Assembly: GCA_000720995.1 (NCBI GenBank)
Contig: JOEL01000009.1
Coordinates: 1-64,000 of the forward strand
Length of the DNA stretch: 64,000 nt
Reading direction: 5' to 3'
Origin: Streptomyces celluloflavus
GTDB lineage: Bacteria > Actinomycetota > Actinomycetes > Streptomycetales > Streptomycetaceae
In this document: positions 1-64,000 of the stretch, one piece after another
Layout: each line of letters starts with the position of its first letter
Position numbering within the stretch: position 1 is the first letter of the stretch
Translations under genes and position numbers: made by a program
The notes under the pieces: model-generated
Seen by the model: only the letters and a program-made list of their open reading frames with translations
Database searches by the model: none
Told to the model about the DNA's origin: nothing

Positions 1-294
1 TTCGGCCGGTCCTTCCACCGCATCGGGCGGTTCGAGCCGACCTCACAGGTCTGCTGCGTGTGCGGCGTCAAGGACGGGCCCAAGCCCCTCCACGTCCGCG
101 TCTGGGAGTGCGGGGCGTGCGGGTCCGTCCTCGATCGCGACATCAACGCGGCGGTCAACGTCGCCAAGGCCGCCGGACTGGCGGTGTCAGCCTGTCGAGC
201 GCAGGTAAGACCGGTACCCGTACCGGCACAGCGCGGTGAAGCAGGAACCCACCGAGACGGTCAAACGACCATGGTAGGAATCCCCGCCCTTTAG
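1..294 (+). CDS. tnpB: TnpB-family (IS200/IS605 OrfB) nuclease, C-terminal fragment
   Basis: This is the 3' end of a gene that starts left of the window. The reading frame is open from base 1. It shows the TnpB C-terminal zinc ribbon (CCVCG ... CGACG, four cysteines) followed by LDRDINAAVNVAKAAG, the conserved third RuvC segment with its aspartate. TnpB is the RNA-guided nuclease of IS200/IS605/IS607 elements and helps the transposon persist. After this motif the last 40 or so residues are low complexity and overlap the element's right end, where the guide RNA is normally encoded. Only about 97 residues are visible, so integrity of the full gene cannot be judged. Confidence 0.85.
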   Translation, partial: FGRSFHRIGRFEPTSQVCCVCGVKDGPKPLHVRVWECGACGSVLDRDINAAVNVAKAAGLAVSACRAQVRPVPVPAQRGEAGTHRDGQTTMVGIPAL

Positions 295-310
295 AGCGGG
301 GAGCGGAAGT
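190..310 (+). mobile_element. Right end of IS200/IS605-type element, probable omega-RNA 3' region
   Basis: Downstream of the TnpB catalytic motif lies a hairpin (TCCCCGC at 281-287, GCGGGGA at 296-302) followed by GCGGAAGTCAA, typical in layout of the subterminal hairpin and terminus of IS605-family elements. In this family the 3' end of tnpB and the right end encode the guide (omega/reRNA). The hairpin and its position are visible; the RNA is inferred from family knowledge. The end lies directly against the stop codon of the neighbouring oppF-like gene. Confidence 0.55.
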
Positions 311-1064
311 CAAGTCCGCTCGCTCTCCACCGCCTGCCGCTCCGCCGCGAAATGGCAGGCCGAGGGGTGGCGGGCCGGGCCGTCGGTACCGCGGAACGCG
401 GCGGGTACGTCCAGCGGCGGGACCACCTCGGCGCACTTCTCCGCGGCCTTCCAGCAGCGGGTGCGGAAGCGGCAGCCGGACGGCGGATTGGCCGGGGAGG
501 GGACGTCGCCGGTCAGCAGGATGCGCGTGCGGCCCTCGCGGGCCCGCGGGTCGGGGACGGGGACGGCGGAGAGCAGCGCCTGGGTGTAGGGGTGGGTGGG
601 GTGGTCGTAGATCTGCTCGTCGGTACCGGTCTCGGCGATCCTGCCGAGGTACATCACCGCGACCCGGTCGGAGATGTGCCGGACGACGGACAGATCGTGC
701 GCGATGAAGACATAGGAGAGGTCGAACTCGTCCTGGAGGCGCTCCAGGAGGTTGACGACCTGGGCCTGGACGGAGACGTCCAGCGCGGAGACCGGTTCGT
801 CGGCGACGATGATCTTCGGCCGGAGGGCCAGACCGCGGGCGATGCCGATGCGCTGGCGCTGGCCGCCGGAGAACTGGTGCGGATAGCGGTTGACGTACTC
901 GGGGTTGAGGCCGACGACGTCGAGGAGGTCCCGTCCACCGCGCGGACGGCGCCGACCTGTTTGCGGAAGACGACGCCCCGGGTGAGGGGGTAGTGCTTGA
1001 CGAGGTCGCGGACCTCCAGGATCGGCTCGCGGGGGCCGGCGGCCGGCCGGGGCGGTTCAGCCAT
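310..1064 (-). pseudogene. Oligopeptide ABC transporter ATPase, OppF/DppF type, copy 1 (internal deletion with frameshift)
   Basis: The gene encodes the second ATPase of a peptide importer. The N-terminus ([10 protein letters not shown]...) reads as far as the VRAVDG segment, then the frame jumps to [12 protein letters not shown] near 945. The missing stretch includes Walker A and the Q-loop. After the join, the signature SGGQRQR, Walker B with DEPVSALD, the switch histidine (IAHDLS) and the cysteine-containing oligopeptide C-terminal domain (GCRFRTRC) are all present in the shifted frame. The join lies at about 945-955, by comparison with the paralogue at 8335-9135. The start ATG at 1064 overlaps the end of the oppD-like gene by 8 nt. 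The stop codon sits in the end of the tnpB element. As written, no functional ATPase can be made. Confidence 0.85.
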
Positions 1065-1882
1065 GGAGCGTCTCCTTCCAGAAGTGGCAGGCGCTGGTCC
1101 GGCCGGGGGCCACCTCGGCGAGCGGCGGCAGTTCGGCGCGGCAGATGTCCTGGGCCAGCGGACAGCGGGGGTGGAAGGGGCAACCCGGCGGAATGGCCGT
1201 GAGGTTGGGCGGCAGGCCCTTGATCGCGTACAGCTCCCGGCCCTTGTGGTCCAGGCACGGGATGGAGTCGAGCAGACCGCGGGTGTAGGGGTGGGCGGGC
1301 GCCCGGTAGAGGTCGCGGACGGGTGCGGTCTCGACGATCCGGCCCGCGTACATCACCGCGATCTTGTCGGCGACGTCCGCGACCACCCCGAGGTCGTGCG
1401 TGATCAGGATCAGGCCCATCCACGGCCTGGTCGCGGGCGCGCCGGCGCGGCATCTTCCGGTGGACCTCGTACATCTCGCCGAGCTGCGCGCCGACGGAGA
1501 GCACCGGGTTCAGGGCGGAGAGCGCGTCCTGGAAGATCATCGCCAGCTTCGCGCCGCGGACCCGGCGCCGCTCCTCGCGGCCGAGCTTCAGCAGATCGCG
1601 CCCCTGGAAGAGGATCTCGCCGCCGGTGACGTACCCGGGCGGCGAGTCGAGAATGCCCATCACGGCCTGTGCGGTGACGGACTTGCCGGAGCCGGATTCG
1701 CCCAGCACGGCGAGCGTCTCGCCCGCCGCGACGCGGTAACTGACGCCGTTGACGGCCTTCGCGACGCCGTCCCGGGTGTGGAACTCGACGCGCAGATCGC
1801 GGACTTCGAGCAGCGGGGCCCCGTGCCCGTCGGCGGGTACGGGTCCGGGGCGCGGCCCCGGCTCGTCGGTGGTGGTCGTCAT
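1057..1882 (-). pseudogene. Oligopeptide ABC transporter ATPase, OppD/DppD type, copy 1 (deletion with frameshift)
   Basis: The start at 1882 has a good ribosome site (GAGGAGC). The N-terminal half is normal: LLEVRDLRVEF, Walker A GESGSGKS, and the Q-loop region IFQDALSALNPV. After RARDQAVD, near 1420, sequence jumps to [11 protein letters not shown], the switch-histidine region, in another frame. This removes the ABC signature and Walker B. The C-terminal oligopeptide domain with its cysteines (GCPFHPRCPLAQDIC) is intact in the second frame. The gene would normally couple ATP hydrolysis to peptide import together with the adjacent F-type ATPase. Loss of the signature and Walker B makes it inactive, unless the deletion is an assembly error. 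Confidence 0.85.
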
Positions 1883-1893
1883 CGGCCCGCTCC

Positions 1894-2871
1894 TCAGCGC
1901 AGCTTGGGGTCGAGGGCGTCGCGTACCGCGTCGCCCAGCATGATGAACGCCAGCACCGTGACGCTCAGGGCTCCCGCGGGCCACAGCAGCATGTGCGGGG
2001 AGTTGCGGACGTAGGTGGACGCGGCGGAGATGTCGATGCCCCAGGAGACGGTGGGCGGTTTGAGGCCCGCGCCGAGGAAGGAGAGTGTGGCCTCCAGCGC
2101 GATGTAGGTGCCCAGCGCGATGGTGGCGACGACGATGACCGGTGCGACGGCGTTCGGCGCGATATGCCGCAGCAGCATCCGCCCGTTGCCCGCGCCCAGC
2201 GCCCGCGCGGCCTGGACGTAGTCGTTCTGTTTGGCGGTGACGACCGAGCCACGGGCGATCCGGGCGATCTGCGGCCAGCCCAGCAGCACGATGAAGCCGA
2301 TCACCGGCCAGACGGTGGAGCTGGTGACGACGGAGAGGAAGACCAGGCCGCCGAGGAGGATCGGGATGCCGAAGAAGATGTCGGCCAGCCGGGAGAGCAG
2401 CACGTCCCACCAGCCCCCGAAGAATCCGGCGACACTGCCCAGCAGGCCGCCCAGCAGCGCGGCGCCCGCGGTGGCGCAGACGCCGACGGTGATGGAGGCG
2501 CGGGCGCCGTAGACCACCCGGGTGTAGACGTCCCGGCCCTGGGTGTCGTAGCCGAAGGGGTGGCCGGCCTCCGGGCCCTGCTGCGCCTTGGCCAGATCCG
2601 CGCGGTACGGGTTGCCGTCGGCGATCAGCTGCGGCCAGATCGCGATGATCACCAGGAAGACGATGACCAGCGCGGAGAGCACGAAGACCGGATTGCGGCG
2701 CAGATCGTGCCAGGCGTCGCTCCACAGGCTGCGGGCGCGGGCACCGGGCGCGCCGCCGGGCGGCCCCGCGCCGGGCGCCTTCGCCAGCGACTGTGCCTCG
2801 CCGATGGCCAGTGCGGCGGTGCCGCCGTCGCCGTGGGTGACGGCTTCTTCGGGGACATACGGCTCAGGCAT
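1894..2871 (-). CDS. Oligopeptide/dipeptide ABC transporter permease, OppC/DppC type, copy 1
   Basis: This is a membrane permease of 325 residues. After a cytosolic N-terminus and a WSDAWHDLRRNPVF segment come a first membrane helix near residue 60, an extracytoplasmic loop (HPFGYDTQGRDVYTRVVYG, typical of OppC) and about five further helices. The EAA loop ([19 protein letters not shown]) contacts the ATPases. The ATG at 2871 overlaps the upstream permease stop by 8 nt, indicating translational coupling. It pairs with the OppB-type permease to form the peptide channel. Its paralogue lies at 10070-11014. The partner ATPases are both broken, so transport would need ATPases from elsewhere. Confidence 0.93.
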   Translation of the reverse strand: MPEPYVPEEAVTHGDGGTAALAIGEAQSLAKAPGAGPPGGAPGARARSLWSDAWHDLRRNPVFVLSALVIVFLVIIAIWPQLIADGNPYRADLAKAQQGPEAGHPFGYDTQGRDVYTRVVYGARASITVGVCATAGAALLGGLLGSVAGFFGGWWDVLLSRLADIFFGIPILLGGLVFLSVVTSSTVWPVIGFIVLLGWPQIARIARGSVVTAKQNDYVQAARALGAGNGRMLLRHIAPNAVAPVIVVATIALGTYIALEATLSFLGAGLKPPTVSWGIDISAASTYVRNSPHMLLWPAGALSVTVLAFIMLGDAVRDALDPKLR

Positions 2872-3787
2872 AGCGGATCCTCGGGTCGAGGACGGCGTAG
2901 AGGAGGTCGACGAGGAGGTTCGCGCAGAGGAAGACCAGCACCAGGATCGTCACGAAGCCCACGACGGTCGGGGAGTTCTGCCGGAGGATTCCCTGGTAGA
3001 GCTGGAATCCGACGCCGTGGATATTGAAGATCCGCTCGGTGACGATCGCGCCGCCCATCAGCGCACCGATATCGGTACCGATGAAGGTGACGACCGGGAT
3101 CAGTGAATTGCGCAGCAGATGGCGGGTGACGACCCGGCGCCGGGGCAGCCCTTTCGCCACGGCGGTGCGGACGTAGTCGGCGCGGGCGTTCTCCGCGATC
3201 GAGGTGCGGGTCAGCCGGGTCACATAGGCGAGCGAGACCAGGGCCAGCACCAGCCCCGGCAGCAGGAGTTCGTTCACCGGGGCGTCCGGTGAGACGGCGG
3301 GGGTGGCCCATTGCCATTTCACCCCGAACAGGAATTGCAGCACATAGCCGCTGACGAAGGTCGGGATGGAGACCACGACCAGGGTGAACACCAGAACGGT
3401 GGTGTCGATGCCCCGCCCCCGCCGCAGCCCGCTGAAGACCCCCAGCACGATGCCCACGACCATTTCGATGAAGACGGCGATGAGTGTGAGCCGCAGGGTG
3501 ACGGGAAAGGCCGTCGCCATGAGTTCGGTGACCGGCTGGCCGTTGAACGCGGTGCCGAAATTCCCCTGGAAGATCTGCGCCATGTAGTGCGGATACTGTT
3601 TCCACAGCGGCTGGTCGAGATAGAGATCGGCGCGGATCTGGGCGGCGGTGGCGGGGTCGGGGGCCCGGTCGCCGAACATCGCGGCCACGGGATCGCCCAG
3701 CGCGTACACCATGAGGAAGATCAGGAACGTGCTGCCGATGAACACCGGGATCATCTGGAGCAGCCGCCGGATCACATAGCGTCCCAT
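2864..3787 (-). CDS. Oligopeptide/dipeptide ABC transporter permease, OppB/DppB type, copy 1
   Basis: Permease of 307 residues. It starts MGRYVIRRLLQMIPVF, the usual OppB/DppB N-terminal helix, followed by the long periplasmic-type loop (GDPVAAMFGDRAPDPATAAQI...), five more helices and an EAA loop (TAVAKGLPRRRVVTRHLLRN). It ends in the conserved [14 protein letters not shown]. It lies 52 bp downstream of the peptide-binding lipoprotein gene. The length matches its paralogue at 11007-11930 exactly. Confidence 0.93.
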   Translation of the reverse strand: MGRYVIRRLLQMIPVFIGSTFLIFLMVYALGDPVAAMFGDRAPDPATAAQIRADLYLDQPLWKQYPHYMAQIFQGNFGTAFNGQPVTELMATAFPVTLRLTLIAVFIEMVVGIVLGVFSGLRRGRGIDTTVLVFTLVVVSIPTFVSGYVLQFLFGVKWQWATPAVSPDAPVNELLLPGLVLALVSLAYVTRLTRTSIAENARADYVRTAVAKGLPRRRVVTRHLLRNSLIPVVTFIGTDIGALMGGAIVTERIFNIHGVGFQLYQGILRQNSPTVVGFVTILVLVFLCANLLVDLLYAVLDPRIRYA

Positions 3788-3839
3788 GAGGGCTCCGGGT
3801 TCTGGGGAACGGTCGGTGGGGCGCCGAGGGCCCTTTCCG

Positions 3840-5465
3840 TCACTTGACCTTGATGTCGCTGTAGACGGGCACGCTGAACGGGTTCAGCGACACATTGCTG
3901 ATCCGGTCGGAATAGCCGCCGCTGCCGTTCTGGTACCAGAGCGGAATGGTCGGCATCTGCGCGGCCAGTATCTTCTGGGCGTCCTGGAACTTCGCGATGG
4001 CCGCGCTCTTGTCCGTCGCGGCGTTCGCCTCGTTGACGAGCTTGTCGAAGCCGGCGTTGCTGAATTTTCCGTCGTTGGAGGAGGCGTTGGTGTAGTACAT
4101 CGGCTGCAGGAAGTTCTGGATCAGCGGGTAGTCCATCTGCCAGCCGGCGCGGAACGGGCCGGACATCTGCTTCCGGCTGATCCTGTTGCGGAAGTCCGCG
4201 AATGTCCCGACCGGGGCGCCGACGCACGCCTTGTCGTTGTCCAGCGAGGTGTTGATGCTGTTGCAGACCGCGTCCACCCAGTCCTTGTGCGACCCGGTGT
4301 CGGCGTTGTAGGTGATGGTCATCTTCCCGCCGGGCAGCCCGCCGCCCTCCTTGACCAGCTGTCTGGCCTTGGCCGCGTCGAAGACGCAGGCGTCACCGCA
4401 GAGCCCCGCCTTGTAGCCGCCCGCCGCCTTCAGCACCGGTGAGGTCCAGTCCGTCGCGGGCGTCCGCGTCTTCTGGAAGATCTCCTCGGTGATCTGCGCG
4501 CGGTCGATCGCCATCGAGATACCGCGCCGCACCTTCTCCTTTCCCGCGCCGCCCCAGTCCGCGTCGTACATCGGGAAGGTGAGCGTCTGGATGATCCCGG
4601 CGGGCTGGTTGATATAGCGCTTTCCGAGGTCGGTCTTGACATTCTTGAGCTGGGCGGCCGGCACATCGTCGACGAGATCGAGATTGCCCGCCTGGAGATC
4701 GGTGTAGGCGGTGTTGTTGTCGGTGTAGACCCGCAGGTCGATCCCGCCGTTCTGCGCCTTGTCCGGCCCCGGGTAACCGTCCCATTTGCGCATCTTCAGA
4801 ACGGAGCCCCTGGTGTACGACGCCACGGTGTACGGCCCGTTGCCGACCGGCTGCTTCAGCCATTCGGCGTGCTTCGAGTAGAACGTCCGCGGCAGCGGCA
4901 TGAAGGCCGAGTAGCCGAGCGTGTCCGGCCAGCTGGAGAACTTCTGGTGGAGCTTCACCGTGAAGGTCCGGTCGTCCCGCACCGTCAGCCCGGACAGCGT
5001 CTTCGCCTTCGCCGTGCCGCTCTCCGGGTGCACCTGGTCGAATCCGTCGATGTACTGGAAGAACGCCGCGTTCTTCTGCTTGTTGTCCAGCAGCGCGCCG
5101 TAGTTCCAGGCGTCCACGAACGATTTCGCGGTGACCTTCTCCCCGTTGCTGAAGGTCCAGCCGTCCTTCAGTTTCACGGTGTAGTTCTGCGAATCCTTCG
5201 TATCGATCCGGTCCGCGAGGACATTCTCGGCGGCGCCGGTTTTCGGGTTGTACCGCTTGAGCCCCCGGAAGAGCATTTCCAGGACCTTGCCGCCCTGGAC
5301 CTCATTGGTGTTGGCGGGCTCCAGCGGATTCTGCGGATCGCCCCAGGAGGCGCTGACGATCCCGGCGCCGTCCGAACCGCTCGTCCCCCCGCCGCCGCAG
5401 GCGGCGGCCGCGAGGGCGCCCGCCGCCACCCAGACGCCCCACTTCGCGCGCGAGGTTCTCCGCAT
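3840..5465 (-). CDS. Peptide-binding lipoprotein (SBP family 5), copy 1
   Basis: This is an extracellular solute-binding lipoprotein of 541 residues, first gene of the operon. A signal peptide (positively charged MRRTSRAKW, then a hydrophobic stretch) ends at Cys23 followed by glycines, so it should be lipid-anchored outside the membrane. The family-5 pattern is clear: GGKVLEMLFRGLKRYNPKTG, VGNGPYTVASY, a VRRGISMAIDR segment, and WQMDYPLIQNFLQP near the C-terminus. It should deliver peptides to the adjacent permeases. A GAGGAGG ribosome site precedes the ATG. It is similar along its whole length to the lipoprotein at 12098-13726, so the two operons look like a duplication. Confidence 0.93.
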   Translation of the reverse strand: MRRTSRAKWGVWVAAGALAAAACGGGGTSGSDGAGIVSASWGDPQNPLEPANTNEVQGGKVLEMLFRGLKRYNPKTGAAENVLADRIDTKDSQNYTVKLKDGWTFSNGEKVTAKSFVDAWNYGALLDNKQKNAAFFQYIDGFDQVHPESGTAKAKTLSGLTVRDDRTFTVKLHQKFSSWPDTLGYSAFMPLPRTFYSKHAEWLKQPVGNGPYTVASYTRGSVLKMRKWDGYPGPDKAQNGGIDLRVYTDNNTAYTDLQAGNLDLVDDVPAAQLKNVKTDLGKRYINQPAGIIQTLTFPMYDADWGGAGKEKVRRGISMAIDRAQITEEIFQKTRTPATDWTSPVLKAAGGYKAGLCGDACVFDAAKARQLVKEGGGLPGGKMTITYNADTGSHKDWVDAVCNSINTSLDNDKACVGAPVGTFADFRNRISRKQMSGPFRAGWQMDYPLIQNFLQPMYYTNASSNDGKFSNAGFDKLVNEANAATDKSAAIAKFQDAQKILAAQMPTIPLWYQNGSGGYSDRISNVSLNPFSVPVYSDIKVK

Positions 5466-5722
5466 GGCAGCGCCTCCTCAGGTCCGGGTGCGCGGTTGCG
5501 CTTAGGCGCTATGAGAACGCACAGGGTGACCTCACGCACTCCGGCGGCGACCGCCGCTGCTCCGGCCCTCGGAGAAACCGCCCGGATGCCCGATCGGCCG
5601 CCACCGGCGACCGCGCCGCCGTACACCCTTCCGGTCGCACACCGGGGCCGCCCGTCGAACAATGGCCGGGTACGGGCAATCGACTACGGCGGGCGGCACA
5701 CAGCTGTCGTCCCGCCCGCCGG
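5466..5722. other. Divergent intergenic region between peptide-binding lipoprotein and Clp ATPase genes
   Basis: These 257 bases separate two divergently transcribed genes and must hold promoters for both. I see no clear -35/-10 pair and no convincing coding frame. Confidence 0.4.
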
Positions 5723-8233
5723 ATGGGTGTCCCCATGACGACCTCGCCCTTCGGGTCCGGCGACCCGTTCTCCGATCTCTTCAACCGCTTCTTCGGTACG
5801 AGCCCGGCGGCCTCGCCACCGGCCGTGCAGCGCGTGCCCATCGGGCGGCTGCTCAGCGATTCCTCGCAGGAACTGCTGGCGGCGGCCGGCAGCCGGGCCG
5901 CCGCGGACGGGTCCGACCTCGATGTCGTCCATCTGCTGTGGGCCGCCACCCAGTCACCGGTCGCGCGGCAGGTGCTGGAGCAGGCCGGCGCGGACCCGGA
6001 CCAGCTGGCCGGGGAGGTGCGCCAGGCCCTGCCCGCGGGCACCGGCACCGGGGAGCCCGCGCTCACCCCGGCCGCGAAACGCGCGCTGCTCGCCGCCCAT
6101 GCGCGCTCCCAGGCGGCGGGCGCCTCGTACATCGGTCCGGAGCACATCCTCGCCGCGCTGCTGGACGACCCCCGTTCCCCCCTCGCACACGCGAGGGGGA
6201 CCGACGGGGCCGCCCCCGGTGCGCTGAGCGGGCCGGAGCCGGCGGCGGGCGGGCACGGCACCACGCCGACCCTCGACGAGTACGGGCGTGATCTCACCGA
6301 TGAGGCACGCGGCGGACGGCTCGATCCGGTGGTCGGCCGGGCGGCGGAGATCGAGCAGACCATCGAGGTGCTCTCCCGCCGGTCGAAGAACAACCCGGTG
6401 CTCATCGGGGACCCCGGCGTCGGCAAGACCGCCATCGTCGAAGGGCTGGCCCAGCGGATCGTCGCCGGTGAGGTGCCCAAGTCCCTGCGGGACCGCCGGG
6501 TGGTGGCCCTCGACCTCGCCGGTCTGGTCGCGGGGTCCAAGTACCGGGGCGAGTTCGAGGAGCGGCTGAAGAAGGTGATCGACGAGGTGACCGAGTCCCG
6601 CAAGGGCGTCGTTCTGTTCATCGACGAACTGCACACGGTCGTCGGCGCCGGGAGCGGCGGCGAGGGCGCCATGGACGCCGGGAACATCCTCAAGCCCGCC
6701 CTCGCCCGGGGCGACCTCAGCGTCGTCGGCGCGACCACCATCGACGAATACCGCAAGCACATCGAGAAGGACGCCGCGCTGGAGCGCCGCTTCCAGCCGG
6801 TGATGGTGCCCGAGCCCAGCGTCGAGGAGACCGTCGAGATCCTGGGCGGGCTGCGCGACTCCTACGAGGCACACCATCAGGTGCGCTTCACCGACGAGGC
6901 GCTGGACGCCGCGGCCGCCCTGTCCGACCGCTATGTCAGCGACCGCTTCCTGCCCGACAAGGCCATCGACCTCATGGACCAGGCCGGCGCCCGGGTGGGG
7001 CTGCGCAGTCTGGCCGGCCCCGCCGAGGCCACGGACCTGGAGGAGCGCCTGACCAAGCTCCGCCGGGAGAAGGACGAGGCCGTCAGCACCGAGGACTACG
7101 AGCGCGCCGGCCGGCTCAAGGAGCAGATCCAGCAGGCGGCGGAGGACCTCGCCGGGGTCGGCACGGAGCAGGAGCAGGTGCGCAGCGTCACCGCCGAGGA
7201 CATCGCCGAGGTGCTCTCCGCGCGCACCGGCATTCCGCTCGCGCAGCTCACCGAGACCGAACGCCACCGGCTGATGAAGCTGGAGGAGACCCTGCACGAG
7301 CGGGTGGTCGGCCAGGACGAGGCGGTCACCGCCGTGTCCCAGGCCGTGCGCCGCGGCCGGGCCGGGATGGGCGACCCCGACCGGCCCACCGGCAGCTTCC
7401 TCTTCCTCGGCCCCACGGGTGTCGGCAAGACGGAACTCGCCAAGGCGCTCGCGGAGCTGCTCTTCGGGGACCCGGACCGGATGGTCCGCTTCGATATGAG
7501 CGAGTTCCAGGAGAAGCACACCGTCTCCCGGCTCGTCGGCTCACCGCCCGGCTACGTCGGCTACGAGGAGGCGGGCCAGCTGACGGAGGCGGTGCGCCGC
7601 AAGCCGTACAGCGTGGTGCTGTTCGACGAGGTCGAGAAGGCCCACCCGGACGTCTTCAACCTGCTGCTCCAGGTCCTGGACGACGGGCGGCTCACCGACG
7701 CGCAGGGGCGCACCGTCGACTTCCGCCACACCGTGGTCATCATGACCAGCAACATCGCCTCGAAGCGGATCCTGGACCACCACGGGGCGGTCGACGAGAT
7801 CCGGGAAGACCTGATGGCCGAGTTGCAGGCGCACTTCCGCCCCGAGTTCCTCAACCGCATCGACGAGGTCATCGTCTTCCACGCCCTGACCCGGGCGGAT
7901 CTGGTGCGGATCGTCGACCTCCTGCTGGACCGCAGCCGGCGCAGGCTGCACGCCCAGCACATCGGCCTCCAGGTCACCGAGACCGCCAAGGAGTGGCTGG
8001 CCAACCGCGGTTACCGGCCCGAGTTCGGGGCCCGGCCGCTGCGCCGCACCCTCCAGACCGAGCTCGACAACCGGCTGTCCAGCATGCTGCTGGACGGCAC
8101 GCTGAACCCCGGCGACACGGTCGTCGCCGACGTCAAGGACGGCGAACTGGCGCTGACGCTGGACGCGAAGGAGGGTGCGGACAGCCCCGACGGTGCGGAG
8201 AGCGCGAGCGGCGCGGCGGAACCGACGGACTGA
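5723..8233 (+). CDS. Clp-family double AAA+ ATPase (ClpC/ClpB-like)
   Basis: An ATP-dependent protein unfoldase or disaggregase of 836 residues. In order it has a Gly/Phe-rich start, a Clp-N double repeat (about 35-150, [11 protein letters not shown] ... [10 protein letters not shown]), and AAA1 with Walker A GDPGVGKT (near 230) and Walker B FIDELH. A UVR-like linker follows ([13 protein letters not shown], near 455-470), then AAA2 with Walker A GPTGVGKT (near 563), [10 protein letters not shown] and an arginine finger region ([12 protein letters not shown]). The UVR linker is ClpC-like and the long ClpB middle domain is absent. After the MTSNI segment I do not find the (I/L/V)G(F/L) tripeptide that docks ClpP, so it may act without ClpP. 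A second possible start is ATG 5735, which gives the more usual [11 protein letters not shown]. Confidence 0.9.
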
Positions 8234-8258
8234 CCCCGTCTCCCGGAGAGCACACACA

Positions 8259-8288
8259 GGCGCCCGGGACCACAGGGTCCCGGGCGCC
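8259..8288. terminator. Bidirectional terminator hairpin
   Basis: A perfect 13-bp inverted repeat (GGCGCCCGGGACC, 4-nt loop, GGTCCCGGGCGCC) lies between the convergent Clp gene and the second peptide transporter operon. It has no long T tract, as is common in Streptomyces. Confidence 0.75.
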
Positions 8289-8334
8289 CGCGCGACGGCT
8301 GCCCACGGCGGTGCGTACGCCGTGGCCACCACTC

Positions 8335-9135
8335 CTACGCCGCCCCCACCACGTCCTTCACCTCGGCGAAGTGGCAGGCCGACTCGTGCGCGGCCGGGGT
8401 GGAGGTGCCCCGGAACCGCTCCGGGACCGCCAGCAGCGGGGTCTCCGTCGCGCACTTCTCCTCGGCCTTCCAGCAGCGGGTGCGGAAGCGGCAGCCCGAC
8501 GGCGGGTTGGCCGGGGAGGGGACGTCGCCGGTGAGGATGATCCGCTCGCGACCCTCGCGGGCCTCCGGGTCGGGCACCGGGACGGCGGAGAGCAGCGCCT
8601 GGGTGTACGGGTGGGTCGGGTGGTCGTAGATCTGCTCGTCGGTACCGATCTCGGCCATCCGCCCGAGGTACATGACCCCGACCCGGTCGGAGATGTGCCG
8701 GACGATCGACAGGTCGTGCGCGATGAAGAGGTAGGAGAGCGTGAACTCGTCCTGGAGCTTCTCCATCAGGTTGATGACCTGCGCCTGGACGGAGACGTCC
8801 AGGGCCGAGACCGGCTCGTCGCAGATGATGATCTCGGGGTTGAGCGCCAGGCCGCGGGCGATGCCGATGCGCTGGCGCTGGCCGCCGGAGAACTGGTGCG
8901 GATAGCGGTTGACGTACTCGGGGTTGAGGCCGACGACGTCGAGGAGGTCCGACTCGCCGACGATGCCGAGGGTCTCGCCCCGGTAGAGGTCGAAGGAGAT
9001 GCCGTCGACGGCCTTGACCGCGCCGACCTGCTTCTTGAAGAGCACGCCCTGGGTGAGCGGGAAGTGCTTGACCAGGTTGCGGACCTGGAGGATCGGCTCG
9101 CGGTCGTCCGCGGCCCGCTGGGACGGCTCAGCCAT
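8335..9135 (-). pseudogene. Oligopeptide ABC transporter ATPase, OppF/DppF type, copy 2 (in-frame internal deletion)
   Basis: The reading frame is open for 266 residues, against roughly 340-360 for the family. After [10 protein letters not shown], where Walker A should continue with GCGKST, it jumps directly to [12 protein letters not shown]. The lysine-bearing part of Walker A and the Q-loop are therefore missing in frame. The rest is normal: [11 protein letters not shown] signature, Walker B with [14 protein letters not shown] switch and the C-terminal cysteine domain (GCRFRTRC). It could be translated but could not bind ATP normally. It overlaps the upstream D-type gene by 8 nt. Copy 1 at 310-1064 has a different, larger deletion in the same region. 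Confidence 0.85.
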
Positions 9136-10058
9136 TGACCGTCTCCTTCCAGAAGTGGCAGGCGCTCTGCCGGCCGGGGGCCACCTCGGCGAGCGGCGGC
9201 AGCTCGGTACGGCAGATGTCCTGGGCCTTGGGGCAGCGCGGGTTGAAGGCGCAGCCCTGCGGGACGTTCAGGAGGTTGGGCGGCAGGCCCTTGATCGCGT
9301 ACAGCTCCCGGCCCTTGTGGTCCAGGCGCGGGATGGAGTCGAGCAGACCGCGGGTGTACGGGTGCGCCGGGTTCTTGTAGAGCTCGTGCACCGGTGCGGT
9401 CTCGACGATCCGGCCCGCGTACATCACCGCGATCTTGTCGGCGACGTCCGCGACCACCCCGAGGTCGTGCGTGATCAGGATCAGGCCCATCGCGCCTGGA
9501 CGGTCACATCGAGGGCCGTCGTCGGCTCGTCCGCGATGATCAGATCCGGCTCCAGGGCCAGCGCCATCGCGATCATGATGCGCTGCGGTCCATCAGCTCG
9601 ATGGCCTTGGCGGTGGCGTCCTTCTTGGACATGCCCTGGTGGACGCGGAACATCTCGCCGAGCTGGTAGCCGACGGAGAGCACCGGGTTCAGGGAGGAGA
9701 GCGCGTCCTGGAAGATCATGGCGATCTTGGCGCCGCGGATCTTGCGGCGCGCCTCGCCGGACATCTTCAGCATGTCCTGGCCGCGGAAGAGGATCTCGCC
9801 CTGCGGGATCTTGGCCGGGGGCATGTCGAGGATGCCCATCACGGCCTGCGCGGTGACGGACTTGCCGGAGCCGGACTCGCCCAGCACGGCGAGCGTCTCG
9901 CCCGCCGCGACGCTGTAGTTGACGCCGTTGACGGCCTTGACGACGCCGTCCCGGGTGTGGAACTCGACGTGCAGATCGCGGACTTCGAGCAGCGGGGCGC
10001 CGTGCTCGTCGGCCGGACGCGGGGCGGGCCCGCCGGAGGTTTTGCTGTTGCTGGTCAC
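9128..10058 (-). pseudogene. Oligopeptide ABC transporter ATPase, OppD/DppD type, copy 2 (two deletions with frameshifts)
   Basis: The gene starts at GTG 10058 behind GGGAGG. Walker A (GESGSGKS) and the Q-loop ([12 protein letters not shown]) are present. At about 9587, ELMDR is joined to [15 protein letters not shown] in another frame, losing the first part of the signature region. At about 9491, DVTVQA is joined out of frame to MGLILITHD. Walker B ([11 protein letters not shown]) survives on a 95-bp piece between the two joins. The C-terminal part ([15 protein letters not shown]) is intact. Two separate deletions in one conserved core, with flanking genes undamaged, are unusual. Confidence 0.85.
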
Positions 10059-10069
10059 GTACGCCTCCC

Positions 10070-11014
10070 TCAGCGCAGCTTGGGGTCGAGGGCGTCGCGC
10101 ACCGCGTCGCCCAGCATGATGAACGCCAGAACCGTCAGGCTCAGCGCACCGGCCGGGTAGAGCAGCATGTGCGGCGCGTTGCGGATCTCGGTGGCGGCCG
10201 AGGAGATGTCGATACCCCAGGAGACCGTCGGCGGCTTGAGGCCGACGCCGAGGAACGACAGCGTCGCCTCCAGCGAGATGTACGTACCGAGCGCGATGGT
10301 CGCGACGACGATCACCGGCGCCAGCGCATTGGGCGCGATGTGCCGCAGCAGCATCCGGGGCGTACCGGCGCCGAGGGCGCGGGCGGCCTGGACGTAGTCC
10401 TGCTGCTTGGCGGTGATCACCGCGCTGCGGGCGATACGGGCGATCTGCGGCCAGCCCAGGATCGCCATCAGCAGCACGACGGTGAAGACCGAGCCGCCCC
10501 TGATGACGGAGAGGAAGACGATGCCGCCGAGCAGGATCGGGATGCCGAAGAAGATGTCGCCGATCCGGGAGAGCAGCGAGTCCCACCAGCCGCCGAAGAA
10601 TCCGGCCAGTCCGCCGAAGAGGCAGCCGATGACGGCGGCGAGGACGGTGGTGCAGATGCCGACGGTGACCGAGGCGCGGGCGCCGTAGACGGTACGCGCG
10701 TAGACGTCGCAGCCCTGGGTGTTGAAGCCGAAGGGATGGCCGGCGCTCGGGCCCTGCTTGGAGTGCGCGAGGTCGCAGGCGTACGGGCTGGTGCTGGTCA
10801 GCAGGCTCGGCCAGAGGGAGATGACGATCAGGAAGAGGATCAGCACCGCGGAGATGTAGAAGATGGGGTTGCGGCGCAGATCGCGCCAGGCGTCGCCCCA
10901 CAGGCTGCGCGGTTTGGCCTGCTTGTCGGGGCCGTTGGCCGGGCCCGGCTGCGGGTCGGTGCCGGCGGCGCCCTGGGGGGCGGCCGCGGCGACCGGTTCG
11001 GTCATCTCAGGCAT
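10070..11014 (-). CDS. Oligopeptide/dipeptide ABC transporter permease, OppC/DppC type, copy 2
   Basis: A permease of 314 residues, closely similar to the protein at 1894-2871. It has a cytosolic N-terminus rich in Ala/Pro/Gly, the [15 protein letters not shown] segment, a first helix, an OppC-type loop ([19 protein letters not shown]) and further helices. The EAA loop reads [19 protein letters not shown]. It ends ALDPKLR like copy 1. Its start overlaps the upstream permease by 8 nt. It forms the peptide channel with the protein at 11007-11930. Confidence 0.93.
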
Positions 11015-11930
11015 AACGGATCCTCGGGTCCAGGACCGCGTAGAGCAGGTCGACGATCAGGTTGGCGGCGAGGAAGACGACCACGAGGATGGTCACGAAG
11101 CCCACCACCGTCGGGGAGTTCTGCCGCAGGATGCCCTGGTAGAGCTGGTAGCCGACACCCTGGATGTTGAAGATCCGCTCGGTGACGATGGCGCCGCCCA
11201 TCAGGGCGCCGATGTCCGTACCGAGGAAGGTGATCACCGGGATCAGCGAGTTGCGCAGCAGGTGGACACCGACGACGCGGCGGCGCGGCAGGCCCTTGGC
11301 GGTGGCCGTGCGGATGTAGTCGGAGCGGATGTTCTCGGCGATGGAGGTCCGGGTCAGCCGGGCCACGTACGCGAGCGAGACACCGGCCAGCACGATGCCG
11401 GGCAGGATCAGCTCGTCGAGCCGTACGTCGACCGAGACGGCCGGTGCGGCCCAGCCGAGCTTCACGCCGACGAAGTACTGCAGCAGGTAGCCGGTGACGA
11501 ACGTCGGGATCGAGATCACCAGCAGGGTGAAGACCAGGACGCCGGTGTCCACGAACCGACCGCGGCGCAGACCGGCGACGACGCCGAGCCCGACACCGAC
11601 CACGACCTCGATGGCGAAGGCCACCAGGGTCAGCTTGACGGTGTTGGGGAAGGCCGAGCCCATCAGTTCGGCCACCGGGGTGCCGTTGAAGGCCGTACCG
11701 AAGTCGCCCTGGAAGATGCCCGCCATGTATTGGAGGTACTGGCTCCACAGCGGGTCGTTCAGGTGCAGGGACTCCCGGATCTGCGCGGCGGTGGCCGGGT
11801 CCGGGGTCCGGTCTCCGAACATGGCCGCGACCGGATCGCCGAGTGCGTAGACCATGACGAAGATCAAAAAAGTGGTGCCGATGAAGACGGGCACCATCTG
11901 GAGCAGTCGTCGTATGACGTAGCGCCCCAT
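11007..11930 (-). CDS. Oligopeptide/dipeptide ABC transporter permease, OppB/DppB type, copy 2
   Basis: A permease of 307 residues starting MGRYVIRRLLQMVPVF. I chose ATG 11930 because GGAGGACAC precedes it and the length then equals that of copy 1. It has an OppB-type extracytoplasmic loop after helix 1 and the EAA loop TATAKGLPRRRVVGVHLLRN. The C-terminus [15 protein letters not shown] is nearly identical to copy 1. It lies about 170 bp downstream of its lipoprotein gene. Confidence 0.93.
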   Translation of the reverse strand: MGRYVIRRLLQMVPVFIGTTFLIFVMVYALGDPVAAMFGDRTPDPATAAQIRESLHLNDPLWSQYLQYMAGIFQGDFGTAFNGTPVAELMGSAFPNTVKLTLVAFAIEVVVGVGLGVVAGLRRGRFVDTGVLVFTLLVISIPTFVTGYLLQYFVGVKLGWAAPAVSVDVRLDELILPGIVLAGVSLAYVARLTRTSIAENIRSDYIRTATAKGLPRRRVVGVHLLRNSLIPVITFLGTDIGALMGGAIVTERIFNIQGVGYQLYQGILRQNSPTVVGFVTILVVVFLAANLIVDLLYAVLDPRIRYA

Positions 11931-12097
11931 GTGTCCTCCAGAAAAGCGCCGACGCGGGGACAGCCGGAACCGGTCGGACCGCATGGTCCGGTCCCGGATT
12001 TCCGGCTGCCCCCGCCGCCGTGAGCGGTTGAGTTCTGCGCCCCGCTCAAGAGGCGGCCGGGTGGTGGGCCGACCGCCTCAGGGGCAGCTGCGTCGGG

Positions 12098-13726
12098 TCA
12101 GCTCTTGACCTTGATGTCGGTGAAGACCGGGAGGCTGAAGGCGTTGATGTGCACGTCGGAGACCTTCTCGGACCAGCCGGCGGTGCCGTTCTGGTACCAG
12201 AGCGGGATGCTCACGACCTTGTCGAGGACGACCTTCTCGGCCTGCTTGTACAGGTCGGTCGCCTTCTTGGTGTCCGCCTCGGCGCCGGCCTGCTTGAGCA
12301 GCTCGTCGAACTTCGGGTCGCTGAACTTGGCGTCGTTGGACGCGCCGCCCGTGGCGTACAGCGGGGTGAGGAAGTTCTCGATCTGCGGGTAGTCCATCTG
12401 CCAGCCGGCGCGGAACGGCATGGCCATCTCGCCCTTGGTGATCTGGTTGCGGAAGTCACCGAAGGTGCCGACGGGGTTGCCGACGCACGCCTTGTCGTCG
12501 CCCACCACGTTGTTGATGCTGTTGCAGACCGCGTCCACCCACTGCTTGTGGGAGTCCTTGTCCGCGTTGTAGGAGATGGTCATCTTCCCGCCGGGGATGC
12601 CACCGCCCTCGGCGATGAGCTTCTTGGCCTCGGCCGGGTTGTAGGTGCAGGTGTCGCCGCAGACGTCCTTGCTGTATCCGTTGGCGTCGCCGAGCACCGG
12701 CGAGGTGAGGTCCGTGGCGGGGGTGCGGGTGCCGTTGTAGACCTTGTCGGTGATGGCCTTGCGGTCGATCGCCATGGACAGGCCCTTGCGGACCTTCTCC
12801 ATACCGTCCTTGTTCCACTCCGCCTTGTAGAGCGGGAAGGTGACCGCCTGCATGATGCCGGCCGGCTGCGAGAGGTAGTTCCCCTTCAGGTCCGACTTGG
12901 CGTTCTTGATCTGCTCGGCGGGGATGTCGTCGTTGACATCGAGGTTGCCGGACTGGAGGTCCGCGTACGCGGCGTTGGAGTCCGTGTAGACCTTGAGCAG
13001 CACGCCCTTGTTCTGCGGCTTGTTCTCACCGGTGAAGTTCTTGTTCGGGACAAGCTTCATCTGCTTGCCCTTGTCGTACGACTCCACGGCGTACGGGCCG
13101 TTGCCGACCGGCTTGGCGAGGTACTCGTCGTGCTTGTCGAAGAACATCTTCGGCAGCGGCGCGAAGGCGTTGTAGCCCAGGCGGACCGGCCAGGTCGAGA
13201 GCTTCTGGTTGAGCTTGACCGTGAAGGTGTGGTCGTCGACGACCTTCAGCCCGGAGAGGGTCTTGGCGGTCGGCTTGCCCTCGGCGGGGGCGACCTTGTC
13301 GTAACCCTCGATGTCGGCGAAGAAGTACGAGTTCTTCTGCGTGTTGGTGCTCAGCGCACCGTAGTTCCACGCGTCGACGAAGGACTGGGCGGTGACGGGC
13401 TCGCCGTTGGAGAACTTCAGGCCCTTCTTCACCTTGATGGTGAAGTTCTGCTGGTCCTTGGACTCGATCGACTCGGCGGAGGCGTTCTTGGCCTCTCCGG
13501 TCTTGGGGTCGTACCGCTTCAGGTTGCTGAAGATCATGTCCAGAACCTTGCCGCCGAGCACCTCATTGGTGTTCGCGGGCTCCAGCGGGTTCTGCGGATC
13601 GCCCCAGTTGGCCCGGACGACGCCGGCCTCGGCGCTCGAACTGCTGCTGCCGCCGCCACAGGCCGTGGCCCCCAGGGCCACGACTATCGCTCCTGCGACC
13701 CAGGTGGCGCTCTTGGCACCGCGCAT
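12098..13726 (-). CDS. Peptide-binding lipoprotein (SBP family 5), copy 2
   Basis: A lipoprotein of 542 residues, first gene of the second peptide operon. The signal peptide ends at Cys23 before GGGSSSSS, so the mature protein is lipid-anchored. The SBP family-5 body is clear: GGKVLDMIFSNLKRYDPKTG, VGNGPYAVESYDKG, KVRKGLSMAIDRKAIT, and WQMDYPQIENFLTP. The internal cysteine pair CGDTC and the pair in VDAVCNSINN...KACVG match copy 1 and may form disulfides. A GAGGAGG ribosome site precedes the ATG. By position it could belong to a bldK-type peptide importer that affects aerial growth, but this needs orthologue comparison. Confidence 0.93.
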   Translation of the reverse strand: MRGAKSATWVAGAIVVALGATACGGGSSSSSAEAGVVRANWGDPQNPLEPANTNEVLGGKVLDMIFSNLKRYDPKTGEAKNASAESIESKDQQNFTIKVKKGLKFSNGEPVTAQSFVDAWNYGALSTNTQKNSYFFADIEGYDKVAPAEGKPTAKTLSGLKVVDDHTFTVKLNQKLSTWPVRLGYNAFAPLPKMFFDKHDEYLAKPVGNGPYAVESYDKGKQMKLVPNKNFTGENKPQNKGVLLKVYTDSNAAYADLQSGNLDVNDDIPAEQIKNAKSDLKGNYLSQPAGIMQAVTFPLYKAEWNKDGMEKVRKGLSMAIDRKAITDKVYNGTRTPATDLTSPVLGDANGYSKDVCGDTCTYNPAEAKKLIAEGGGIPGGKMTISYNADKDSHKQWVDAVCNSINNVVGDDKACVGNPVGTFGDFRNQITKGEMAMPFRAGWQMDYPQIENFLTPLYATGGASNDAKFSDPKFDELLKQAGAEADTKKATDLYKQAEKVVLDKVVSIPLWYQNGTAGWSEKVSDVHINAFSLPVFTDIKVKS

Positions 13727-14090
13727 GGGACTGCCTCCTCATGAGTCCATAACTGCACATGGAAAGGGACCGGTCGCGGCTGACACCCCTGACAGCTCCA
13801 ACCAGCCCCCGATGCTCGTGAGTCGGCGCTTGTTACGGCGCATGACCCATTGACCCGAGCTCAATAGAGCCCAGTCTTAGTCACGTCCGCTTCATAAGCC
13901 ACGCGTAAGGGGTCTCGATTAGGTCACATCTACGACATCTGCCGTTCGGAATCCGGACAAACCAAACCATCCAGACGGACACGAATCGGGACTACCGGCC
14001 CAGCGCGCGGATGATCTTCCTCCGCAATACGGACAACCGCCGAACAGGTCGAGACCAAGGCGCCATTGACAGCTTTCCGCCGTCACGCTA
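13727..14090. other. Intergenic region upstream of peptide-binding lipoprotein, copy 2
   Basis: About 360 bases without a gene and more AT-rich than their surroundings, as expected for a promoter and leader of the second peptide operon. There is an imperfect palindrome ATTGA-N7-TCAAT at about 13849-13865, which is a possible operator. I found no convincing -35/-10 pair. Confidence 0.4.
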
Positions 14091-14133
14091 AAGGGGCGCC
14101 CCGCCGGATCGAAAGCCCGGCGGGGCGCCCCTT
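14091..14133 (-). terminator. Terminator hairpin downstream of typA
   Basis: A perfect 17-bp inverted repeat: AAGGGGCGCCCCGCCGG at 14091-14107, a 9-nt loop, and its complement at 14117-14133. It lies 25 bp beyond the typA stop codon. Confidence 0.85.
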
Positions 14134-14158
14134 CGGTCAGCTGTCCCCTGCGGGGGAG

Positions 14159-16030
14159 TTACCGCTTGGCGCGCGACGCGGTGCGGCCGCGCTCCTTCTG
14201 GTCCAGGACGACCTTGCGGATGCGGACGGTCTCCGGGGTGACCTCGATGCACTCGTCATCGCGGCAGAACTCCAGCGACTGCTCCAGGGAGAGCTTGCGC
14301 GGCGGGACCACGTTCTCGGTGGTGTCCGCGGAAGCCGCACGCATGTTGGTGAGCTTCTTCTCCTTGGTGATGTTCACGTCCATGTCGTCGGTGCGCGAGT
14401 TCTCACCGATGATCATGCCCTCGTACACCTCGGTGCCCGGGTCCGTGAAGATCACGCCGCGCTCCTGGAGGTTGATCATCGCGAACGGCGTGACCGAACC
14501 GGCGCGGTCCGCGACCAGCGAACCGTTGTGGCGGGTGCGCAGCTCGCCGAACCACGGCTCGTGGCCCTCGAAGAGGGAGTGCGCGATGCCCGTACCGCGG
14601 GTCTGGGTCAGGAACTCCGTACGGAAGCCGATCAGACCGCGCGACGGCACGATCCACTCCATGCGGATCCAGCCGGACCCGTGGTTGGTCATCGTCTCCA
14701 TGCGGCCCTTGCGGGTCGCCATCAGCTGCGTGATCGCGCCGAGGTGCTCCTCGGGGGAGTCGATCGTCAGGCGCTCGATCGGCTCGTGCGTCTTGCCGTC
14801 GACCTCCTTGGTGACGACCTCGGGCTTGCCGACGGTCAGCTCGAAGCCTTCCCGGCGCATCGTCTCGACGAGGATCGCCAGCGCCAGCTCGCCACGGCCC
14901 TGGACCTCCCAGGCGTCGGGGCGCTCGGTGTCCAGCACGCGCAGCGAGACGTTACCGATCAGCTCGCGGTCCAGCCGCTCCTTGACCTGGCGGGCGGTGA
15001 CCTTGTGGCCCTTGCCGCCCTTGCCGACCAGCGGCGAGGTGTTGGTGCCGATGGTCATCGAGATCGCCGGCTCGTCGACCGTGATCAGCGGCAGCGCGAT
15101 CGGGTTCTCCGGGTCGGCCAGCGTCTCGCCGATCATGATCTCCGGGATACCGGCGACCGCGCAGATGTCACCGGGGCCGGCCTTCTCGGCGGGCTTGCGG
15201 GTGAGCGCCTCGGTCATCATCAGCTCGGTGATGCGGACGTTGGACATCGTGCCGTCACGCTTGATCCACGCGACGGTCTGGCCCTTCTTCAGCTCGCCCT
15301 GCTCGACGCGGAGCAGCGCGATACGGCCGAGGAAGTTGTCCGCGTCGAGGTTGGTGACATGCGCCTGGAGCGGCAGCTCGTCGTCGTACTCGGGGGCCGG
15401 GACGTGCGACAGCAGGGTGGTGAAGAACGGCTCCAGGTTCTCGCTGTCGGCCGGGACGGTGCCGTCCTCCGGCTTGGTCAGCGAGGCGACGCCGTCGCGG
15501 GCGCAGGCGTAGACGATCGGGAACTCGATCTGCTCCTCGTCCGCGTCCAGGTCCAGGAAGAGGTCGTACGTCTCGTTGACGACCTCGTCGATGCGGGAGT
15601 CCGGGCGGTCCGTCTTGTTGATGCACAGGATGACCGGCATCCGCGCGGACAGCGCCTTGCGCAGCACGAAGCGGGTCTGCGGCAGCGGGCCCTCGGAGGC
15701 GTCGACGAGGAGGACGACCGCGTCCACCATCGACAGGCCGCGCTCGACCTCACCGCCGAAGTCGGCGTGGCCGGGGGTGTCGATGATGTTGATCGTGATC
15801 GGGTCCCCGCCGTCCTTGGGGTGGTACTTGACGGCGGTGTTCTTCGCCAGGATCGTGATGCCCTTCTCACGCTCCAGGTCGTTCGAGTCCATCATCCGCT
15901 CATCGAGGTGCTCGGCAGCGTGCGCGGCGAAGGCGCCCGCCTGCTTGAGCATGGCGTCGACGAGGGTCGTCTTTCCGTGGTCGACGTGGGCGACGATGGC
16001 TACGTTACGAATGTCGTGGCGCGTGGGCAC
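14159..16030 (-). CDS. typA: Translational GTPase TypA/BipA
   Basis: A ribosome-binding GTPase of 623 residues, of the TypA/BipA family linked to stress and 50S assembly. I chose GTG 16030, giving MPTRHDIRNVAIVAHVDHG, because GGGAGAAG lies upstream and family members start close to G1. G1 is AHVDHGKTT (14-22), switch II/G3 DTPGHADF, and G4 NKTDRPD. An EF-Tu domain 2-like region and an EF-G C-terminal-like part follow (RGELALAILVETMRREGFE, PSRGLIGFRTEFLTQTRGTG). The tail ends in a basic RTASRAKR. It is a single-gene unit with its own terminator. Confidence 0.95.
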   Translation of the reverse strand: MPTRHDIRNVAIVAHVDHGKTTLVDAMLKQAGAFAAHAAEHLDERMMDSNDLEREKGITILAKNTAVKYHPKDGGDPITINIIDTPGHADFGGEVERGLSMVDAVVLLVDASEGPLPQTRFVLRKALSARMPVILCINKTDRPDSRIDEVVNETYDLFLDLDADEEQIEFPIVYACARDGVASLTKPEDGTVPADSENLEPFFTTLLSHVPAPEYDDELPLQAHVTNLDADNFLGRIALLRVEQGELKKGQTVAWIKRDGTMSNVRITELMMTEALTRKPAEKAGPGDICAVAGIPEIMIGETLADPENPIALPLITVDEPAISMTIGTNTSPLVGKGGKGHKVTARQVKERLDRELIGNVSLRVLDTERPDAWEVQGRGELALAILVETMRREGFELTVGKPEVVTKEVDGKTHEPIERLTIDSPEEHLGAITQLMATRKGRMETMTNHGSGWIRMEWIVPSRGLIGFRTEFLTQTRGTGIAHSLFEGHEPWFGELRTRHNGSLVADRAGSVTPFAMINLQERGVIFTDPGTEVYEGMIIGENSRTDDMDVNITKEKKLTNMRAASADTTENVVPPRKLSLEQSLEFCRDDECIEVTPETVRIRKVVLDQKERGRTASRAKR

Positions 16031-16254
16031 TGCGGCGCTTCTCCCGGAATCGTGGGTGGCGGCGCGTACGGTCCGGTACGCGCGCCCGCCGGGCATAAAG
16101 ACGCCACGGCCTCATCCCATCGTACGGGGCTGCGGCGGTATCGGCCGCCCCAGCCCGTACGCACCTGCTGTGAGCTGGTATTTCTCACCAGTTGTTCGTC
16201 TCCGCTTCGTGCTCTTGCCCCCCTCGGGGGCCGAAATGTCCGTCCGGCCGGCGG

Positions 16255-18720
16255 CTATTTCCGGTAGCCGATGTCCTGGAAGCGCGGCGTGGCGAAGCCG
16301 AAGGCGCCGACGTTGGCGAGCGATCTTCGCGTGGCCACCAGCTCGGGCCGCTGATAGAGGGGAATCGACGCGGCGACGGCCCAGATACGGGAGTCCGCCC
16401 GCGCCATCAGCCGGTGCGCGGCCTCCCCGTCCAGCTCGGACGCGGCCTGTTCGAAGAGCTGGTCGATGCGGTCGGTGCCGACCCGGGTGTAGTTCTGCTC
16501 GACGGTCAGCGAGCCGTCGGCCGCCGGCTGCGGCTTGGCGTAGATCGGCCGGGCGTCGGTGGCCGGGTAGGCGGAGCCGGGCCAGGTGTACAGCGCCAGG
16601 TCGTAGTCGCCGGACGCGATGTGGTCCCGGAAATAGCCGGCGTCGCCGACCTCCTGGACCGAGGTCTGCACACCGACCCTGTCGAGCATCTCCGCGATCC
16701 GGTCGCCGACGGCGCGCAGCTGCTCGGCCCCCGGGCCGTCGGGGAGGACGAAGCGCAGGGTGAGCGGTTTGCCGTCCTTCTTGACGGTGGGCACCGCACC
16801 GGCCCTGGCGCCCGCGCCCTTCTTGCCGGCCGGCGGTCCGGCGTCGTCGGACACATCGCCGTCGGCGTCCTCCCCGGCGTCCTGTCCGGCGTCCGGCGGA
16901 TCGGCCGCCGGGCGCACCGCCGGGGCTCCCGGCCGGCCGCCCTCCGGGGCGCCGCGGCCCTTCCCGTCGTCGCCGGCCTTCCCGTCATCGGCGGCCTGCC
17001 CGGTCTCCAGCAGCTCGGCGGCGCCGAGCGCCTGCGCCGCGCGCCTGCGGTACCGCTGGGCGTCCGCGTACTCCGGCGCCGCGGTGTCACCACCGGCCGC
17101 CGCCAGCCGGTCCGCGGCCGCCTCCTTGTAGAAGGAGGCGCTCTGCCGCAGCAGGGCGTCCTGCTGGAGCTCGGAGCCCAGCGCGCCCATGGCGGAGAGC
17201 GGGGCCACCGCGGCGACCGGCCGGGCCCGCTCCACACGGCCGCCGGGCGGGGCGTGGCGCGCCGGCGCCCCGGCCTTCGGCGCGGCCGGACCGTGCCGCT
17301 CGGCCGGGGAGGCGGCGCCGGGCGCCGGCAGCTCCGCCGGCTGCCCGGCCTGCTGGGGTCCGTCGCCCGGGGCCCGCCAGCCGGCGTCCGCGAGCAGCGC
17401 CCTGGCCGCCCGGGTGTCCTGGCCGCCGAGCACCTCGCTGTGGTCCTCATAGCCCTGCTGCCCGGACATCAGCAGATGGCTGCCGAGCGGCCTCGCGGGC
17501 AGGTCGAGCGGTTTGAGGACGGTGTCGGCCAGCTGCTGCCGGTTGATGGCGCGGGCCACCGCGCGGCGCACCCGCGCGTCGGCGAGCGGGCCGGTGCCGC
17601 CGTTGAGGGCGAGCTGCGTGTAGGCGGGCTCCAGGCCCTTGCGGACGGTGTAACCGCGCAGCGACACGCTGTCCGCCGCCGTCCGGACGTCGGCCCGCGC
17701 CTGGGCGGAGCCCGGTGCGCGGGGCGCCACGGCGGATCCCGCGCCGTCCGAGAGCTCCTCGTCCCGGCCGGCCGCCGGCGGGCCCGCGTTGCCGTCGGCC
17801 GAGTCCTTGGGGGCGCGGGAGGAGGCCGGGCCCTGGGCGGTGGCGACCCGCTGCGCGGCGGCGTGGTCGATCTCGGCCACATCGAGGGCCCCGGCCGCCA
17901 GCGCCGCGGCCCGTTTGTCCGCCGGCACCACCGTGAGCACCAGCCGGTCGAGCCGGGCCGGTGCGCCCCACCACTTCCGGTTCCGTACGAGGGTCACGGT
18001 CCCGTCGTCCGCGTCCCGCTCCTGGACCGCGAACGGGCCTGCCACGACGGGCAGTTGCTCGCGTGCGCCGTCGTTGAAGGCGTTCGGGTCGCCCATCACG
18101 CTCTTGGGGTAGAGCGGGGTGAACAGGGACTGCCAGTCGGCGTACGGCCGGCCGAAGGTGACCTTGACCTCGTGCGGGCCGGCGCCCTGTTCGACCTTGT
18201 CGATCCGGTCGTAGCCGGCGTTGCGGGCGGTCCAGTACGCGTTGTCCTTACCGCGCAGCGCCTCCCACTGCGCCTGGAAGTCCGCCGCGCCGACCGCCCG
18301 CCCGTCGCTCCACCGCGCCCTGGGGTTGATCTTGTACGTGACGACCTGCTTGGGCTCGCGCGCGCTGATGTCCGCGGCGTCGAGGTAGTCGGCGTTGCGG
18401 TGCGGCACCCCGCGCCCGTCGACGGTGAACAGGGTGGGCAGCACGGCGCCGGTGATCCGCTCGGTGGCGCCGTTCGCGTCGGCCTGGAAGGCGTTGAAGG
18501 TGCCGGGCATCGCGTCCACGGCCCAGCGCACCGTGCCGCCGTCCTTCAGCCGGGCGCGGGCGGCGGGGGCGATGTCCTGGGACGCCGCGACGGCCTCCGC
18601 CGCGTCGTCGCGGTCACAGCCGGCCAGCGCCGGCAGCGGGAGCAGCACCCCCGCCGCCATCAGCGCGGCGGCGCGGCGCCCGCGGCGGGCCGCGCGGCCT
18701 GGTCTGACGTGGTCGGTCAT
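16255..18720 (-). CDS. Large ABC-type peptide-binding lipoprotein with long low-complexity insert
   Basis: An SBP family-5-type lipoprotein of 821 residues. The start is ATG 18720 behind GGAGGTAAC. An arginine-rich signal sequence ends in lipobox LAGC with Cys35. The body shows GGTVRWAVDAMPGTFNAFQ, ARWSDGRAVGAADF, YTQLALNGG and VRRAVARAINRQQL. Compared with the 540-residue proteins in this window it carries a shorter Ala/Asp/Ser-rich insert near 290-345 and an insert of about 190 residues near 450-640 (Pro/Ala/Gly/Asp-rich). The canonical C-terminal fold then resumes (KPLTLRFVLPDGPGAEQL). It has no permease or ATPase beside it, so it may feed another transporter. Confidence 0.85.
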   Translation of the reverse strand: MTDHVRPGRAARRGRRAAALMAAGVLLPLPALAGCDRDDAAEAVAASQDIAPAARARLKDGGTVRWAVDAMPGTFNAFQADANGATERITGAVLPTLFTVDGRGVPHRNADYLDAADISAREPKQVVTYKINPRARWSDGRAVGAADFQAQWEALRGKDNAYWTARNAGYDRIDKVEQGAGPHEVKVTFGRPYADWQSLFTPLYPKSVMGDPNAFNDGAREQLPVVAGPFAVQERDADDGTVTLVRNRKWWGAPARLDRLVLTVVPADKRAAALAAGALDVAEIDHAAAQRVATAQGPASSRAPKDSADGNAGPPAAGRDEELSDGAGSAVAPRAPGSAQARADVRTAADSVSLRGYTVRKGLEPAYTQLALNGGTGPLADARVRRAVARAINRQQLADTVLKPLDLPARPLGSHLLMSGQQGYEDHSEVLGGQDTRAARALLADAGWRAPGDGPQQAGQPAELPAPGAASPAERHGPAAPKAGAPARHAPPGGRVERARPVAAVAPLSAMGALGSELQQDALLRQSASFYKEAAADRLAAAGGDTAAPEYADAQRYRRRAAQALGAAELLETGQAADDGKAGDDGKGRGAPEGGRPGAPAVRPAADPPDAGQDAGEDADGDVSDDAGPPAGKKGAGARAGAVPTVKKDGKPLTLRFVLPDGPGAEQLRAVGDRIAEMLDRVGVQTSVQEVGDAGYFRDHIASGDYDLALYTWPGSAYPATDARPIYAKPQPAADGSLTVEQNYTRVGTDRIDQLFEQAASELDGEAAHRLMARADSRIWAVAASIPLYQRPELVATRRSLANVGAFGFATPRFQDIGYRK

Positions 18721-19105
18721 GGCAGTTACCTCCGGAGCTCGCCCGCGCCGCGCCGGGCCGCCGCAACACGTTCGGCCGACTTTGCGGCTCATCACATCTA
18801 TGGCTCCCCTACTGAAGGCGACCGCGCGCGGCCCGGCCGCCCGACACGTCGGCCGCTCCGCCAAGGCCACCCACCCGGCCCAACGCCCCGTCAGCTCTCC
18901 GTCCCGGCGCCCGCGGCAGGCCCCCGCGCGCCGGCCCGCCCGCTCCCCTGCCGCACCGGCGCTCGGCCCTGTCGCGGCGGCGGCTGCCGAAAAGCACCGG
19001 TTCGAGTCGTAAGCACGTAGGCCCCCTTCCCAACCCCTACTGTGACGCGCGACACTCACGGGCGCATGAGATCGCCCCTCACACCTTCGGAGGTGCGGGC
19101 ACGTT
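18721..19105. other. Divergent intergenic region
   Basis: About 385 bases between the large lipoprotein gene and a small plus-strand gene. It should hold promoters in both directions. I see no clear promoter hexamers or coding frame, only the hairpin at 19082-19095 described separately. Confidence 0.4.
19082..19095 (+). promoter_or_regulatory. Hairpin overlapping the ribosome-binding site of the 99-residue gene
   Basis: CACCT-TCGG-AGGTG forms a 5-bp stem with a tetraloop. The GGAGG Shine-Dalgarno at 19089-19093 lies inside loop and stem, 12 bp before ATG 19106. It could lower initiation or form a switch. Confidence 0.35.
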
Positions 19106-19405
19106 ATGTCCCTTCAGGATGAATTGACGGCGGTGGAGCGCAGCCTGGCCGAACTGGTCCGGTCGGTGGGACGGCTGGAGCAGCGCGTCGGGACCGGTCT
19201 GGAGATCCGCCGGGTGCGCAGCGACACGGACCATCTGCGCGAGAGCCTCGCGCTGCTGAAGGAGAGCACCACCGGTACCCCGCCCGGCCGCGCGGGCGTC
19301 GCCGACGCCGACATGGTGACGATCCCCGACGCCCCCTACGACGCCACGCTGTGGACCGACGCCGAGGACGAGGGCCTCGGCGCCAAGGACCGGCACGCCC
19401 CCTAG
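19106..19405 (+). CDS. Small coiled-coil-like hypothetical protein
   Basis: Ninety-nine residues starting MSLQDELTAVERSLAELV. The first 55 residues are heptad-like, with alternating Leu/Val and charged residues, and fit a coiled coil. The C-terminal half is acidic and loop-like (TIPDAPYDATLWTDAEDEGLG). There is no signal peptide or membrane segment. It is transcribed toward the sdh-like operon and ends 75 bp before it, so it may be co-transcribed. I do not recognise a function. Confidence 0.75.
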   Translation: MSLQDELTAVERSLAELVRSVGRLEQRVGTGLEIRRVRSDTDHLRESLALLKESTTGTPPGRAGVADADMVTIPDAPYDATLWTDAEDEGLGAKDRHAP

Positions 19406-19479
19406 GGGTGCCGCCACAGCCTCCCGCCCCTGCCCGCCCCAGCCCCGCCTCGACGGAGCGCCGTTCACGGAGACCGACG

Positions 19480-20307
19480 TTGGCCACTGGTATCGACCCC
19501 GCCTCGCAAACGGGCGCGACCGGCGTGCATGACGCCTCGCGCGCCGCCATCCCCGCCCGCCATCTGCGCACCGACCGCTGGTGGCTCGCCCCGGCGGCCA
19601 CCGCCGCCGGACTGCTCGTGTTCGTCGTCTACTCGACCTGGCGCGCGTTCGCGAACGCCGACTACTACCACGCGCCGTATGTCTCGCCGTTCTACTCGCC
19701 GTGCCTGGCGGCGAACTGCCACCCCATGCACGGCGGTCCGAACTGGGAGATCTTCGGCAGCTGGTGGGGCCTGTCCCCCGCCCTGCTGGTCCTGATCTTC
19801 CCGCTGGGCTTCCGGCTGACCTGCTACTACTACCGCAAGGCGTACTACCGCGGCTTCTGGGCGTCGCCGCCGGCCTGCGCGGTCGCCGAACCGCACCGCA
19901 AGTACACCGGCGAGAGCCGCTTCCCGCTGATCCTCCAGAACGTCCACCGCTACTTCTTCTACTTCGCGGTGCTGGTCGCCGGTGTCCTGACCTTCGACAC
20001 CGTGCTCTCCTTCCGCGACGAGCACCACGCCTGGGGTCATATGGGCCTGGGCTCACTGGTCTTTCTTGTCAACATCGTGCTGATCTGGGCCTACACCCTC
20101 TCCTGCCACTCCTGCCGGCACATCGTCGGCGGCCGGCTGCGGCACTTCTCCAAGCATCCGGTGCGCTACCGGCTGTGGGGCTGGGTCGGCAAGCTCAACG
20201 AGCGGCACATGCTGCTCGCCTGGTGCTCGCTGGTCAGCGTGGGCGTCGCCGATCTCTACGTCTATCTCCTGGCCACCGGTGCGTTCAGCGATCCGCGCTT
20301 CTTCTGA
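19480..20307 (+). CDS. Succinate dehydrogenase/fumarate reductase membrane anchor (cytochrome b-like)
   Basis: A membrane protein of 275 residues. I chose TTG 19480 (TTG GCC ACT GGT) because GGAG lies 7 bp upstream. About five membrane helices are visible: WWLAPAATAAGLLVFVVY, the SPALLVLIFPLGFRL region, FFYFAVLVAGVL, GSLVFLVNIVLIWAY and MLLAWCSLVSVGVADLYVYL. Conserved-looking histidines near helices (NVHRYFF, EHHAWGHM, CHSCRHIVGG) could ligate heme b. It precedes the flavoprotein gene by 26 bp and so is the likely membrane subunit that passes electrons to menaquinone. It is a single anchor subunit rather than separate SdhC and SdhD. Confidence 0.8.
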   Translation: MATGIDPASQTGATGVHDASRAAIPARHLRTDRWWLAPAATAAGLLVFVVYSTWRAFANADYYHAPYVSPFYSPCLAANCHPMHGGPNWEIFGSWWGLSPALLVLIFPLGFRLTCYYYRKAYYRGFWASPPACAVAEPHRKYTGESRFPLILQNVHRYFFYFAVLVAGVLTFDTVLSFRDEHHAWGHMGLGSLVFLVNIVLIWAYTLSCHSCRHIVGGRLRHFSKHPVRYRLWGWVGKLNERHMLLAWCSLVSVGVADLYVYLLATGAFSDPRFF

Positions 20308-20333
20308 AGGACAACGGAAAGGGTGCCTCTGTC

Positions 20334-22283
20334 ATGGCGCATGTGGACCGGCAGACATGGGACGTGGTCGTGGTCGGGGCGGGTGGCGCCGGGCTGCGGG
20401 CCGCCATCGAGGCCCGCGAGGCGGGCATGCGGACGGCCGTGATCTGCAAGTCCCTGTTCGGCAAGGCCCATACGGTGATGGCCGAGGGCGGTATCGCGGC
20501 CAGCATGGGCAATGTCAACGAGGGTGACAACTGGCAGGTCCACTTCCGCGACACCATGCGCGGCGGGAAGTTCCTCAACCACTGGCGGATGGCCGAACTG
20601 CACGCCCGCGAGGCCCCGGACCGGGTGTGGGAGCTGGAGACCTGGGGCGCGCTCTTCGACCGCACCAAGGACGGCCGCATCTCGCAGCGCAACTTCGGCG
20701 GCCACGAGTACCCGCGACTGGCGCATGTCGGCGACCGTACGGGCCTGGAGCTGATCCGCACCCTCCAGCAGAAGATCGTCGCCCTGCAGCAGGAGGACGA
20801 GCGGGAGTTCGGCGCGTACGACGCCCGGCTGAAGGTCTTCCAGGAGAGCACGGTCACCCGCGTCCTGAAGACCCCCGCCGAACCCGGCACCGCGAACGGC
20901 GGCCGGGTCTGCGGCGCGTTCTGCTACGAACGGGAGTCCGGCCGCTTCTTCGTCCTGGAGGCCCCGGCGGTGGTGCTGGCCACCGGCGGTATCGGCAAGT
21001 CCTTCAAGGTGACGTCGAACTCGTGGGAGTACACCGGCGACGGGCACGCGCTGGCGCTGCTGGCCGGGGCGCCGCTGATCAACATGGAGTTCGTGCAGTT
21101 CCACCCCACGGGGATGGTCTGGCCGCCGTCCGTCAAGGGCATCCTCGTCACCGAGTCCGTCCGCGGCGACGGCGGGGTGCTGCGCAACAGCGACGGCAAG
21201 CGCTTCATGTTCGACTACGTCCCGGACGTCTTCAAGGAGAAGTACGCCCAGTCCGAGGAGGAGGGCGACCGCTGGTACGACGATCCGGACCACAACCGCC
21301 GCCCGCCCGAGCTGCTCCCCCGCGACGAGGTCGCCCGCGCCATCAACTCCGAGGTCAAGGCGGGCCGCGGCTCCCCGCACGGCGGCGTCTTCCTGGACGT
21401 CTCGACGCGGATGCCCGCCGAGGTCATCAAGCGCCGGCTGCCGTCCATGTACCACCAGTTCAAGGAGCTGGCGGACGTGGACATCACCGCCGAGCCGATG
21501 GAGGTCGGGCCGACCTGCCACTACGTCATGGGCGGGGTGGAGGTCGAGCCGGACACCGCGGCGGCGCGCGGGGTGCCGGGGCTGTTCGCGGCCGGCGAGG
21601 TCGCGGGCGGTATGCACGGCTCCAACCGGCTCGGCGGCAACTCCCTCTCCGACCTGCTGGTCTTCGGCCGCCGGGCGGGGCTGCACGCGGCCGCGTACGC
21701 CGCGTCGGTGACCGATCTGCCGGCCCCCGACGAGGAGCAGATCGCCGCCGCGGAGGCGGAGGCGCTGCGCCCCTTCCGCGCCGGGGACGAGGAGCCTGCG
21801 GCCGGTGCGGAGCCGCCCGAGAATCCGTACACCCTGCACCAGGAACTCCAGCAGGCGATGAACGACCTCGTCGGCATCATCCGCAAGGAGGGGGAGATGG
21901 CCGAGGCGCTGAAGCGGCTGGCCGGGCTGCGGGCACGGGCCCGGCGGGCCGGCGTCGAGGGGCACCGGCAGTACAACCCCGGCTGGCACCTGTCCCTCGA
22001 TCTGCGCAACATGCTGCTGGTCAGCGAGTGTGTGGCGCGGGCCGCGCTGGAGCGTACGGAGAGCCGCGGCGGGCACACCCGCGACGACCATGCGGCGATG
22101 GACCGGAACTGGCGCGACATCAACCTGGTCTGCGAACTCGCCGCTCCGCACGGCGGTCCGCCGGCCGCGGACCAGATCAGACTGTCCCGCCGTACGACCC
22201 CGCCGATCCGCCCCGACCTCCTCGAACTCTTCGAGCAGGAGGAGCTGGCGAAGTACCTGACGGATGAGGAGCTGAGCCGGTGA
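20334..22283 (+). CDS. sdhA: Succinate dehydrogenase/fumarate reductase flavoprotein subunit
   Basis: A flavoprotein of 649 residues. The FAD dinucleotide-binding motif is VVVGAGGAGLRAA (12-24). His46 in KAHTVMAEGG is at the position of covalent FAD attachment. Substrate and active-site motifs include FHPTG, TESVRGDGG and the late GGNSLSDLLVFGRRAG. The C-terminal helical domain is complete. It interconverts succinate and fumarate. Its stop overlaps the start of the iron-sulfur subunit by 4 nt (GTGA), so the two should be made in equal amounts. Streptomyces usually have another Sdh set elsewhere. Whether this one runs as reductase or dehydrogenase cannot be read from sequence. Confidence 0.93.
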   Translation: MAHVDRQTWDVVVVGAGGAGLRAAIEAREAGMRTAVICKSLFGKAHTVMAEGGIAASMGNVNEGDNWQVHFRDTMRGGKFLNHWRMAELHAREAPDRVWELETWGALFDRTKDGRISQRNFGGHEYPRLAHVGDRTGLELIRTLQQKIVALQQEDEREFGAYDARLKVFQESTVTRVLKTPAEPGTANGGRVCGAFCYERESGRFFVLEAPAVVLATGGIGKSFKVTSNSWEYTGDGHALALLAGAPLINMEFVQFHPTGMVWPPSVKGILVTESVRGDGGVLRNSDGKRFMFDYVPDVFKEKYAQSEEEGDRWYDDPDHNRRPPELLPRDEVARAINSEVKAGRGSPHGGVFLDVSTRMPAEVIKRRLPSMYHQFKELADVDITAEPMEVGPTCHYVMGGVEVEPDTAAARGVPGLFAAGEVAGGMHGSNRLGGNSLSDLLVFGRRAGLHAAAYAASVTDLPAPDEEQIAAAEAEALRPFRAGDEEPAAGAEPPENPYTLHQELQQAMNDLVGIIRKEGEMAEALKRLAGLRARARRAGVEGHRQYNPGWHLSLDLRNMLLVSECVARAALERTESRGGHTRDDHAAMDRNWRDINLVCELAAPHGGPPAADQIRLSRRTTPPIRPDLLELFEQEELAKYLTDEELSR

Positions 22284-23074
22284 GCGAGCAGCAGACAGGG
22301 CAGTCCGGCGCGTACCAGGCGCATTTCCGGGTGTGGCGGGGCGACCCGGACGACGGCGGGCTGACGGACTTCCGGGTCGAGGTGCACGAGGGGGAGGTGG
22401 TGCTGGACATCGTCCACCGCCTCCAGGCCACCCAGGCGCCGGACCTGGCCGTGCGCTGGAACTGCAAGGCGGGCAAGTGCGGTTCGTGCAGTGCGGAGAT
22501 CAACGGGCGGCCGCGGCTGTTGTGCATGACCCGGATGTCGGTCTTCGACCGGGCCGAGACGATCACGGTCACCCCGATGCGGGGCTTCCCGGTCGTCCGC
22601 GATCTGGTCACCGATGTCTCGTTCAACTACGCCAAGGCCCGCGAGATCCCGGCGTTCGTCCCGCCCGAGGAGCTGGCACCGGGTGAGTACCGGATGCAGC
22701 AGGAGGACGTGAGCCGGTCGCAGGAGTTCCGCAAGTGCATCGAGTGCTTCCTGTGCCAGGACACCTGCCATGTGGTCCGTGACCACGAGGAGAACAAGTC
22801 CGCGTTCGCCGGTCCGCGCTTCCTGATGCGTATCGCCGAACTCGATATGCACCCGCTGGACGCGGCCTCCGCCGCCGGTCTGGACCGCAAGCGCACCGCC
22901 CAGGACGCGCACGGTCTCGGCTACTGCAACATCACCAAGTGCTGTACGGAGGTCTGCCCCGAGGGCATCAAGATCACCGACAATGCGCTGATCCCGCTGA
23001 AGGAGCGCGCCGCCGACCGCAAGTACGACCCGCTGGTCTGGCTCGGCAGCAAGATCCGCCGCCGGAAGGAGTGA
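22280..23074 (+). CDS. sdhB: Succinate dehydrogenase/fumarate reductase iron-sulfur subunit
   Basis: A protein of 264 residues starting at GTG 22280, overlapping sdhA by 4 nt. The N-terminal ferredoxin-like domain has the [2Fe-2S] motif CKAGKCGSC and a fourth cysteine in RPRLLCMTRM. The C-terminal domain holds the cysteine clusters CIECFLCQDTC and CCTEVCPEGI for [4Fe-4S] and [3Fe-4S] centres. It carries electrons from the flavoprotein to the membrane anchor. It ends 39 bp before the oppositely oriented phosphatase gene, with a hairpin between them. Confidence 0.93.
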   Translation: MSEQQTGQSGAYQAHFRVWRGDPDDGGLTDFRVEVHEGEVVLDIVHRLQATQAPDLAVRWNCKAGKCGSCSAEINGRPRLLCMTRMSVFDRAETITVTPMRGFPVVRDLVTDVSFNYAKAREIPAFVPPEELAPGEYRMQQEDVSRSQEFRKCIECFLCQDTCHVVRDHEENKSAFAGPRFLMRIAELDMHPLDAASAAGLDRKRTAQDAHGLGYCNITKCCTEVCPEGIKITDNALIPLKERAADRKYDPLVWLGSKIRRRKE

Positions 23075-23082
23075 GCCGGTGC

Positions 23083-23105
23083 GCGGGGGCGCGTCCCGCC
23101 CCCGC
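23083..23105. terminator. Bidirectional terminator between convergent genes
   Basis: A perfect 9-bp inverted repeat (GCGGGGGCG, 5-nt loop, CGCCCCCGC) fills the short gap between sdhB and the convergent phosphatase gene. Confidence 0.7.
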
Positions 23106-23113
23106 CGCCGCCC

Positions 23114-25786
23114 TCAGAACAGGCTGAGCAGCGCTTCCGCCGCATCCGCCGGCTCCGACGTCCCGTCCGGCAGGGCCAGTTCGAACCAGACGGTCTTGCC
23201 GCGCGGGGTGCGGCGGCTGTTCCAGCGCTTGCTGAGCAGTCCGACCAGCTGGAGCCCGCGGCCGCCCTCGTCGGTGTCGCGGGCCCGGCGGCGGCGCGGC
23301 TGGGCGAGATCGGCGTCCCAGACCTCGCAGACCAGCGTGCGGTCCAGCAGCAGCCGCAGCCGGATCTCGCCGTGGCCGTGTCGCAGCGCATTCGTCACCA
23401 GCTCGCTGACCAGCAGCTCCGTCGTGTCGACCAGGGCGTCGAGGCCCCAGTCGGTGAGCTGGTCCCGGGCCAGTTCACGGGCCCGGGAGACCGAACGGGC
23501 CTCCGGCGCCAGATTCCAGTCCCCCACCGCGTCCTTGGGCAGCCCGTGCACCCGGGCCATCAGCAGCGCGATGTCGTCCTCGCCGTGCGAGGTGTCCAGG
23601 GCGCTCAGGACGTGGTCGCAGACCTCCTCCAGCAGGTCGCCGGCGCCCGAGAGCGCCGTACGGAGCGCCTGCAGGCCCTCGTCCAGCGGCTGGTCGCGGG
23701 ACTCCACCAGACCGTCGGTGTACAGCGCGAGCAGCGCGCCGTCCGGCAGATCCACCTCGATCTCCTCGAAGGGCTCGCCGCCGACGCCCAGCGGCATCCC
23801 CGGCGGTACGTCGAGCAGCGCCGCGCCCTCGCCCTCCTCGACCAGCACCGGCGGCAGATGCCCGGCGTTGGCGAACGTGGCGCGCCGGGTGACCGGGTCG
23901 TAGACGGCGTAGACGCAGGTGGCGAGGTAGACCTCGGACAGATCGGCGGTACGGGCCGAGCGGTCCGGTCCGGGGGTGGCGCCGGACCGGCTGCGCGGCG
24001 CCCGCCCGGTGGCCCGGCCGTCACCGCCGCCGCCGAGCCCGCGCGCGATCTCGTCCAGCGCCGAGAGCACCTCGGCGGGCTCCAGGTCCAGCAGCGCCAG
24101 TGTCCGTACGGCGGTGCGCAGTTCGCCCATGGCGACGGCGGCGCGCAGCCCGCGCCCCATGACGTCCCCGACGACCAGCGCCGTGCGGTGCCCCGGCAGC
24201 TCGATGACGTCGAACCAGTCGCCGCCGACCTCGGTGGCGGTGGTGCCGGGCAGATAGCGGCAGGCGATATCGAGGCCGGCCGCCTCCGGGTCGCCGGGCG
24301 GGAGCAGGCTGCGCTGCAGCATCAGGGCGCGTTCGTGCTCGCGGCGGTAGAGGCGGGCGTTGTCGATACAGACCGCGGCGCGCGCGGCCAGCTCGACGGC
24401 GAGCGCCGTATCGCGTTCGCCGAACGGTTCGCTGCCCTTCGTCCGGGAGAACTGCACCAGGCCGACGACGGTGTCCCGGGCGACCATCGGGACGGCGAGC
24501 GTGGAGTGCACCAGCGCGCCCAGCTCCGGCCCGTCGTCGCTGTCCCGGCCCGGCAGGATCTGCACCTGTGCGGTCCGCAGGGCGCCCGCACAAGGGGAGT
24601 TGAAGGGGTAGCGGTGCACCGCGCCGACGGCCACCGCGCCCGGTTCGCCCTCGGGGACGCTGCAGGTGGTGGCGAGCGGGGCGTCCGAGACGGCGCTGGA
24701 GAAAGCGACCCGGCGCAGCTCCGCGCTGCCGTCCGTCATACCGGGCGGGGCCTCGTCACCGGCGAGCAGCCCCTGGTAGAGGTCGACCGAGGCCAGATCG
24801 CAGAACTGCGGGACGGCGACGTCCAGGAGGGTGCGGGCGGTGGTCTCCAGGTCGAGGGAGTTGCCTATCCGGGCGCCGGCTTCGTTGAGCAGCGCGAGGT
24901 TGCGGCGGGCGTTGGCGGCCTCCCGTTCGGCCCGCCGGCGGCCGGTCACATCCCAGGCGAGCGCGGCGACGCCGATGGGGCGGCCGCTGGCGCCGTGCAG
25001 CCGGTAGACCGAGACGGACCAGCGGCGGCACTCCTCCTTGCCGGGTGCCGTGCCGACCAGATGCATCTCGGTGACCGGTTTACCGGTGTCCAGCACGCGG
25101 CGCAGCGCGGCGGTCAGCCGCTCGGCCTCGGGGCGCGGCAGGAAGTCGAACGCGCTGCCGCCGCGGTACTTGCCCACCGGACCGCCGAAGATCGTGGCGA
25201 ACCGTTCGTTGACCCGCAGCAGCTTCAGGTCCGTGCCGAACAGGGTGAAGCCCATGGGAGATTGACCGAAAACGGCCTGCGAGGCGGCGAGGTCGGTCTC
25301 TATGCCGCGCAGCGCCCGGACATCGACGACGAGACAGAGCGCGCCCCGCCCGCCGTCCGCCGCCTCGGACGGCATCACATAGATCTCGGCGAGCCCGTCG
25401 GCGCCGCCGCCCTCCTCCTTGCGGTAGGGCACCAGCCCGGTCCACTCCCGGCCGTCGAGGATCTCGGAGACCTTGCGGTACCCGGTCTCGCGCAACTCGG
25501 CGGGGACGAACGCCGCTACGGGGTCCCGGCCGATGGCGTGGTGGGCGGGGATACCGAGCATCTGGGCGGCCCGCTCGCTCCACTGGTCGATGCGTCCGTC
25601 GGGGCCGAGCGAGAAGGTGGCGACGCGGATGTAGTCGTAGATCGATCCGGGCGGGCTGCTCTGCCAGACGGCCGGGCCCTGCCGTTCGCGCGCCAACCGC
25701 CGTCCTCCCGGAACATCCGGACCGTCCGCCCCGCTGTGGCCATCGGTCTGCGCGAATCCCGCCCCGCCGGCTGACATCTCGCTCAC
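23114..25786 (-). CDS. PAS-PAS-GAF-PP2C (SpoIIE)-HATPase sensor phosphatase
   Basis: A multidomain signalling protein of 890 residues. I chose GTG 25786 because GGAGGGGAC precedes it. In order it has PAS-like domains (about 45-160, YIRVATFSLGPDGRI; and about 190-310, FTLFGTDLKLLRVNERF), a GAF domain (about 320-490), and a SpoIIE-type PP2C phosphatase (about 510-720, GGDWFDVIELPGHRTALVVGD, FANAGHLPPVL, YTDGLVESR). A C-terminal HATPase_c follows (N-box LLVSELVTNALRHG, G-box DEGGRGLQLV). This architecture is common in Streptomyces. It likely dephosphorylates an anti-anti-sigma factor and/or binds one through the kinase-like domain. The adjacent gene encodes a second, similar HATPase domain. Confidence 0.92.
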   Translation of the reverse strand: MSEMSAGGAGFAQTDGHSGADGPDVPGGRRLARERQGPAVWQSSPPGSIYDYIRVATFSLGPDGRIDQWSERAAQMLGIPAHHAIGRDPVAAFVPAELRETGYRKVSEILDGREWTGLVPYRKEEGGGADGLAEIYVMPSEAADGGRGALCLVVDVRALRGIETDLAASQAVFGQSPMGFTLFGTDLKLLRVNERFATIFGGPVGKYRGGSAFDFLPRPEAERLTAALRRVLDTGKPVTEMHLVGTAPGKEECRRWSVSVYRLHGASGRPIGVAALAWDVTGRRRAEREAANARRNLALLNEAGARIGNSLDLETTARTLLDVAVPQFCDLASVDLYQGLLAGDEAPPGMTDGSAELRRVAFSSAVSDAPLATTCSVPEGEPGAVAVGAVHRYPFNSPCAGALRTAQVQILPGRDSDDGPELGALVHSTLAVPMVARDTVVGLVQFSRTKGSEPFGERDTALAVELAARAAVCIDNARLYRREHERALMLQRSLLPPGDPEAAGLDIACRYLPGTTATEVGGDWFDVIELPGHRTALVVGDVMGRGLRAAVAMGELRTAVRTLALLDLEPAEVLSALDEIARGLGGGGDGRATGRAPRSRSGATPGPDRSARTADLSEVYLATCVYAVYDPVTRRATFANAGHLPPVLVEEGEGAALLDVPPGMPLGVGGEPFEEIEVDLPDGALLALYTDGLVESRDQPLDEGLQALRTALSGAGDLLEEVCDHVLSALDTSHGEDDIALLMARVHGLPKDAVGDWNLAPEARSVSRARELARDQLTDWGLDALVDTTELLVSELVTNALRHGHGEIRLRLLLDRTLVCEVWDADLAQPRRRRARDTDEGGRGLQLVGLLSKRWNSRRTPRGKTVWFELALPDGTSEPADAAEALLSLF

Positions 25787-25947
25787 GAGCCCCGTCCCCT
25801 CCAGCTCATCGTGCCCGGACCGGACCAGCCGAGTATCCAGCACTTCGGCTATCCGGAACACGGTCTTCACGATCACAGCACAGTCTCGATCGCAGCCTCT
25901 CCACAGATCTGCGACGACATGGCAACGATCAGGACTCCCCTTGTCTC

Positions 25948-26445
25948 CTAACCAGCCACCGGCAGCTCGAACCACACAGTCTTGCCGCTCTTTCCGCGCC
26001 GCGTCCCCCAGCGCCGCGCACTGCACGCCACCAGCTGCAATCCGCGGCCGCCCTCGTCGTCCGGGGCGGCGGCGCGCTCACGCGGCGGGTCGGGCAGCGG
26101 ATCGGACACCTCGACGAGCAGACCGTCGCTGCCGAGCAGCGCCATCCGGACGCCGATCGGCCCGCTGGCATGGCGCAGGGAGTTGGTGACGAGTTCGCTG
26201 ACGAGCAGTACGGCCACGTCGACGGCGCCGTTGAGCCCCCGGTCGGACAGCGCCGCGCGGACCCTCGCACGGGCGGTGCGCACCGCGCCCGGGTCGGCCG
26301 GGAAACTCCATTCGGCGATCGGTGAACCGGAGACCTTACCGCGCCCGCGGACGTAGACGGAGCCCGACTCTGGGTCCCCTGCCGCTGCGCTGTCGCTCAC
26401 GCCGATCACTTCCCAGCCCGCTGCGTTCCCCATCGAATGACCCAC
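25948..26445 (-). CDS. HATPase_c protein (RsbW-like anti-sigma factor/serine kinase family)
   Basis: A single-domain protein of 165 residues: N-box LLVSELVTNSLRHASG, G1-like VSDPLPD, G2 DDEGGRGLQLV and end RRGKSGKTVWFELPVAG. It is most like the C-terminal domain of the neighbouring sensor phosphatase. It probably acts as an ATP-binding regulator of an anti-sigma/anti-anti-sigma switch; no sigma factor gene is nearby. The start is GTG 26445 or ATG 26433. Confidence 0.85.
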   Translation of the reverse strand: MGHSMGNAAGWEVIGVSDSAAAGDPESGSVYVRGRGKVSGSPIAEWSFPADPGAVRTARARVRAALSDRGLNGAVDVAVLLVSELVTNSLRHASGPIGVRMALLGSDGLLVEVSDPLPDPPRERAAAPDDEGGRGLQLVACSARRWGTRRGKSGKTVWFELPVAG

Positions 26446-26574
26446 CCGGAAAGCGGGTTAATCAGGACATACCCGGTATCGAGCCCGGAATATCGCCTTC
26501 AACCGCGCACTGTGGCACAAAAAGCGCGGCTCGGCATAGCCGGGGGCGGGAGGTACGACGGGATACGCGCGGAC

Positions 26575-27120
26575 GTGGAAGCGCGTGGTGCCGGGGCACG
26601 GCGGGAGCCTGTCTTGGCACGGGATCCGCGCGGACGTGGAAGCGCGTGGTGCCGGCGGGCGGGGGGCCTGTTCCGGTACGGGGTCCGTGCGTACGCGGAA
26701 CGCACGGTGCTGACGTAGGGCGGTCGACTGTCCTGGCACGGGAACTGCGCGGACGCAGAACCGCGCGGTGCCGACGCACGACGGGAGCCCGTTCCCGTAC
26801 GGGATCCGTGCGCACGCGAAACGCACGGTGCCGGCGCAGGGCGGCCGCCCGTCCTGGCACGGGAACTGCGCGGACGCAGAACCGCGCGGTGCCGACGTGC
26901 GACGGGAGCCCGTTCCCGTACGGGATCCGTGCGCACGCGAAACGCACAGTGCCGGCACAGGGCGGCCGCCCGTCCTGGCACGGGAACTGCGCGGACGCAG
27001 AACCGCGCGGTGCCGACGTGCGACGGGAGCCCGGCTTGGCGCGGGATCCGTACGGACACGGATGCGCATGGCGCCGACGCGCGGCGGCCGCCCGCCTTAT
27101 CTCAGGATCCGCGCGTACGC
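26575..27120. repeat. Tandem array of about nine 60-bp imperfect repeats, each with a hairpin
   Basis: Units begin roughly at 26578, 26638, 26697, 26757, 26818, 26878, 26938, 26999 and 27059. They alternate between two subtypes, so the best match is at 121 bp (CCGCGCGGTG recurs at 26761, 26882 and 27003). Each unit carries an inverted repeat at the same place. It is CCGTGCG/CGCACGG in one subtype and GCGCGG/CCGCGC in the other, so pairing is kept while sequence changes. Other shared blocks are GACGGGAGCCCG and CACGGGAACTGCG. Confidence 0.85.
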
Positions 27121-27324
27121 GGAAGCGCGCGAGCTGCCGGACGGAGTCGGGGAGCCGCCGGACGGAGTCGCGGAGCAGGAGCCGGAAGCCGCGCCGGAGG
27201 TGCCGTACGGAGCCGGGGGTCCGGAGCCGTATCGGGGCGGGCGCGAGGGGGCCGGCCCATACGCCGACGGGTGGCCGGTGGCCCGCAGTCTTCAGCGGCA
27301 CCGGACGTCGGGCATTGGCCGGAG

Positions 27325-27377
<53 letters not shown>

Positions 27378-27534
27378 GACCCGACAGTGCTCACGACCGC
27401 CCAGACAACCGACGCCGGCATCGGCGTCGGCACCGGCAACCGGCGCTCACGGCCCCAAGACGGCCCCACCCGCCGACGAACCCCGCACAGCCGCGCTCCC
27501 GCCCCCACTCACGGGCCCCACTCACGGGCCGCCC

Positions 27535-27957
27535 TCACGACCGCGCGCGCTCCGCCCCGCTCCCCGTGGCCAGCCGTCGCATCGCCTCGGCGACCGCCGG
27601 GCGATCCTGGTCCAGCCAGTCGACCTGCCGCTCCTGCGCGGGCAGCAGCCAGCGCAGCTCATCGTGATCCTGAAGCGGCTGGGGCTCACCGGAGACCAGA
27701 CGGGCCGTCCACACCTGGAGCACGAGGCCGGGCCCCAGTGGCCACTCCCCCGGAATCCGCTCCATCGCCGCCACCTCGACGCCCAGTTCCTCGCGCAGTT
27801 CGCGCTCCAGCGCCTGCTCGGGCGTCTCGCCGTCCTCCACCTTGCCGCCGGGCAGCTCCCAGCGGCCGGCCAGGGAGGGCGGCGCGCTGCGCCGGGCGGC
27901 CAGCAGCCGCCCCCGGTCGAACACCGCTCCACCCACCACCACGCGCACCGTCGTCAT
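27535..27957 (-). CDS. MutT-type Nudix hydrolase
   Basis: A protein of 140 residues: MTTVRVVVGGAVFDRGRLL, then WELPGGKVEDGE and REELG, which make a complete Nudix box (G-x5-E-x7-REUxEExGU). The small size and N-terminal strand pattern match MutT, which removes oxidised nucleotides such as 8-oxo-dGTP. Another nucleoside-diphosphate substrate is possible. It stands alone on the minus strand. Confidence 0.9.
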   Translation of the reverse strand: MTTVRVVVGGAVFDRGRLLAARRSAPPSLAGRWELPGGKVEDGETPEQALERELREELGVEVAAMERIPGEWPLGPGLVLQVWTARLVSGEPQPLQDHDELRWLLPAQERQVDWLDQDRPAVAEAMRRLATGSGAERARS

Positions 27958-28027
27958 GCGCGCAGCCTACGTCCCGCTCCCGCGCGGGAGCCGCCGCGTC
28001 TCTTGCCGACCGTCCGGCCGCCGCCCC

Positions 28028-28207
28028 TCAGCCGGCGGCCTGCCCCGCCCGCTCGACCACGTAGAGCCGCTGATGGCCTCGGGTGTCGAGCCGGTCGGCC
28101 ACCTTCTCCGCTTCCGCCCGGGTCGCATAGCGGCCGACGCGATAACGGTTGCCGCCCTCGTCCTGGCGGATGACGAGCCAGGGCAACACGGCCCCACCGT
28201 CGGTCAT
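28028..28207 (-). CDS. Small SPOR-domain-like protein
   Basis: A 59-residue protein. ATG 28207 has a GGAGGGG ribosome site. The sequence runs MTDGGAVLPWLVIRQDEGGN, then YRVGRYATRAEAEKVADRL and RLYVVERAGQAAG. The YRVGRYATRAEAEKVADRL stretch and final strand look like a minimal SPOR repeat, the fold that binds denuded peptidoglycan. There is no signal peptide or membrane anchor, so it may act in the cytoplasm or bind something else. It lies between the Nudix and permease genes on the same strand. Confidence 0.75.
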   Translation of the reverse strand: MTDGGAVLPWLVIRQDEGGNRYRVGRYATRAEAEKVADRLDTRGHQRLYVVERAGQAAG

Positions 28208-28410
28208 CGCGCCCCTCCGTCCGCCGCGCAGCGCGCCGTCATGCGCCTCTCCTGTGCTGGTGCCGAAACCGCAATCCGCATATGCCCGAGCCTACGCCCG
28301 ACCTTTACGCACCGGATATGGATTTGCACAAAGAGAAGCCGAACCGGCCACCCGCGGCCCCGGATACCGGGAAACCTGCGAGCGGCCGGTGGGCACGGCT
28401 CGGACCGGAC

Positions 28411-30141
28411 TCAGGCGCCGACCGGCTCCTTGCCCTCTCCCGCCGGCTGTGCCGCCTCCGCCGCGTTCATCTCGGCCTCGACCTGGACCAGCGACGGATT
28501 GCGCCAGGAACTGCGCACACCCCAGTAGTAGAAAGCGAGGCCGATCAGCGCGACCACGGCGATGTCCCAGCCCGCCGGCAGATAGCCCCGGCCGCCGAAC
28601 TCCTTGCCGCCCGCGTACGAGACAGTGGCCATGACCAGCAGATACGCCACCATCCAGGCACCCGCCTTGAGGTGCGGACGCAGCTGGGCCCACGGCTTGC
28701 GGCCCTGGGTCAGCGGCTTGCCGATCTCGTACCAGGCCCAGACCGGCAGCCCGACGGCCATGATCAGAATGACCTTGCCGGTGAGCGGCCAGCGGCCCCA
28801 ATAGAGCACGAGCGAGCCGAAGACCATCGCGACCGGCGCGATGTACGGCATGGCCCGGAGCTTCACCGGACGCTTGAGATCCGGCGCGAGACGGCGCAGC
28901 GACATCACCGCGACCGGGCCCGTGATGTACGAGATGACCGTGGCGACCGACACGATCTCGGCGAGCGAGCCCCAGCCCCGGAAGACCGCGAGGAAGAGGA
29001 AGGCGATCACGAGGTTGAGCACCAGCGCCGGACGCGGCACACCGGTCTTCTTGTCGACCTTGCCGAAGATGCCGGGCAGGTGGCCGTTCTCCTGCACACC
29101 CTGGATCATGCGCGAGGTGGTGGCGGCGTAGATCATGCCGGTGCCGGACGGCGAGACGAACGCGTCCGCGTACAGCAGCAGCGCCAGCCAGTTCAGGCCC
29201 CAGGCCACGGCGAGGTCGGCGAGCGGCGAGTTGTAGCCGAGCTGGGCCCAGCCGCTGACGTCCAGCTTGTCGCCGGGTACCGCCATCAGGAACGCGACCT
29301 GAAGGGCGACGTAGATGACCAGCGCGATCAGGATCGACCAGATGACGGCCTTGGGCAGCGACTTGCCGGGGTTACGGGCCTCGCCCGCGAGGTTCAGCGG
29401 CGACTGGAAGCCGTTGTAGGCCCAGACGATGCCGGAGACGGCGACGGCGGTGAAGACGGAGCTCCAGCCGTTGGGCGTGAAGCCGCCGTGGTCCGTGATG
29501 TTGCTGGTGTCGAAGTGCGCCATCATCAGCGCGCTCGCGGTCAGGATCGGGACGACGACCTTGAAGACCGTGATCGCGGTGTTGGTCTTCGCGAACAGCG
29601 AGATCGCGAACCAGTTCAGGAAGAAGTAGAAGATCAGCAGGATGCTGGCCAGCCCGACACCGGTGCCGGTCAGCTCCTTGCCGTCGTACAGCGCCTGCGC
29701 CCAGCCGAAGTCCCAGGAGCTCATGTACTGGACGGAGGCGGTGGCCTCACCCGGGATGACCGAGACGATCGCGATCCAGTTCGCCCAGGCCGCGAGGTAG
29801 CCGGCGAGCGAGCCGTGCGAGTACTGGCCGTAGCGGACCATGCCGCCGGCCTTCGGGAACATCGAGCCGAGCTCGGTGTAGGTGAGGGCGATCGTGAGCG
29901 CGACGGCCGCGCCGATGACCCAGGCCAGGATCGCGGCCGGCCCGGCGATGGCGGCGGCCCGCTCGGCCCCGAAGAGCCAGCCCGAACCGATGATGGACCC
30001 GAGACCAGTGGCGGTCAGGGCGATGGTCCCGAGGGACCGACGGTAATTCGAGTGCGAGCCCTGCTCCGCACCCGTGGTCTTCGTCGTGCTCACGTGCTTG
30101 GTCTCCTGGTCTTCCCCCGTGCCGTGCACAAACTTCGCCAT
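28411..30141 (-). CDS. APC-superfamily amino acid permease
   Basis: A membrane transporter of 576 residues with about 12-14 helices. The first helix carries the APC substrate motif TATGLGSIIGSGWLFG. Later motifs include the conserved FNGFQSPLNLAGEARNP-like loop (seen as YNGFQSPLNLAGEARNPGKS) and GTGMIYAATTSRM. The overall size and motifs suggest the aspartate/glutamate:proton symporter branch (YveA-like), though this is only a family-level guess. An alternative start is GTG 30093 (VSTTKTTG), which has AGGAGA upstream. A terminal charged tail (EAEMNAAEAAQPAGEGKEPVGA) is cytosolic. Confidence 0.85.
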   Translation of the reverse strand: MAKFVHGTGEDQETKHVSTTKTTGAEQGSHSNYRRSLGTIALTATGLGSIIGSGWLFGAERAAAIAGPAAILAWVIGAAVALTIALTYTELGSMFPKAGGMVRYGQYSHGSLAGYLAAWANWIAIVSVIPGEATASVQYMSSWDFGWAQALYDGKELTGTGVGLASILLIFYFFLNWFAISLFAKTNTAITVFKVVVPILTASALMMAHFDTSNITDHGGFTPNGWSSVFTAVAVSGIVWAYNGFQSPLNLAGEARNPGKSLPKAVIWSILIALVIYVALQVAFLMAVPGDKLDVSGWAQLGYNSPLADLAVAWGLNWLALLLYADAFVSPSGTGMIYAATTSRMIQGVQENGHLPGIFGKVDKKTGVPRPALVLNLVIAFLFLAVFRGWGSLAEIVSVATVISYITGPVAVMSLRRLAPDLKRPVKLRAMPYIAPVAMVFGSLVLYWGRWPLTGKVILIMAVGLPVWAWYEIGKPLTQGRKPWAQLRPHLKAGAWMVAYLLVMATVSYAGGKEFGGRGYLPAGWDIAVVALIGLAFYYWGVRSSWRNPSLVQVEAEMNAAEAAQPAGEGKEPVGA

Positions 30142-30504
30142 CGTAAGAGCGATTCAGAAGATCGGATTCCCCCCTCGGGTCAAAAGTCCCTACGCACTGA
30201 GCCTCTGTGAGGTTTCCAACACCAAGATCCATTCGCCATAACGCCTGAAATGGGGGCAAACAGGACAGAGAGACGGGGGTTACGGATCGGTAGGTGACGC
30301 CAAGATGGCCAACTCCGAACGCGAAAGCAGCCACTGCGGGCCACGAACACGTCGACTGCGAAGCGCCGAAACGGCGACACAAGGCACAACGACGACCCAT
30401 TCCTCCCCCTCTCCCCCTTCATCAGGAGGCGACCCGCCCCCGGGAGACGGCCCGACACCCCTCCCCGGGAGGTGACCCGGGCATCCCTCCCCAGGGCCGC
30501 CCGG
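30142..30504. other. Intergenic region between permease and GntR-type gene
   Basis: About 360 bases with no gene I can support. It includes the permease promoter/leader and the 3' end of the GntR transcript. GGGAGG/CCTCCC motifs recur near 30430-30490 and may form a terminator-like structure, but I see no clean hairpin. Confidence 0.4.
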
Positions 30505-31257
30505 CTACTTCACCGGGAGGTGGTACGTGACCCGGTGGCGGTCCGCGAGCGTGACGACATCGGCCGTCTCGACCGGCCGCCCGCCCGCGAAGTACGTACG
30601 TGAGACGACCAGGACCGCATGGCCCGGCACACCGCCGAGCGTCATGGCCTCCTCCGCCAGCCCCGGCCGCGCCCCGACCTCCTCCACGACGTTGTCCACC
30701 ACGACGTCGATGGCGGCCATCCGCTCGACCACACCACGCCCGGCCAGCGGCCCCTCCTCCGGCAGCATCACCGGCGTCCGCCCGGTGATCTCCAGGGGCT
30801 CCCAGGACGTGGAGAGCATCGACGGCTCCCCCTCCGCCCGGTAGAGATAGCGCGTCCGCATCACTCTGGCCCCCACCGGAATCCGCAGCCGGGCCGCGAC
30901 CTCCAGACCGGCCTCCCGCTGACCGCTGCTGGACTCCCAGGTCCCCTTCACCCGCTCGTCCGTCTGCTCCTGACGGAACGGGCTGGAGCAGACCGACGAG
31001 TGATAGCCGACGCGGGCGATACGACGCGGAACGGGCTTCTCGCGTACATAGGTCCCCGACCCCGAACGGCCCTCGACCAGCCCCTCCGCCATCAGCACTT
31101 TCCGCGCTTCCAGGGCGACGGTGTCCGAGACGCCGTATTCCTGGCGGATACGGGCCTGGGAAGGGAGGCGGGTATGCGGCGGCAGGACCCCGTCGACGAT
31201 CTTCTGACGCAGGTCACCGGCGACGCGAAGGTACGCGGGCTGCTCACCGAAAGACAC
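30505..31257 (-). CDS. GntR-family transcriptional regulator with UTRA domain (HutC subfamily)
   Basis: A protein of 250 residues starting at GTG 31257 behind GGGAGGGG. The N-terminal winged helix (about 8-75) shows the GntR pattern YLRVAGDLRQKI ... LPSQARIRQEYGVS ... VEGRSGSGTYV. The C-terminal UTRA ligand-binding domain follows (ARVMRTRYLYRAEGEP ... VLVVSRTYFAGGRPVETADVV). It is a one-component regulator responding to an unknown small molecule. It is divergent from the cytochrome P450 gene and could control it. An inverted repeat GTCAG-N7-CTGAC lies 24 bp upstream of its start. Confidence 0.88.
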   Translation of the reverse strand: MSFGEQPAYLRVAGDLRQKIVDGVLPPHTRLPSQARIRQEYGVSDTVALEARKVLMAEGLVEGRSGSGTYVREKPVPRRIARVGYHSSVCSSPFRQEQTDERVKGTWESSSGQREAGLEVAARLRIPVGARVMRTRYLYRAEGEPSMLSTSWEPLEITGRTPVMLPEEGPLAGRGVVERMAAIDVVVDNVVEEVGARPGLAEEAMTLGGVPGHAVLVVSRTYFAGGRPVETADVVTLADRHRVTYHLPVK

Positions 31258-31280
31258 GGGCCCCTCCCAACAGCTTGACA

Positions 31281-31297
31281 GTCAGCAACAGCCTGAC
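31281..31297. promoter_or_regulatory. Inverted repeat, candidate GntR-type operator
   Basis: GTCAG-N7-CTGAC, 24 bp upstream of the GntR start codon. Its position suits autoregulation. The sequence is not a textbook GntR site, so this is only a candidate. Confidence 0.3.
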
Positions 31298-31428
31298 GAC
31301 TGCGCGTTGCCGGCCGCAACCTTGGGCCAGAAATTCACCCAATGTGCTGACATCCAGCTCAACCGGCATACATCGCCGGACCCCGCACCCCGAAGCACCC
31401 GGGCGCCGTATGCCCTCCGGCACGGCCG

Positions 31429-31457
31429 GTGTCAGAACCGTGTCAGTCGTATGTCAG
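31429..31457 (+). promoter_or_regulatory. Three direct heptamers at 11-bp spacing, candidate SARP-binding site
   Basis: GTGTCAG at 31429-31435, GTGTCAG at 31440-31446 and ATGTCAG at 31451-31457 are each separated by 4 bp. SARP regulators bind heptamer direct repeats with exactly this one-helical-turn period, close to the -10 of target promoters. The array ends 47 bp before the P450 start codon. A SARP-domain regulator is encoded directly downstream of the P450. Confidence 0.55.
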
Positions 31458-31504
31458 GTCCGCCAGCGATGGTGACCGCAACAACCGCCACGAAAGGACA
31501 TCCG

Positions 31505-32731
31505 ATGAGCCAATCGGTTCCCATCCCGCACGGCCTTCCCACGGAGCGCGATGCGGGCCCCTTCGACCCGCCCCGCCACATCACCCGGCTGCGCGAGGCC
31601 CGCCCGGTCAGTCCCATGGTCTTCCCCGACGGTCACGAGGGCTGGATCGTCACCGGCTACGACGCGGTCCGCCGGCTCATGGCCGACACCCGGTTCAGCT
31701 CCCGCCAGGACATCGGCATTCTCCACGTGCCGTACGAGATCCCCGGCCTGCCCGCCATCACCGAACCGTCCCCGCAGCCGCCGGGCATGTTCATCGCCAT
31801 GGATCCGCCGGACCACACCCGGCTGCGGCGCATGCTCACCGGCGCCTTCACCGTAAAACGCATGAAGCAGCTCGAAGAGCGCGTCATCGGCATCGCCGAG
31901 CAGCAACTGGACGAGATGGCGCGCCTCACCCCGCCGGTCGACCTGGTCAAGGAGTTCGCGCTGCCGGTGCCGTCCCTGGTGATCTGCGAACTGCTCGGCG
32001 TCCCCTACACGGACCGGGAGAACTTCCAGGTCAACTCCGCCAAGTTCTTGAACAAGGAGTTGCCGTTCGACGAGCAGATCGCCGCGTACACCGAACTCTC
32101 CGCGTACCTGGCCGAACTGGTCACGCGCAAACGCGCCACCCCCGGCGAGGACATACTGTCCGACCTGGCCCGCCGTGCCGACATCGGCATCGAGGAACTG
32201 ACCGGCATCGCCTTCCTGCTGCTGCTCGCGGGCCACGAGACCACCGCCAACATGCTGGCGCTGGGCACCTTCGCGCTCCTGGAGCACCCCGAGCAGCTCG
32301 CCGAACTGCGCGCCGACCCGGATCTGCTTCCCGGCGCCGTGGAGGAACTCACGCGCTACCTGTCCATCGCCGACATCCTCTATCGCTACGCCACGGAGGA
32401 CATCGAACTCGGCGGCGAAAAGATCGGCGAGGGATCGACCGTCCTCGTCTCCACACTGGCCGCCAACCGCGACCCCCGGCGCTTCGACAACCCCGACACC
32501 CTGGACATCCACCGCAAGGCCCGCGGTCACCTCTCCTTCGGCCACGGCATCCACCAATGCCTCGGCCAGCAACTGGCCCGCGTCGAAATGCGCGCCGGTT
32601 TCGAGGGACTGCTGCGCCGCTTCCCGACCCTTGAGCTCGCCGTCCCCGCCGGCGAAGTGAAACTCAAGACCAACATGCAGATCTACGGCGTCCACGAACT
32701 GCCGGTCACCTGGACGGAGTCGGCCCGGTAG
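31505..32731 (+). CDS. Cytochrome P450 (CYP105-like)
   Basis: A soluble monooxygenase of 408 residues. The I-helix oxygen-binding motif is AGHETT (242-247), the K-helix ExxR is ELTR (281-284), and the heme-ligand loop FGHGIHQCLG has Cys352. The overall length and N-terminal layout (DPPRHITRLREARPV) fit bacterial class I P450s of the CYP105 type, which oxidise xenobiotics and secondary metabolites. No ferredoxin or reductase gene is adjacent, so electrons must come from elsewhere. GAAAGGA lies before the ATG. Upstream heptamer repeats and the neighbouring regulator suggest pathway-type control. Confidence 0.93.
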   Translation: MSQSVPIPHGLPTERDAGPFDPPRHITRLREARPVSPMVFPDGHEGWIVTGYDAVRRLMADTRFSSRQDIGILHVPYEIPGLPAITEPSPQPPGMFIAMDPPDHTRLRRMLTGAFTVKRMKQLEERVIGIAEQQLDEMARLTPPVDLVKEFALPVPSLVICELLGVPYTDRENFQVNSAKFLNKELPFDEQIAAYTELSAYLAELVTRKRATPGEDILSDLARRADIGIEELTGIAFLLLLAGHETTANMLALGTFALLEHPEQLAELRADPDLLPGAVEELTRYLSIADILYRYATEDIELGGEKIGEGSTVLVSTLAANRDPRRFDNPDTLDIHRKARGHLSFGHGIHQCLGQQLARVEMRAGFEGLLRRFPTLELAVPAGEVKLKTNMQIYGVHELPVTWTESAR

Positions 32732-32785
32732 AACCGTCGGCCGAGCACGTCATCCGTGCGGGAACGCGCCTTCGGGGCCTGTCTT

Positions 32786-32824
32786 GTGGATCCTTCCGGT
32801 GGATCATCTCGGTGGACCCTCCCG
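32786..32824. repeat. Three tandem 13-bp repeats upstream of SARP-type regulator gene
   Basis: GTGGATCCTTCCG, GTGGATCATCTCG and GTGGACCCTCCCG are head to tail, followed by a partial GTGAGC. They lie in the 321-bp gap between the P450 stop and the regulator start and may be an operator. Nothing else in the gap is recognisable. Confidence 0.7.
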
Positions 32825-33052
32825 GTGAGCGGCGAAGCAATTCTTCAATTAGGAAATGCCCTGGTCAAACGAGCAGAGGGGCGGTGGAGAGGCGGACTCG
32901 GAGAAGACATGCCACCCCTCGGCGAGAACTGGCCGGCCGAGGTGGGCACGCCCGCACAGGGACCGTAACCACATCAACAACCCGCAGCGCGCCAGTAATT
33001 GGATGCCCGCCGGCATTGGGTGCCCGCCGAACGCCCATGGCAAAATCAGCGG

Positions 33053-36000
33053 GTGCAGATCGGGATGCTGGGTCCGTTCGAGGTGCGCACGGACGACGGC
33101 GGCTTGGCCGACGTACCGGGTGCGCGGGTGCGCGGACTGCTGATCGCCCTCGCGCTCAGGCCGGGGCACGTGGTTCCGAAGGCGTCGCTCGTCGACTGGA
33201 TCTGGGGGGAGCATCCGCCCGCCGAAGCGACGAACGCCCTGCACCGCTTGGTTTCCCGGCTGCGGAAGGCACTGCCGGACGGGGTGCTCGAGAGGCGGCC
33301 GGACGGCTACCGGTTGACGGTGGACCCCGACGCCGTCGACGCCGTGCGGTTCGAACGCCTCGTCGCCGCGGGCCAGGCCCGTACCGAGGACGGTGCCCGG
33401 CGGGTGCGGCTGCTACGCGAGGCCCTCGGTCTGTGGCGCGGTGCGGCCATGCAGGACGTCGGTCTGGACAGCGCCGCGTTCGACGCCGCGGCCGTCCGGC
33501 TGGCGGGGCTGCGGCTGACCGCCACGGAGGAGCGGGCCGACGCGGAGGTCGCCCTCGGACGCGGTGCGGAGCTGGTCACGGAGCTGACCGACCTGGTGGC
33601 CGCGCACCCGGTGCGGGAACGGCTCGTCGCCGCGCTGATGCGCGCCCTCGTCGCGGCCGGCCGTGACAGCGAGGCACTGCTGGTGTTCCAGCGCGCGCGG
33701 GAGGCGCTGGCCGACACGCTGGGCGTCGACCCCGCGCCGGAGCTGGCCGCGTTGCATCTCGCGCTGCTGCGGGGCGAGTCGGGGCGGCGGGAGGCGAGCC
33801 GCAAGACCAACCTGCGTGCCGAGCTGACCACCTTCGTCGGCAGGAGCGCCGATGTCGCCGCGGTCCGCGAGCTCATCGCCGGGCACCGGCTCACCACCGT
33901 GATCGGGCCGGGCGGCTCGGGGAAGACCAGGCTGGCCACGGAGACCGCGCACACGCTGCTCGGCGACCTGCCGGACGGGGCCTGGCTGGTGGAGCTCGCC
34001 GCCCTCGGCGCGGACGGCGACGTGGCGCAGTCGACGCTCGCCGGGCTGGGCCTGCGGGACGCCCTGCTCCGCGGGGCCCCGAACGCGGAGCTGACGGACC
34101 GGCTCATCGCCGCGATCCGCGAGCGGGAGGCGCTGCTGATCCTGGACAACTGCGAGCACGTGATCGAGTCCGCGGCGGTGTTCGCCCACCGGATGCTCGG
34201 GGAGTGCCGGCGGCTGCGGATCCTGGCGACGAGCCGGGAACCGCTCGGCATCACCGGGGAGGCACTGTGGCCGGTCGAGCCGCTGGCCCTGCCGGCGGGG
34301 GACGCGGGACCGGGCGAGATCGAGTCCGCACCCGCCGTCCAGCTGCTGCGGGACCGGGCCGGGGCGGTGCGCCGGGATCTCGCGGGCGATGCGCACACGC
34401 TGGCGACGATGGTGCGCGTCTGCCGGGCGCTGGACGGGATGCCGCTGGCGATCGAACTGGCCGCGGCCCGGCTGCGCACCATGTCCATGGACCAGCTCGC
34501 CCACCGGCTCGACGACCGGTTCCGCCTGCTGACCAGCGGCAGCCGGACCGCGCTGCCGCGGCACAGGACGCTGCGCGCGGCGGTCGACTGGAGCTGGGAG
34601 CTGCTCACCGACGCCGAACGGACGGTCCTGCGCAGGCTCTCGGTGTTCTCCGGCGGGGCGAGCCTGGAAGCGGCCGAACGGGTCTGCGCGGGCGACGCGG
34701 TCGGGCCGGAGCAGGTGCTCGAACTGCTCACCGCGCTGACCGAGAAGTCGCTGCTGGTCGCCGAGGGCGACGGCGCCCCGCGCTACCGCATGATCGGCAC
34801 GATCCAGGAGTACGCGGGGCACCGGCTCGCGGAGGTGGGGGAATCGGACCTGGCGCGCCACGCGCACCTGGTCTGCTTCACCGAACTCACCGAGACCGCG
34901 GAGCCGCACCTGCGCCGCGCCGAGCAACTGGACTGGCTGGCCACGCTCAGGACCGAGCACGACAACATCGGTTCGGCGATGCGCGGCGCGCTCGCGGCCG
35001 GTGAGGCGCAGGCGGCGATGCGGCTCGCGGCGGGCGCCGGCTGGTACTGGTGGCTCGGCGGGCACAAGACCGAGGGCATGGAGCTGATCACCGCGGCCAC
35101 CAGGACGCCCGGCGACGTGACCGACGGGGTCCGGGCCACGGTGTACGCCCTGGCCTCGATGTTCGTGAGCTCCGGATGGGGCGACGAGCACCAGGCCGCG
35201 GAGTGGATCCACCAGGCGTACCGGTTCAGCCGTCGCAGCGAGCGCAGTCACCCGCTGATGGGGTTCGTCGCCCCTCTGGAACGCATGCTGCGCACGCCCG
35301 ACGCGTTCCTGCCCGCGTTCGAACCGCTGCTCGACGACGAGGACCCCTGGGCGCGTGCGCTGGCCCGGCTGCACCTGGGCAAGATGCGGATCGTGCTCGG
35401 CCGGGGCGGGCGGGACGCGGACGTGTACCTGGAGACGGCCCTCGCCGAGTTCCGGGCCCTCGGCGAGCGGTTCGGGATCTCGTTCGCCCTGACCGAGCTG
35501 GCGGACCGGATCGCCGTGCGCGGCGAGTTCGCCGGCGCGTGCGAGCACTACGAGCAGGCGATCGCGGTCGTCACCGAGGTCGGCGCCACCGAGGACGTCA
35601 TCCGCATGCGGTCGCGGCAGGCGCAGCTGTACTGGCTGCTGGGCGACGAGGACGCCGGCACGGCCGCCATCGCCGAGGCACAGCGGTACGCGGAGCGGGT
35701 CACCTGGCCGGACGCCCTGGCCGAACTGGCCCTCTCGAAGGCCGTACTCGCCCGGTGGGGCGGCAACACCGCGGAGGCGCACCGGCAACTCGCCGTCGCA
35801 AGGGCCATATGGGGCGAGGAGGCGGAGCACGCGAACATCCGCGCGGCCACCCACGACCTGCTCGGCTACCTCGCCAACGACCTCGACGAGGTCCGGGCCC
35901 ACCGCACGGCGGCCTGCGCCGCGGCCTCCGAGGCGGGACACGCGCCCCTGATCGCACAGGTACTCGTCGGCGTCGCAGACCTGGCCCTACGCCACGCCGA

Positions 36001-36193
36001 CCACGCCCAAGCCGCACGCCTCCTCGCGGCAAGCACCGCCGTACGCGGCCTGCCGGACCACTCCCACCCGGACGCGGCCCGGATCGAACAGACCACACGA
36101 CACCACCTCGGCGACGCACGGTTCACCGAGGCGACTCGGGAGGGGAGGCGGGCCGGCTGGTCTCAACTTGCCGAGGTCACGCTCGCTTCGTGA
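33053..36193 (+). CDS. AfsR-like SARP/BTAD-NB-ARC-TPR regulator
   Basis: A regulator of 1046 residues. I chose GTG 33053 (VQIGMLGPFEVRTDDGG) because AfsR-family proteins start this way. No clear ribosome site is seen, so it may be leaderless. It has a winged-helix DNA-binding domain (about 1-90, WGEHPPAEATNALHRLVSRL), a BTAD all-helical domain (about 95-240) and an NB-ARC/STAND ATPase. The ATPase shows Walker A GPGGSGKT near 284, Walker B LLILDNCEH and GMPLAIELAAARL. A long helical TPR-like C-terminal half (about 560-1046) follows. It would activate transcription after a signal permits ATP hydrolysis. The P450 upstream is a plausible target. Confidence 0.92.
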   Translation: MQIGMLGPFEVRTDDGGLADVPGARVRGLLIALALRPGHVVPKASLVDWIWGEHPPAEATNALHRLVSRLRKALPDGVLERRPDGYRLTVDPDAVDAVRFERLVAAGQARTEDGARRVRLLREALGLWRGAAMQDVGLDSAAFDAAAVRLAGLRLTATEERADAEVALGRGAELVTELTDLVAAHPVRERLVAALMRALVAAGRDSEALLVFQRAREALADTLGVDPAPELAALHLALLRGESGRREASRKTNLRAELTTFVGRSADVAAVRELIAGHRLTTVIGPGGSGKTRLATETAHTLLGDLPDGAWLVELAALGADGDVAQSTLAGLGLRDALLRGAPNAELTDRLIAAIREREALLILDNCEHVIESAAVFAHRMLGECRRLRILATSREPLGITGEALWPVEPLALPAGDAGPGEIESAPAVQLLRDRAGAVRRDLAGDAHTLATMVRVCRALDGMPLAIELAAARLRTMSMDQLAHRLDDRFRLLTSGSRTALPRHRTLRAAVDWSWELLTDAERTVLRRLSVFSGGASLEAAERVCAGDAVGPEQVLELLTALTEKSLLVAEGDGAPRYRMIGTIQEYAGHRLAEVGESDLARHAHLVCFTELTETAEPHLRRAEQLDWLATLRTEHDNIGSAMRGALAAGEAQAAMRLAAGAGWYWWLGGHKTEGMELITAATRTPGDVTDGVRATVYALASMFVSSGWGDEHQAAEWIHQAYRFSRRSERSHPLMGFVAPLERMLRTPDAFLPAFEPLLDDEDPWARALARLHLGKMRIVLGRGGRDADVYLETALAEFRALGERFGISFALTELADRIAVRGEFAGACEHYEQAIAVVTEVGATEDVIRMRSRQAQLYWLLGDEDAGTAAIAEAQRYAERVTWPDALAELALSKAVLARWGGNTAEAHRQLAVARAIWGEEAEHANIRAATHDLLGYLANDLDEVRAHRTAACAAASEAGHAPLIAQVLVGVADLALRHADHAQAARLLAASTAVRGLPDHSHPDAARIEQTTRHHLGDARFTEATREGRRAGWSQLAEVTLAS

Positions 36194-36321
36194 ACGAGAG
36201 GGGGGTGAGCGCATTCGATGATCCTGCGGACCGGGTGCGGACTGCGCGGACCGCCATCGTCGAATTCAGACGACGACTCACCGGGCGTCCGATACCGTCC
36301 GCCCAGCGGAAAGGGGCGCCC

Positions 36322-36651
36322 ATGGCACTGGTGAAGAAAGGCTCGCGTCGCATCACCATCGACGGGGACACCTATCGGTGGCGCCTGCGAGGCCGGCCGA
36401 CGTACGACCAAGGGCTGTGCTGCTCCCCTCTCACCTACGCGGTCGAGCTTGCGGAGCAGCCCGGCGCCACGCTGGTGGTCACGACGAGCCAGCCGCACCC
36501 GAGTAACTGGTTCGAGCGCCCCGCAGCGCCGGTCCTGCCATCCGACGTGGCCCACGCGATCCGGCTCGCTCGTGCCGCGGGCTGGATTCCCGAGAACCCC
36601 GGCTCGCCATTCCACCTCACCCAGCCCGACGCGTTCGTTCCGCCGCCCTGA
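36322..36651 (+). CDS. Hypothetical protein
   Basis: A 109-residue protein starting MALVKKGSRRITIDGDTYRW, with GGAAAGG upstream of the ATG. It has a short N-terminal beta-rich part (RRITIDGDTYRWRLRG), a strand TLVVTTSQPHP, and a C-terminal helix (SDVAHAIRLARAAGW). There is no membrane segment. I recognise it only as a type of small conserved protein seen in actinomycetes. It opens the accessory stretch that leads to the Pgl island. Confidence 0.65.
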   Translation: MALVKKGSRRITIDGDTYRWRLRGRPTYDQGLCCSPLTYAVELAEQPGATLVVTTSQPHPSNWFERPAAPVLPSDVAHAIRLARAAGWIPENPGSPFHLTQPDAFVPPP

Positions 36652-36676
36652 CCATGTCGAAGGCCGTCCTCCGGCT

Positions 36677-37135
36677 TCAGTCCCACCAGTTGAGGAGTGC
36701 CTCAGCTAGGTTGTCCGGACGCCAGTACTGGATCTGACGGCACGCGGCCGCGGTCAGGGCCGTGCTGTCCACCCGATCCCATGGCATCGCGAGTTCCTTG
36801 AGTTGCAGCAACCGGAAACCCGAATACGTGAATGCATCCGCCCAAGGCGGCGGCGACCGAAAGCCGACAGTCCCGCCGTATTCCGTCGGTGTCTGGTCGC
36901 AGAAGATGACCCAGGGAACATGCACCAGACAGACGACGGCATGGATGCCGTCTGCGGTGACAATGTCGGCACTGTGGAAACTGCGAGGGTTCTGAGCTGG
37001 GTCGAACTCGACGACTCGCCCCCGAACTGCGCGGGCCGCCACGTGGCACGCAGAGCGGAAATCGGCTCCGCTCACCTCTGGGAATGGCTCGTCGCCCCGG
37101 TCTCTGAATCCGATGGCTTCCTTCGGCAGCCGCAT
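36677..37135 (-). CDS. Hypothetical protein
   Basis: A 152-residue protein starting at ATG 37135 (MRLPKEAIGFRDRGDEPF) behind GAGGGAGAG. It shows alternating strands (GIHAVVCLVHVPWVIF) and a tryptophan-rich end (YWRPDNLAEALLNWWD). There is no signal peptide or membrane helix. Size and context, among broken toxin-antitoxin and other small genes, would fit an immunity or antitoxin-like protein, but no family is recognised. Its start overlaps the broken gene upstream by 64 nt. Confidence 0.6.
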   Translation of the reverse strand: MRLPKEAIGFRDRGDEPFPEVSGADFRSACHVAARAVRGRVVEFDPAQNPRSFHSADIVTADGIHAVVCLVHVPWVIFCDQTPTEYGGTVGFRSPPPWADAFTYSGFRLLQLKELAMPWDRVDSTALTAAACRQIQYWRPDNLAEALLNWWD

Positions 37136-37464
37136 GAGCTCTCCCTCTCGATCACCCTGACCATGGTGGGCACCCCTGGTTCCCTGACGATCAGGCCGCC
37201 GGTGCAGTGGAAGTACCGGCCGCTCGGGGCCTCGCCCGTGGTCGTCCACACACTCATCAGGCGTTCGGCTTCGGCGAGTGTGAAGATCGTGACGCTTCAC
37301 CGGGAGCCGTCCGGCAGCCTGATCTCCGCATCAACGTTGCAGACCTCGGCAAGCTTCTCACCGGCTCCGGGAAGGAAAGACACTTCGAAAGCATCCATCC
37401 GTACCCGATACCACGGCGCGGCCCATACCCTGCTGATCGTCTCGGTCGAGTTGATGCTGTCCAC
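37072..37464 (-). pseudogene. Hypothetical protein gene interrupted by an in-frame TGA
   Basis: From GTG 37464 the frame encodes VDSINSTETISRVWAAPWYRV... as far as EIRLPDGSR. It then meets TGA at 37297-37299 and continues in the same frame as SVTIFTLAEAERLMSVW... to 37072. Both sides look like one protein. A single G-to-A change of a TGG tryptophan codon would explain the stop. No recognised function. Confidence 0.55.
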
Positions 37465-37546
37465 CCGTGAAGTGTCCCGATCAGACGGATTCGCCACAAC
37501 ACCAATTCGACCATAACCGCCAGACACACAACGCACCTGGGACTCG

Positions 37547-37765
37547 TCAGCGCAGCGCCTCAAGGACTCGACTGCGCGGCATCTCGTTCTCGATCGTGTC
37601 GGCGGAGCGCCAGACCGTGACCGTGACTTCCTCCGTCTGCAATTCGACGACATCGGCCGAGGTACGGAAGAGGAACCGGAGGTCGAAGTGCTGGTGATCC
37701 GGCTCGCCCGCGAAGCCCGTCGCCCCGACACGACACCAGGGCGACGGGTGCTTGTCGAGTGGTCA
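37547..37765 (-). pseudogene. 5'-truncated hypothetical gene fragment
   Basis: A minus-strand frame without a start codon encodes LDKHPSPWCRVGATGFAGEP..., then HFDLRFLFRTSADVVELQTE, and ends MPRSRVLEALR. The alternating hydrophobic strand pattern looks like real protein, but an upstream TGA cuts it off. The fragment abuts the yoeB remnant. Function unknown. Confidence 0.4.
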
Positions 37766-37791
37766 GGGGCATCCGGAAATTGGGTGTCGAT

Positions 37792-37869
37792 TCAGGCGAG
37801 CATTTCGCGGTCGTTCTTGAGCCAGGTCATGTGGTTCTCGCAGCCCTGGTCCTCGAAGACGAACCTCAC
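37792..37869 (-). pseudogene. yoeB toxin remnant (N-terminal 25 codons)
   Basis: GTG 37869 encodes VRFVFEDQGCENHMTWLKND, then REMLA and TGA. This matches the N-terminus of YoeB/Txe mRNA interferases (pattern x-F-x-x-x-x-W-x-x-Y-x-x-W-x-x-x-D-x-x-x-L-x-R-I-N). The TGA stands where CGA (Arg) is expected. The catalytic C-terminus is missing. The start overlaps the yefM-like stop by 4 nt (GTGA), as in intact yefM-yoeB operons. Confidence 0.6.
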
Positions 37870-38060
37870 GCGGCGCCCTGCCCCGCATCCGCCCCGTCAG
37901 GCTCGATCAGCTCACGCTCGGAGAAGTCGATTCACCCGGGAGCGTTTTCGTACGCCTTAAGCAGCCGACGGGCATTTGCTGGCAAGCACAGAAAGCAGGA
38001 GCCCGCACGCAGGGCTGCGTAGTCCTCGGAGAAGAAATCCAGCACCGAGTCAGCGCGGGA
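37866..38060 (-). pseudogene. yefM antitoxin remnant (C-terminal half)
   Basis: In one frame the DNA reads LVLSRADSVLDFFSEDYAAL, then LPANARRLLKAYENAPG, then TGA, then IDFSERELIEPDGADAG and a final stop at 37866. PANARRLL followed by an acidic ERELIEPD end is the Phd/YefM pattern. The N-terminal DNA-binding half is absent and the internal TGA breaks the frame. Right next to it begins the ychF-tail repeat. Confidence 0.55.
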
Positions 38061-38171
38061 AAGGACCAGGGACCTACCTCCGAGAGGTAGACCCCATCCG
38101 ACCTGCACGTTTGACAGATCACCTAACGCAAAGCGTGCAATTGCTCACACGTTGAAGCGGAACTCCACCAC
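38061..38171 (-). repeat. Extra copy of the ychF 3' end and terminator (left end of island)
   Basis: Bases 38145-38171 read VVEFRFNV-stop on the minus strand, the exact C-terminus of YchF. Two changes are synonymous (TTC for TTT, CGC for CGG) and the stop is TGA instead of TAG. Going downstream the match continues with constant spacing to the region below the real ychF (38100-38121 equals 58356-58377 with 2 mismatches). It includes a terminator-like hairpin CTACCTC/GAGGTAG at 38074-38090. It is a direct repeat of 58317-58427. Confidence 0.8.
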
Positions 38172-38202
38172 GAGCCTTCTACCTGCGGAAATGCAGGCGC
38201 GT

Positions 38203-38225
38203 CCCAGCACCATCCCAGCACGGGA
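38203..38225. repeat. CCCAGCAC direct-repeat pair inside left island end
   Basis: CCCAGCACCATCCCAGCACGG at 38203-38223 matches 58239-58259 at 20 of 21 bases, and ATCCCAGCACGGGA recurs at 58302-58315. A small hairpin CCTGC/GCAGG at 38182-38197 precedes it. The layout resembles integrase arm-type sites of actinomycete elements. Confidence 0.6.
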
Positions 38226-38314
38226 TTCACGACAAAGTACAAGAGCGCTCGGCATCGCCAACGCTACACAACAGGGCTGGCATCCGGTCGAGGCTCGAGG
38301 GATTCATCTACCGC

Positions 38315-38608
38315 TCACAGCGGCCAGCAGACCGCCGGTGCAGTAGCGGCATCGAGCCCCAGACGGTCGACGCCGCCGCGCGAGACCGTCACCACGACAG
38401 GAACGGATACGCCTGTGAGCGCGGCGTGGTGCCGGTGAAGAGCGGCCACGTCGTACCGGTCGAGAGGCGACTGTTCGAGCCACTTGATGGAGTTATCGGG
38501 GCTCGGTCCGCACCAACGATGTCGATGTGGACGCCTCGTGAGTTTCCCGCCGGAGCGTCGGGGCGCCCCGAAGGCAGTATCCGGGCGGTCGCTCAGCTCA
38601 GTCGCCAA
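38315..38608 (-). CDS. Hypothetical protein or gene fragment
   Basis: A 97-residue frame with ATG at 38608. The C-terminal part (DNSIKWLEQSPLDRYDVAALHRHH, VVVTVSRGGVDRLGLD) has balanced composition and could be real protein. The first 30 residues look like chance. It lies between the island's left end and pglZ and may be a remnant. No family recognised. Confidence 0.3.
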   Translation of the reverse strand: MATELSDRPDTAFGAPRRSGGKLTRRPHRHRWCGPSPDNSIKWLEQSPLDRYDVAALHRHHAALTGVSVPVVVTVSRGGVDRLGLDAATAPAVCWPL

Positions 38609-38654
38609 TGAGCCCTGTCCAGCAGGTTCCGTGCAGGTGAGACCCGCAACGGGC

Positions 38655-41453
38655 CTACTCCCCGAGCCCGAACTGGGCCCTCAGCCATGCTGGGTTGAGC
38701 CTCAGCGTCTTGTTGTCGGGGAGGAGTTCGAGGACCTGGACTCCGTCCATGTTCAGGAGCTGGGTGAGGACGGCGGCGTAGCCGCGAGCCCGGGCCGGTG
38801 GCATGTCCGCGGCGGCGGCCACAGCCGTCAGAGGGAGGGTGTTGTTCTCGCAGAGCGCTGCAAGGGCCTGGCGGAGTCTTTCCGGGGCCTGTTTGCGAGG
38901 GAGGAGAGCAAGCTGGTCACTGAAAGCCGGGGAGGCGAAGAGGTCGTCCAGGAGCTGCTCCACCGGCGACTGAGCTTGCACGGACAGCAGTGTCCCCTTG
39001 GTCTCGGAGAGATGGGGAGACACCGCGATCTCGAACAGACCCGCGTCCTGTGGAGCGGGCTTCTTCGGGGTACGCCTGAACTTCGTCAGCTGTGTCGTCC
39101 CGGTCTCCGCAGACAGAGGTGCCGAGGTCGCGCGCAGGCGCGTCGTGTCCAGTTTCCACCAGTGCGGTTCGTACGTGTCCGTGAGTTGCCGCCACCCTGG
39201 TGGGATGTTCTCGGTGGCGCCGTCCGGCAGGTACGCGAGCACGGGGATCGTGAACTCGGCCGGGTGCACTCCCCCGTGATATCCCGCGGCACGGTTCGTG
39301 TAGCGGGTGTCGGCCGGCCACAGGGCGACGATGGGACCTCCGACCACGCGTGGGCCGGCTAGCACCGTCTCCTCCTCGCTGACCAGTGGTTCGGCGCCAC
39401 CGTCCGGGACGTCGCGGTAGCGGGCGTTGACGGCTTCGGGGGTGGGAACCTTCACGCCCCGGTGCTCCAGTACGTGCCCGTGGTCGCTGGTGATCAGTAC
39501 GGCCATGCCCCGTCGGCGAGCCTCGTCCAGGAGTGGAGTCAGGGCGTCGATGTCGTCGATCGTCCAGTCCCACTCGTCGAGGCGTTCGTCGTTCTTCAGG
39601 CTGTCGTCGACGGTGTTGAGCACAACCGCGAGGTGTGACGCGTCGTCGGCCAGCGCCGACTCCAGGTCGGGCCCGAAACGTCCACCGGTGCCGGCGGGGC
39701 GGAGGTCATCCTTATGGAAGACGGCAGCCTTCTGCCCCGACCACAACCGCAGGGACGGGAATACACGCTTCTCGGTCTTCTGGTCGCCGCGTTGCAGCTT
39801 GCCTGTAAGGAGACTGGTACGGCTGACGCCGGTGACGGTGGGCAGGGCGGCGGCCATCGCCTGGCGGGCGGGCGGCATCCCCTTCTCGCCGGTGGGGTCG
39901 TACTCGGTCCAGTTCGCCGCAAGTTCCTCGCCGAGCTGTCCCGCGAGCGCGGCGCTCATGCCGTCCACGACGAGCAGCATCAGCCGCCGCTGGGACTTCA
40001 CCACAGGCTTCGCGACCCGCTCAAGGAAGGTCTCGACCGTCAGCATCGAGCCGGGGGCGGTACCCGCTGTGGTCCACTCAACAACCTGCTCGGCGAAGGC
40101 CCGGTCCATGCGGTACCGCACCTTACGCACGTCAGCGGCGAGCCCATCGTAGGCACTGGACAGTGCGGACTCTGTGTCGCCGCCCGCCTCCAGGTGCTCC
40201 AACGCACGGTCGGCCCAGGAGAGTTCGGCGTTGTAGTGGGCCAGGGCGCCCGCGACGGTGTCCGGTGTCCATACGGGTTCGGTGGCCAGCCACTGCACCA
40301 AGCGCACAGCCATCCGGGCGCGGCCGATCCGGGTGCGGGCCGTCTCGGCGAGGTGGTGCGCCTGTACTGCGCGCAGCGCCGAACGGCAGGCGTCGAGATC
40401 GCGGCCGGCGATCGCCGTACCCACAGCGGCCAGGCGCGCTTCGAGTCCGGCGGGCAGGTACGGGCTGTGGCGTACGGCCTCGATTGCACCCAGATGTCCG
40501 GCGAGCCGTTCGGCGTCCGGGGTGATCTCGGCGAGGAGCTGTGCGTTGCGTGCGACGAGGTTCTCGGTAGATTCCCCGTAGCGCCGCATGGCCTCGTCGG
40601 TGAACTCGCGGCCGAGGATGTTCTCCGCTCGGCCGCGCGCCCGGAAGACTTCGGGGCCGGCCGGGGCGTGCTGCCACAGCGCGGCGGCGACGAGCCCGAA
40701 CGGCAGGGCGACGGACGGCTCGTCGTGCTCGGTGATCGATAGGAGGGCGTCGGCGGTCGGGCCGGCCTGGTCCACCTCGGCGAGGAAGCACCGCAGTCCG
40801 GCCCGCTCTCCGTCGCGCAGCGCACGGTAGGCGCGCGGTCCTTCGGAGGGGGTGCGGCTCCACAGCAGCAGAGTGTCGATGTCGAGCTGGGCGTCCCCAT
40901 CGAGCAGCAGTCGCCGCCGTGCGAGGGCGGTGAGGGCGTGCGTACGGGACAGGACTTGCCGGTTGAGGCCGGGCCAGCCGCCCGCGGGGGCGGCTTCGAG
41001 GAGGGCCTCGGCCACCCCCCAGGTCTCGTCGCTGAGCCGTGGATCGATACCGGAGGCGGTGAAGGTCTCGCGGATGAGGTCCCAGTTGTCGACGTGCTGG
41101 ATGGCGTGCTGGTACGCGCGGACCAGGATGCCTGGGTCGAGTTCGGCGTCCTCCCGGTCGGTGAGCAGGACGAGCAGGGACGGGTCCTCTACTGAACCGG
41201 GGGCGTCGAGGTGACTGAGCGCCTCCTGGTAGACGGCGAGCACGGACGGCGCGGCGGCCACCCGTGCGCTCCGACCGCCGTTCCAGGGCAGGATCGCCTG
41301 CTCCTCCCACACGGGTGCCGAGCGCAGGAGCACCACCTGGCGAGTGTCTCCGTCCGGCTGCTGGGGGCCTTTGAGCAGCGCGCGCTGACCCGCAAGGTAG
41401 TTCGCGACGGCGGTGGGCGTGAGGCGGGCGACGCCCCGGCCGACCTGAGGCAT
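38655..41453 (-). CDS. pglZ: PglZ, BREX type 2 alkaline-phosphatase-fold protein
   Basis: A protein of 932 residues and last gene of the pglWXYZ operon. I chose ATG 41453 because it overlaps the pglY stop as TGATG and GGAAGGTGG lies upstream; an in-frame ATG at 41471 is possible. The N-terminal 450 residues are helical. The PglZ phosphatase-like domain has LLVVDGMSAA near 492-500 (metal-binding Asp), TVTGVSRTSLLTG and TSDHGHVLEHRG near 655 (metal-binding Asp/His). A C-terminal helical tail ends AQFGLGE. PglZ is the signature protein of all BREX systems; its biochemical role in defence is not settled. Confidence 0.93.
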   Translation of the reverse strand: MPQVGRGVARLTPTAVANYLAGQRALLKGPQQPDGDTRQVVLLRSAPVWEEQAILPWNGGRSARVAAAPSVLAVYQEALSHLDAPGSVEDPSLLVLLTDREDAELDPGILVRAYQHAIQHVDNWDLIRETFTASGIDPRLSDETWGVAEALLEAAPAGGWPGLNRQVLSRTHALTALARRRLLLDGDAQLDIDTLLLWSRTPSEGPRAYRALRDGERAGLRCFLAEVDQAGPTADALLSITEHDEPSVALPFGLVAAALWQHAPAGPEVFRARGRAENILGREFTDEAMRRYGESTENLVARNAQLLAEITPDAERLAGHLGAIEAVRHSPYLPAGLEARLAAVGTAIAGRDLDACRSALRAVQAHHLAETARTRIGRARMAVRLVQWLATEPVWTPDTVAGALAHYNAELSWADRALEHLEAGGDTESALSSAYDGLAADVRKVRYRMDRAFAEQVVEWTTAGTAPGSMLTVETFLERVAKPVVKSQRRLMLLVVDGMSAALAGQLGEELAANWTEYDPTGEKGMPPARQAMAAALPTVTGVSRTSLLTGKLQRGDQKTEKRVFPSLRLWSGQKAAVFHKDDLRPAGTGGRFGPDLESALADDASHLAVVLNTVDDSLKNDERLDEWDWTIDDIDALTPLLDEARRRGMAVLITSDHGHVLEHRGVKVPTPEAVNARYRDVPDGGAEPLVSEEETVLAGPRVVGGPIVALWPADTRYTNRAAGYHGGVHPAEFTIPVLAYLPDGATENIPPGWRQLTDTYEPHWWKLDTTRLRATSAPLSAETGTTQLTKFRRTPKKPAPQDAGLFEIAVSPHLSETKGTLLSVQAQSPVEQLLDDLFASPAFSDQLALLPRKQAPERLRQALAALCENNTLPLTAVAAAADMPPARARGYAAVLTQLLNMDGVQVLELLPDNKTLRLNPAWLRAQFGLGE

Positions 41454-44400
41454 CAGCCGACCACCTTCCATGTGATCTCGATGGCCTTGCCGGGGTGCGC
41501 GGCCGCCACCTGGTGCAGGGCCTGCTCGACCTCGGCAGCGCTGCCCTGCACAGAGCCCGTACGGGCAGTGGTCTCGACCTTGGGGTGCGATGTCTCGGTG
41601 GTCAGCGGCACCTGGTCCGGGGTGGGCGAGGCCGGCGTGGCGGCCGGTGGTTCGGTCCGCTGCTGCTGTTGCCGCTGGACGGCCAGGGCCTGGGTGATCG
41701 CCCGCTGGGCACGCGGCAGGGAGTCCTGCAGCTTCCTGCTGAACTGGTCCTCGCGCGCGTCCTCCTGGAGAGTGGTAAGGGCGTCCATGCCCGTGCCGAG
41801 TTCAAGCACGTCCCAGGAGGCGTTCTGCAGGGCGGACGCCACCGCCTCCGCCGTGGTGACGGATGAGCCGAGCCGTTCGGGCGTCAGCTCGCCGAGATCG
41901 AACGCGGAGAGGGCCTCAACAACCCGCTTGGCCCCGCGGCCCTTGGCGGCGAGCAGCTCCTCAAGCAGAACGAGCCCGCGGCGTGCGGTGTGCAGGCGGC
42001 CGGTGACGGCGGTGTCGTCGAGGCCGAGGAAGTCCACTCGCCGCTCCAGCACGGCCACCAGCTCGCGATTGGACGGCAAGAGCTTGTCGACGTGGGTACG
42101 CACCAGATCGGCGAAGGAGTTGACAATCCGCCCGCGCAGCTGCACGGGGGCCTTCTTGCCGAAGATCTTCTCGTAGCGCGCGCGGGCCGTCTCCCAGTCC
42201 GGCTCGGAGGGCAGGGGCTGACGGCGCAATGCCCAGCCGTCCTTGATCTCGCTCAGCTTGAGGTCGGCGACTGGGGCCCCGCCGATGCCCCACACACGGT
42301 CCTCCATCTCACCGTACGCGGCCGCGACGAGCTGCTGGATGTGGGTCGGAAGCCCCATCCGCTGCGGTTCGTTCATCCACGCGGTCAGTGAGCCGTAGCC
42401 GATGTCTGCGTCCGGGTCGTTCTTCGCGAGCCGGTTGAAGTGCTCGCGCCAGTACGCGCCGAGGGTGAAGTAGCTCTCCCCCATCGTGCCGAGCTTGAGC
42501 GGCTGTGCGACCGTCTCCATCAGCTCCCGGTCGCCGCGCGGCACGACCTCTGCCTTGCCCTCCTTGGCACGGGCGGCCTCGCTGATGTACCCCAGGACGG
42601 TACGCGCCTGGGCGGGCGTGACGGCCTGCGTGCCGAGGTCAGGGTGGGCCGGGTATTGCCAGGCGAGCATCTTGCCCGCGATGTCGCGGATCGCATCGCA
42701 CGGGGCGGCGCTCAGTCCAAGGGCGGGCGTGGTCGCACCCGGCTTGGTGGCGATGTGGTCCGAGAAGTCGTCGAGGACGTCCCCCTCCTGCTTCTTCGCC
42801 AGGCCGTACGCCTGCTTGAAGGCGGCGACGACCCGGTCGCGGAGGGTTTCGGACTGCGTGGTGAGCAGCCCTCGTGCCCGCACGCGGTCGTCGGGGCCGA
42901 GGTGGGCGGCGAAACGGCTGTCGAAGTCGCTGCCGCTGTTCAGGATCCGCTTGATGACCACGTACCGGTTGAAGTCCGCGTACATCGTCGTCGTCATATG
43001 GGTGGGCACCCAGGCGAGGGAGTGCTGGACCTCGGGGTGCCGCTCCCAGAAGCTGTTCATCCGGTTCAGGTCCTCGCGCGGCCCGAACTCACCCTCGTCC
43101 CACGGGAGATCGACGACGAGACGCCAGGTCTCCGCGTCGGTGGGAGTGAGCGTGGAGTCGGGGGTCTCCTCCCGGTCGGCGATATTGGCGAAGACGACCT
43201 CGGTACGGCGCTTGCTGCCTCGCCACGTGAAGTCGAGCGTGTCGTACGTGTCGAAGCCGCCCTGCCCCTTGGCCGCGGTCAGTGCGAACTCCGAGCGCAG
43301 CAGCTCGACGGCGGCGTCGTGGCGGTAGCGGGGTTTGTCGAAGGCTTCGCGGCCGTTACGGATTACAGAGTCGATGTCCACACCGGTCAGTTCCAGGCGT
43401 ACGGTCATCGCCACGCCGTCGCCAGCGAGCTTGATCTCGGGGATCCGGCCCGCCCATTCCTTCAACTTGTTGATCAGGGCGCGGATCTCGCCGCCGGGAA
43501 GGAGCGCCTTGATGGTGCCGGCGTTGAGGGCCAGGAGCCGCTTGACCGTCATGTTCTGGAAGGCGGGCGCGGCGGGCGCGAGAGCGGACAGGACGAGAGT
43601 CGACATCAGCCGGTCGTCGTCGGTGAACTGCCCGAGCCGGCGTGCGAGATCATCGTCCTCAATGGCGGCCGGGTCCTGCTGGTACGTCACGACCTGCTCC
43701 ACCGCGACCCGGTGGTGGTCGAGTAGGTAGGGGCGCATTCTGTTGCGGTACAGCCGGTCAGCCTCATCGAACACGGCACGCAGCTCGTCGGTGAACGGCT
43801 TGTCGCCGCCGCCCGAGATCAGCGCGTAGATGTCGCCGAGCGGCACCAACTGGCCCACGCGCAGCAGATTGCGCCGTGCGGCAAGGAGTTCGCCCATCAG
43901 CTTGAGGCCGGTGCGGGAGCGCTGAAGGGCCGAGGACAGATGGACGAGGGTGTCCATGAAGGCAGGCGAGAAGGGGTACGTGAAGCGGAACGCGGTCTCC
44001 GTGGCGCCCACGTTGTTCCCGTCGCCTCCAAGGAGTTCGTCCCAGAACTTGGCGTTGGTGGACTTCGCCTTCTTGAACGCCTCCCCGATCACCGCGTCCG
44101 CCTCGGTCGACAGCGGCCTGAGGAGGCGCGCGTGGGCGATCTGAGGAAGGTTGCGGTCCTCCAGGCTGATGCGGTCGAACCGGCCCGAGGCGAGCTCCAG
44201 GTTGTCGACGATGGCTCGCTGATAGCGGCCCCCGTCCTCAGCAGATCCGACCAGGTCGCGCAGGTCGCGCTGGCGGGCGATGAACGACACAACGGGGACG
44301 GCGCGGCGTTCGTCGCCGCCCTCCACCAGGTTCGTGATCTTCGCGGTCTCGCGGGACACGAACTCCGACTCGGAGATACGGGAGGCGAACCACAGGATCA

Positions 44401-45295
44401 GCTCGTCGAGGAAGAGCACGATCCCGTCGTAGTTGAGGCTCTTCGCATGCTGGGCGATCATCGAGAGGCCCCGGTCGAGGCTGATGAAGCCACCATCCTG
44501 CTCGACGGCGCGTTCCTCGTAACCGGGCAGCATTTTGGCAGCGTCCTGTGCGAGCCGGGCTCGCAGCTCGCTGGGGGTGGACGGGTCGGCGGGGTTGAAC
44601 TCCTGGCCGACCTCCAACTCATCGGCGGTCATCGCGTCGTTGAGCAGCTGCGTGGTCCAGGCGAAAGCAGCGCCGAACTCGCCCCACTCGCCGGTGGTTT
44701 CGGCGGGCGCGGCACCAGCCAGGAACTTGATCACATCCTCGTCGCCGAGCCGGTCCCGCATGGACTGCAGGTCGCGGAACATGGCATCGGTGCGGTAGAC
44801 CCGCGGGGTCGGCGCCCCGGGCTCCAACTCCTTGATCCGCTTGACGTATCCGCCGAGGATCCGCTGCTCCATCGACTTGGCGTCGAGCATGTGCACCGGC
44901 ACCATCAGGAACCGTCGGTCGCCGTCCTGCAGCCACCCGTTCTTCGCGAATACCGGGTCGAAGTCGGTCTTGCTGCGAGCTGCCGGAGCCTGGTTGAGCA
45001 GGGCGTGCAGTACGGCCATGAAGTGCGACTTACCCGCACCGAATGAGGCGTGCAGATACGCGGCCTTCGAGGAGTGGCTGTCCACCGCCGCCTTGATGAT
45101 GCCGAGGGCCTCGTTGAAGTGCTGCACGAGGTCGTCGGTGACGACGTAATCGGCCAGGGCCTTCTCGGCGCCCGCGGGGGTGGTGGCGTCGGCGAGCTGG
45201 AGGACGTAGTCGGAGCTGGACACCTCCGGATTGATGTTGATCAGCTCGCGGAGGAGGGGAGTGCCGAGGTTGCCGTTTGCGGGGTTCGCTGCCAT
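41453..45295 (-). CDS. pglY: PglY, BREX type 2 large P-loop ATPase (BrxC/DUF6079-like)
   Basis: A protein of about 1280 residues. I chose ATG 45295 (MAANPANGNLGTPLLREL) for its AGGGAC ribosome site; GTG 45313, overlapping the pglX stop as GTGA, is an alternative. Walker A is SFGAGKSHF near 85-93 and Walker B is GIVLFLDELILWF near 290-302. Long helical regions follow. The C-terminus has a Gln/Pro/Thr-rich linker (QRQQQQRTEPPAATPASPTP) before a small final domain ending ITWKVVG. In BREX type 2 PglY is the counterpart of BrxC and is needed for phage resistance. Confidence 0.93.
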   Translation of the reverse strand: MAANPANGNLGTPLLRELININPEVSSSDYVLQLADATTPAGAEKALADYVVTDDLVQHFNEALGIIKAAVDSHSSKAAYLHASFGAGKSHFMAVLHALLNQAPAARSKTDFDPVFAKNGWLQDGDRRFLMVPVHMLDAKSMEQRILGGYVKRIKELEPGAPTPRVYRTDAMFRDLQSMRDRLGDEDVIKFLAGAAPAETTGEWGEFGAAFAWTTQLLNDAMTADELEVGQEFNPADPSTPSELRARLAQDAAKMLPGYEERAVEQDGGFISLDRGLSMIAQHAKSLNYDGIVLFLDELILWFASRISESEFVSRETAKITNLVEGGDERRAVPVVSFIARQRDLRDLVGSAEDGGRYQRAIVDNLELASGRFDRISLEDRNLPQIAHARLLRPLSTEADAVIGEAFKKAKSTNAKFWDELLGGDGNNVGATETAFRFTYPFSPAFMDTLVHLSSALQRSRTGLKLMGELLAARRNLLRVGQLVPLGDIYALISGGGDKPFTDELRAVFDEADRLYRNRMRPYLLDHHRVAVEQVVTYQQDPAAIEDDDLARRLGQFTDDDRLMSTLVLSALAPAAPAFQNMTVKRLLALNAGTIKALLPGGEIRALINKLKEWAGRIPEIKLAGDGVAMTVRLELTGVDIDSVIRNGREAFDKPRYRHDAAVELLRSEFALTAAKGQGGFDTYDTLDFTWRGSKRRTEVVFANIADREETPDSTLTPTDAETWRLVVDLPWDEGEFGPREDLNRMNSFWERHPEVQHSLAWVPTHMTTTMYADFNRYVVIKRILNSGSDFDSRFAAHLGPDDRVRARGLLTTQSETLRDRVVAAFKQAYGLAKKQEGDVLDDFSDHIATKPGATTPALGLSAAPCDAIRDIAGKMLAWQYPAHPDLGTQAVTPAQARTVLGYISEAARAKEGKAEVVPRGDRELMETVAQPLKLGTMGESYFTLGAYWREHFNRLAKNDPDADIGYGSLTAWMNEPQRMGLPTHIQQLVAAAYGEMEDRVWGIGGAPVADLKLSEIKDGWALRRQPLPSEPDWETARARYEKIFGKKAPVQLRGRIVNSFADLVRTHVDKLLPSNRELVAVLERRVDFLGLDDTAVTGRLHTARRGLVLLEELLAAKGRGAKRVVEALSAFDLGELTPERLGSSVTTAEAVASALQNASWDVLELGTGMDALTTLQEDAREDQFSRKLQDSLPRAQRAITQALAVQRQQQQRTEPPAATPASPTPDQVPLTTETSHPKVETTARTGSVQGSAAEVEQALHQVAAAHPGKAIEITWKVVG

Positions 45296-45309
45296 GTCTC
45301 TGTCCCTGC

Positions 45310-48300
45310 TCACTTCGTCTTCTTGGCGCGTCCGCCACGGGCCGCCGCCGCGGGCCGCCAGGCCCAGATGTCGTCGTCGGTCAGTCCCAGCTCGCTCTGG
45401 AGGGCGAGCCGGAAGTCGTGATACGCCTGCGCCGCCGACTGTCCGAAGTCAGGGAGGAACTCGCCGTGCCACTGGTCCAGCCACGGCTGGAGTTCGAGCA
45501 AGGCGGCAAGGTACGGGACGAGCTCGTCCTGCGTCAGCTGGTTCTCGTTGAGATACCCGACGACGGCCTGCGCCTGCTGGAGGTGGTCCCAGCCCGCCCA
45601 GCCGAGGAGCGCGGGTGTCTGTACGTTCTGCGCACCGTAGGAGATGAAGCGCTCCTTGGAGACGTCGAGCTTGCCGCGCTGAGCCCAGAAGCTGGTGCGC
45701 AGGAAGTCGGCGGAGGTGTACTTGGGCGGCACGGCGGTCGCCCCACGAATCTTCCGCTTCTCTTCCTCGGAGGTGGCGGCGTCCTCCTCGCGCTGCATCT
45801 CCCAGGTCCGCTCCCAGTCGGCACGCTTCTTGAGGCCGGCGGGCTTGTAGCGCAGGGCAGCGGCGACCGGGACGTGCTGGTCGCTGACCAACTCGGCGAC
45901 GGTCTTCGCGAAGTCGGCGCGGGGCGCGTAGAGGCTGAGGACGGCGGCGAAGTCGTCGTCCTCCTGAAGACGGTCGGTCAGCCGGGGCAGCGAGATGAGC
46001 GTGGGCTGGTCGGCACCGTCGAACCACAGCTCACGCTTGGCCTCGATCCGGTCGAGCAGCCAGGTACGGAGCGCCTGCTTCTGCATGGCGTCCCAGCCGT
46101 CGGTGGCCCAACGCCGCTTGTACTCGGGGCGCTCGACCATGCCGATTGCGGAGTTCGACTCCATCGTCGCGATGCGCTGGTTGACGATGCCCTTGTACGC
46201 GGCCGGCCAGTGGTCGGGGAGCTCGGTGATGGGCGTGGAGTTGTGCCGCGTGAACCACTCGGACGACGCCTCGCCGCGCTCGATGGCGCGGGCCAACACG
46301 ATCTCGAAGGCACGCTCGCCGAGGGCGAGGGGCGGGGCGTCGGCCGGGTTGGCGGGGCGCAGGTCGGTGTCGGTGAGGCCATAGAGGGAGTAGACCTGCC
46401 AGTCCAACTCCTCCTGGAGGGCAATCATTTGGGCGCGGGTGTTTTCGTAGGTGGCGCGGGCGTCGCGGAGGGAGGCGGCGGTGGGGGTGCCTGCGATGGC
46501 TACGGCGGTGGGGGTGGTGGCGGCGAGTTTCTGGGCGGCAGAATCCAGAGCAGTGGCGAGTTCGGTCGGGTAGGCGGGAGGGAGAGGGAAGTCTTGGATG
46601 TTCGTGCCGTTGAACTGGTATCGGTCAGACCACGGATGGACACTGACGCGTGCACCCTCATCGCCGACAGGGTCGCCACCCTTGGGATAGCAGACCATCC
46701 TGAGCCACAATCCCGCCGTGGAGCTGTTGAGCAAGCCGAGCAATTGGACGTGCTCCTCCTCAGTCGCTTCCTCCGGCAACTTGATGACCGGCGCGGTCTG
46801 CTTGAACACCTTCCCACCCCGGTCCAACACGAAGTGGTTGTGCGTTGCGACTTCAGCGAAGCTGATCGACAGCGGAGACTTATACGCCGATACGGTGTGC
46901 TGCATGTAGTGCCACCAGCTGAGGCCAGCGTCGGCCATATCACCTTGGAACGTGCGCCGCGCTGCGAGCATTGTCCTCAACGGCCACAAATCGGCGCGGA
47001 GGTCGTCCAGATCGATGCCCACGGAATAGGGGTACCAGATCAGTTCTTCAGGGGTCGCAATCCAGTCACGAACGATGTCGCCCTTCATCAGAGGGCGCAG
47101 GGCACCTCGATCGGTGACTGTGCGGAATGTCGATCGCAGCGGCCGAATGTACGCCTCGTCCGCGCCCGCTCGAATCGCCCGCCCGATCGGCGGCTCGATT
47201 ACCGCCTTCATCAGGACTGCATGACCAGTGCTCAGTCGCTCGCTGAGCTCAGCACCACCATCTGCAAGGATCCAGGGGGCCTTCGCAAAGTAGCGCGCTC
47301 TCTCCAGATCTGCCACGGACACCCACTGACTCTTGGAGTCGGGCGCGTCGATCTGTTCGACGATCGCTGACCAGACCAGCCCCTCCTCCGGGTTCTCCGG
47401 AGCCGAAGGCTCGCCCTGAACCGACCGAACCGTACGCACAGTCGTCCCCCGCTTGCTGTATGCCCGCCGCGTCCCCACGAGAATCACCGTCGGCGTCCCG
47501 TGCCCGGGGATGTACGCCCCGCTCGTGTCGATGACCTCCGTCAGTTCCACCTCGTGCCCGAAGAACGACTCGATCAGCCGCGTCCCGAACTCCCGCTTCA
47601 TGAAGGAGTTCGACGTGATCTGTCCGACGCGTCCGTACCCCTCGCCCGTCCTCTTGTTTCCGACCCGCGCCAGCTCGAAGAACCGCTGGGCGAACGGCAC
47701 CGACAGCGCGTACGTCCCCTGGCAGGCGTCGTAGATCGACCGGTACAGCTCGTTGAGTTTCTTGTCCTTCACCGTGATGTACGGCGGGTTGCCGACGACC
47801 ACGTCGTACTTGCCGCGCTGCAGGATGTGGTCGAAGTCGTTGACGTCTTCGGTCGTGTACCGGAAGTCGACCAGCGGGTCCGGCTCGTCCTCCTCATCGA
47901 AGTCGAACGTGCCCTGCTCGCCGCGGATCTTCCGATTACGGATCAGGCTGTCCCCCACCGCCAACCGCATAGGCCAGTCGAAGCCCGCAGCCTCACCCAG
48001 CGTCTGTACCCCCGCCGCCGCCATCGCCGCGATCAGCAGCCGGAACCGTGCGATCGCCACCGCGAACGGGTTGATGTCCACCCCATGCACCGACTCCAGC
48101 GCCCCGCGCACCCGAGCATGCGCGTCCAGCTCCGGCCGTCGCGCAGCCCACTCCCGCACCAGCCGCCGGAAGGCACCGAGCACGAAGTGCCCCGACCCGC
48201 ACGTCGGGTCGATCATCTTCAGACCCTCGACGCCGCCCCGCTCCCGTACCACCGGGTTCATCGTCCGGTCGAGGATGAACTCCTCCACGAACTCCGGGGT

Positions 48301-48945
48301 CTGCAGCAGCGCGTAGTTCTTCCGGGCGGCCTCGCTCAGGTCCTGGTACAGGTCACCCAGGAACCGGGTGTCCCAGCCCTCCGTCCCGTCGCCGTCCTCC
48401 AGCAGCGGGTCCGCGAAGTCGTGGACCAGTACCGACGCTCCCGCCTCGTCGTCCCGCAGCCGCTGCCAGAAGTCCCGCAGCGCGCCGGCCCCCTCGTGCG
48501 AGAGCGGGATCTGCCGCAGCGGATTGTGCTCCGAGAACAACAGAGCCCCCGCCGGCCCTTCCGCAAGCTCCTCGAAGGCGTGCTCGAACCAGCCCCGGTA
48601 CGTGGGGTCCTCCGCCTTGTCCACATACTCGTCGTACCGAGCCTGCGCGACCTCGCGCCCGGCGATGCCCGGCGCCGTGATGTACGGCTCCGGCACCAGG
48701 CCGTTGTCCTCGACGAACCGTACGAAGACGGTTCCGAGCACCCACGCCACCGCCACCTGCGTGATCCGCTCATCGAGCCAGGACTGCCAGGTCGCCGCCG
48801 TACGGCCGACCTTCTTCGACGCGTCGTACTCGGCGCGGAGCCGGCCGCGTACCGCGTCCTCCCGCTTCACCTGGCCCTCGAGATCCGTCTCCGCCGCCTT
48901 GACCTGTGCCTGCAGGTCGGACAACAGCGCCTTGCGGTCGATCAC
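45310..48945 (-). CDS. pglX: PglX, BREX type 2 adenine-specific DNA methyltransferase
   Basis: A protein of 1211 residues starting at GTG 48945 (VIDRKALLSDLQAQV), with AAGGAG upstream and a 4-nt GTGA overlap with pglW. After an N-terminal helical domain comes SAM-binding motif I, DPTCGSGHF (near 248-256). Catalytic motif IV is NPPY (VVVGNPPYITVKDKK, near 385), the N6-adenine methyltransferase signature. The large C-terminal part is probably the target-recognition and BREX-specific region, ending GGRAKKTK. It marks host DNA and participates in attack on phage. Confidence 0.95.
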   Translation of the reverse strand: MIDRKALLSDLQAQVKAAETDLEGQVKREDAVRGRLRAEYDASKKVGRTAATWQSWLDERITQVAVAWVLGTVFVRFVEDNGLVPEPYITAPGIAGREVAQARYDEYVDKAEDPTYRGWFEHAFEELAEGPAGALLFSEHNPLRQIPLSHEGAGALRDFWQRLRDDEAGASVLVHDFADPLLEDGDGTEGWDTRFLGDLYQDLSEAARKNYALLQTPEFVEEFILDRTMNPVVRERGGVEGLKMIDPTCGSGHFVLGAFRRLVREWAARRPELDAHARVRGALESVHGVDINPFAVAIARFRLLIAAMAAAGVQTLGEAAGFDWPMRLAVGDSLIRNRKIRGEQGTFDFDEEDEPDPLVDFRYTTEDVNDFDHILQRGKYDVVVGNPPYITVKDKKLNELYRSIYDACQGTYALSVPFAQRFFELARVGNKRTGEGYGRVGQITSNSFMKREFGTRLIESFFGHEVELTEVIDTSGAYIPGHGTPTVILVGTRRAYSKRGTTVRTVRSVQGEPSAPENPEEGLVWSAIVEQIDAPDSKSQWVSVADLERARYFAKAPWILADGGAELSERLSTGHAVLMKAVIEPPIGRAIRAGADEAYIRPLRSTFRTVTDRGALRPLMKGDIVRDWIATPEELIWYPYSVGIDLDDLRADLWPLRTMLAARRTFQGDMADAGLSWWHYMQHTVSAYKSPLSISFAEVATHNHFVLDRGGKVFKQTAPVIKLPEEATEEEHVQLLGLLNSSTAGLWLRMVCYPKGGDPVGDEGARVSVHPWSDRYQFNGTNIQDFPLPPAYPTELATALDSAAQKLAATTPTAVAIAGTPTAASLRDARATYENTRAQMIALQEELDWQVYSLYGLTDTDLRPANPADAPPLALGERAFEIVLARAIERGEASSEWFTRHNSTPITELPDHWPAAYKGIVNQRIATMESNSAIGMVERPEYKRRWATDGWDAMQKQALRTWLLDRIEAKRELWFDGADQPTLISLPRLTDRLQEDDDFAAVLSLYAPRADFAKTVAELVSDQHVPVAAALRYKPAGLKKRADWERTWEMQREEDAATSEEEKRKIRGATAVPPKYTSADFLRTSFWAQRGKLDVSKERFISYGAQNVQTPALLGWAGWDHLQQAQAVVGYLNENQLTQDELVPYLAALLELQPWLDQWHGEFLPDFGQSAAQAYHDFRLALQSELGLTDDDIWAWRPAAAARGGRAKKTK

Positions 48946-51900
48946 GTGGTGACTCCTTCGAGGGCGTTCGGTTCGTGCATACGGGTCCAGGACTTGGGAA
49001 TGGGGATCCACTCCTGCTGGGCCTCGAGGTACGGGACGGGGCGTCCGGCGAGTTTCGGGACGGCTGTCTCGTCGTCCTGGGCGACAAGGACCCACAGGGG
49101 GCGACCGCCGCGCCTGGCCAGTGCGGTCAGCCGGTCGAGGACGTGCATGCCGTCATAGCGGGCGAAGACGGCGGCGTCGGTGAGCAGGACGGGGGCCTGG
49201 CCGGTGGCGCCGGCCTCGATTCCCGCTGCCAACCCCCCTTCCAGCACCCCCTGCACGGTCTGCCACACCGCCCCCACCAGATTCGTGAACCCCGTCGGTC
49301 GTTGCCCAGCCGGGAGTACGTCCGCCTTGACGACGACCTCCCACTTCGGCATCGCGCGCCCGGGCGTGAGGTCGCCCCGCAGCCCCTTCAGGAACAACTC
49401 GGTCACCGACACCGCCCGCACTCCGTACTGGCGACGCAGCTCCCGTCCGACCGCCGGCGCAATCCGCGCGCGCACGGTAAGGACCCGGAGCCCGTCGCGC
49501 CGCGCGGCGCGTGCCAGTTGCGCATCGGCCCGCGCCGCGGTCGACTCCTGGTCCAGCGGACCGCCGGTGCCGGAGCCGCTGCCGCTAAGGGCCGAGGTGT
49601 GCGACAGGACCGCCTCGAACTTCCGAGGCAGGAACGCCTTCTTGTCGGCCGCGTACTTGAGGTCGAAGCCCGCCTCGCGCAGCGCCTTGAGCAGCTCTTC
49701 GGGCCTGTCCTTCATCCCGGCGAGCGCTGCCAAAGCGGGGAAGCGGTCATTGACCCGCTCAAGGACCTCGCGCAGGGGCAACCCTGGCTGCTGCTGCTCG
49801 GGCAGGCCCGGCAGGACCCGGACCAGACCCGCTTGGCTGAGGCGCAGGGCTCGGACAAGGCCCAGGTCACGTGGGTAGATCTCGATCCTGGGCGACAGCG
49901 CGGCGTTCTGGCTCGCCTGGGCGGCGAGATTGGCGACGCGCCGGTCGTCCCAGGAGAACTCACCCTCGGGCAGCCTCACCGCGCTCAGCTCGGCGAGGAC
50001 CGTGCTCGAACCCGGCAGGGAGTCCCGCCCCGCGAGCCGGTCGGCGGCGTCGCCGAGCCGCTTCACATAGCTCAGCAGTGCGGGCGCGGCGGGAGTGTCG
50101 GGGCCGTCGGCTTCGTTGTCCGGGTCGACCTCCAGTGCGAGGAAACCAGCGCGGCGTACCGGATCGGTCACCTTGTACGGGGCGAAGTGCTGGAAAGCCC
50201 TGTCGTCGACGGGAAGTTGCTGCTCGCGTTCGATCAGCGCTCGGAGCACGGCGAAGGCAGCGGCCCGTCGTATGTCCGGGTCACCCAGGGAGTAGCCGCG
50301 GGTGCCGAGCAGCCAGCCGGCCAGCGCGTCCACGGAGGCGACCCGGCCGAGCGCGCGGAGCTGCTCCAGAACCGCAGCTCGCACCTCCAGCAGGCCCTCA
50401 TCCTCCGCCCAGAGCTTGCGGAGCTTCTTCAACTCTCTCGAGAACGTCGACTGGTCGGCGAACCCGACGGCCTGCGTGGCATCCTTATGCAGCGGCCACA
50501 CCGGAAGGTCCGGCAGCGTCCCGTCGGCGCCGGGCGCGCGCAGCAGGTGCACGGCCACCTCGTGCAGCCGCTTCGTCCGGCCGGCGGCAGGCGGGACGAT
50601 CCGGGCGAGGAGGTGGTCGATGTCCTGGACGTCGGGGACCACCCCGACGATGCGCTCGAGCTGCGCCTCGAGCAGCGTCCTCTCCTCCGGCGACGACTGC
50701 GGCTCCGGCTCGGGTCGCGAGCCGAGGCGAGCACGCCACTCCTTCTGCCGTCGCTGGATCTCCGTACGCGTCCGGGCACCGAGCCCCGGCCGGTTGATGA
50801 ACGTACGGCTGGCCCGGTCGAGGAACTCACCGACCGTGGTGAGCTTCATGTCCCGCAGGATCGAGTCCGCGGACGGCGTCAAGCCCGCACGCACCAGAGG
50901 AGTCTCACGGGTGGCGACCTCGGCCAGCTGGTCGCGCAGATCGGCGGTGTCGGCTTCACCGTCCGGTGCGGAGCTCTGCCCTTGCCGCCTCAGCGACTCG
51001 TGTCCGGCGCTTGCGGCAAGCCGCTGCGCATCCTGGAACACCCGCTGCCAGGACGTGCGCATGTACCGCAGGTCCTTGTGACGCTGCTTCGCATCCCTGT
51101 TCAACGCCTTGCGGAAGAACTCGGTAAGCCCGTCTCGCAGTTCGTCCTCGAAGCCTTCCGAAGCGATCGTCGGGTACGGCCAATCCTTCGGGTCCGTCAT
51201 CCGCGGGGTGACGGACCCGTCGCCCCACTGCGGGAGCTCGTTCGACGCCATCTGGTGCAGTGTCACGGCGAGCGCGTACCGCTCCGCGGCGTCGTCGTAC
51301 AGGTTCCGCATGACCGTGCCAACGAACGGGTCGAGATAGCCGGAGGTGCCCGCGCCGGTCTCGCGGACCGAGACGGCAGCCAGTGAGAAGTCGAGGAGCA
51401 GCGCCTGCCTGGTGCCGTTGGGGCGGATCCGGATCGCGATGTTGTCCGGTTTGATGTCGCGATGCCAGACGCTCTCGCCCTCCAGGTAGTAGAGGGCATT
51501 GAACAGGTTGTCGCTGTAGCGCTCCAGGTCGTCCATGGTGAGGCGGCCCTGGCGTCCCAGTACGCGCGCCATGGTCTCGTCCCGCGCGGTGCGGTCGTCG
51601 CGCTTGTCGTCCGCCTCGGCCTTGAAGTTGCCGACGTACTCGGTGGCCAGGACCGTACGCCCGCCCACGGTGAACGTGCCGGGTACCAGCAGTCGGATGA
51701 TGCTCGAATCCCGCAGTCGGCCCAGGGTCTCCGCCTCGCGCTGCAACGCCTCCGACTTGTCATCGTCGAGCGCCACCTTAAGCACGGCGAACGCGTCGTT
51801 CTTCCCCTGCTGTTCGTCGAGTACGAGGAGGGCGCGCGCCGTCGAGCCGGTACCGAGGCGGCGACGCACCCGCCAACGCCTCTGCAGCAGCGTGCCGGCC

Positions 51901-53456
51901 GGGACCTCCAGCGGGTCGAGGTCGTCGGCGGGCTCCTCCTGCCGCAGCTGTTCGTCGTCCGGTACGGCGGCGGGCCGGAGGTCCTCCTCGACCTCCGCCA
52001 GCATTTCCAGGAAGTCGCCCACCGCGTCGAGCCGCCGGTCCGGCTGCTGGGCGGTGGCGGCGTCGATCAGGTCGTCCAGGAACGGTGGGATGCCGTCCTC
52101 GACCGCCGACGGGGCGAGCCGCTCGCCGCTCTCCGCGCGGGCCTGAAGCTCCGCGCGGGTCGCGGCGGGAGCGCTGCCGGTGGTGAGCAGATAGGCGAGC
52201 GTGCCGATGCCGTACACGTCCATGCGCGCCGGATCGGCCTTCGGGGCGGTCAGCTCCGGTGCCAGGTAAGGGTCCGAGGCGTCGTCGACGCTCCCGTCCG
52301 ACACCGTGGACGGCGCCAGGGACACTCCGCTGGAGGTGACCGTTCGCGAGGCCAGCTGCCAGTCGGAGACTTGCATCACGGGCCGCTGCCAGCGCTCCTC
52401 CTCGCTCAGCTCACGCCCTGCGCCGCCCTTGTGGCGGGGGATGACATGGATCGAGCGTGGTGTGAGGGCACGGTGGTAGAGCCGCTTGGCGTGCGCGTAC
52501 TTGATCGCCTCGGCGATCTGGCGGACGAGCGCGAGCCGGTCCTCCAGGTTCAGCTTCCCGCCCCACCGGTCGAGGAACTCGTCCAGGTGCAGCCGCTCCG
52601 GGTGGTGGTCGAAGGTGAGCGCCGGGCCCGCTTCATGGTCGGAGGGGTAGTAGTCCCGGATGCGCACCACACCAGGGTGGTGGATCCGCTTCAGCGTGTC
52701 GGCCTCCCGCCTCGCCGCCTCGACCAGTGCCTTGCGCGCCTCGCTGCTCGAATTGCGGGGCCGCAGGTGGACCCGTACCCGCACGGTCTCGGAGAGCTGC
52801 TCGTGTCTGCCCGCATAATCGGCCCAGGTGGCTCCCGTGTCAAAGGGCCGCTTGTCCAGGATGAACGGGCCGACCTTCGCCTCCCTGACCACCTGCTGGA
52901 TACCGACCTGGGCGAGCGCCCTGCCGATGTCGGCACTGCCCTGGGACGAGATCCTGAACCGGTCCTCACGAGGCGGAAGCTGAAGCTCCGCGAGGAGGGC
53001 GGGGATGCCGTTGTAGATGTGGGCGTTCAGCTCGTGCGGCGGCAGCGCCAGGTCGAGGCCGTCCTCGGTGAAGCACACACCCTCGGTGATGTACACCTTC
53101 GCGCCGTACCTGCGCAGCAGAGAAGCCAGTTCCTTGGACTTCTGGTTGGTGAGGCGCAGTGGATCGCCGAGACCCTTCCCGTATCCGCGTCGGTTCCCCG
53201 GCGAGATCTGCACCCACTGACCGCCACGCCGTTCCACCCGGCCGTGCAGACTCTTCAGCTCGATCATGTGCACGCCACCCGGCGTCACGACCAGGAGGTC
53301 GACCTCACGAACGTGACCCGTCTGGCTGACGAAGGTGAAGTTCGACCACGCTCGCCATGGACCGTCGTCCGGCAGAGGTGTGAGGATTCTCTCAAGGGCC
53401 GCCTGCTCATGCGGGTACTCGGAAGGAGCGACGGCCGTCCAGCGACCCTTCTTCAT
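48942..53456 (-). CDS. pglW: PglW, BREX type 2 serine/threonine kinase with NERD domain
   Basis: A protein of 1504 residues and first gene of the operon. I chose ATG 53456 (MKKGRW) over GTG 53480, with GGAGAG 10 bp upstream. It has an N-terminal NERD nuclease-like domain (about 20-150, REVDLLVVTPGGVHMIELKS) and a first kinase-like domain (about 210-480) whose catalytic loop reads YHRALTPRSIHV. That loop lacks the HRD aspartate and so marks a pseudokinase. A second kinase domain (about 530-830) has a GTGSTA glycine loop, VLKV lysine, HRDIKPDN and LLDFSLA, all intact. A helix-hairpin-helix-like region follows (about 880-930, MKLTTVGEFLDRA ... RPGLGARTRTEI), then a long C-terminal part. Confidence 0.94.
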   Translation of the reverse strand: MKKGRWTAVAPSEYPHEQAALERILTPLPDDGPWRAWSNFTFVSQTGHVREVDLLVVTPGGVHMIELKSLHGRVERRGGQWVQISPGNRRGYGKGLGDPLRLTNQKSKELASLLRRYGAKVYITEGVCFTEDGLDLALPPHELNAHIYNGIPALLAELQLPPREDRFRISSQGSADIGRALAQVGIQQVVREAKVGPFILDKRPFDTGATWADYAGRHEQLSETVRVRVHLRPRNSSSEARKALVEAARREADTLKRIHHPGVVRIRDYYPSDHEAGPALTFDHHPERLHLDEFLDRWGGKLNLEDRLALVRQIAEAIKYAHAKRLYHRALTPRSIHVIPRHKGGAGRELSEEERWQRPVMQVSDWQLASRTVTSSGVSLAPSTVSDGSVDDASDPYLAPELTAPKADPARMDVYGIGTLAYLLTTGSAPAATRAELQARAESGERLAPSAVEDGIPPFLDDLIDAATAQQPDRRLDAVGDFLEMLAEVEEDLRPAAVPDDEQLRQEEPADDLDPLEVPAGTLLQRRWRVRRRLGTGSTARALLVLDEQQGKNDAFAVLKVALDDDKSEALQREAETLGRLRDSSIIRLLVPGTFTVGGRTVLATEYVGNFKAEADDKRDDRTARDETMARVLGRQGRLTMDDLERYSDNLFNALYYLEGESVWHRDIKPDNIAIRIRPNGTRQALLLDFSLAAVSVRETGAGTSGYLDPFVGTVMRNLYDDAAERYALAVTLHQMASNELPQWGDGSVTPRMTDPKDWPYPTIASEGFEDELRDGLTEFFRKALNRDAKQRHKDLRYMRTSWQRVFQDAQRLAASAGHESLRRQGQSSAPDGEADTADLRDQLAEVATRETPLVRAGLTPSADSILRDMKLTTVGEFLDRASRTFINRPGLGARTRTEIQRRQKEWRARLGSRPEPEPQSSPEERTLLEAQLERIVGVVPDVQDIDHLLARIVPPAAGRTKRLHEVAVHLLRAPGADGTLPDLPVWPLHKDATQAVGFADQSTFSRELKKLRKLWAEDEGLLEVRAAVLEQLRALGRVASVDALAGWLLGTRGYSLGDPDIRRAAAFAVLRALIEREQQLPVDDRAFQHFAPYKVTDPVRRAGFLALEVDPDNEADGPDTPAAPALLSYVKRLGDAADRLAGRDSLPGSSTVLAELSAVRLPEGEFSWDDRRVANLAAQASQNAALSPRIEIYPRDLGLVRALRLSQAGLVRVLPGLPEQQQPGLPLREVLERVNDRFPALAALAGMKDRPEELLKALREAGFDLKYAADKKAFLPRKFEAVLSHTSALSGSGSGTGGPLDQESTAARADAQLARAARRDGLRVLTVRARIAPAVGRELRRQYGVRAVSVTELFLKGLRGDLTPGRAMPKWEVVVKADVLPAGQRPTGFTNLVGAVWQTVQGVLEGGLAAGIEAGATGQAPVLLTDAAVFARYDGMHVLDRLTALARRGGRPLWVLVAQDDETAVPKLAGRPVPYLEAQQEWIPIPKSWTRMHEPNALEGVTT

Positions 53457-53701
53457 AAGCCTGACTCTCCGATCCCGCACGCCCCGCCGTCAGGGCCGGC
53501 CTCGGTGGGCGATGAACGGTTGCACCGTGTAGCTCGTGTCCGGCATCCCGACAGCCCACCCCGTTCGATTGTACGGGCGCGATCACCACCCCCCGCCCTT
53601 TCCCCTGACCCCGCACACGGGCCTTTCGGCCCTGCGACCGCGGTACCGAAGTCCCTCGCGCACACCGACTCCCGGACAGCCGGAGGGTCAGGTTTGCGAG
53701 G
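53457..53701. promoter_or_regulatory. Divergent promoter region between pglW and brxD
   Basis: These 245 bases separate the two divergent halves of the defence locus and should hold both promoters. I could not assign -10/-35 boxes with confidence. Confidence 0.45.
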
Positions 53702-55024
53702 ATGGCGCCTGTGAATGACGTACGTGGTCAGGTCAGCGCCGTACGGCGGCGAGGCGTCGTGGACGCACTGCGGCGGGGAGCCGTGCCCGAGCAGGGGCTC
53801 GATCTGCTCGCGACTGGCCTCGACCGGTTCACCCTCGCCTTGGACGAGGAGCTGGCAACCGTCGCGGGCGGCGGCTCCGTCTTCAAAGCGGTGCGCGGCG
53901 AGTACGGCTCCGGCAAGACGTTCTTCACCCGGTGGCTCGCCGAGCGGGGCAAGGCCCGCGGGTTCGCCGTCTGTGAGATCCAGGTGTCGGAGAACGAGAC
54001 GCCGCTGCACAAGCTCGAAACCGTCTACCGGCGGCTCATCGAGCGGCTCACCACCTCGGCCTTCCCGCCCAGCGCGCTTCAGCAGGTCGTCGACGGCTGG
54101 TTCTACGCACTGGAGGAGGACGCCCTCGCCGACGGTGTCGCCGAGGACGCGCTCGCCGACGCCGTGGACCGTTTGATGTCGGCACGGCTCGCCGAGGTCT
54201 CCCGGCATGCACCGGCCTTCGCCGCCGCGCTGCGCGGCTACCGGCAGGCGCTCGAGGCCGGCGACGATACGTCGGCCGCCGCCGTCCTCGCCTGGCTCGG
54301 CGGGCAGCCGCACGTGTCCGCCACGGCGCGCAAGGCGGCCGGGGTGCGTGGTGACCTCGACCACTTCGGGGCCCTCGGGTTCCTCCAGGGACTCCTCATC
54401 GTCCTACGTGACACCGGTCACGCCGGCCTCGTCGTCGTTCTTGACGAGGTGGAGACGCTGCAGCGGGTCCGCTCCGACGCCCGCGACAAGGCTCTCAACG
54501 CGCTGCGCCAGCTCATCGACGAGGTGCACTCCGGCCGGTTCCCCGGCCTCTATCTGGTGATCACCGGCACCCCGGCCTTCTACGACGGGCCGCAGGGCGT
54601 GCAGCGGCTCGCCCCCCTCGCACAGCGGCTCGCCACCGACTTCTCGACCGACCCGCGCTTCGACAACCCGCGCGCCGTACAGATCCGGCTGCCGGGCTTC
54701 ACCGGGGAGCGCCTCGTCCAGCTCGGGCTGAAGGTCCGGGACCTGTACGCCGCCGGAGCAGGCGATCCGGTACGTATCCGGGAGGTGGCCGACGAGGCGT
54801 ACATCGACGACCTCGCCAAGGCCGTCGGCGGGCACCTGGGCAGGAAGGTCGGCGTCGCCCCGCGAATCTTCCTGAAGAAGCTCGTCGGGGACGTCCTCGA
54901 CCGAATCGACCAGTTTGAGGAGTTCGACCCACGGGTCCACTACCAACTCACCGTTTCCAGGAATGAGTTGACCGATGTGGAACGTAACGCGGCGGCCGCC
55001 GACGACATCGGCCTGGAGCTGTGA
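53702..55024 (+). CDS. brxD: BrxD, BREX type 2 ATP-binding protein
   Basis: A P-loop protein of 440 residues. Walker A is GEYGSGKT (near 66-73), Walker B is GLVVVLDEVETLQR (near 240-252), and sensor-like VITGTPAFYDG follows. The beginning, VRRRGVVDALRRGAVPEQGLDLL, is typical of BrxD (DUF2791). GTG 53711, with GAGGATGG upstream, is an alternative start. The stop overlaps the helicase start (TGATG). BrxD and BrxHI occur together in BREX type 2 and are needed for the full system. Confidence 0.92.
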   Translation: MAPVNDVRGQVSAVRRRGVVDALRRGAVPEQGLDLLATGLDRFTLALDEELATVAGGGSVFKAVRGEYGSGKTFFTRWLAERGKARGFAVCEIQVSENETPLHKLETVYRRLIERLTTSAFPPSALQQVVDGWFYALEEDALADGVAEDALADAVDRLMSARLAEVSRHAPAFAAALRGYRQALEAGDDTSAAAVLAWLGGQPHVSATARKAAGVRGDLDHFGALGFLQGLLIVLRDTGHAGLVVVLDEVETLQRVRSDARDKALNALRQLIDEVHSGRFPGLYLVITGTPAFYDGPQGVQRLAPLAQRLATDFSTDPRFDNPRAVQIRLPGFTGERLVQLGLKVRDLYAAGAGDPVRIREVADEAYIDDLAKAVGGHLGRKVGVAPRIFLKKLVGDVLDRIDQFEEFDPRVHYQLTVSRNELTDVERNAAAADDIGLEL

Positions 55025-57162
55025 TGGCATCGGACCGGGCGGAGCGTCCAGATCCAGTGGATCGCCTGCATCCCGTACTCCTGCACCACGTCGTCAACAC
55101 CCTCGGCTGGCCCGACCTGCGCCCCCTACAGAAGGCCGCGATCGACCCGCTGATGGACGGCGAGGACGCCGTGCTGCTCGCCCCCACCGCGGGCGGCAAG
55201 ACCGAGGCGGCCTCCTTCCCGCTGCTCGCGGCCATGGAAAACAGCGACTGGCAGGGCACCTCGGTGCTCTACCTCGCCCCCCTCAAAGCACTCCTCAACA
55301 ACCTCGAACCGCGCCTCGAGACCTACGCGGGATGGCTCGGCCGTACGGCGGGGTTGTGGCACGGCGATACCAGGGAATCCGCCCGCAAACGGATGCGGGT
55401 CGAAGGCCCTGACATTCTCCTGACCACCCCCGAATCTCTCGAAGCGCAGCTCATCAGCGAGAAGACCGACCACAAGCACATGCTCGGCGGGGTGCGGGCT
55501 GTGGTCGTCGACGAGGTGCACGCCTTCGCCTCGGACGACCGTGGCTGGCACCTGCTCGCCGTGCTCGAACGCCTCGAGCGCCTCGCGAGCCGGCGCATCC
55601 AGCGCATCGGCCTGTCCGCCACCGTCGGCAACCCCGAAGACCTGCTGCACTGGCTGCAAGGGGCACGACCGCACGAGCGCGCCGGCCGCGTCGTCGCACC
55701 CGGTGTACAGCTCACAGCTCCCGAGGGAAGCCCCCCACCGCCTGGCGACATCGAACTCGACTATGTGGGCTCTCTCGATAATGCAGCCAAGCTCATCTCG
55801 CTCCTCCACGGCGGCGAAAAGCGTCTCGTCTTCTGCGACTCCCGCGCTCAGGTCGAGGAGCTCGGCGAGAAGCTGCGCATCCGCGGCGTGACGACGTACC
55901 TCTCTCACTCCTCCCTCTCCCTCGACGAGCGGCGCCGCTCCGAAGAGGCTTTCGCCGAGGCCCGCGGTTGCGTGATCGTCTCCACCTCGACCCTCGAACT
56001 CGGGATCGATGTCGGCGACTTGGATCGCGTCATCCAGATCGGCGCCCCTGACACTGTCGCCGCCTTCCTGCAGCGCCTGGGCCGCACAGGACGGCGCGCC
56101 GGAACCATACGCAACGCGCTCTTTCTCGCCACCGAGGAACCCACCCTCCTCAAAGCCGCGGCACTGCTCCTGCTGTGGGGCCGCCACTGGGTCGAGCCCG
56201 TCGTCCCGCCGCCGCAGCCGCGTCACCTCGTAGCCCAGCAGATTCTCGCGGCCGCCCTGCAGCAGCACACGCTCGGCGATCGAACCTGGTGCGAGGAGTG
56301 GAACGGTCTCGCACCTTTCGACAAGAGCGCGACACCGATCATGAAGTACCTGATCGGCGAAGGCTTCCTCGAAAGTGACGAGGGGCTGCTCTTCATCGGC
56401 CCTCATGCCGAGAAGCACTTCGGCCGCCGCCACTTTATGGCCCTCACCGCGGCCTTCACCGCCCCGCCCCAGTTCACCGTCTACTTCGGCCGCAAGGATC
56501 TCGGCACCATCGACCCTCAACTCCTCCTCGAACAGCGTGAAGGGCCGCGCCTGTTGCTCCTAGGTGGACGCAGCTGGCAAGTCGGGCATATTGACTTCGG
56601 TCGCAGGCGCACCTTCGTCGAACCCGCCGACGGCGGTGGCCGCGCCCGCTGGGATAGCTACGGGCTCAGCGGCCTATCCTTCCCGCTCACCCGGGCCATG
56701 CGTGACGTACTACTCGGAGCGGACCCACCCGCCCGCCTCACCCGGCGTGCACAAGCACGCCTCGCCGAACTCCGCGAGAACCGAGCCTCGCACGTCACCA
56801 CGCGTGGGACGCTCCTACGCCGCGAGGGCCACAAGCTCGAGTGGTGGACCTGGGCCGGCTTCCGCGCCAACGCCACCCTCATCGCATCCCTCGGGGCCCT
56901 TGCCGACCCCGTACAACAACCCGACGACGAGCGGATCCGTCTCAATGCGGCAACGACACCGCAGAGTTGGCAGGCAACCCGCACCGACCTCGCCGACCAC
57001 CTGGTCCTGCCTGAGGTCAACCCCCGTGCCGTACAGGGCCTGAAGTTCTCGGCCGCCCTCCCCGAGCGCCTCGCCGCACGCACTGTGGCCGCTCGCCTGG
57101 CGGACTTCGACGGCGCCCGGTCCGTCCTCGACGAGGCCGTGCGCTGGGAGACACGGCAATAA
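55024..57162 (+). CDS. brxHI: BrxHI, Lhr-like superfamily II helicase of BREX type 2
   Basis: A helicase of 712 residues. ATG 55024 overlaps the brxD stop as TGATG; GTG 55021 is possible. Motif I is APTAGGKTEA, motif Ia is YLAPLKALLNN, DEVH box VVVDEVHAF is near 160, and motif III is LSATVGNPEDL. Motif VI is QRLGRTGRR. These place it with Lhr/BrxHI helicases. A C-terminal winged-helix or beta region follows (QFTVYFGRKDLG, RSWQVGHIDFGRR). It probably moves along or unwinds DNA in the defence complex. Confidence 0.93.
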   Translation: MASDRAERPDPVDRLHPVLLHHVVNTLGWPDLRPLQKAAIDPLMDGEDAVLLAPTAGGKTEAASFPLLAAMENSDWQGTSVLYLAPLKALLNNLEPRLETYAGWLGRTAGLWHGDTRESARKRMRVEGPDILLTTPESLEAQLISEKTDHKHMLGGVRAVVVDEVHAFASDDRGWHLLAVLERLERLASRRIQRIGLSATVGNPEDLLHWLQGARPHERAGRVVAPGVQLTAPEGSPPPPGDIELDYVGSLDNAAKLISLLHGGEKRLVFCDSRAQVEELGEKLRIRGVTTYLSHSSLSLDERRRSEEAFAEARGCVIVSTSTLELGIDVGDLDRVIQIGAPDTVAAFLQRLGRTGRRAGTIRNALFLATEEPTLLKAAALLLLWGRHWVEPVVPPPQPRHLVAQQILAAALQQHTLGDRTWCEEWNGLAPFDKSATPIMKYLIGEGFLESDEGLLFIGPHAEKHFGRRHFMALTAAFTAPPQFTVYFGRKDLGTIDPQLLLEQREGPRLLLLGGRSWQVGHIDFGRRRTFVEPADGGGRARWDSYGLSGLSFPLTRAMRDVLLGADPPARLTRRAQARLAELRENRASHVTTRGTLLRREGHKLEWWTWAGFRANATLIASLGALADPVQQPDDERIRLNAATTPQSWQATRTDLADHLVLPEVNPRAVQGLKFSAALPERLAARTVAARLADFDGARSVLDEAVRWETRQ

Positions 57163-57258
57163 CTGCCGAAGCCCTTGAGGGGAGTCCCCCCACGGGAGCC
57201 TCCAGCCCTGGGATCAACAAGGGCGTGCCCTACAGAACTTGTGTGCCACAATCACCCG

Positions 57259-57999
57259 GTGTTACTGACCTATGTCGACGAGTCGTACGACCGCCAGCGT
57301 TACTGGATGGTGGCTCTGGTCATCACCGAGCATCATGTGCGTCCGCTGCAGCGTGCTCTCGACGCGGTGGTCCGCAAGGCGGCGGAGTCATACCCAGTCG
57401 ATGAGTCCGCCGAACTCCACGGACACGCGCTGCTGCAGGCCAGGGAAGACTGGGCAGCCATGCGCACCAAGGAAGGTGACATGGTGCGCGCCCGGATCGG
57501 TGTCTACGGTGATGCACTCAAGGCGATCGGTGCGCATGACGTGCAGATCATCATCAGGGGTCTGAACCTGGAGCGGTACCCGTCTCGGGCGGAACTGCCC
57601 GTGTCGCCCCACCAGCGAGTCCTGAAGGATCTACTGAGCTGCGTCAACGATCAGGCGCGCGCCTACGGGCAGTGGACGCTGATCATCGCCGACGAGGTTG
57701 ACGGGGCGACCGAGCACCAGCAGCACTTCCGCCTCTACCAGCGCGACGGCATCGATGGGATAGGGGGCAACCGCCTCCCGGAGATCGTCGACACAATCCA
57801 CTTCGCCCCGTCCCGCGCGAGCCGCCTGCTCCAGGCCGCGGACCTCGTCGCCTACCTGTACCGCAGGCTTGCCTCCGGCCAGGACTCCAGCCCGCGGGCG
57901 CGGCAGACGAGTGAGCGACTGTGGTCATACGTGGCCGGTCGGGTGGTGCACGAAGAGTGTGAGCAGCATGGTCCAGGGGATGACCAGCAGGGCTCGTGA
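57259..57999 (+). CDS. DUF3800 protein (RNase H-like fold family)
   Basis: A protein of 246 residues from GTG 57259. It opens LLTYVDESYDRQRYW, the DUF3800 hallmark with an acidic DES near the N-terminus. Further conserved-looking acids are in SAELHGHAL, LIIADEVDG and the ending ASRLLQAADLVAYLYRR. The family is predicted to have an RNase H-like fold and occurs often with defence genes; its activity is not established. It sits 96 bp after brxHI on the same strand and is followed by a terminator, so it probably belongs to this transcript or island. Confidence 0.85.
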   Translation: MLLTYVDESYDRQRYWMVALVITEHHVRPLQRALDAVVRKAAESYPVDESAELHGHALLQAREDWAAMRTKEGDMVRARIGVYGDALKAIGAHDVQIIIRGLNLERYPSRAELPVSPHQRVLKDLLSCVNDQARAYGQWTLIIADEVDGATEHQQHFRLYQRDGIDGIGGNRLPEIVDTIHFAPSRASRLLQAADLVAYLYRRLASGQDSSPRARQTSERLWSYVAGRVVHEECEQHGPGDDQQGS

Positions 58000-58006
58000 T
58001 GCACAA

Positions 58007-58028
58007 AGGCCCCGCATACGCGGGGCCT
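58007..58028. terminator. Terminator hairpin after DUF3800 gene
   Basis: A perfect 9-bp inverted repeat AGGCCCCGC-ATAC-GCGGGGCCT, 8 bp after the DUF3800 stop codon. Confidence 0.75.
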
Positions 58029-58238
58029 GAGGCGAACCGGGCGTCGCTACTTGAAGACGTCCCTGCTGCGCAGGCTAGCACGGTCCACGGTCCGGCGGCA
58101 GTGTGCGTCTCCTCGGCTCTCGGGGTGTGCGGATCGGGACATATCGCGGCGCCCAACGCTAAGCGGACCAGGGACGGGAAGGCAGACGAGGCAAGCGCTA
58201 CGCCGGCTCAATCTCAGCACCCGGCAACCCATCCACGC

Positions 58239-58315
58239 CCCAGCACAATCCCAGCACGGTACGGATGACCAAGGATGACGACAGGTGACAAGCGGTCAGC
58301 TATCCCAGCACGGGA
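58239..58315. repeat. CCCAGCAC repeats inside right island end
   Basis: CCCAGCACAATCCCAGCACGG at 58239-58259 and ATCCCAGCACGGGA at 58302-58315. They are direct matches to the left-end repeats at 38203-38225. A weaker ATCTCAGCACCCGG lies at 58211-58224. Confidence 0.6.
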
Positions 58316-58316
58316 A

Positions 58317-58427
58317 AACACAAAGGGCCCGACCACGAAAGGTCGGACCCCACCTGACCTGCATGTTTGCCAGATCAGAGAAGTGGTGTTACGTCAGCCG
58401 CTACACGTTGAACCGAAACTCCACCAC
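58317..58427 (-). repeat. Right copy of the ychF 3' end and terminator repeat
   Basis: The partner of 38061-38171 at a constant offset of 20,256 bases. It comprises the last eight codons and stop of ychF (58401-58427) and the downstream hairpin. Confidence 0.8.
58325..58350 (-). terminator. ychF terminator hairpin
   Basis: GGGCCCGACC at 58325-58334 and GGTCGGACCC at 58341-58350 pair with one mismatch across a 6-nt loop, about 50 bp after the ychF stop. Confidence 0.65.
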
Positions 58428-59489
58428 ATCCCCATCCTGCATCACATACTCCTTGCCCTCCATGCGGGCCTTGCCGGCCGAGCGGGCTTCGGCTACGGAG
58501 CCGGTTTCGACGAGGTCGGCGAAGGAGATGACCTCGGCCTTGATGAAGCCCTTCTGGAAGTCGGTGTGGATGACACCGGCCGCCTCGGGGGCGGTGGCGC
58601 CCTTCTTGATGGTCCAGGCGCGGGTTTCCTTGGGGCCGGCCGTCAGGTACGTCTGGAGGCCGAGGGTGTTGAAGCCGACGTGGGCGAGGGTGGCGAGGCC
58701 GGGCTCCTGCTGGCCGACGGACTGGAGGAGTTCGAGGGCCTCGTCGTCGTCGAGCTCGACGAGCTCGGACTCCAGCTTGGCGTTGAGGAAGATCGCCTCG
58801 GCGGGGGCCACCAGCGCGCGCTGTTCGGTCTTGAAGTCCTCGTCGGCCAGCTCGTCCTCGTCGACGTTGAAGACGTAGAGGAACGGCTTGGTGGTGAGCA
58901 GGTGCAGGTCGTGGAGGAGTTCGCCCTGCTCGGTGTCCTTGGTGATACCGGCGGAGAACAGCGTGCGGCCCTCCTCCAGGATGGCCTTGACCGCCTCGAC
59001 GGCCTTGACCTGGACCGCCTTGTCCTTCTGGATCCGGGACTCCTTGACCAGGCGCGGCAGCACCTTCTCGATGGTCTGGAGGTCGGCGAGGATCAGCTCG
59101 GTGTTGATGGTCTCGATGTCGTCCTTGGGCGAGACCTTGCCGTCGACGTGGACGACGTTCTCGTCCTTGAAGGCGCGGATGACCTGGCAGATCGCGTCCG
59201 ACTCGCGGATGTTCGCGAGGAACTTGTTGCCCAGGCCCTCGCCCTCGGATGCGCCGCGGACGATGCCCGCGATGTCGACGAAGTCGACGGTCGCCGGGAG
59301 GAGCTTCTGCGAACCGAAGATCCCGGCGAGGGTGGCCAGACGCGGGTCCGGGACGCCGACGACGCCGACGTTCGGCTCGATGGTGGCGAACGGGTAGTTG
59401 GCCGCCAGCACGTCGTTCTTGGTCAGGGCATTGAACAGGGTCGACTTGCCGACATTGGGCAGACCGACGATTCCGATCGTGAGCGACAC
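58401..59489 (-). CDS. ychF: Redox-responsive P-loop ATPase/GTPase YchF (OLA1 family)
   Basis: A protein of 362 residues starting at GTG 59489 (MSLTIGIVGLPNVGKST). G1 is GLPNVGKST, and G3 is DIAGIVRGASEGEGLGN. The helical insertion and a C-terminal TGS domain (GLQTYLTAGPKETRAWTIKKG) end in DGDVVEFRFNV, as in all YchF proteins. YchF binds ATP and the ribosome and affects oxidative stress responses. The 3' end of this highly conserved gene appears to be the insertion point of the Pgl island. Confidence 0.96.
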   Translation of the reverse strand: MSLTIGIVGLPNVGKSTLFNALTKNDVLAANYPFATIEPNVGVVGVPDPRLATLAGIFGSQKLLPATVDFVDIAGIVRGASEGEGLGNKFLANIRESDAICQVIRAFKDENVVHVDGKVSPKDDIETINTELILADLQTIEKVLPRLVKESRIQKDKAVQVKAVEAVKAILEEGRTLFSAGITKDTEQGELLHDLHLLTTKPFLYVFNVDEDELADEDFKTEQRALVAPAEAIFLNAKLESELVELDDDEALELLQSVGQQEPGLATLAHVGFNTLGLQTYLTAGPKETRAWTIKKGATAPEAAGVIHTDFQKGFIKAEVISFADLVETGSVAEARSAGKARMEGKEYVMQDGDVVEFRFNV

Positions 59490-59677
59490 GGTGGCGACTT
59501 CCCGGAGCGAGGAGGTGGAGGGCGAAGGGTCGGCTCCCTGAGGGGCCGATCCACCAGTCTACGGGGCGGCCGGGTTCGGCCGCTCAGCCCGGGGCCGTAC
59601 ACCGAACGGAGGGCCCGGCTGGCGAAACCGCGTGTCTCATGACCTATTAATCCCACTTAGCGGCCTACCGTTGGCGA

Positions 59678-60709
59678 GTGGAGCAACACGAAGCGCGCAC
59701 ACATCAGCACAGCCCGCCGCGGCGCGACCGGCCGGGCGCGGGCCAGGAAGCCCGGCTGCCCCGCCCCGCGGAGGCCGCCGTCTCCGATCCCGACAGCGAC
59801 TACTGGTCCGCGATGGAGGCCGCCGGGCTGACATCGGCCCCCGCCCCGGCGCGGGCCGCCACCCGCACGCCCGCCCGGCCGGCCCGTCCCGCCCGCCCCG
59901 CCGTACGCATCCCCGAGCGCCCCGCACCACCACCGGCGCGGGAGAAAGCGCCGGAGCGGGAGCGGGAACGGGAGGAGCCTGCGGACGGCCGGGCGGCGGA
60001 GGGACCGTACGTTCCCGGGCCGGAGCCGGACGAGGATCCGTACGCCGAGACCGACGGCGCCGAGACCTCGACCGTCTACGGGCGGCGGCGCGGCCTGCTG
60101 GCGCCGCTCGGTGCCCTGCTGCGCCGGATGCCCGCGCCGAAGCTCACCGGTTTCGGCTGCTGGCTGCTGGCCACCCTCGCGCTGTTCGCGTTCGGCTGTC
60201 TGGACACGCTGTTCCTCGGCGGCTCGCAGACCGCGTACGGCGTCTTCTTCATGCTGGTCGGCGTGGGCGCGGCGCTGTGGGTGCGGCCGTACGACCTGAT
60301 CACCGCGCCGGTCTCGCTGCCCATCGCGTTCGCCGTGGGAACGCTGCCGATCCAGCGCGGTTCCGGCGGGTTCGGCGGGATGCTGATCGGGGTCTTCACC
60401 GTCCTCGCGCTGAACGCGGGCTGGCTCTACGCGGGCACGCTGGTCTGCGCGCTGCTGACGCTCGTCCGCAAGACGGTGCTCATCGTCCGGCGTCGGGCCA
60501 GCCGACCGGCGAGTCGACCGCAGGGCCGGCGCCCCGGGCAGGGCCGGAGCCGGCCGGGCGAGCGGACTGCGGACCGGGAGCCGCGGCAGGCGGAGCCGGG
60601 GAGCCGTCCGCGGCAGCCGGCCCGGCAGTCCGAGCGGCCTGCGCAGCCATCGCGGCGCCCACGATCCCCGCACTGTTCTGAAGCTGCGCCGGCACGATCT
60701 CGGCCCTGA
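59678..60709 (+). CDS. DUF6542-like membrane protein with low-complexity tails
   Basis: A protein of 343 residues from GTG 59678. The N-terminal 140 residues are Pro/Ala/Arg/Glu-rich and disordered. A core with about four membrane helices follows (LTGFGCWLLATLALFAFGCL, AYGVFFMLVGVGAALWV, ITAPVSLPIAFAVGTL, MLIGVFTVLALNAGWLY). It ends in a basic Arg/Pro/Gln-rich tail of about 75 residues. The last 230 bases overlap ppgK on the other strand. The core resembles the actinobacterial DUF6542 domain; function unknown. Confidence 0.75.
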   Translation: MEQHEARTHQHSPPRRDRPGAGQEARLPRPAEAAVSDPDSDYWSAMEAAGLTSAPAPARAATRTPARPARPARPAVRIPERPAPPPAREKAPEREREREEPADGRAAEGPYVPGPEPDEDPYAETDGAETSTVYGRRRGLLAPLGALLRRMPAPKLTGFGCWLLATLALFAFGCLDTLFLGGSQTAYGVFFMLVGVGAALWVRPYDLITAPVSLPIAFAVGTLPIQRGSGGFGGMLIGVFTVLALNAGWLYAGTLVCALLTLVRKTVLIVRRRASRPASRPQGRRPGQGRSRPGERTADREPRQAEPGSRPRQPARQSERPAQPSRRPRSPHCSEAAPARSRP

Positions 60710-61382
60710 TGCCCTCCAACAGCGGGAGGAACTTCTCCGCCTTGCGGCTCACCCCGCCACCGATCACGAACAGTTCGGGCGAGAAGAGCATCTCCACATG
60801 GGCGAGGTATCTCTGGACGCGGTGCGCCCAGTGCTGCCAGTCCAGCTCCTCGTCCTCCTTGGCCTTGGTCGAGGCGCGCTTCTCGGCGTCGTGGCCGTGC
60901 AGCTCCAGGTGGCCCAGCTCGGTGTTGGGGACCAGCCGGCCGTCGCGGAAGACGGCGCTGCCGATGCCGGTGCCGAAGGTGAGGACGATGACCGTGCCGG
61001 TGCGGCCGCGGCCCGCGCCGAAGCTCATCTCGGCCAGGCCGGCCGCGTCCGCGTCGTTGAGCAGCGTCACCGGACAGCCGCCGGATTCGCCGCCCAGGCG
61101 GCCGGTGAGCAGGGCGGCGGCGTCCGTGCCGATCCAGCCGGGGTCGACGTTGGCGGCCGTACGGGTCGTGCCGCCGGTGACCACGCCGGGGAAGGTCGCG
61201 CCGACCGGCCCCGACCACTCGAAGTGGTCCACGACCTGCTTCACACAGTCCGCGACCGCCTCCGGGGTGGCCGGGTGCGGGGTCAGCACCTTGTAGCGGT
61301 CGTCGGCGAGATCGCCGCGCTCCAGATCCACCGGGGCACCCTTGATGCCCGATCCGCCGATGTCCACGCCGAAGACCCTCAT
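60480..61382 (-). CDS. ppgK: Polyphosphate glucokinase (ROK family)
   Basis: A protein of 300 residues that phosphorylates glucose with polyphosphate and ATP. The N-terminal phosphate-binding motif is GVDIGGSGIKG. The second motif is LTFGTGIGSA, with the actinobacterial PPGK helix HGHDAEKRASTKAKEDEEL and FVIGGGVSRKAEKFLP. The catalytic core ends around residue 245. A 50-residue Ala/Pro/Gly-rich tail extends over the 3' end of the convergent DUF6542-like gene. Confidence 0.93.
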   Translation of the reverse strand: MRVFGVDIGGSGIKGAPVDLERGDLADDRYKVLTPHPATPEAVADCVKQVVDHFEWSGPVGATFPGVVTGGTTRTAANVDPGWIGTDAAALLTGRLGGESGGCPVTLLNDADAAGLAEMSFGAGRGRTGTVIVLTFGTGIGSAVFRDGRLVPNTELGHLELHGHDAEKRASTKAKEDEELDWQHWAHRVQRYLAHVEMLFSPELFVIGGGVSRKAEKFLPLLEGIRAEIVPAQLQNSAGIVGAAMAAQAARTAGPAAADGSPAPPAAAPGPQSARPAGSGPARGAGPAVDSPVGWPDAGR

Positions 61383-61479
61383 GGGAAAAGGCTAGGCGCG
61401 GAGCGGGCCGATCGCCCCCGGGATCACCCCGACGCGCCCCTGGACCGACCCTGAGGCGGCCCGGGGACCGCCCGCCGGC

Positions 61480-62511
61480 TCAGCCCTCGACGGCCGACCT
61501 GGCCTCGGCGCGCAGGTCGCGGCGGAGCTCCTTGGGGAGCGAGAAGGTGATGGACTCCTCGGCGGCGGTGATGGTCTCGACGTCGTCGTAGCCGCGCTGG
61601 GCGAGCCAGTCCAGGACGCCGCTGACGAGGATCTCCGGGACCGAGGCGCCGGAGGTGACGCCGACCGTGGTCACGCCCGCCAGCCAGCTCTCGTCGATCT
61701 CCTCGGCGTAGTCGACCAAATGGGCGTCGCGCGCGCCCGCGCCGAGGGCGACCTCGACCAGCCGGACGGAGTTCGAGGAGTTCTTGGAGCCGACGACGAT
61801 GACGAGGTCGGCCTCGGCGCCCATCTGCTTGACGGCCACCTGGCGGTTCTGGGTGGCGTAGCAGATGTCGTCGCTGGGCGGTGAGAGGAGATTGGGGAAG
61901 CGGCCCTTGAGGGCGTCGACGGTCTCCATGGTCTCGTCGACGGAGAGCGTGGTCTGGGAGAGCCAGACGACCTTGTCCGGGTCGCGGACCTCGACGTCCG
62001 CCACGTCCTTGGGACCGTCCACGATGGTGATGTGCTCGGGGGCCTCGCCGCTGGTGCCGACGACCTCTTCGTGGCCCTCGTGGCCGATGAGGAGGATGTC
62101 GTAGTCGTCCTTGGCGAACCGGACGGCTTCCTTGTGGACCTTGGTGACCAGCGGGCAGGTGGCGTCGATGGTGGCGAGCTTGCCGCGCTCGGCCTCGTCG
62201 TGGACGACCGGGGCGACGCCGTGTGCCGAGAAGATGACGATGTTGCCCTCGGGCACCTCCGCCGTCTCCTCGACGAAGATCGCGCCCTTCTTCTCCAGGG
62301 TCTTCACGACGTACTTGTTGTGCACGATTTCGTGGCGTACGTAGACCGGCGCGCCGTACTGCTCAAGGGCTTTCTCGACGGCGATCACGGCTCGGTCCAC
62401 GCCCGCGCAGTAGCCACGAGGGGCGGCGAGCAGGACCCGGCGGGCGGCATCGCGGCGCGGCGCGTCCGCGCTCGGGGTGGCGGCGGGCGACGGGCTGGCC
62501 ATAGCACTCAT
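61480..62511 (-). CDS. ispH: 4-hydroxy-3-methylbut-2-enyl diphosphate reductase
   Basis: An iron-sulfur enzyme of about 343 residues and last step of the MEP isoprenoid pathway (HMBPP to IPP and DMAPP). The three [4Fe-4S] cysteines lie in [20 protein letters not shown] and [10 protein letters not shown]. Conserved [19 protein letters not shown] and [11 protein letters not shown] are present. The start could be ATG 62520, 62511 or 62502; the Ala/Pro/Ser-rich first 25 residues are dispensable in appearance. Confidence 0.95.
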
Positions 62512-62594
62512 GCGCCCCATCGTACGGCCGTACACCGACAGCCGGAGCGCGCACCGGTGACCCAGACTGGGGGCGGACGCACCAAGGAGGCACG

Positions 62595-64000
62595 ATGCCG
62601 GGCACGATCGGCGACAGCGGCGGCGACGAGACGGGCGGCGGGGGTGCGCGTACCGGCAGCAGCGGCGCCGGCGGCTCACTGCGGCGGACGCTGACCTTCC
62701 GGGATCTGATCGTCTACGGACTGCTGTTCATCGCCCCGATGGCACCGGTCGGTATTTTCGGCACGCTGCAAGCCAAGTCGCACGGCGCCATCGCCCTCGT
62801 CTACCTGATCGCGACGGTCGCGATGGCCTTCACCGCCTATTCGTACGCGCAGATGGTGCGGGTCGCCCCGCAGGCCGGGTCGGTCTACACCTACGCCCGG
62901 GTGGGGCTGGGCGAGGGCGCGGGGTTCGTCGCCGGCTGGATGGCGATGCTGGACTATCTGCTGATCGCGGCGGTGGCGTATCTGTTCTCCGGGATCGCCA
63001 TGCACGCCCTGGTGCCGTCCGTGGACCAGTGGGTGTGGACGGCGATCGCAGTGGTCGTCACCACGCTGCTGAACCTGTGGGGCGTCCGGACCGCGGCGAT
63101 CGTCGGGTTCGCGGTGCTGGCCATGGAGATCGCGGTACTGGCGGTGTTCGTGGTGGCGGCGGTCGTCGAACTGATCGCCCATGGTGCGCAGCGCGGCTGG
63201 GCCGTTCCGCTGACCGGCGAGGGCGGCTTCTCGGTCGACGCGGTGCTCGCCGCGGTGTCGGTGGCGGTGCTGTCGTATCTGGGTTTCGACGCGATCGCGT
63301 CGTTCGCGGAGGAGGCGAAGGGCGCGCCGGGCGACGGGGACGGCGCGGGCGAAAAAGGCGGGAAGGGCGATAAGAGGGGCAAGGGCACTGGGGGCCGCGG
63401 TCTGCGCGGGTCGGACCGGGTGGCCCGTGCGGTGCTCACGTGTCTGGCGGTGGCCGGTGTGCTGTTCGTCGTGCAGACCTATCTGGCGGCGCTGCTGGCA
63501 CCGATGAGCGCGGCGGAGCTGGCGGCGCGGCCGGCGGAGCAGGGCGCCGCGTTCTACGCGACCGTCGACTCGGCCGTGGGCGGCTGGCTGCACGACCTGG
63601 TGGCGGTGAGCAAGGCGATCGGCGCGGCCTTCGCGGCGCTGGCTGGGCAGGCCGCGGCGGGCCGGCTGCTGTTCGCGATGGCGCGCGACCGGCGGCTGCC
63701 GGGGGCGATGTCGAAGGTGGACGCGGGGAGCGGGGTGCCGCGCCGGGCGCTGCTGGGCGCGGCCGTGGTGACGCTGGTGGCGGCGGTGTGGGCGGCCCGC
63801 AGGCCGGACGGTCTGGACCATCTGTCGTCGGTCGTCAACGTCGGGGCGCTGACCGCGTTCGGCCTGCTGCACGCGTCGGTGATCGGCTGGTTCCGCGTCC
63901 GCAAGCGGGCCGAGGTGCCGAGCGTGCTGCGGCATGTGGTGGTGCCGTTGCTGGGGCTCGCGGTGGTGATCGCGGTGATCGTCGAGGCGTCCGGGACGGC
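62595..64000 (+). CDS. APC-superfamily amino acid/polyamine permease, 3' end outside window
   Basis: ATG 62595 sits behind a perfect AAGGAGG. At least 468 codons are open to the window end. After a Gly-rich cytosolic start come [20 protein letters not shown] and many hydrophobic helices typical of the APC fold ([50 protein letters not shown]). A charged Gly/Lys-rich loop of about 30 residues near 240-270 ([13 protein letters not shown]) interrupts the helices and is unusual. Best guess is an uptake system for amino acids or putrescine. The divergent neighbour is ispH. Confidence 0.88.

Follow-up and report, generated by a model that had tools for sequence, protein, structure and literature searches.

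A complete BREX type 2 system in an integrase-less cassette at the 3′ end of ychF in Streptomyces, likely mobilised in trans

The window, by which we mean the whole 64,000-nucleotide stretch of Streptomyces celluloflavus DNA analysed here, contains a 20.3-kb island between the 3′ end of ychF and a displaced copy of that end, followed by further, probably inserted DNA and by the native downstream neighbour of ychF, a GntR regulator gene. The features, in order of coordinates, are:

30505–31257, minus strand: GntR regulator (Pfam GntR/UTRA), native downstream neighbour of ychF and near ychF in relatives
31258–38060, no strand: stretch separating the older tail from the native neighbour, probably left over from one or more earlier insertions
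38061–38148, minus strand: displaced older ychF tail with stop (38145–38147) and terminator, element-like, closest to the ychF-attached tail of genome G115
38149–38162, minus strand: displaced core TTCCGCTTCAACGT, presumed 7-bp overlap CCGCTTC
38163–38278, minus strand: distal element end, including CTGCATTTCCGCAGGT (38181–38196); nhmmer E 4.2e-27 to a family-I end model built without this locus
38202–38221, minus strand: two arm-like repeats GTGCTGGGA, distal end
38655–41471, minus strand: pglZ (PADLOC PglZ, 771 bits)
41453–45313, minus strand: pglY, also called brxC (PADLOC BrxC-PglY, 1231 bits)
45310–49095, minus strand: pglX (PADLOC PglX, 1566 bits)
48942–53480, minus strand: pglW (PADLOC PglW, 1316 bits)
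53702–55024, plus strand: brxD (PADLOC BrxD, E 5e-201)
55021–57162, plus strand: brxHI helicase (PADLOC BrxHI, 1044 bits)
57175–57999, plus strand: DUF3800 protein of 274 aa (Pfam DUF3800, E 4e-10)
58249–58311, minus strand: arm-like repeats GTGCTGGGA (58303–58311 and 58249–58257), ychF-proximal end
58308–58400, minus strand: element-derived tail beyond the ychF stop, including the terminator (blastn matches in 32 of 103 other ychF tails; fold)
58401–59489, minus strand: ychF, the target gene, whose last 24 coding nucleotides hold the attachment core (Pfam YchF-GTPase_C, E 5e-39)
58405–58418, minus strand: core copy on ychF TTTCGGTTCAACGT, presumed 7-bp overlap TCGGTTC; the core was defined from integrase-bearing elements

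BREX type 2 (Pgl) is defined by PglW, PglX, PglY, PglZ, BrxD and BrxHI together, and the six corresponding PADLOC models are matched nearly end to end. By its predicted products, the island is thus a complete BREX type 2 anti-phage system together with a DUF3800 gene, and the completeness claimed by the sequence-only reading holds. These seven genes fill positions 38655–57999 without an integrase ORF, and the longest gap between them is only 483 bp, so that the island has no room for a hidden integrase.

The last codons, stop and terminator of ychF are duplicated at both ends of a 20,256-bp segment. The two tail copies align with 72.8% identity over 125 columns (blastn, E 4.7e-9), and an ungapped comparison of left with right copy at offset 20,256 gives 69 identities in 111 positions across 38061–38171. 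The pattern for the YchF C-terminal codons, GTNGARTTYCGNTTYAAYGTNT, has exactly two sites in the 8.68-Mb genome; a third core-like match, C37:19491 with two mismatches, was set aside as chance, since neither tail nor arm repeats surround it. The direct repeats noticed from the letters alone, and their offset, are therefore real. Their description as about 110 bp with YchF codons stands for the presence of two copies with stop and terminator and has to be narrowed for the coding part, where true homology covers 8 codons (24 nt), upstream of which the left copy is element DNA. Over these codons both copies read VVEFRFNV and then a stop (TGA in the left copy, TAG in the right copy), with synonymous differences only, as had been proposed, and two of these differences fall within the likely 7-bp crossover, TCGGTTC on ychF and CCGCTTC in the left copy. 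The left terminator stem, described as changed and still paired, does fold, if less distinctly than the right one (−24.9 kcal/mol, z −3.9, for one terminator and −21.5 kcal/mol, z −2.0, for the other, with 8 of 200 shuffles equal). The left repeat is not part of another gene. Just inside both segment ends, and absent from the sequence-only reading, lie the GTGCTGGGA repeats, at 38202–38210 and 38213–38221 on one side and at 58249–58257 and 58303–58311 on the other.

Comparison across the genus shows that the 3′ end of ychF is an integration hot spot in Streptomyces, empty in some relatives and occupied by other defence genes or prophages in others. The tail pattern is present in 273 of 295 genus genomes and occurs twice in 25, including that of the window. 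In 17 of these 25 (window included), both copies lie on the same strand of one contig, 1.7–88 kb apart; among the 24 besides the window’s genome, 16 have this arrangement, 6 have the copies on different contigs and 2 have them megabases apart. The last two are G104 and G105, with matches on opposite strands in G105, possibly a second ychF copy or a distant rearrangement. The presumed 7-bp overlap is identical between copies in 12 of the 17 pairs. We fetched 97 loci, namely the 17 two-copy genomes and 80 of 248 single-match genomes, the latter chosen in the order listed while passing over short contigs (G082 is counted among the 80, its match being a displaced tail). The GntR gene is 0.9–18.4 kb from ychF in 47 of the 97, 27 kb away in the window and 96 kb away in G230, and is absent from the fetched stretch in the remaining 48. 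An empty site is seen in G241, where the GntR gene follows ychF by about 0.2 kb. The GntR genes most like that of the window (89%) among 49 loci belong to G036 and G294, at 2.9 and 4.0 kb from ychF, and neither genome is among the 90 with a PglZ match, in a table that does not name every genome searched. Several element families use the site, and insertions stack in tandem. The sequence-only reading had suggested a site-specific insertion into the ychF 3′ end and a hot spot for defence islands; the empty site, the displaced tail at the other end of the island, the different genes at the same place in relatives and the integrases found at the same core, some with broken frames, all agree with it.

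The integrase-bearing elements define the attachment core. They have a distal integrase, then GTGCTG repeats, then the core GAACGTT-CCGCTTC-AACGT or a variant of it, with GCAGGT between repeats and core in 14 of 20 such elements. The elements of G007, G043, G072, G080, G137, G197 and G283 carry at their distal ends an integrase of one clade, hereafter clade A; its frame is broken in G007 and G072 and open in G043, as in the viral record L217, and the G137 core has a small insertion. The core has inverted arms around a 7-bp centre, the layout expected for a tyrosine-recombinase site, the position of the crossover within it being presumptive. The proximal end, joined to ychF, consists of stop, terminator and GTGCTG repeats, and a strict repeat pair within 238 bp or less is found in 27 of 97 ychF tails, against 0.0024 per window expected from the surrounding DNA. 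The arm word varies by element, being GTGCTGAC, GTGCTGGAT or GTGCTGGGAT. The word of the window’s island, GTGCTGGGAT, was seen in just two of the integrase-bearing ends, those of G093 and G039, whose integrases are both broken; most family-I ends (see below) carry the G093 and G039 word, GTGCTGGGA, and those of G228 and G279 carry GTGCTGGAT. A second tyrosine-integrase family, of about 380 aa and only 24–29% identical to clade A, lies on the minus strand about 135 bp after the ychF tail at L125, L128, L174, L177 and L178 (G155, G172, G064, G129 and G024) and marks another element type at the site. Tails with GGCGAAAGGCCGTCTGACC had been considered as the native ychF tail; many are element tails, as indicated by this second family (380 aa, minus strand, 135 bp away).

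Most of 13 displaced tails tested resemble tails attached to ychF in other genomes. The displaced tail of G279 matches the attached tail of G172 at 93% over 148 nt, and the left copy of the window matches the G115 tail at 79% over 99 nt; among the 13, G255 has no match and G040 short matches only. Because displaced tails resemble tails attached elsewhere, the junction lies at the core. On this comparison, ychF in the window now bears the element’s own tail, and the left copy is the older one. The older tail is itself element-like, and the window therefore records at least two tandem insertions. The DNA between 31258 and 38060 is likely from an earlier insertion, whose far end was sought between 31.3 and 38.1 kb and not found. 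This stretch includes a BTAD-type regulator gene (32999–36193), close relatives of which sit elsewhere in other genomes. At L301 (G201:C656) the contig breaks off precisely at the core TTCCGCTTCAACGT, a hint that further insertions are concealed where assemblies break at the repeated attachment site.

The distal boundary of the window’s island, before the core, reads GTGCTGGGATGGTGCTGGGACGCGCCTGCATTTCCGCAGGTAGAAGGCTCGTGGTGGAG. A model built from 13 other elements, with the window left out, matches this boundary with E 4e-27 and describes a family of ends, family I, matched at E <1e-15 in 17 genomes of the set and in all 32 records retrieved with an end pattern from about 85,000 species genomes. 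All 32 are from Streptomyces; they were found by part of the family-I end itself and are seen only to 8 kb, mostly without a whole element. After removal of 7 duplicate records, family I comprises about 42 genomes. At the proximal side, about 190 bp after the ychF stop match part or all of the corresponding stretch at 32 of 103 other loci, 16 of them over at least 150 bp of alignment. Elements seen from core to core have no integrase ORF between the core and the family-I end. An integrase ORF lies upstream on the same locus for 3 of 54 family-I end matches (E <1e-10, duplicates included); a core separates the two in G055 and G230, and none does in L193. At L193 (Streptomyces typhae, 4970–7587) a frame-broken clade-A integrase, in two overlapping ORFs 68–82% identical to the G093 and G007 integrases, lies 1.1 kb ahead of a truncated family-I end that lacks a core; it is possibly a decayed integrase-bearing relative of the cassettes. 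We found no intact integrase-bearing element with complete family-I ends, L193 being the nearest. As predicted from their ORFs, family-I cassettes have common ends, differing cargo and no integrase, save for L193 as one unclear exception.

BREX is the family-I cargo in the window, and the other cassettes carry type I restriction genes (G102 and G163, and G119 as judged from its DNA identity with G102), DISARM-, Druantia- and Gabija-like proteins (G068), an AAA/DUF234 protein closely related to PDC-S27 (G040; G055 and G130 have homologues), PIN-domain proteins (G204 and G227) or a CHAT protein (G279). These assignments come from 14 elements with 82 listed proteins, of which 26 were scanned against PADLOC and 10 against Pfam; the 36-kb G228 element, probably compound, was left out. 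A PADLOC model is matched by 11 of the 26 scanned proteins and none by 15, at cut-offs of 1e-10 or 1e-20. A recurrent 472-aa gene of small cassettes, considered as a recombinase, encodes an AAA/DUF234 protein. A small gene pair for a PIN-domain protein and a partner, with lengths of about 135 and 142 aa, is seen repeatedly amid differing cargo (L079, L080, L085, L087 and L094) and is perhaps a stabilising toxin–antitoxin module. The cassettes of G100 and G216 have 1,127 nt in common at 97.0% identity, against 85.9% for their ychF genes, which points to recent transfer. Among the 15 cassette pairs with common cargo, 13 have cargo and ychF identities within 5 points of each other, so that recent transfer is clear for one pair only.

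BREX at this site is found beyond the window. PglZ is present in 90 of 384 genus genomes and lies at most 30 kb downstream of ychF in seven, those of the window, G013, G103, G161, G283, G312 and G242, where about 0.3 such genomes are expected under random placement. That expectation was computed with 83 and 84 PglZ genes, and a recount of 88 near-full-length genes (>700 bits, window included) leaves it at about 0.3; ychF was placed in 63 of 69 genomes, with a further 18 left out for a ychF known to be far away or on another contig and 2 more for weak matches. Three PglZ lineages are present among the seven, 32–48% identical between and 81–90% within lineages. The elements of G013, G103 and G161 are closed by a core located 115 bp past brxHI.

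The core used by the window’s island also serves prophages and other elements that encode a clade-A tyrosine integrase. The clade-A integrases at the ychF site are 48–96% identical to each other over long alignments, and their profile has matches with E values of 1e-60 or lower in 44 of the 323 genomes of the genus. The window’s genome is not among these matches; its best match to the clade is 26–32% identical (43% over 60 aa for a fragment). A core is nearby in 15 of 30 fetched integrase loci and absent nearby in the other 15, which include weaker relatives as well as G093, whose core lies farther off. Among 14 viral records with a clade-A integrase, 5 have the core, 1 lacks it and 8 end at the integrase stop codon; all 14 are phages, because a portal of SPP1 type (13 records) or HK97 type (1 record) is present. 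Before the core, L285 reads GCAGGTCAGAGCGTTGTGGTGGAAG and L292 GCAGGTCACAGCGTTGTGGTGGAAG, close to the family-I end. Named phage records contain nothing close to the clade-A integrase (best match 30%), and plasmid searches gave no match to the integrase or to the distal end of the window’s island.

We consider it likely that the 20.3-kb BREX type 2 island, which has attachment ends of the tyrosine-integrase type and no integrase of its own, was inserted at the final codons of ychF, that it belongs to a Streptomyces cassette family and that it was moved in trans by integrases of temperate phages or other elements using the same site. The two copies, the empty site, the common ends, the differing cargo, the absent integrase and the integrase-bearing elements at the same core are all seen in the sequence; mobilisation in trans is likely, judging from sequence comparison. 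A helper integrase from a co-resident prophage or element would join cassette and ychF at the core, with the crossover in the 7 bp CCGCTTC beside the half-site AACGT and with the GTGCTGGGA repeats as integrase arm sites. The incoming cassette would supply a new YchF C-terminus, stop and terminator, so that ychF would stay intact, and the old tail would be displaced to the opposite end. Insertions would accumulate as the site is used again and again, which would explain the present 27-kb distance between ychF and its GntR neighbour in the window. Against mobilisation in trans, the two copies in the window disagree at two positions of the presumed 7-bp overlap; the insertion may therefore be old, such mismatches may be tolerated or the island may now be stranded. 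Also weighing against it are the failure to find an intact integrase-bearing element with complete family-I ends, the presence of the window’s arm word only at integrase-bearing ends with broken integrases, the missing core at half of the fetched integrase loci and the similar divergence of cargo and ychF in most cassette pairs. A broader proposal, which we hold tentatively and at slightly less than even chances, is that integrase-less immunity cassettes across the genus pirate the integrases of ychF-specific temperate phages by means of att-site copies, such that phage recombinases would spread anti-phage systems (BREX, restriction, DISARM-like, toxin–antitoxin) into a stacked defence hot spot at ychF.

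The main rival is independent decay, in which each integrase-less island would be the leftover of a separate prophage or integrative element, a classic CIME (cis-mobilizable element), now immobile, with ends that are alike through related phages. Decaying integrases do occur at the ychF site (G016, G039, G055, G057 and G082), the broken clade-A integrase of L193 lies 1.1 kb before a truncated family-I end, the ends of the BREX islands in G013, G103 and G161 are also those of the G093 element, in which pieces of an integrase persist, and the cognate integrase is absent from the window’s genome. However, about 50 bp outside the arm repeats are common to family-I ends in about 42 genomes, while the integrase-bearing ends of the set, L193 apart, match the model in its inner part only, which points to a single founder without integrase, and the divergence of cargo (97.0%) from ychF (85.9%) in the G100/G216 pair is also at odds with separate leftovers. 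We regard independent decay as a minority reading, with perhaps a third of the weight at most.

Less probable again, and in our view rather unlikely, is that only an old landing was site-specific and that RecA-dependent homologous exchange has since swapped the contents by way of conserved sequence in ychF, in the cassette ends and on the GntR side. The 110–190-bp ends and the flanking core genes are conserved enough to recombine, and there are composite cassettes with only one half in common (G102 and G230, 3,034 nt). Cargo swaps by homologous recombination between conserved ends could contribute. Such exchange by itself fits poorly with the integrases, arm repeats and cores at the site, with the precise displacement at the core of tails of differing types, and with the tandem arrays of G055, G163 and G230, in which cores lie between units. 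Segmental duplication or chance similarity, unrelated to recombination, might be entertained for copies that are only about 73% identical, but is refuted by the occurrence of just two copies in 8.68 Mb, the same geometry in 16 of 24 other two-copy genomes, the distal end match at E 4e-27 and the empty site in a relative. Integrase-mediated insertion with mobilisation in trans, our preferred reading, would explain, in a form open to experiment, how defence systems as large as BREX arrive in new hosts although they encode no mobility genes; with candidate helper integrases and exact att sequences available, the idea is testable in laboratory strains. The stretch from ychF to the GntR gene in Streptomyces is a defined landing site at which to find defence systems, and the ychF site could serve Streptomyces genetics as a place for integration that leaves the target gene intact.

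Among the open-licence papers listed we found no report of the ychF 3′ end as a Streptomyces integration site, and ychF is absent from the main text of a survey of defence systems in Actinobacteria (PMC10482375). Prophages of Streptococcus pneumoniae also have integrases that use the ychF neighbourhood; as described in PMC6375853 and PMC10383233, the pneumococcal site is upstream of ychF and alters its promoter, whereas the Streptomyces site is the 3′ coding end, which is regenerated. PAISt of Streptomyces turgidiscabies resembles the island in its tyrosine-recombinase insertion at the 3′ end of a protein gene, its modularity and its fixation by erosion of integrase and sites in homologues, but, according to PMC4057263, it has bacA (TTCATGAA) as target, encodes its own integrase and carries other cargo. 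The P2/P4 hot spots likewise hold swappable antiviral cargo tied to phage biology; as set out in PMC9122126, they lie inside phages or satellites, whereas here the whole cassette occupies the attachment site. The cargo in the window has all six core proteins of BREX type 2/Pgl and differs in being placed in an integrase-less, att-flanked cassette. An autonomous ICE, IME or prophage has its own integrase, and the window’s island has none. The nearest known kind is the CIME, which, like tandem accretion, is an established concept for ICEs and IMEs (PMC5704250). As in the CIMEs described there, att sites stand at both ends, integration genes are missing and elements stack in tandem at one target-gene end; in the window’s island attL and attR are kept, as core copies and element ends on both sides, and no integration or transfer genes are present. 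The ends of the window’s island, however, resemble those of prophages with clade-A integrases, with no relic inside the island, rather than those of a known ICE, and one conserved pair of ends here carries many cargoes, often anti-phage, across the genus.
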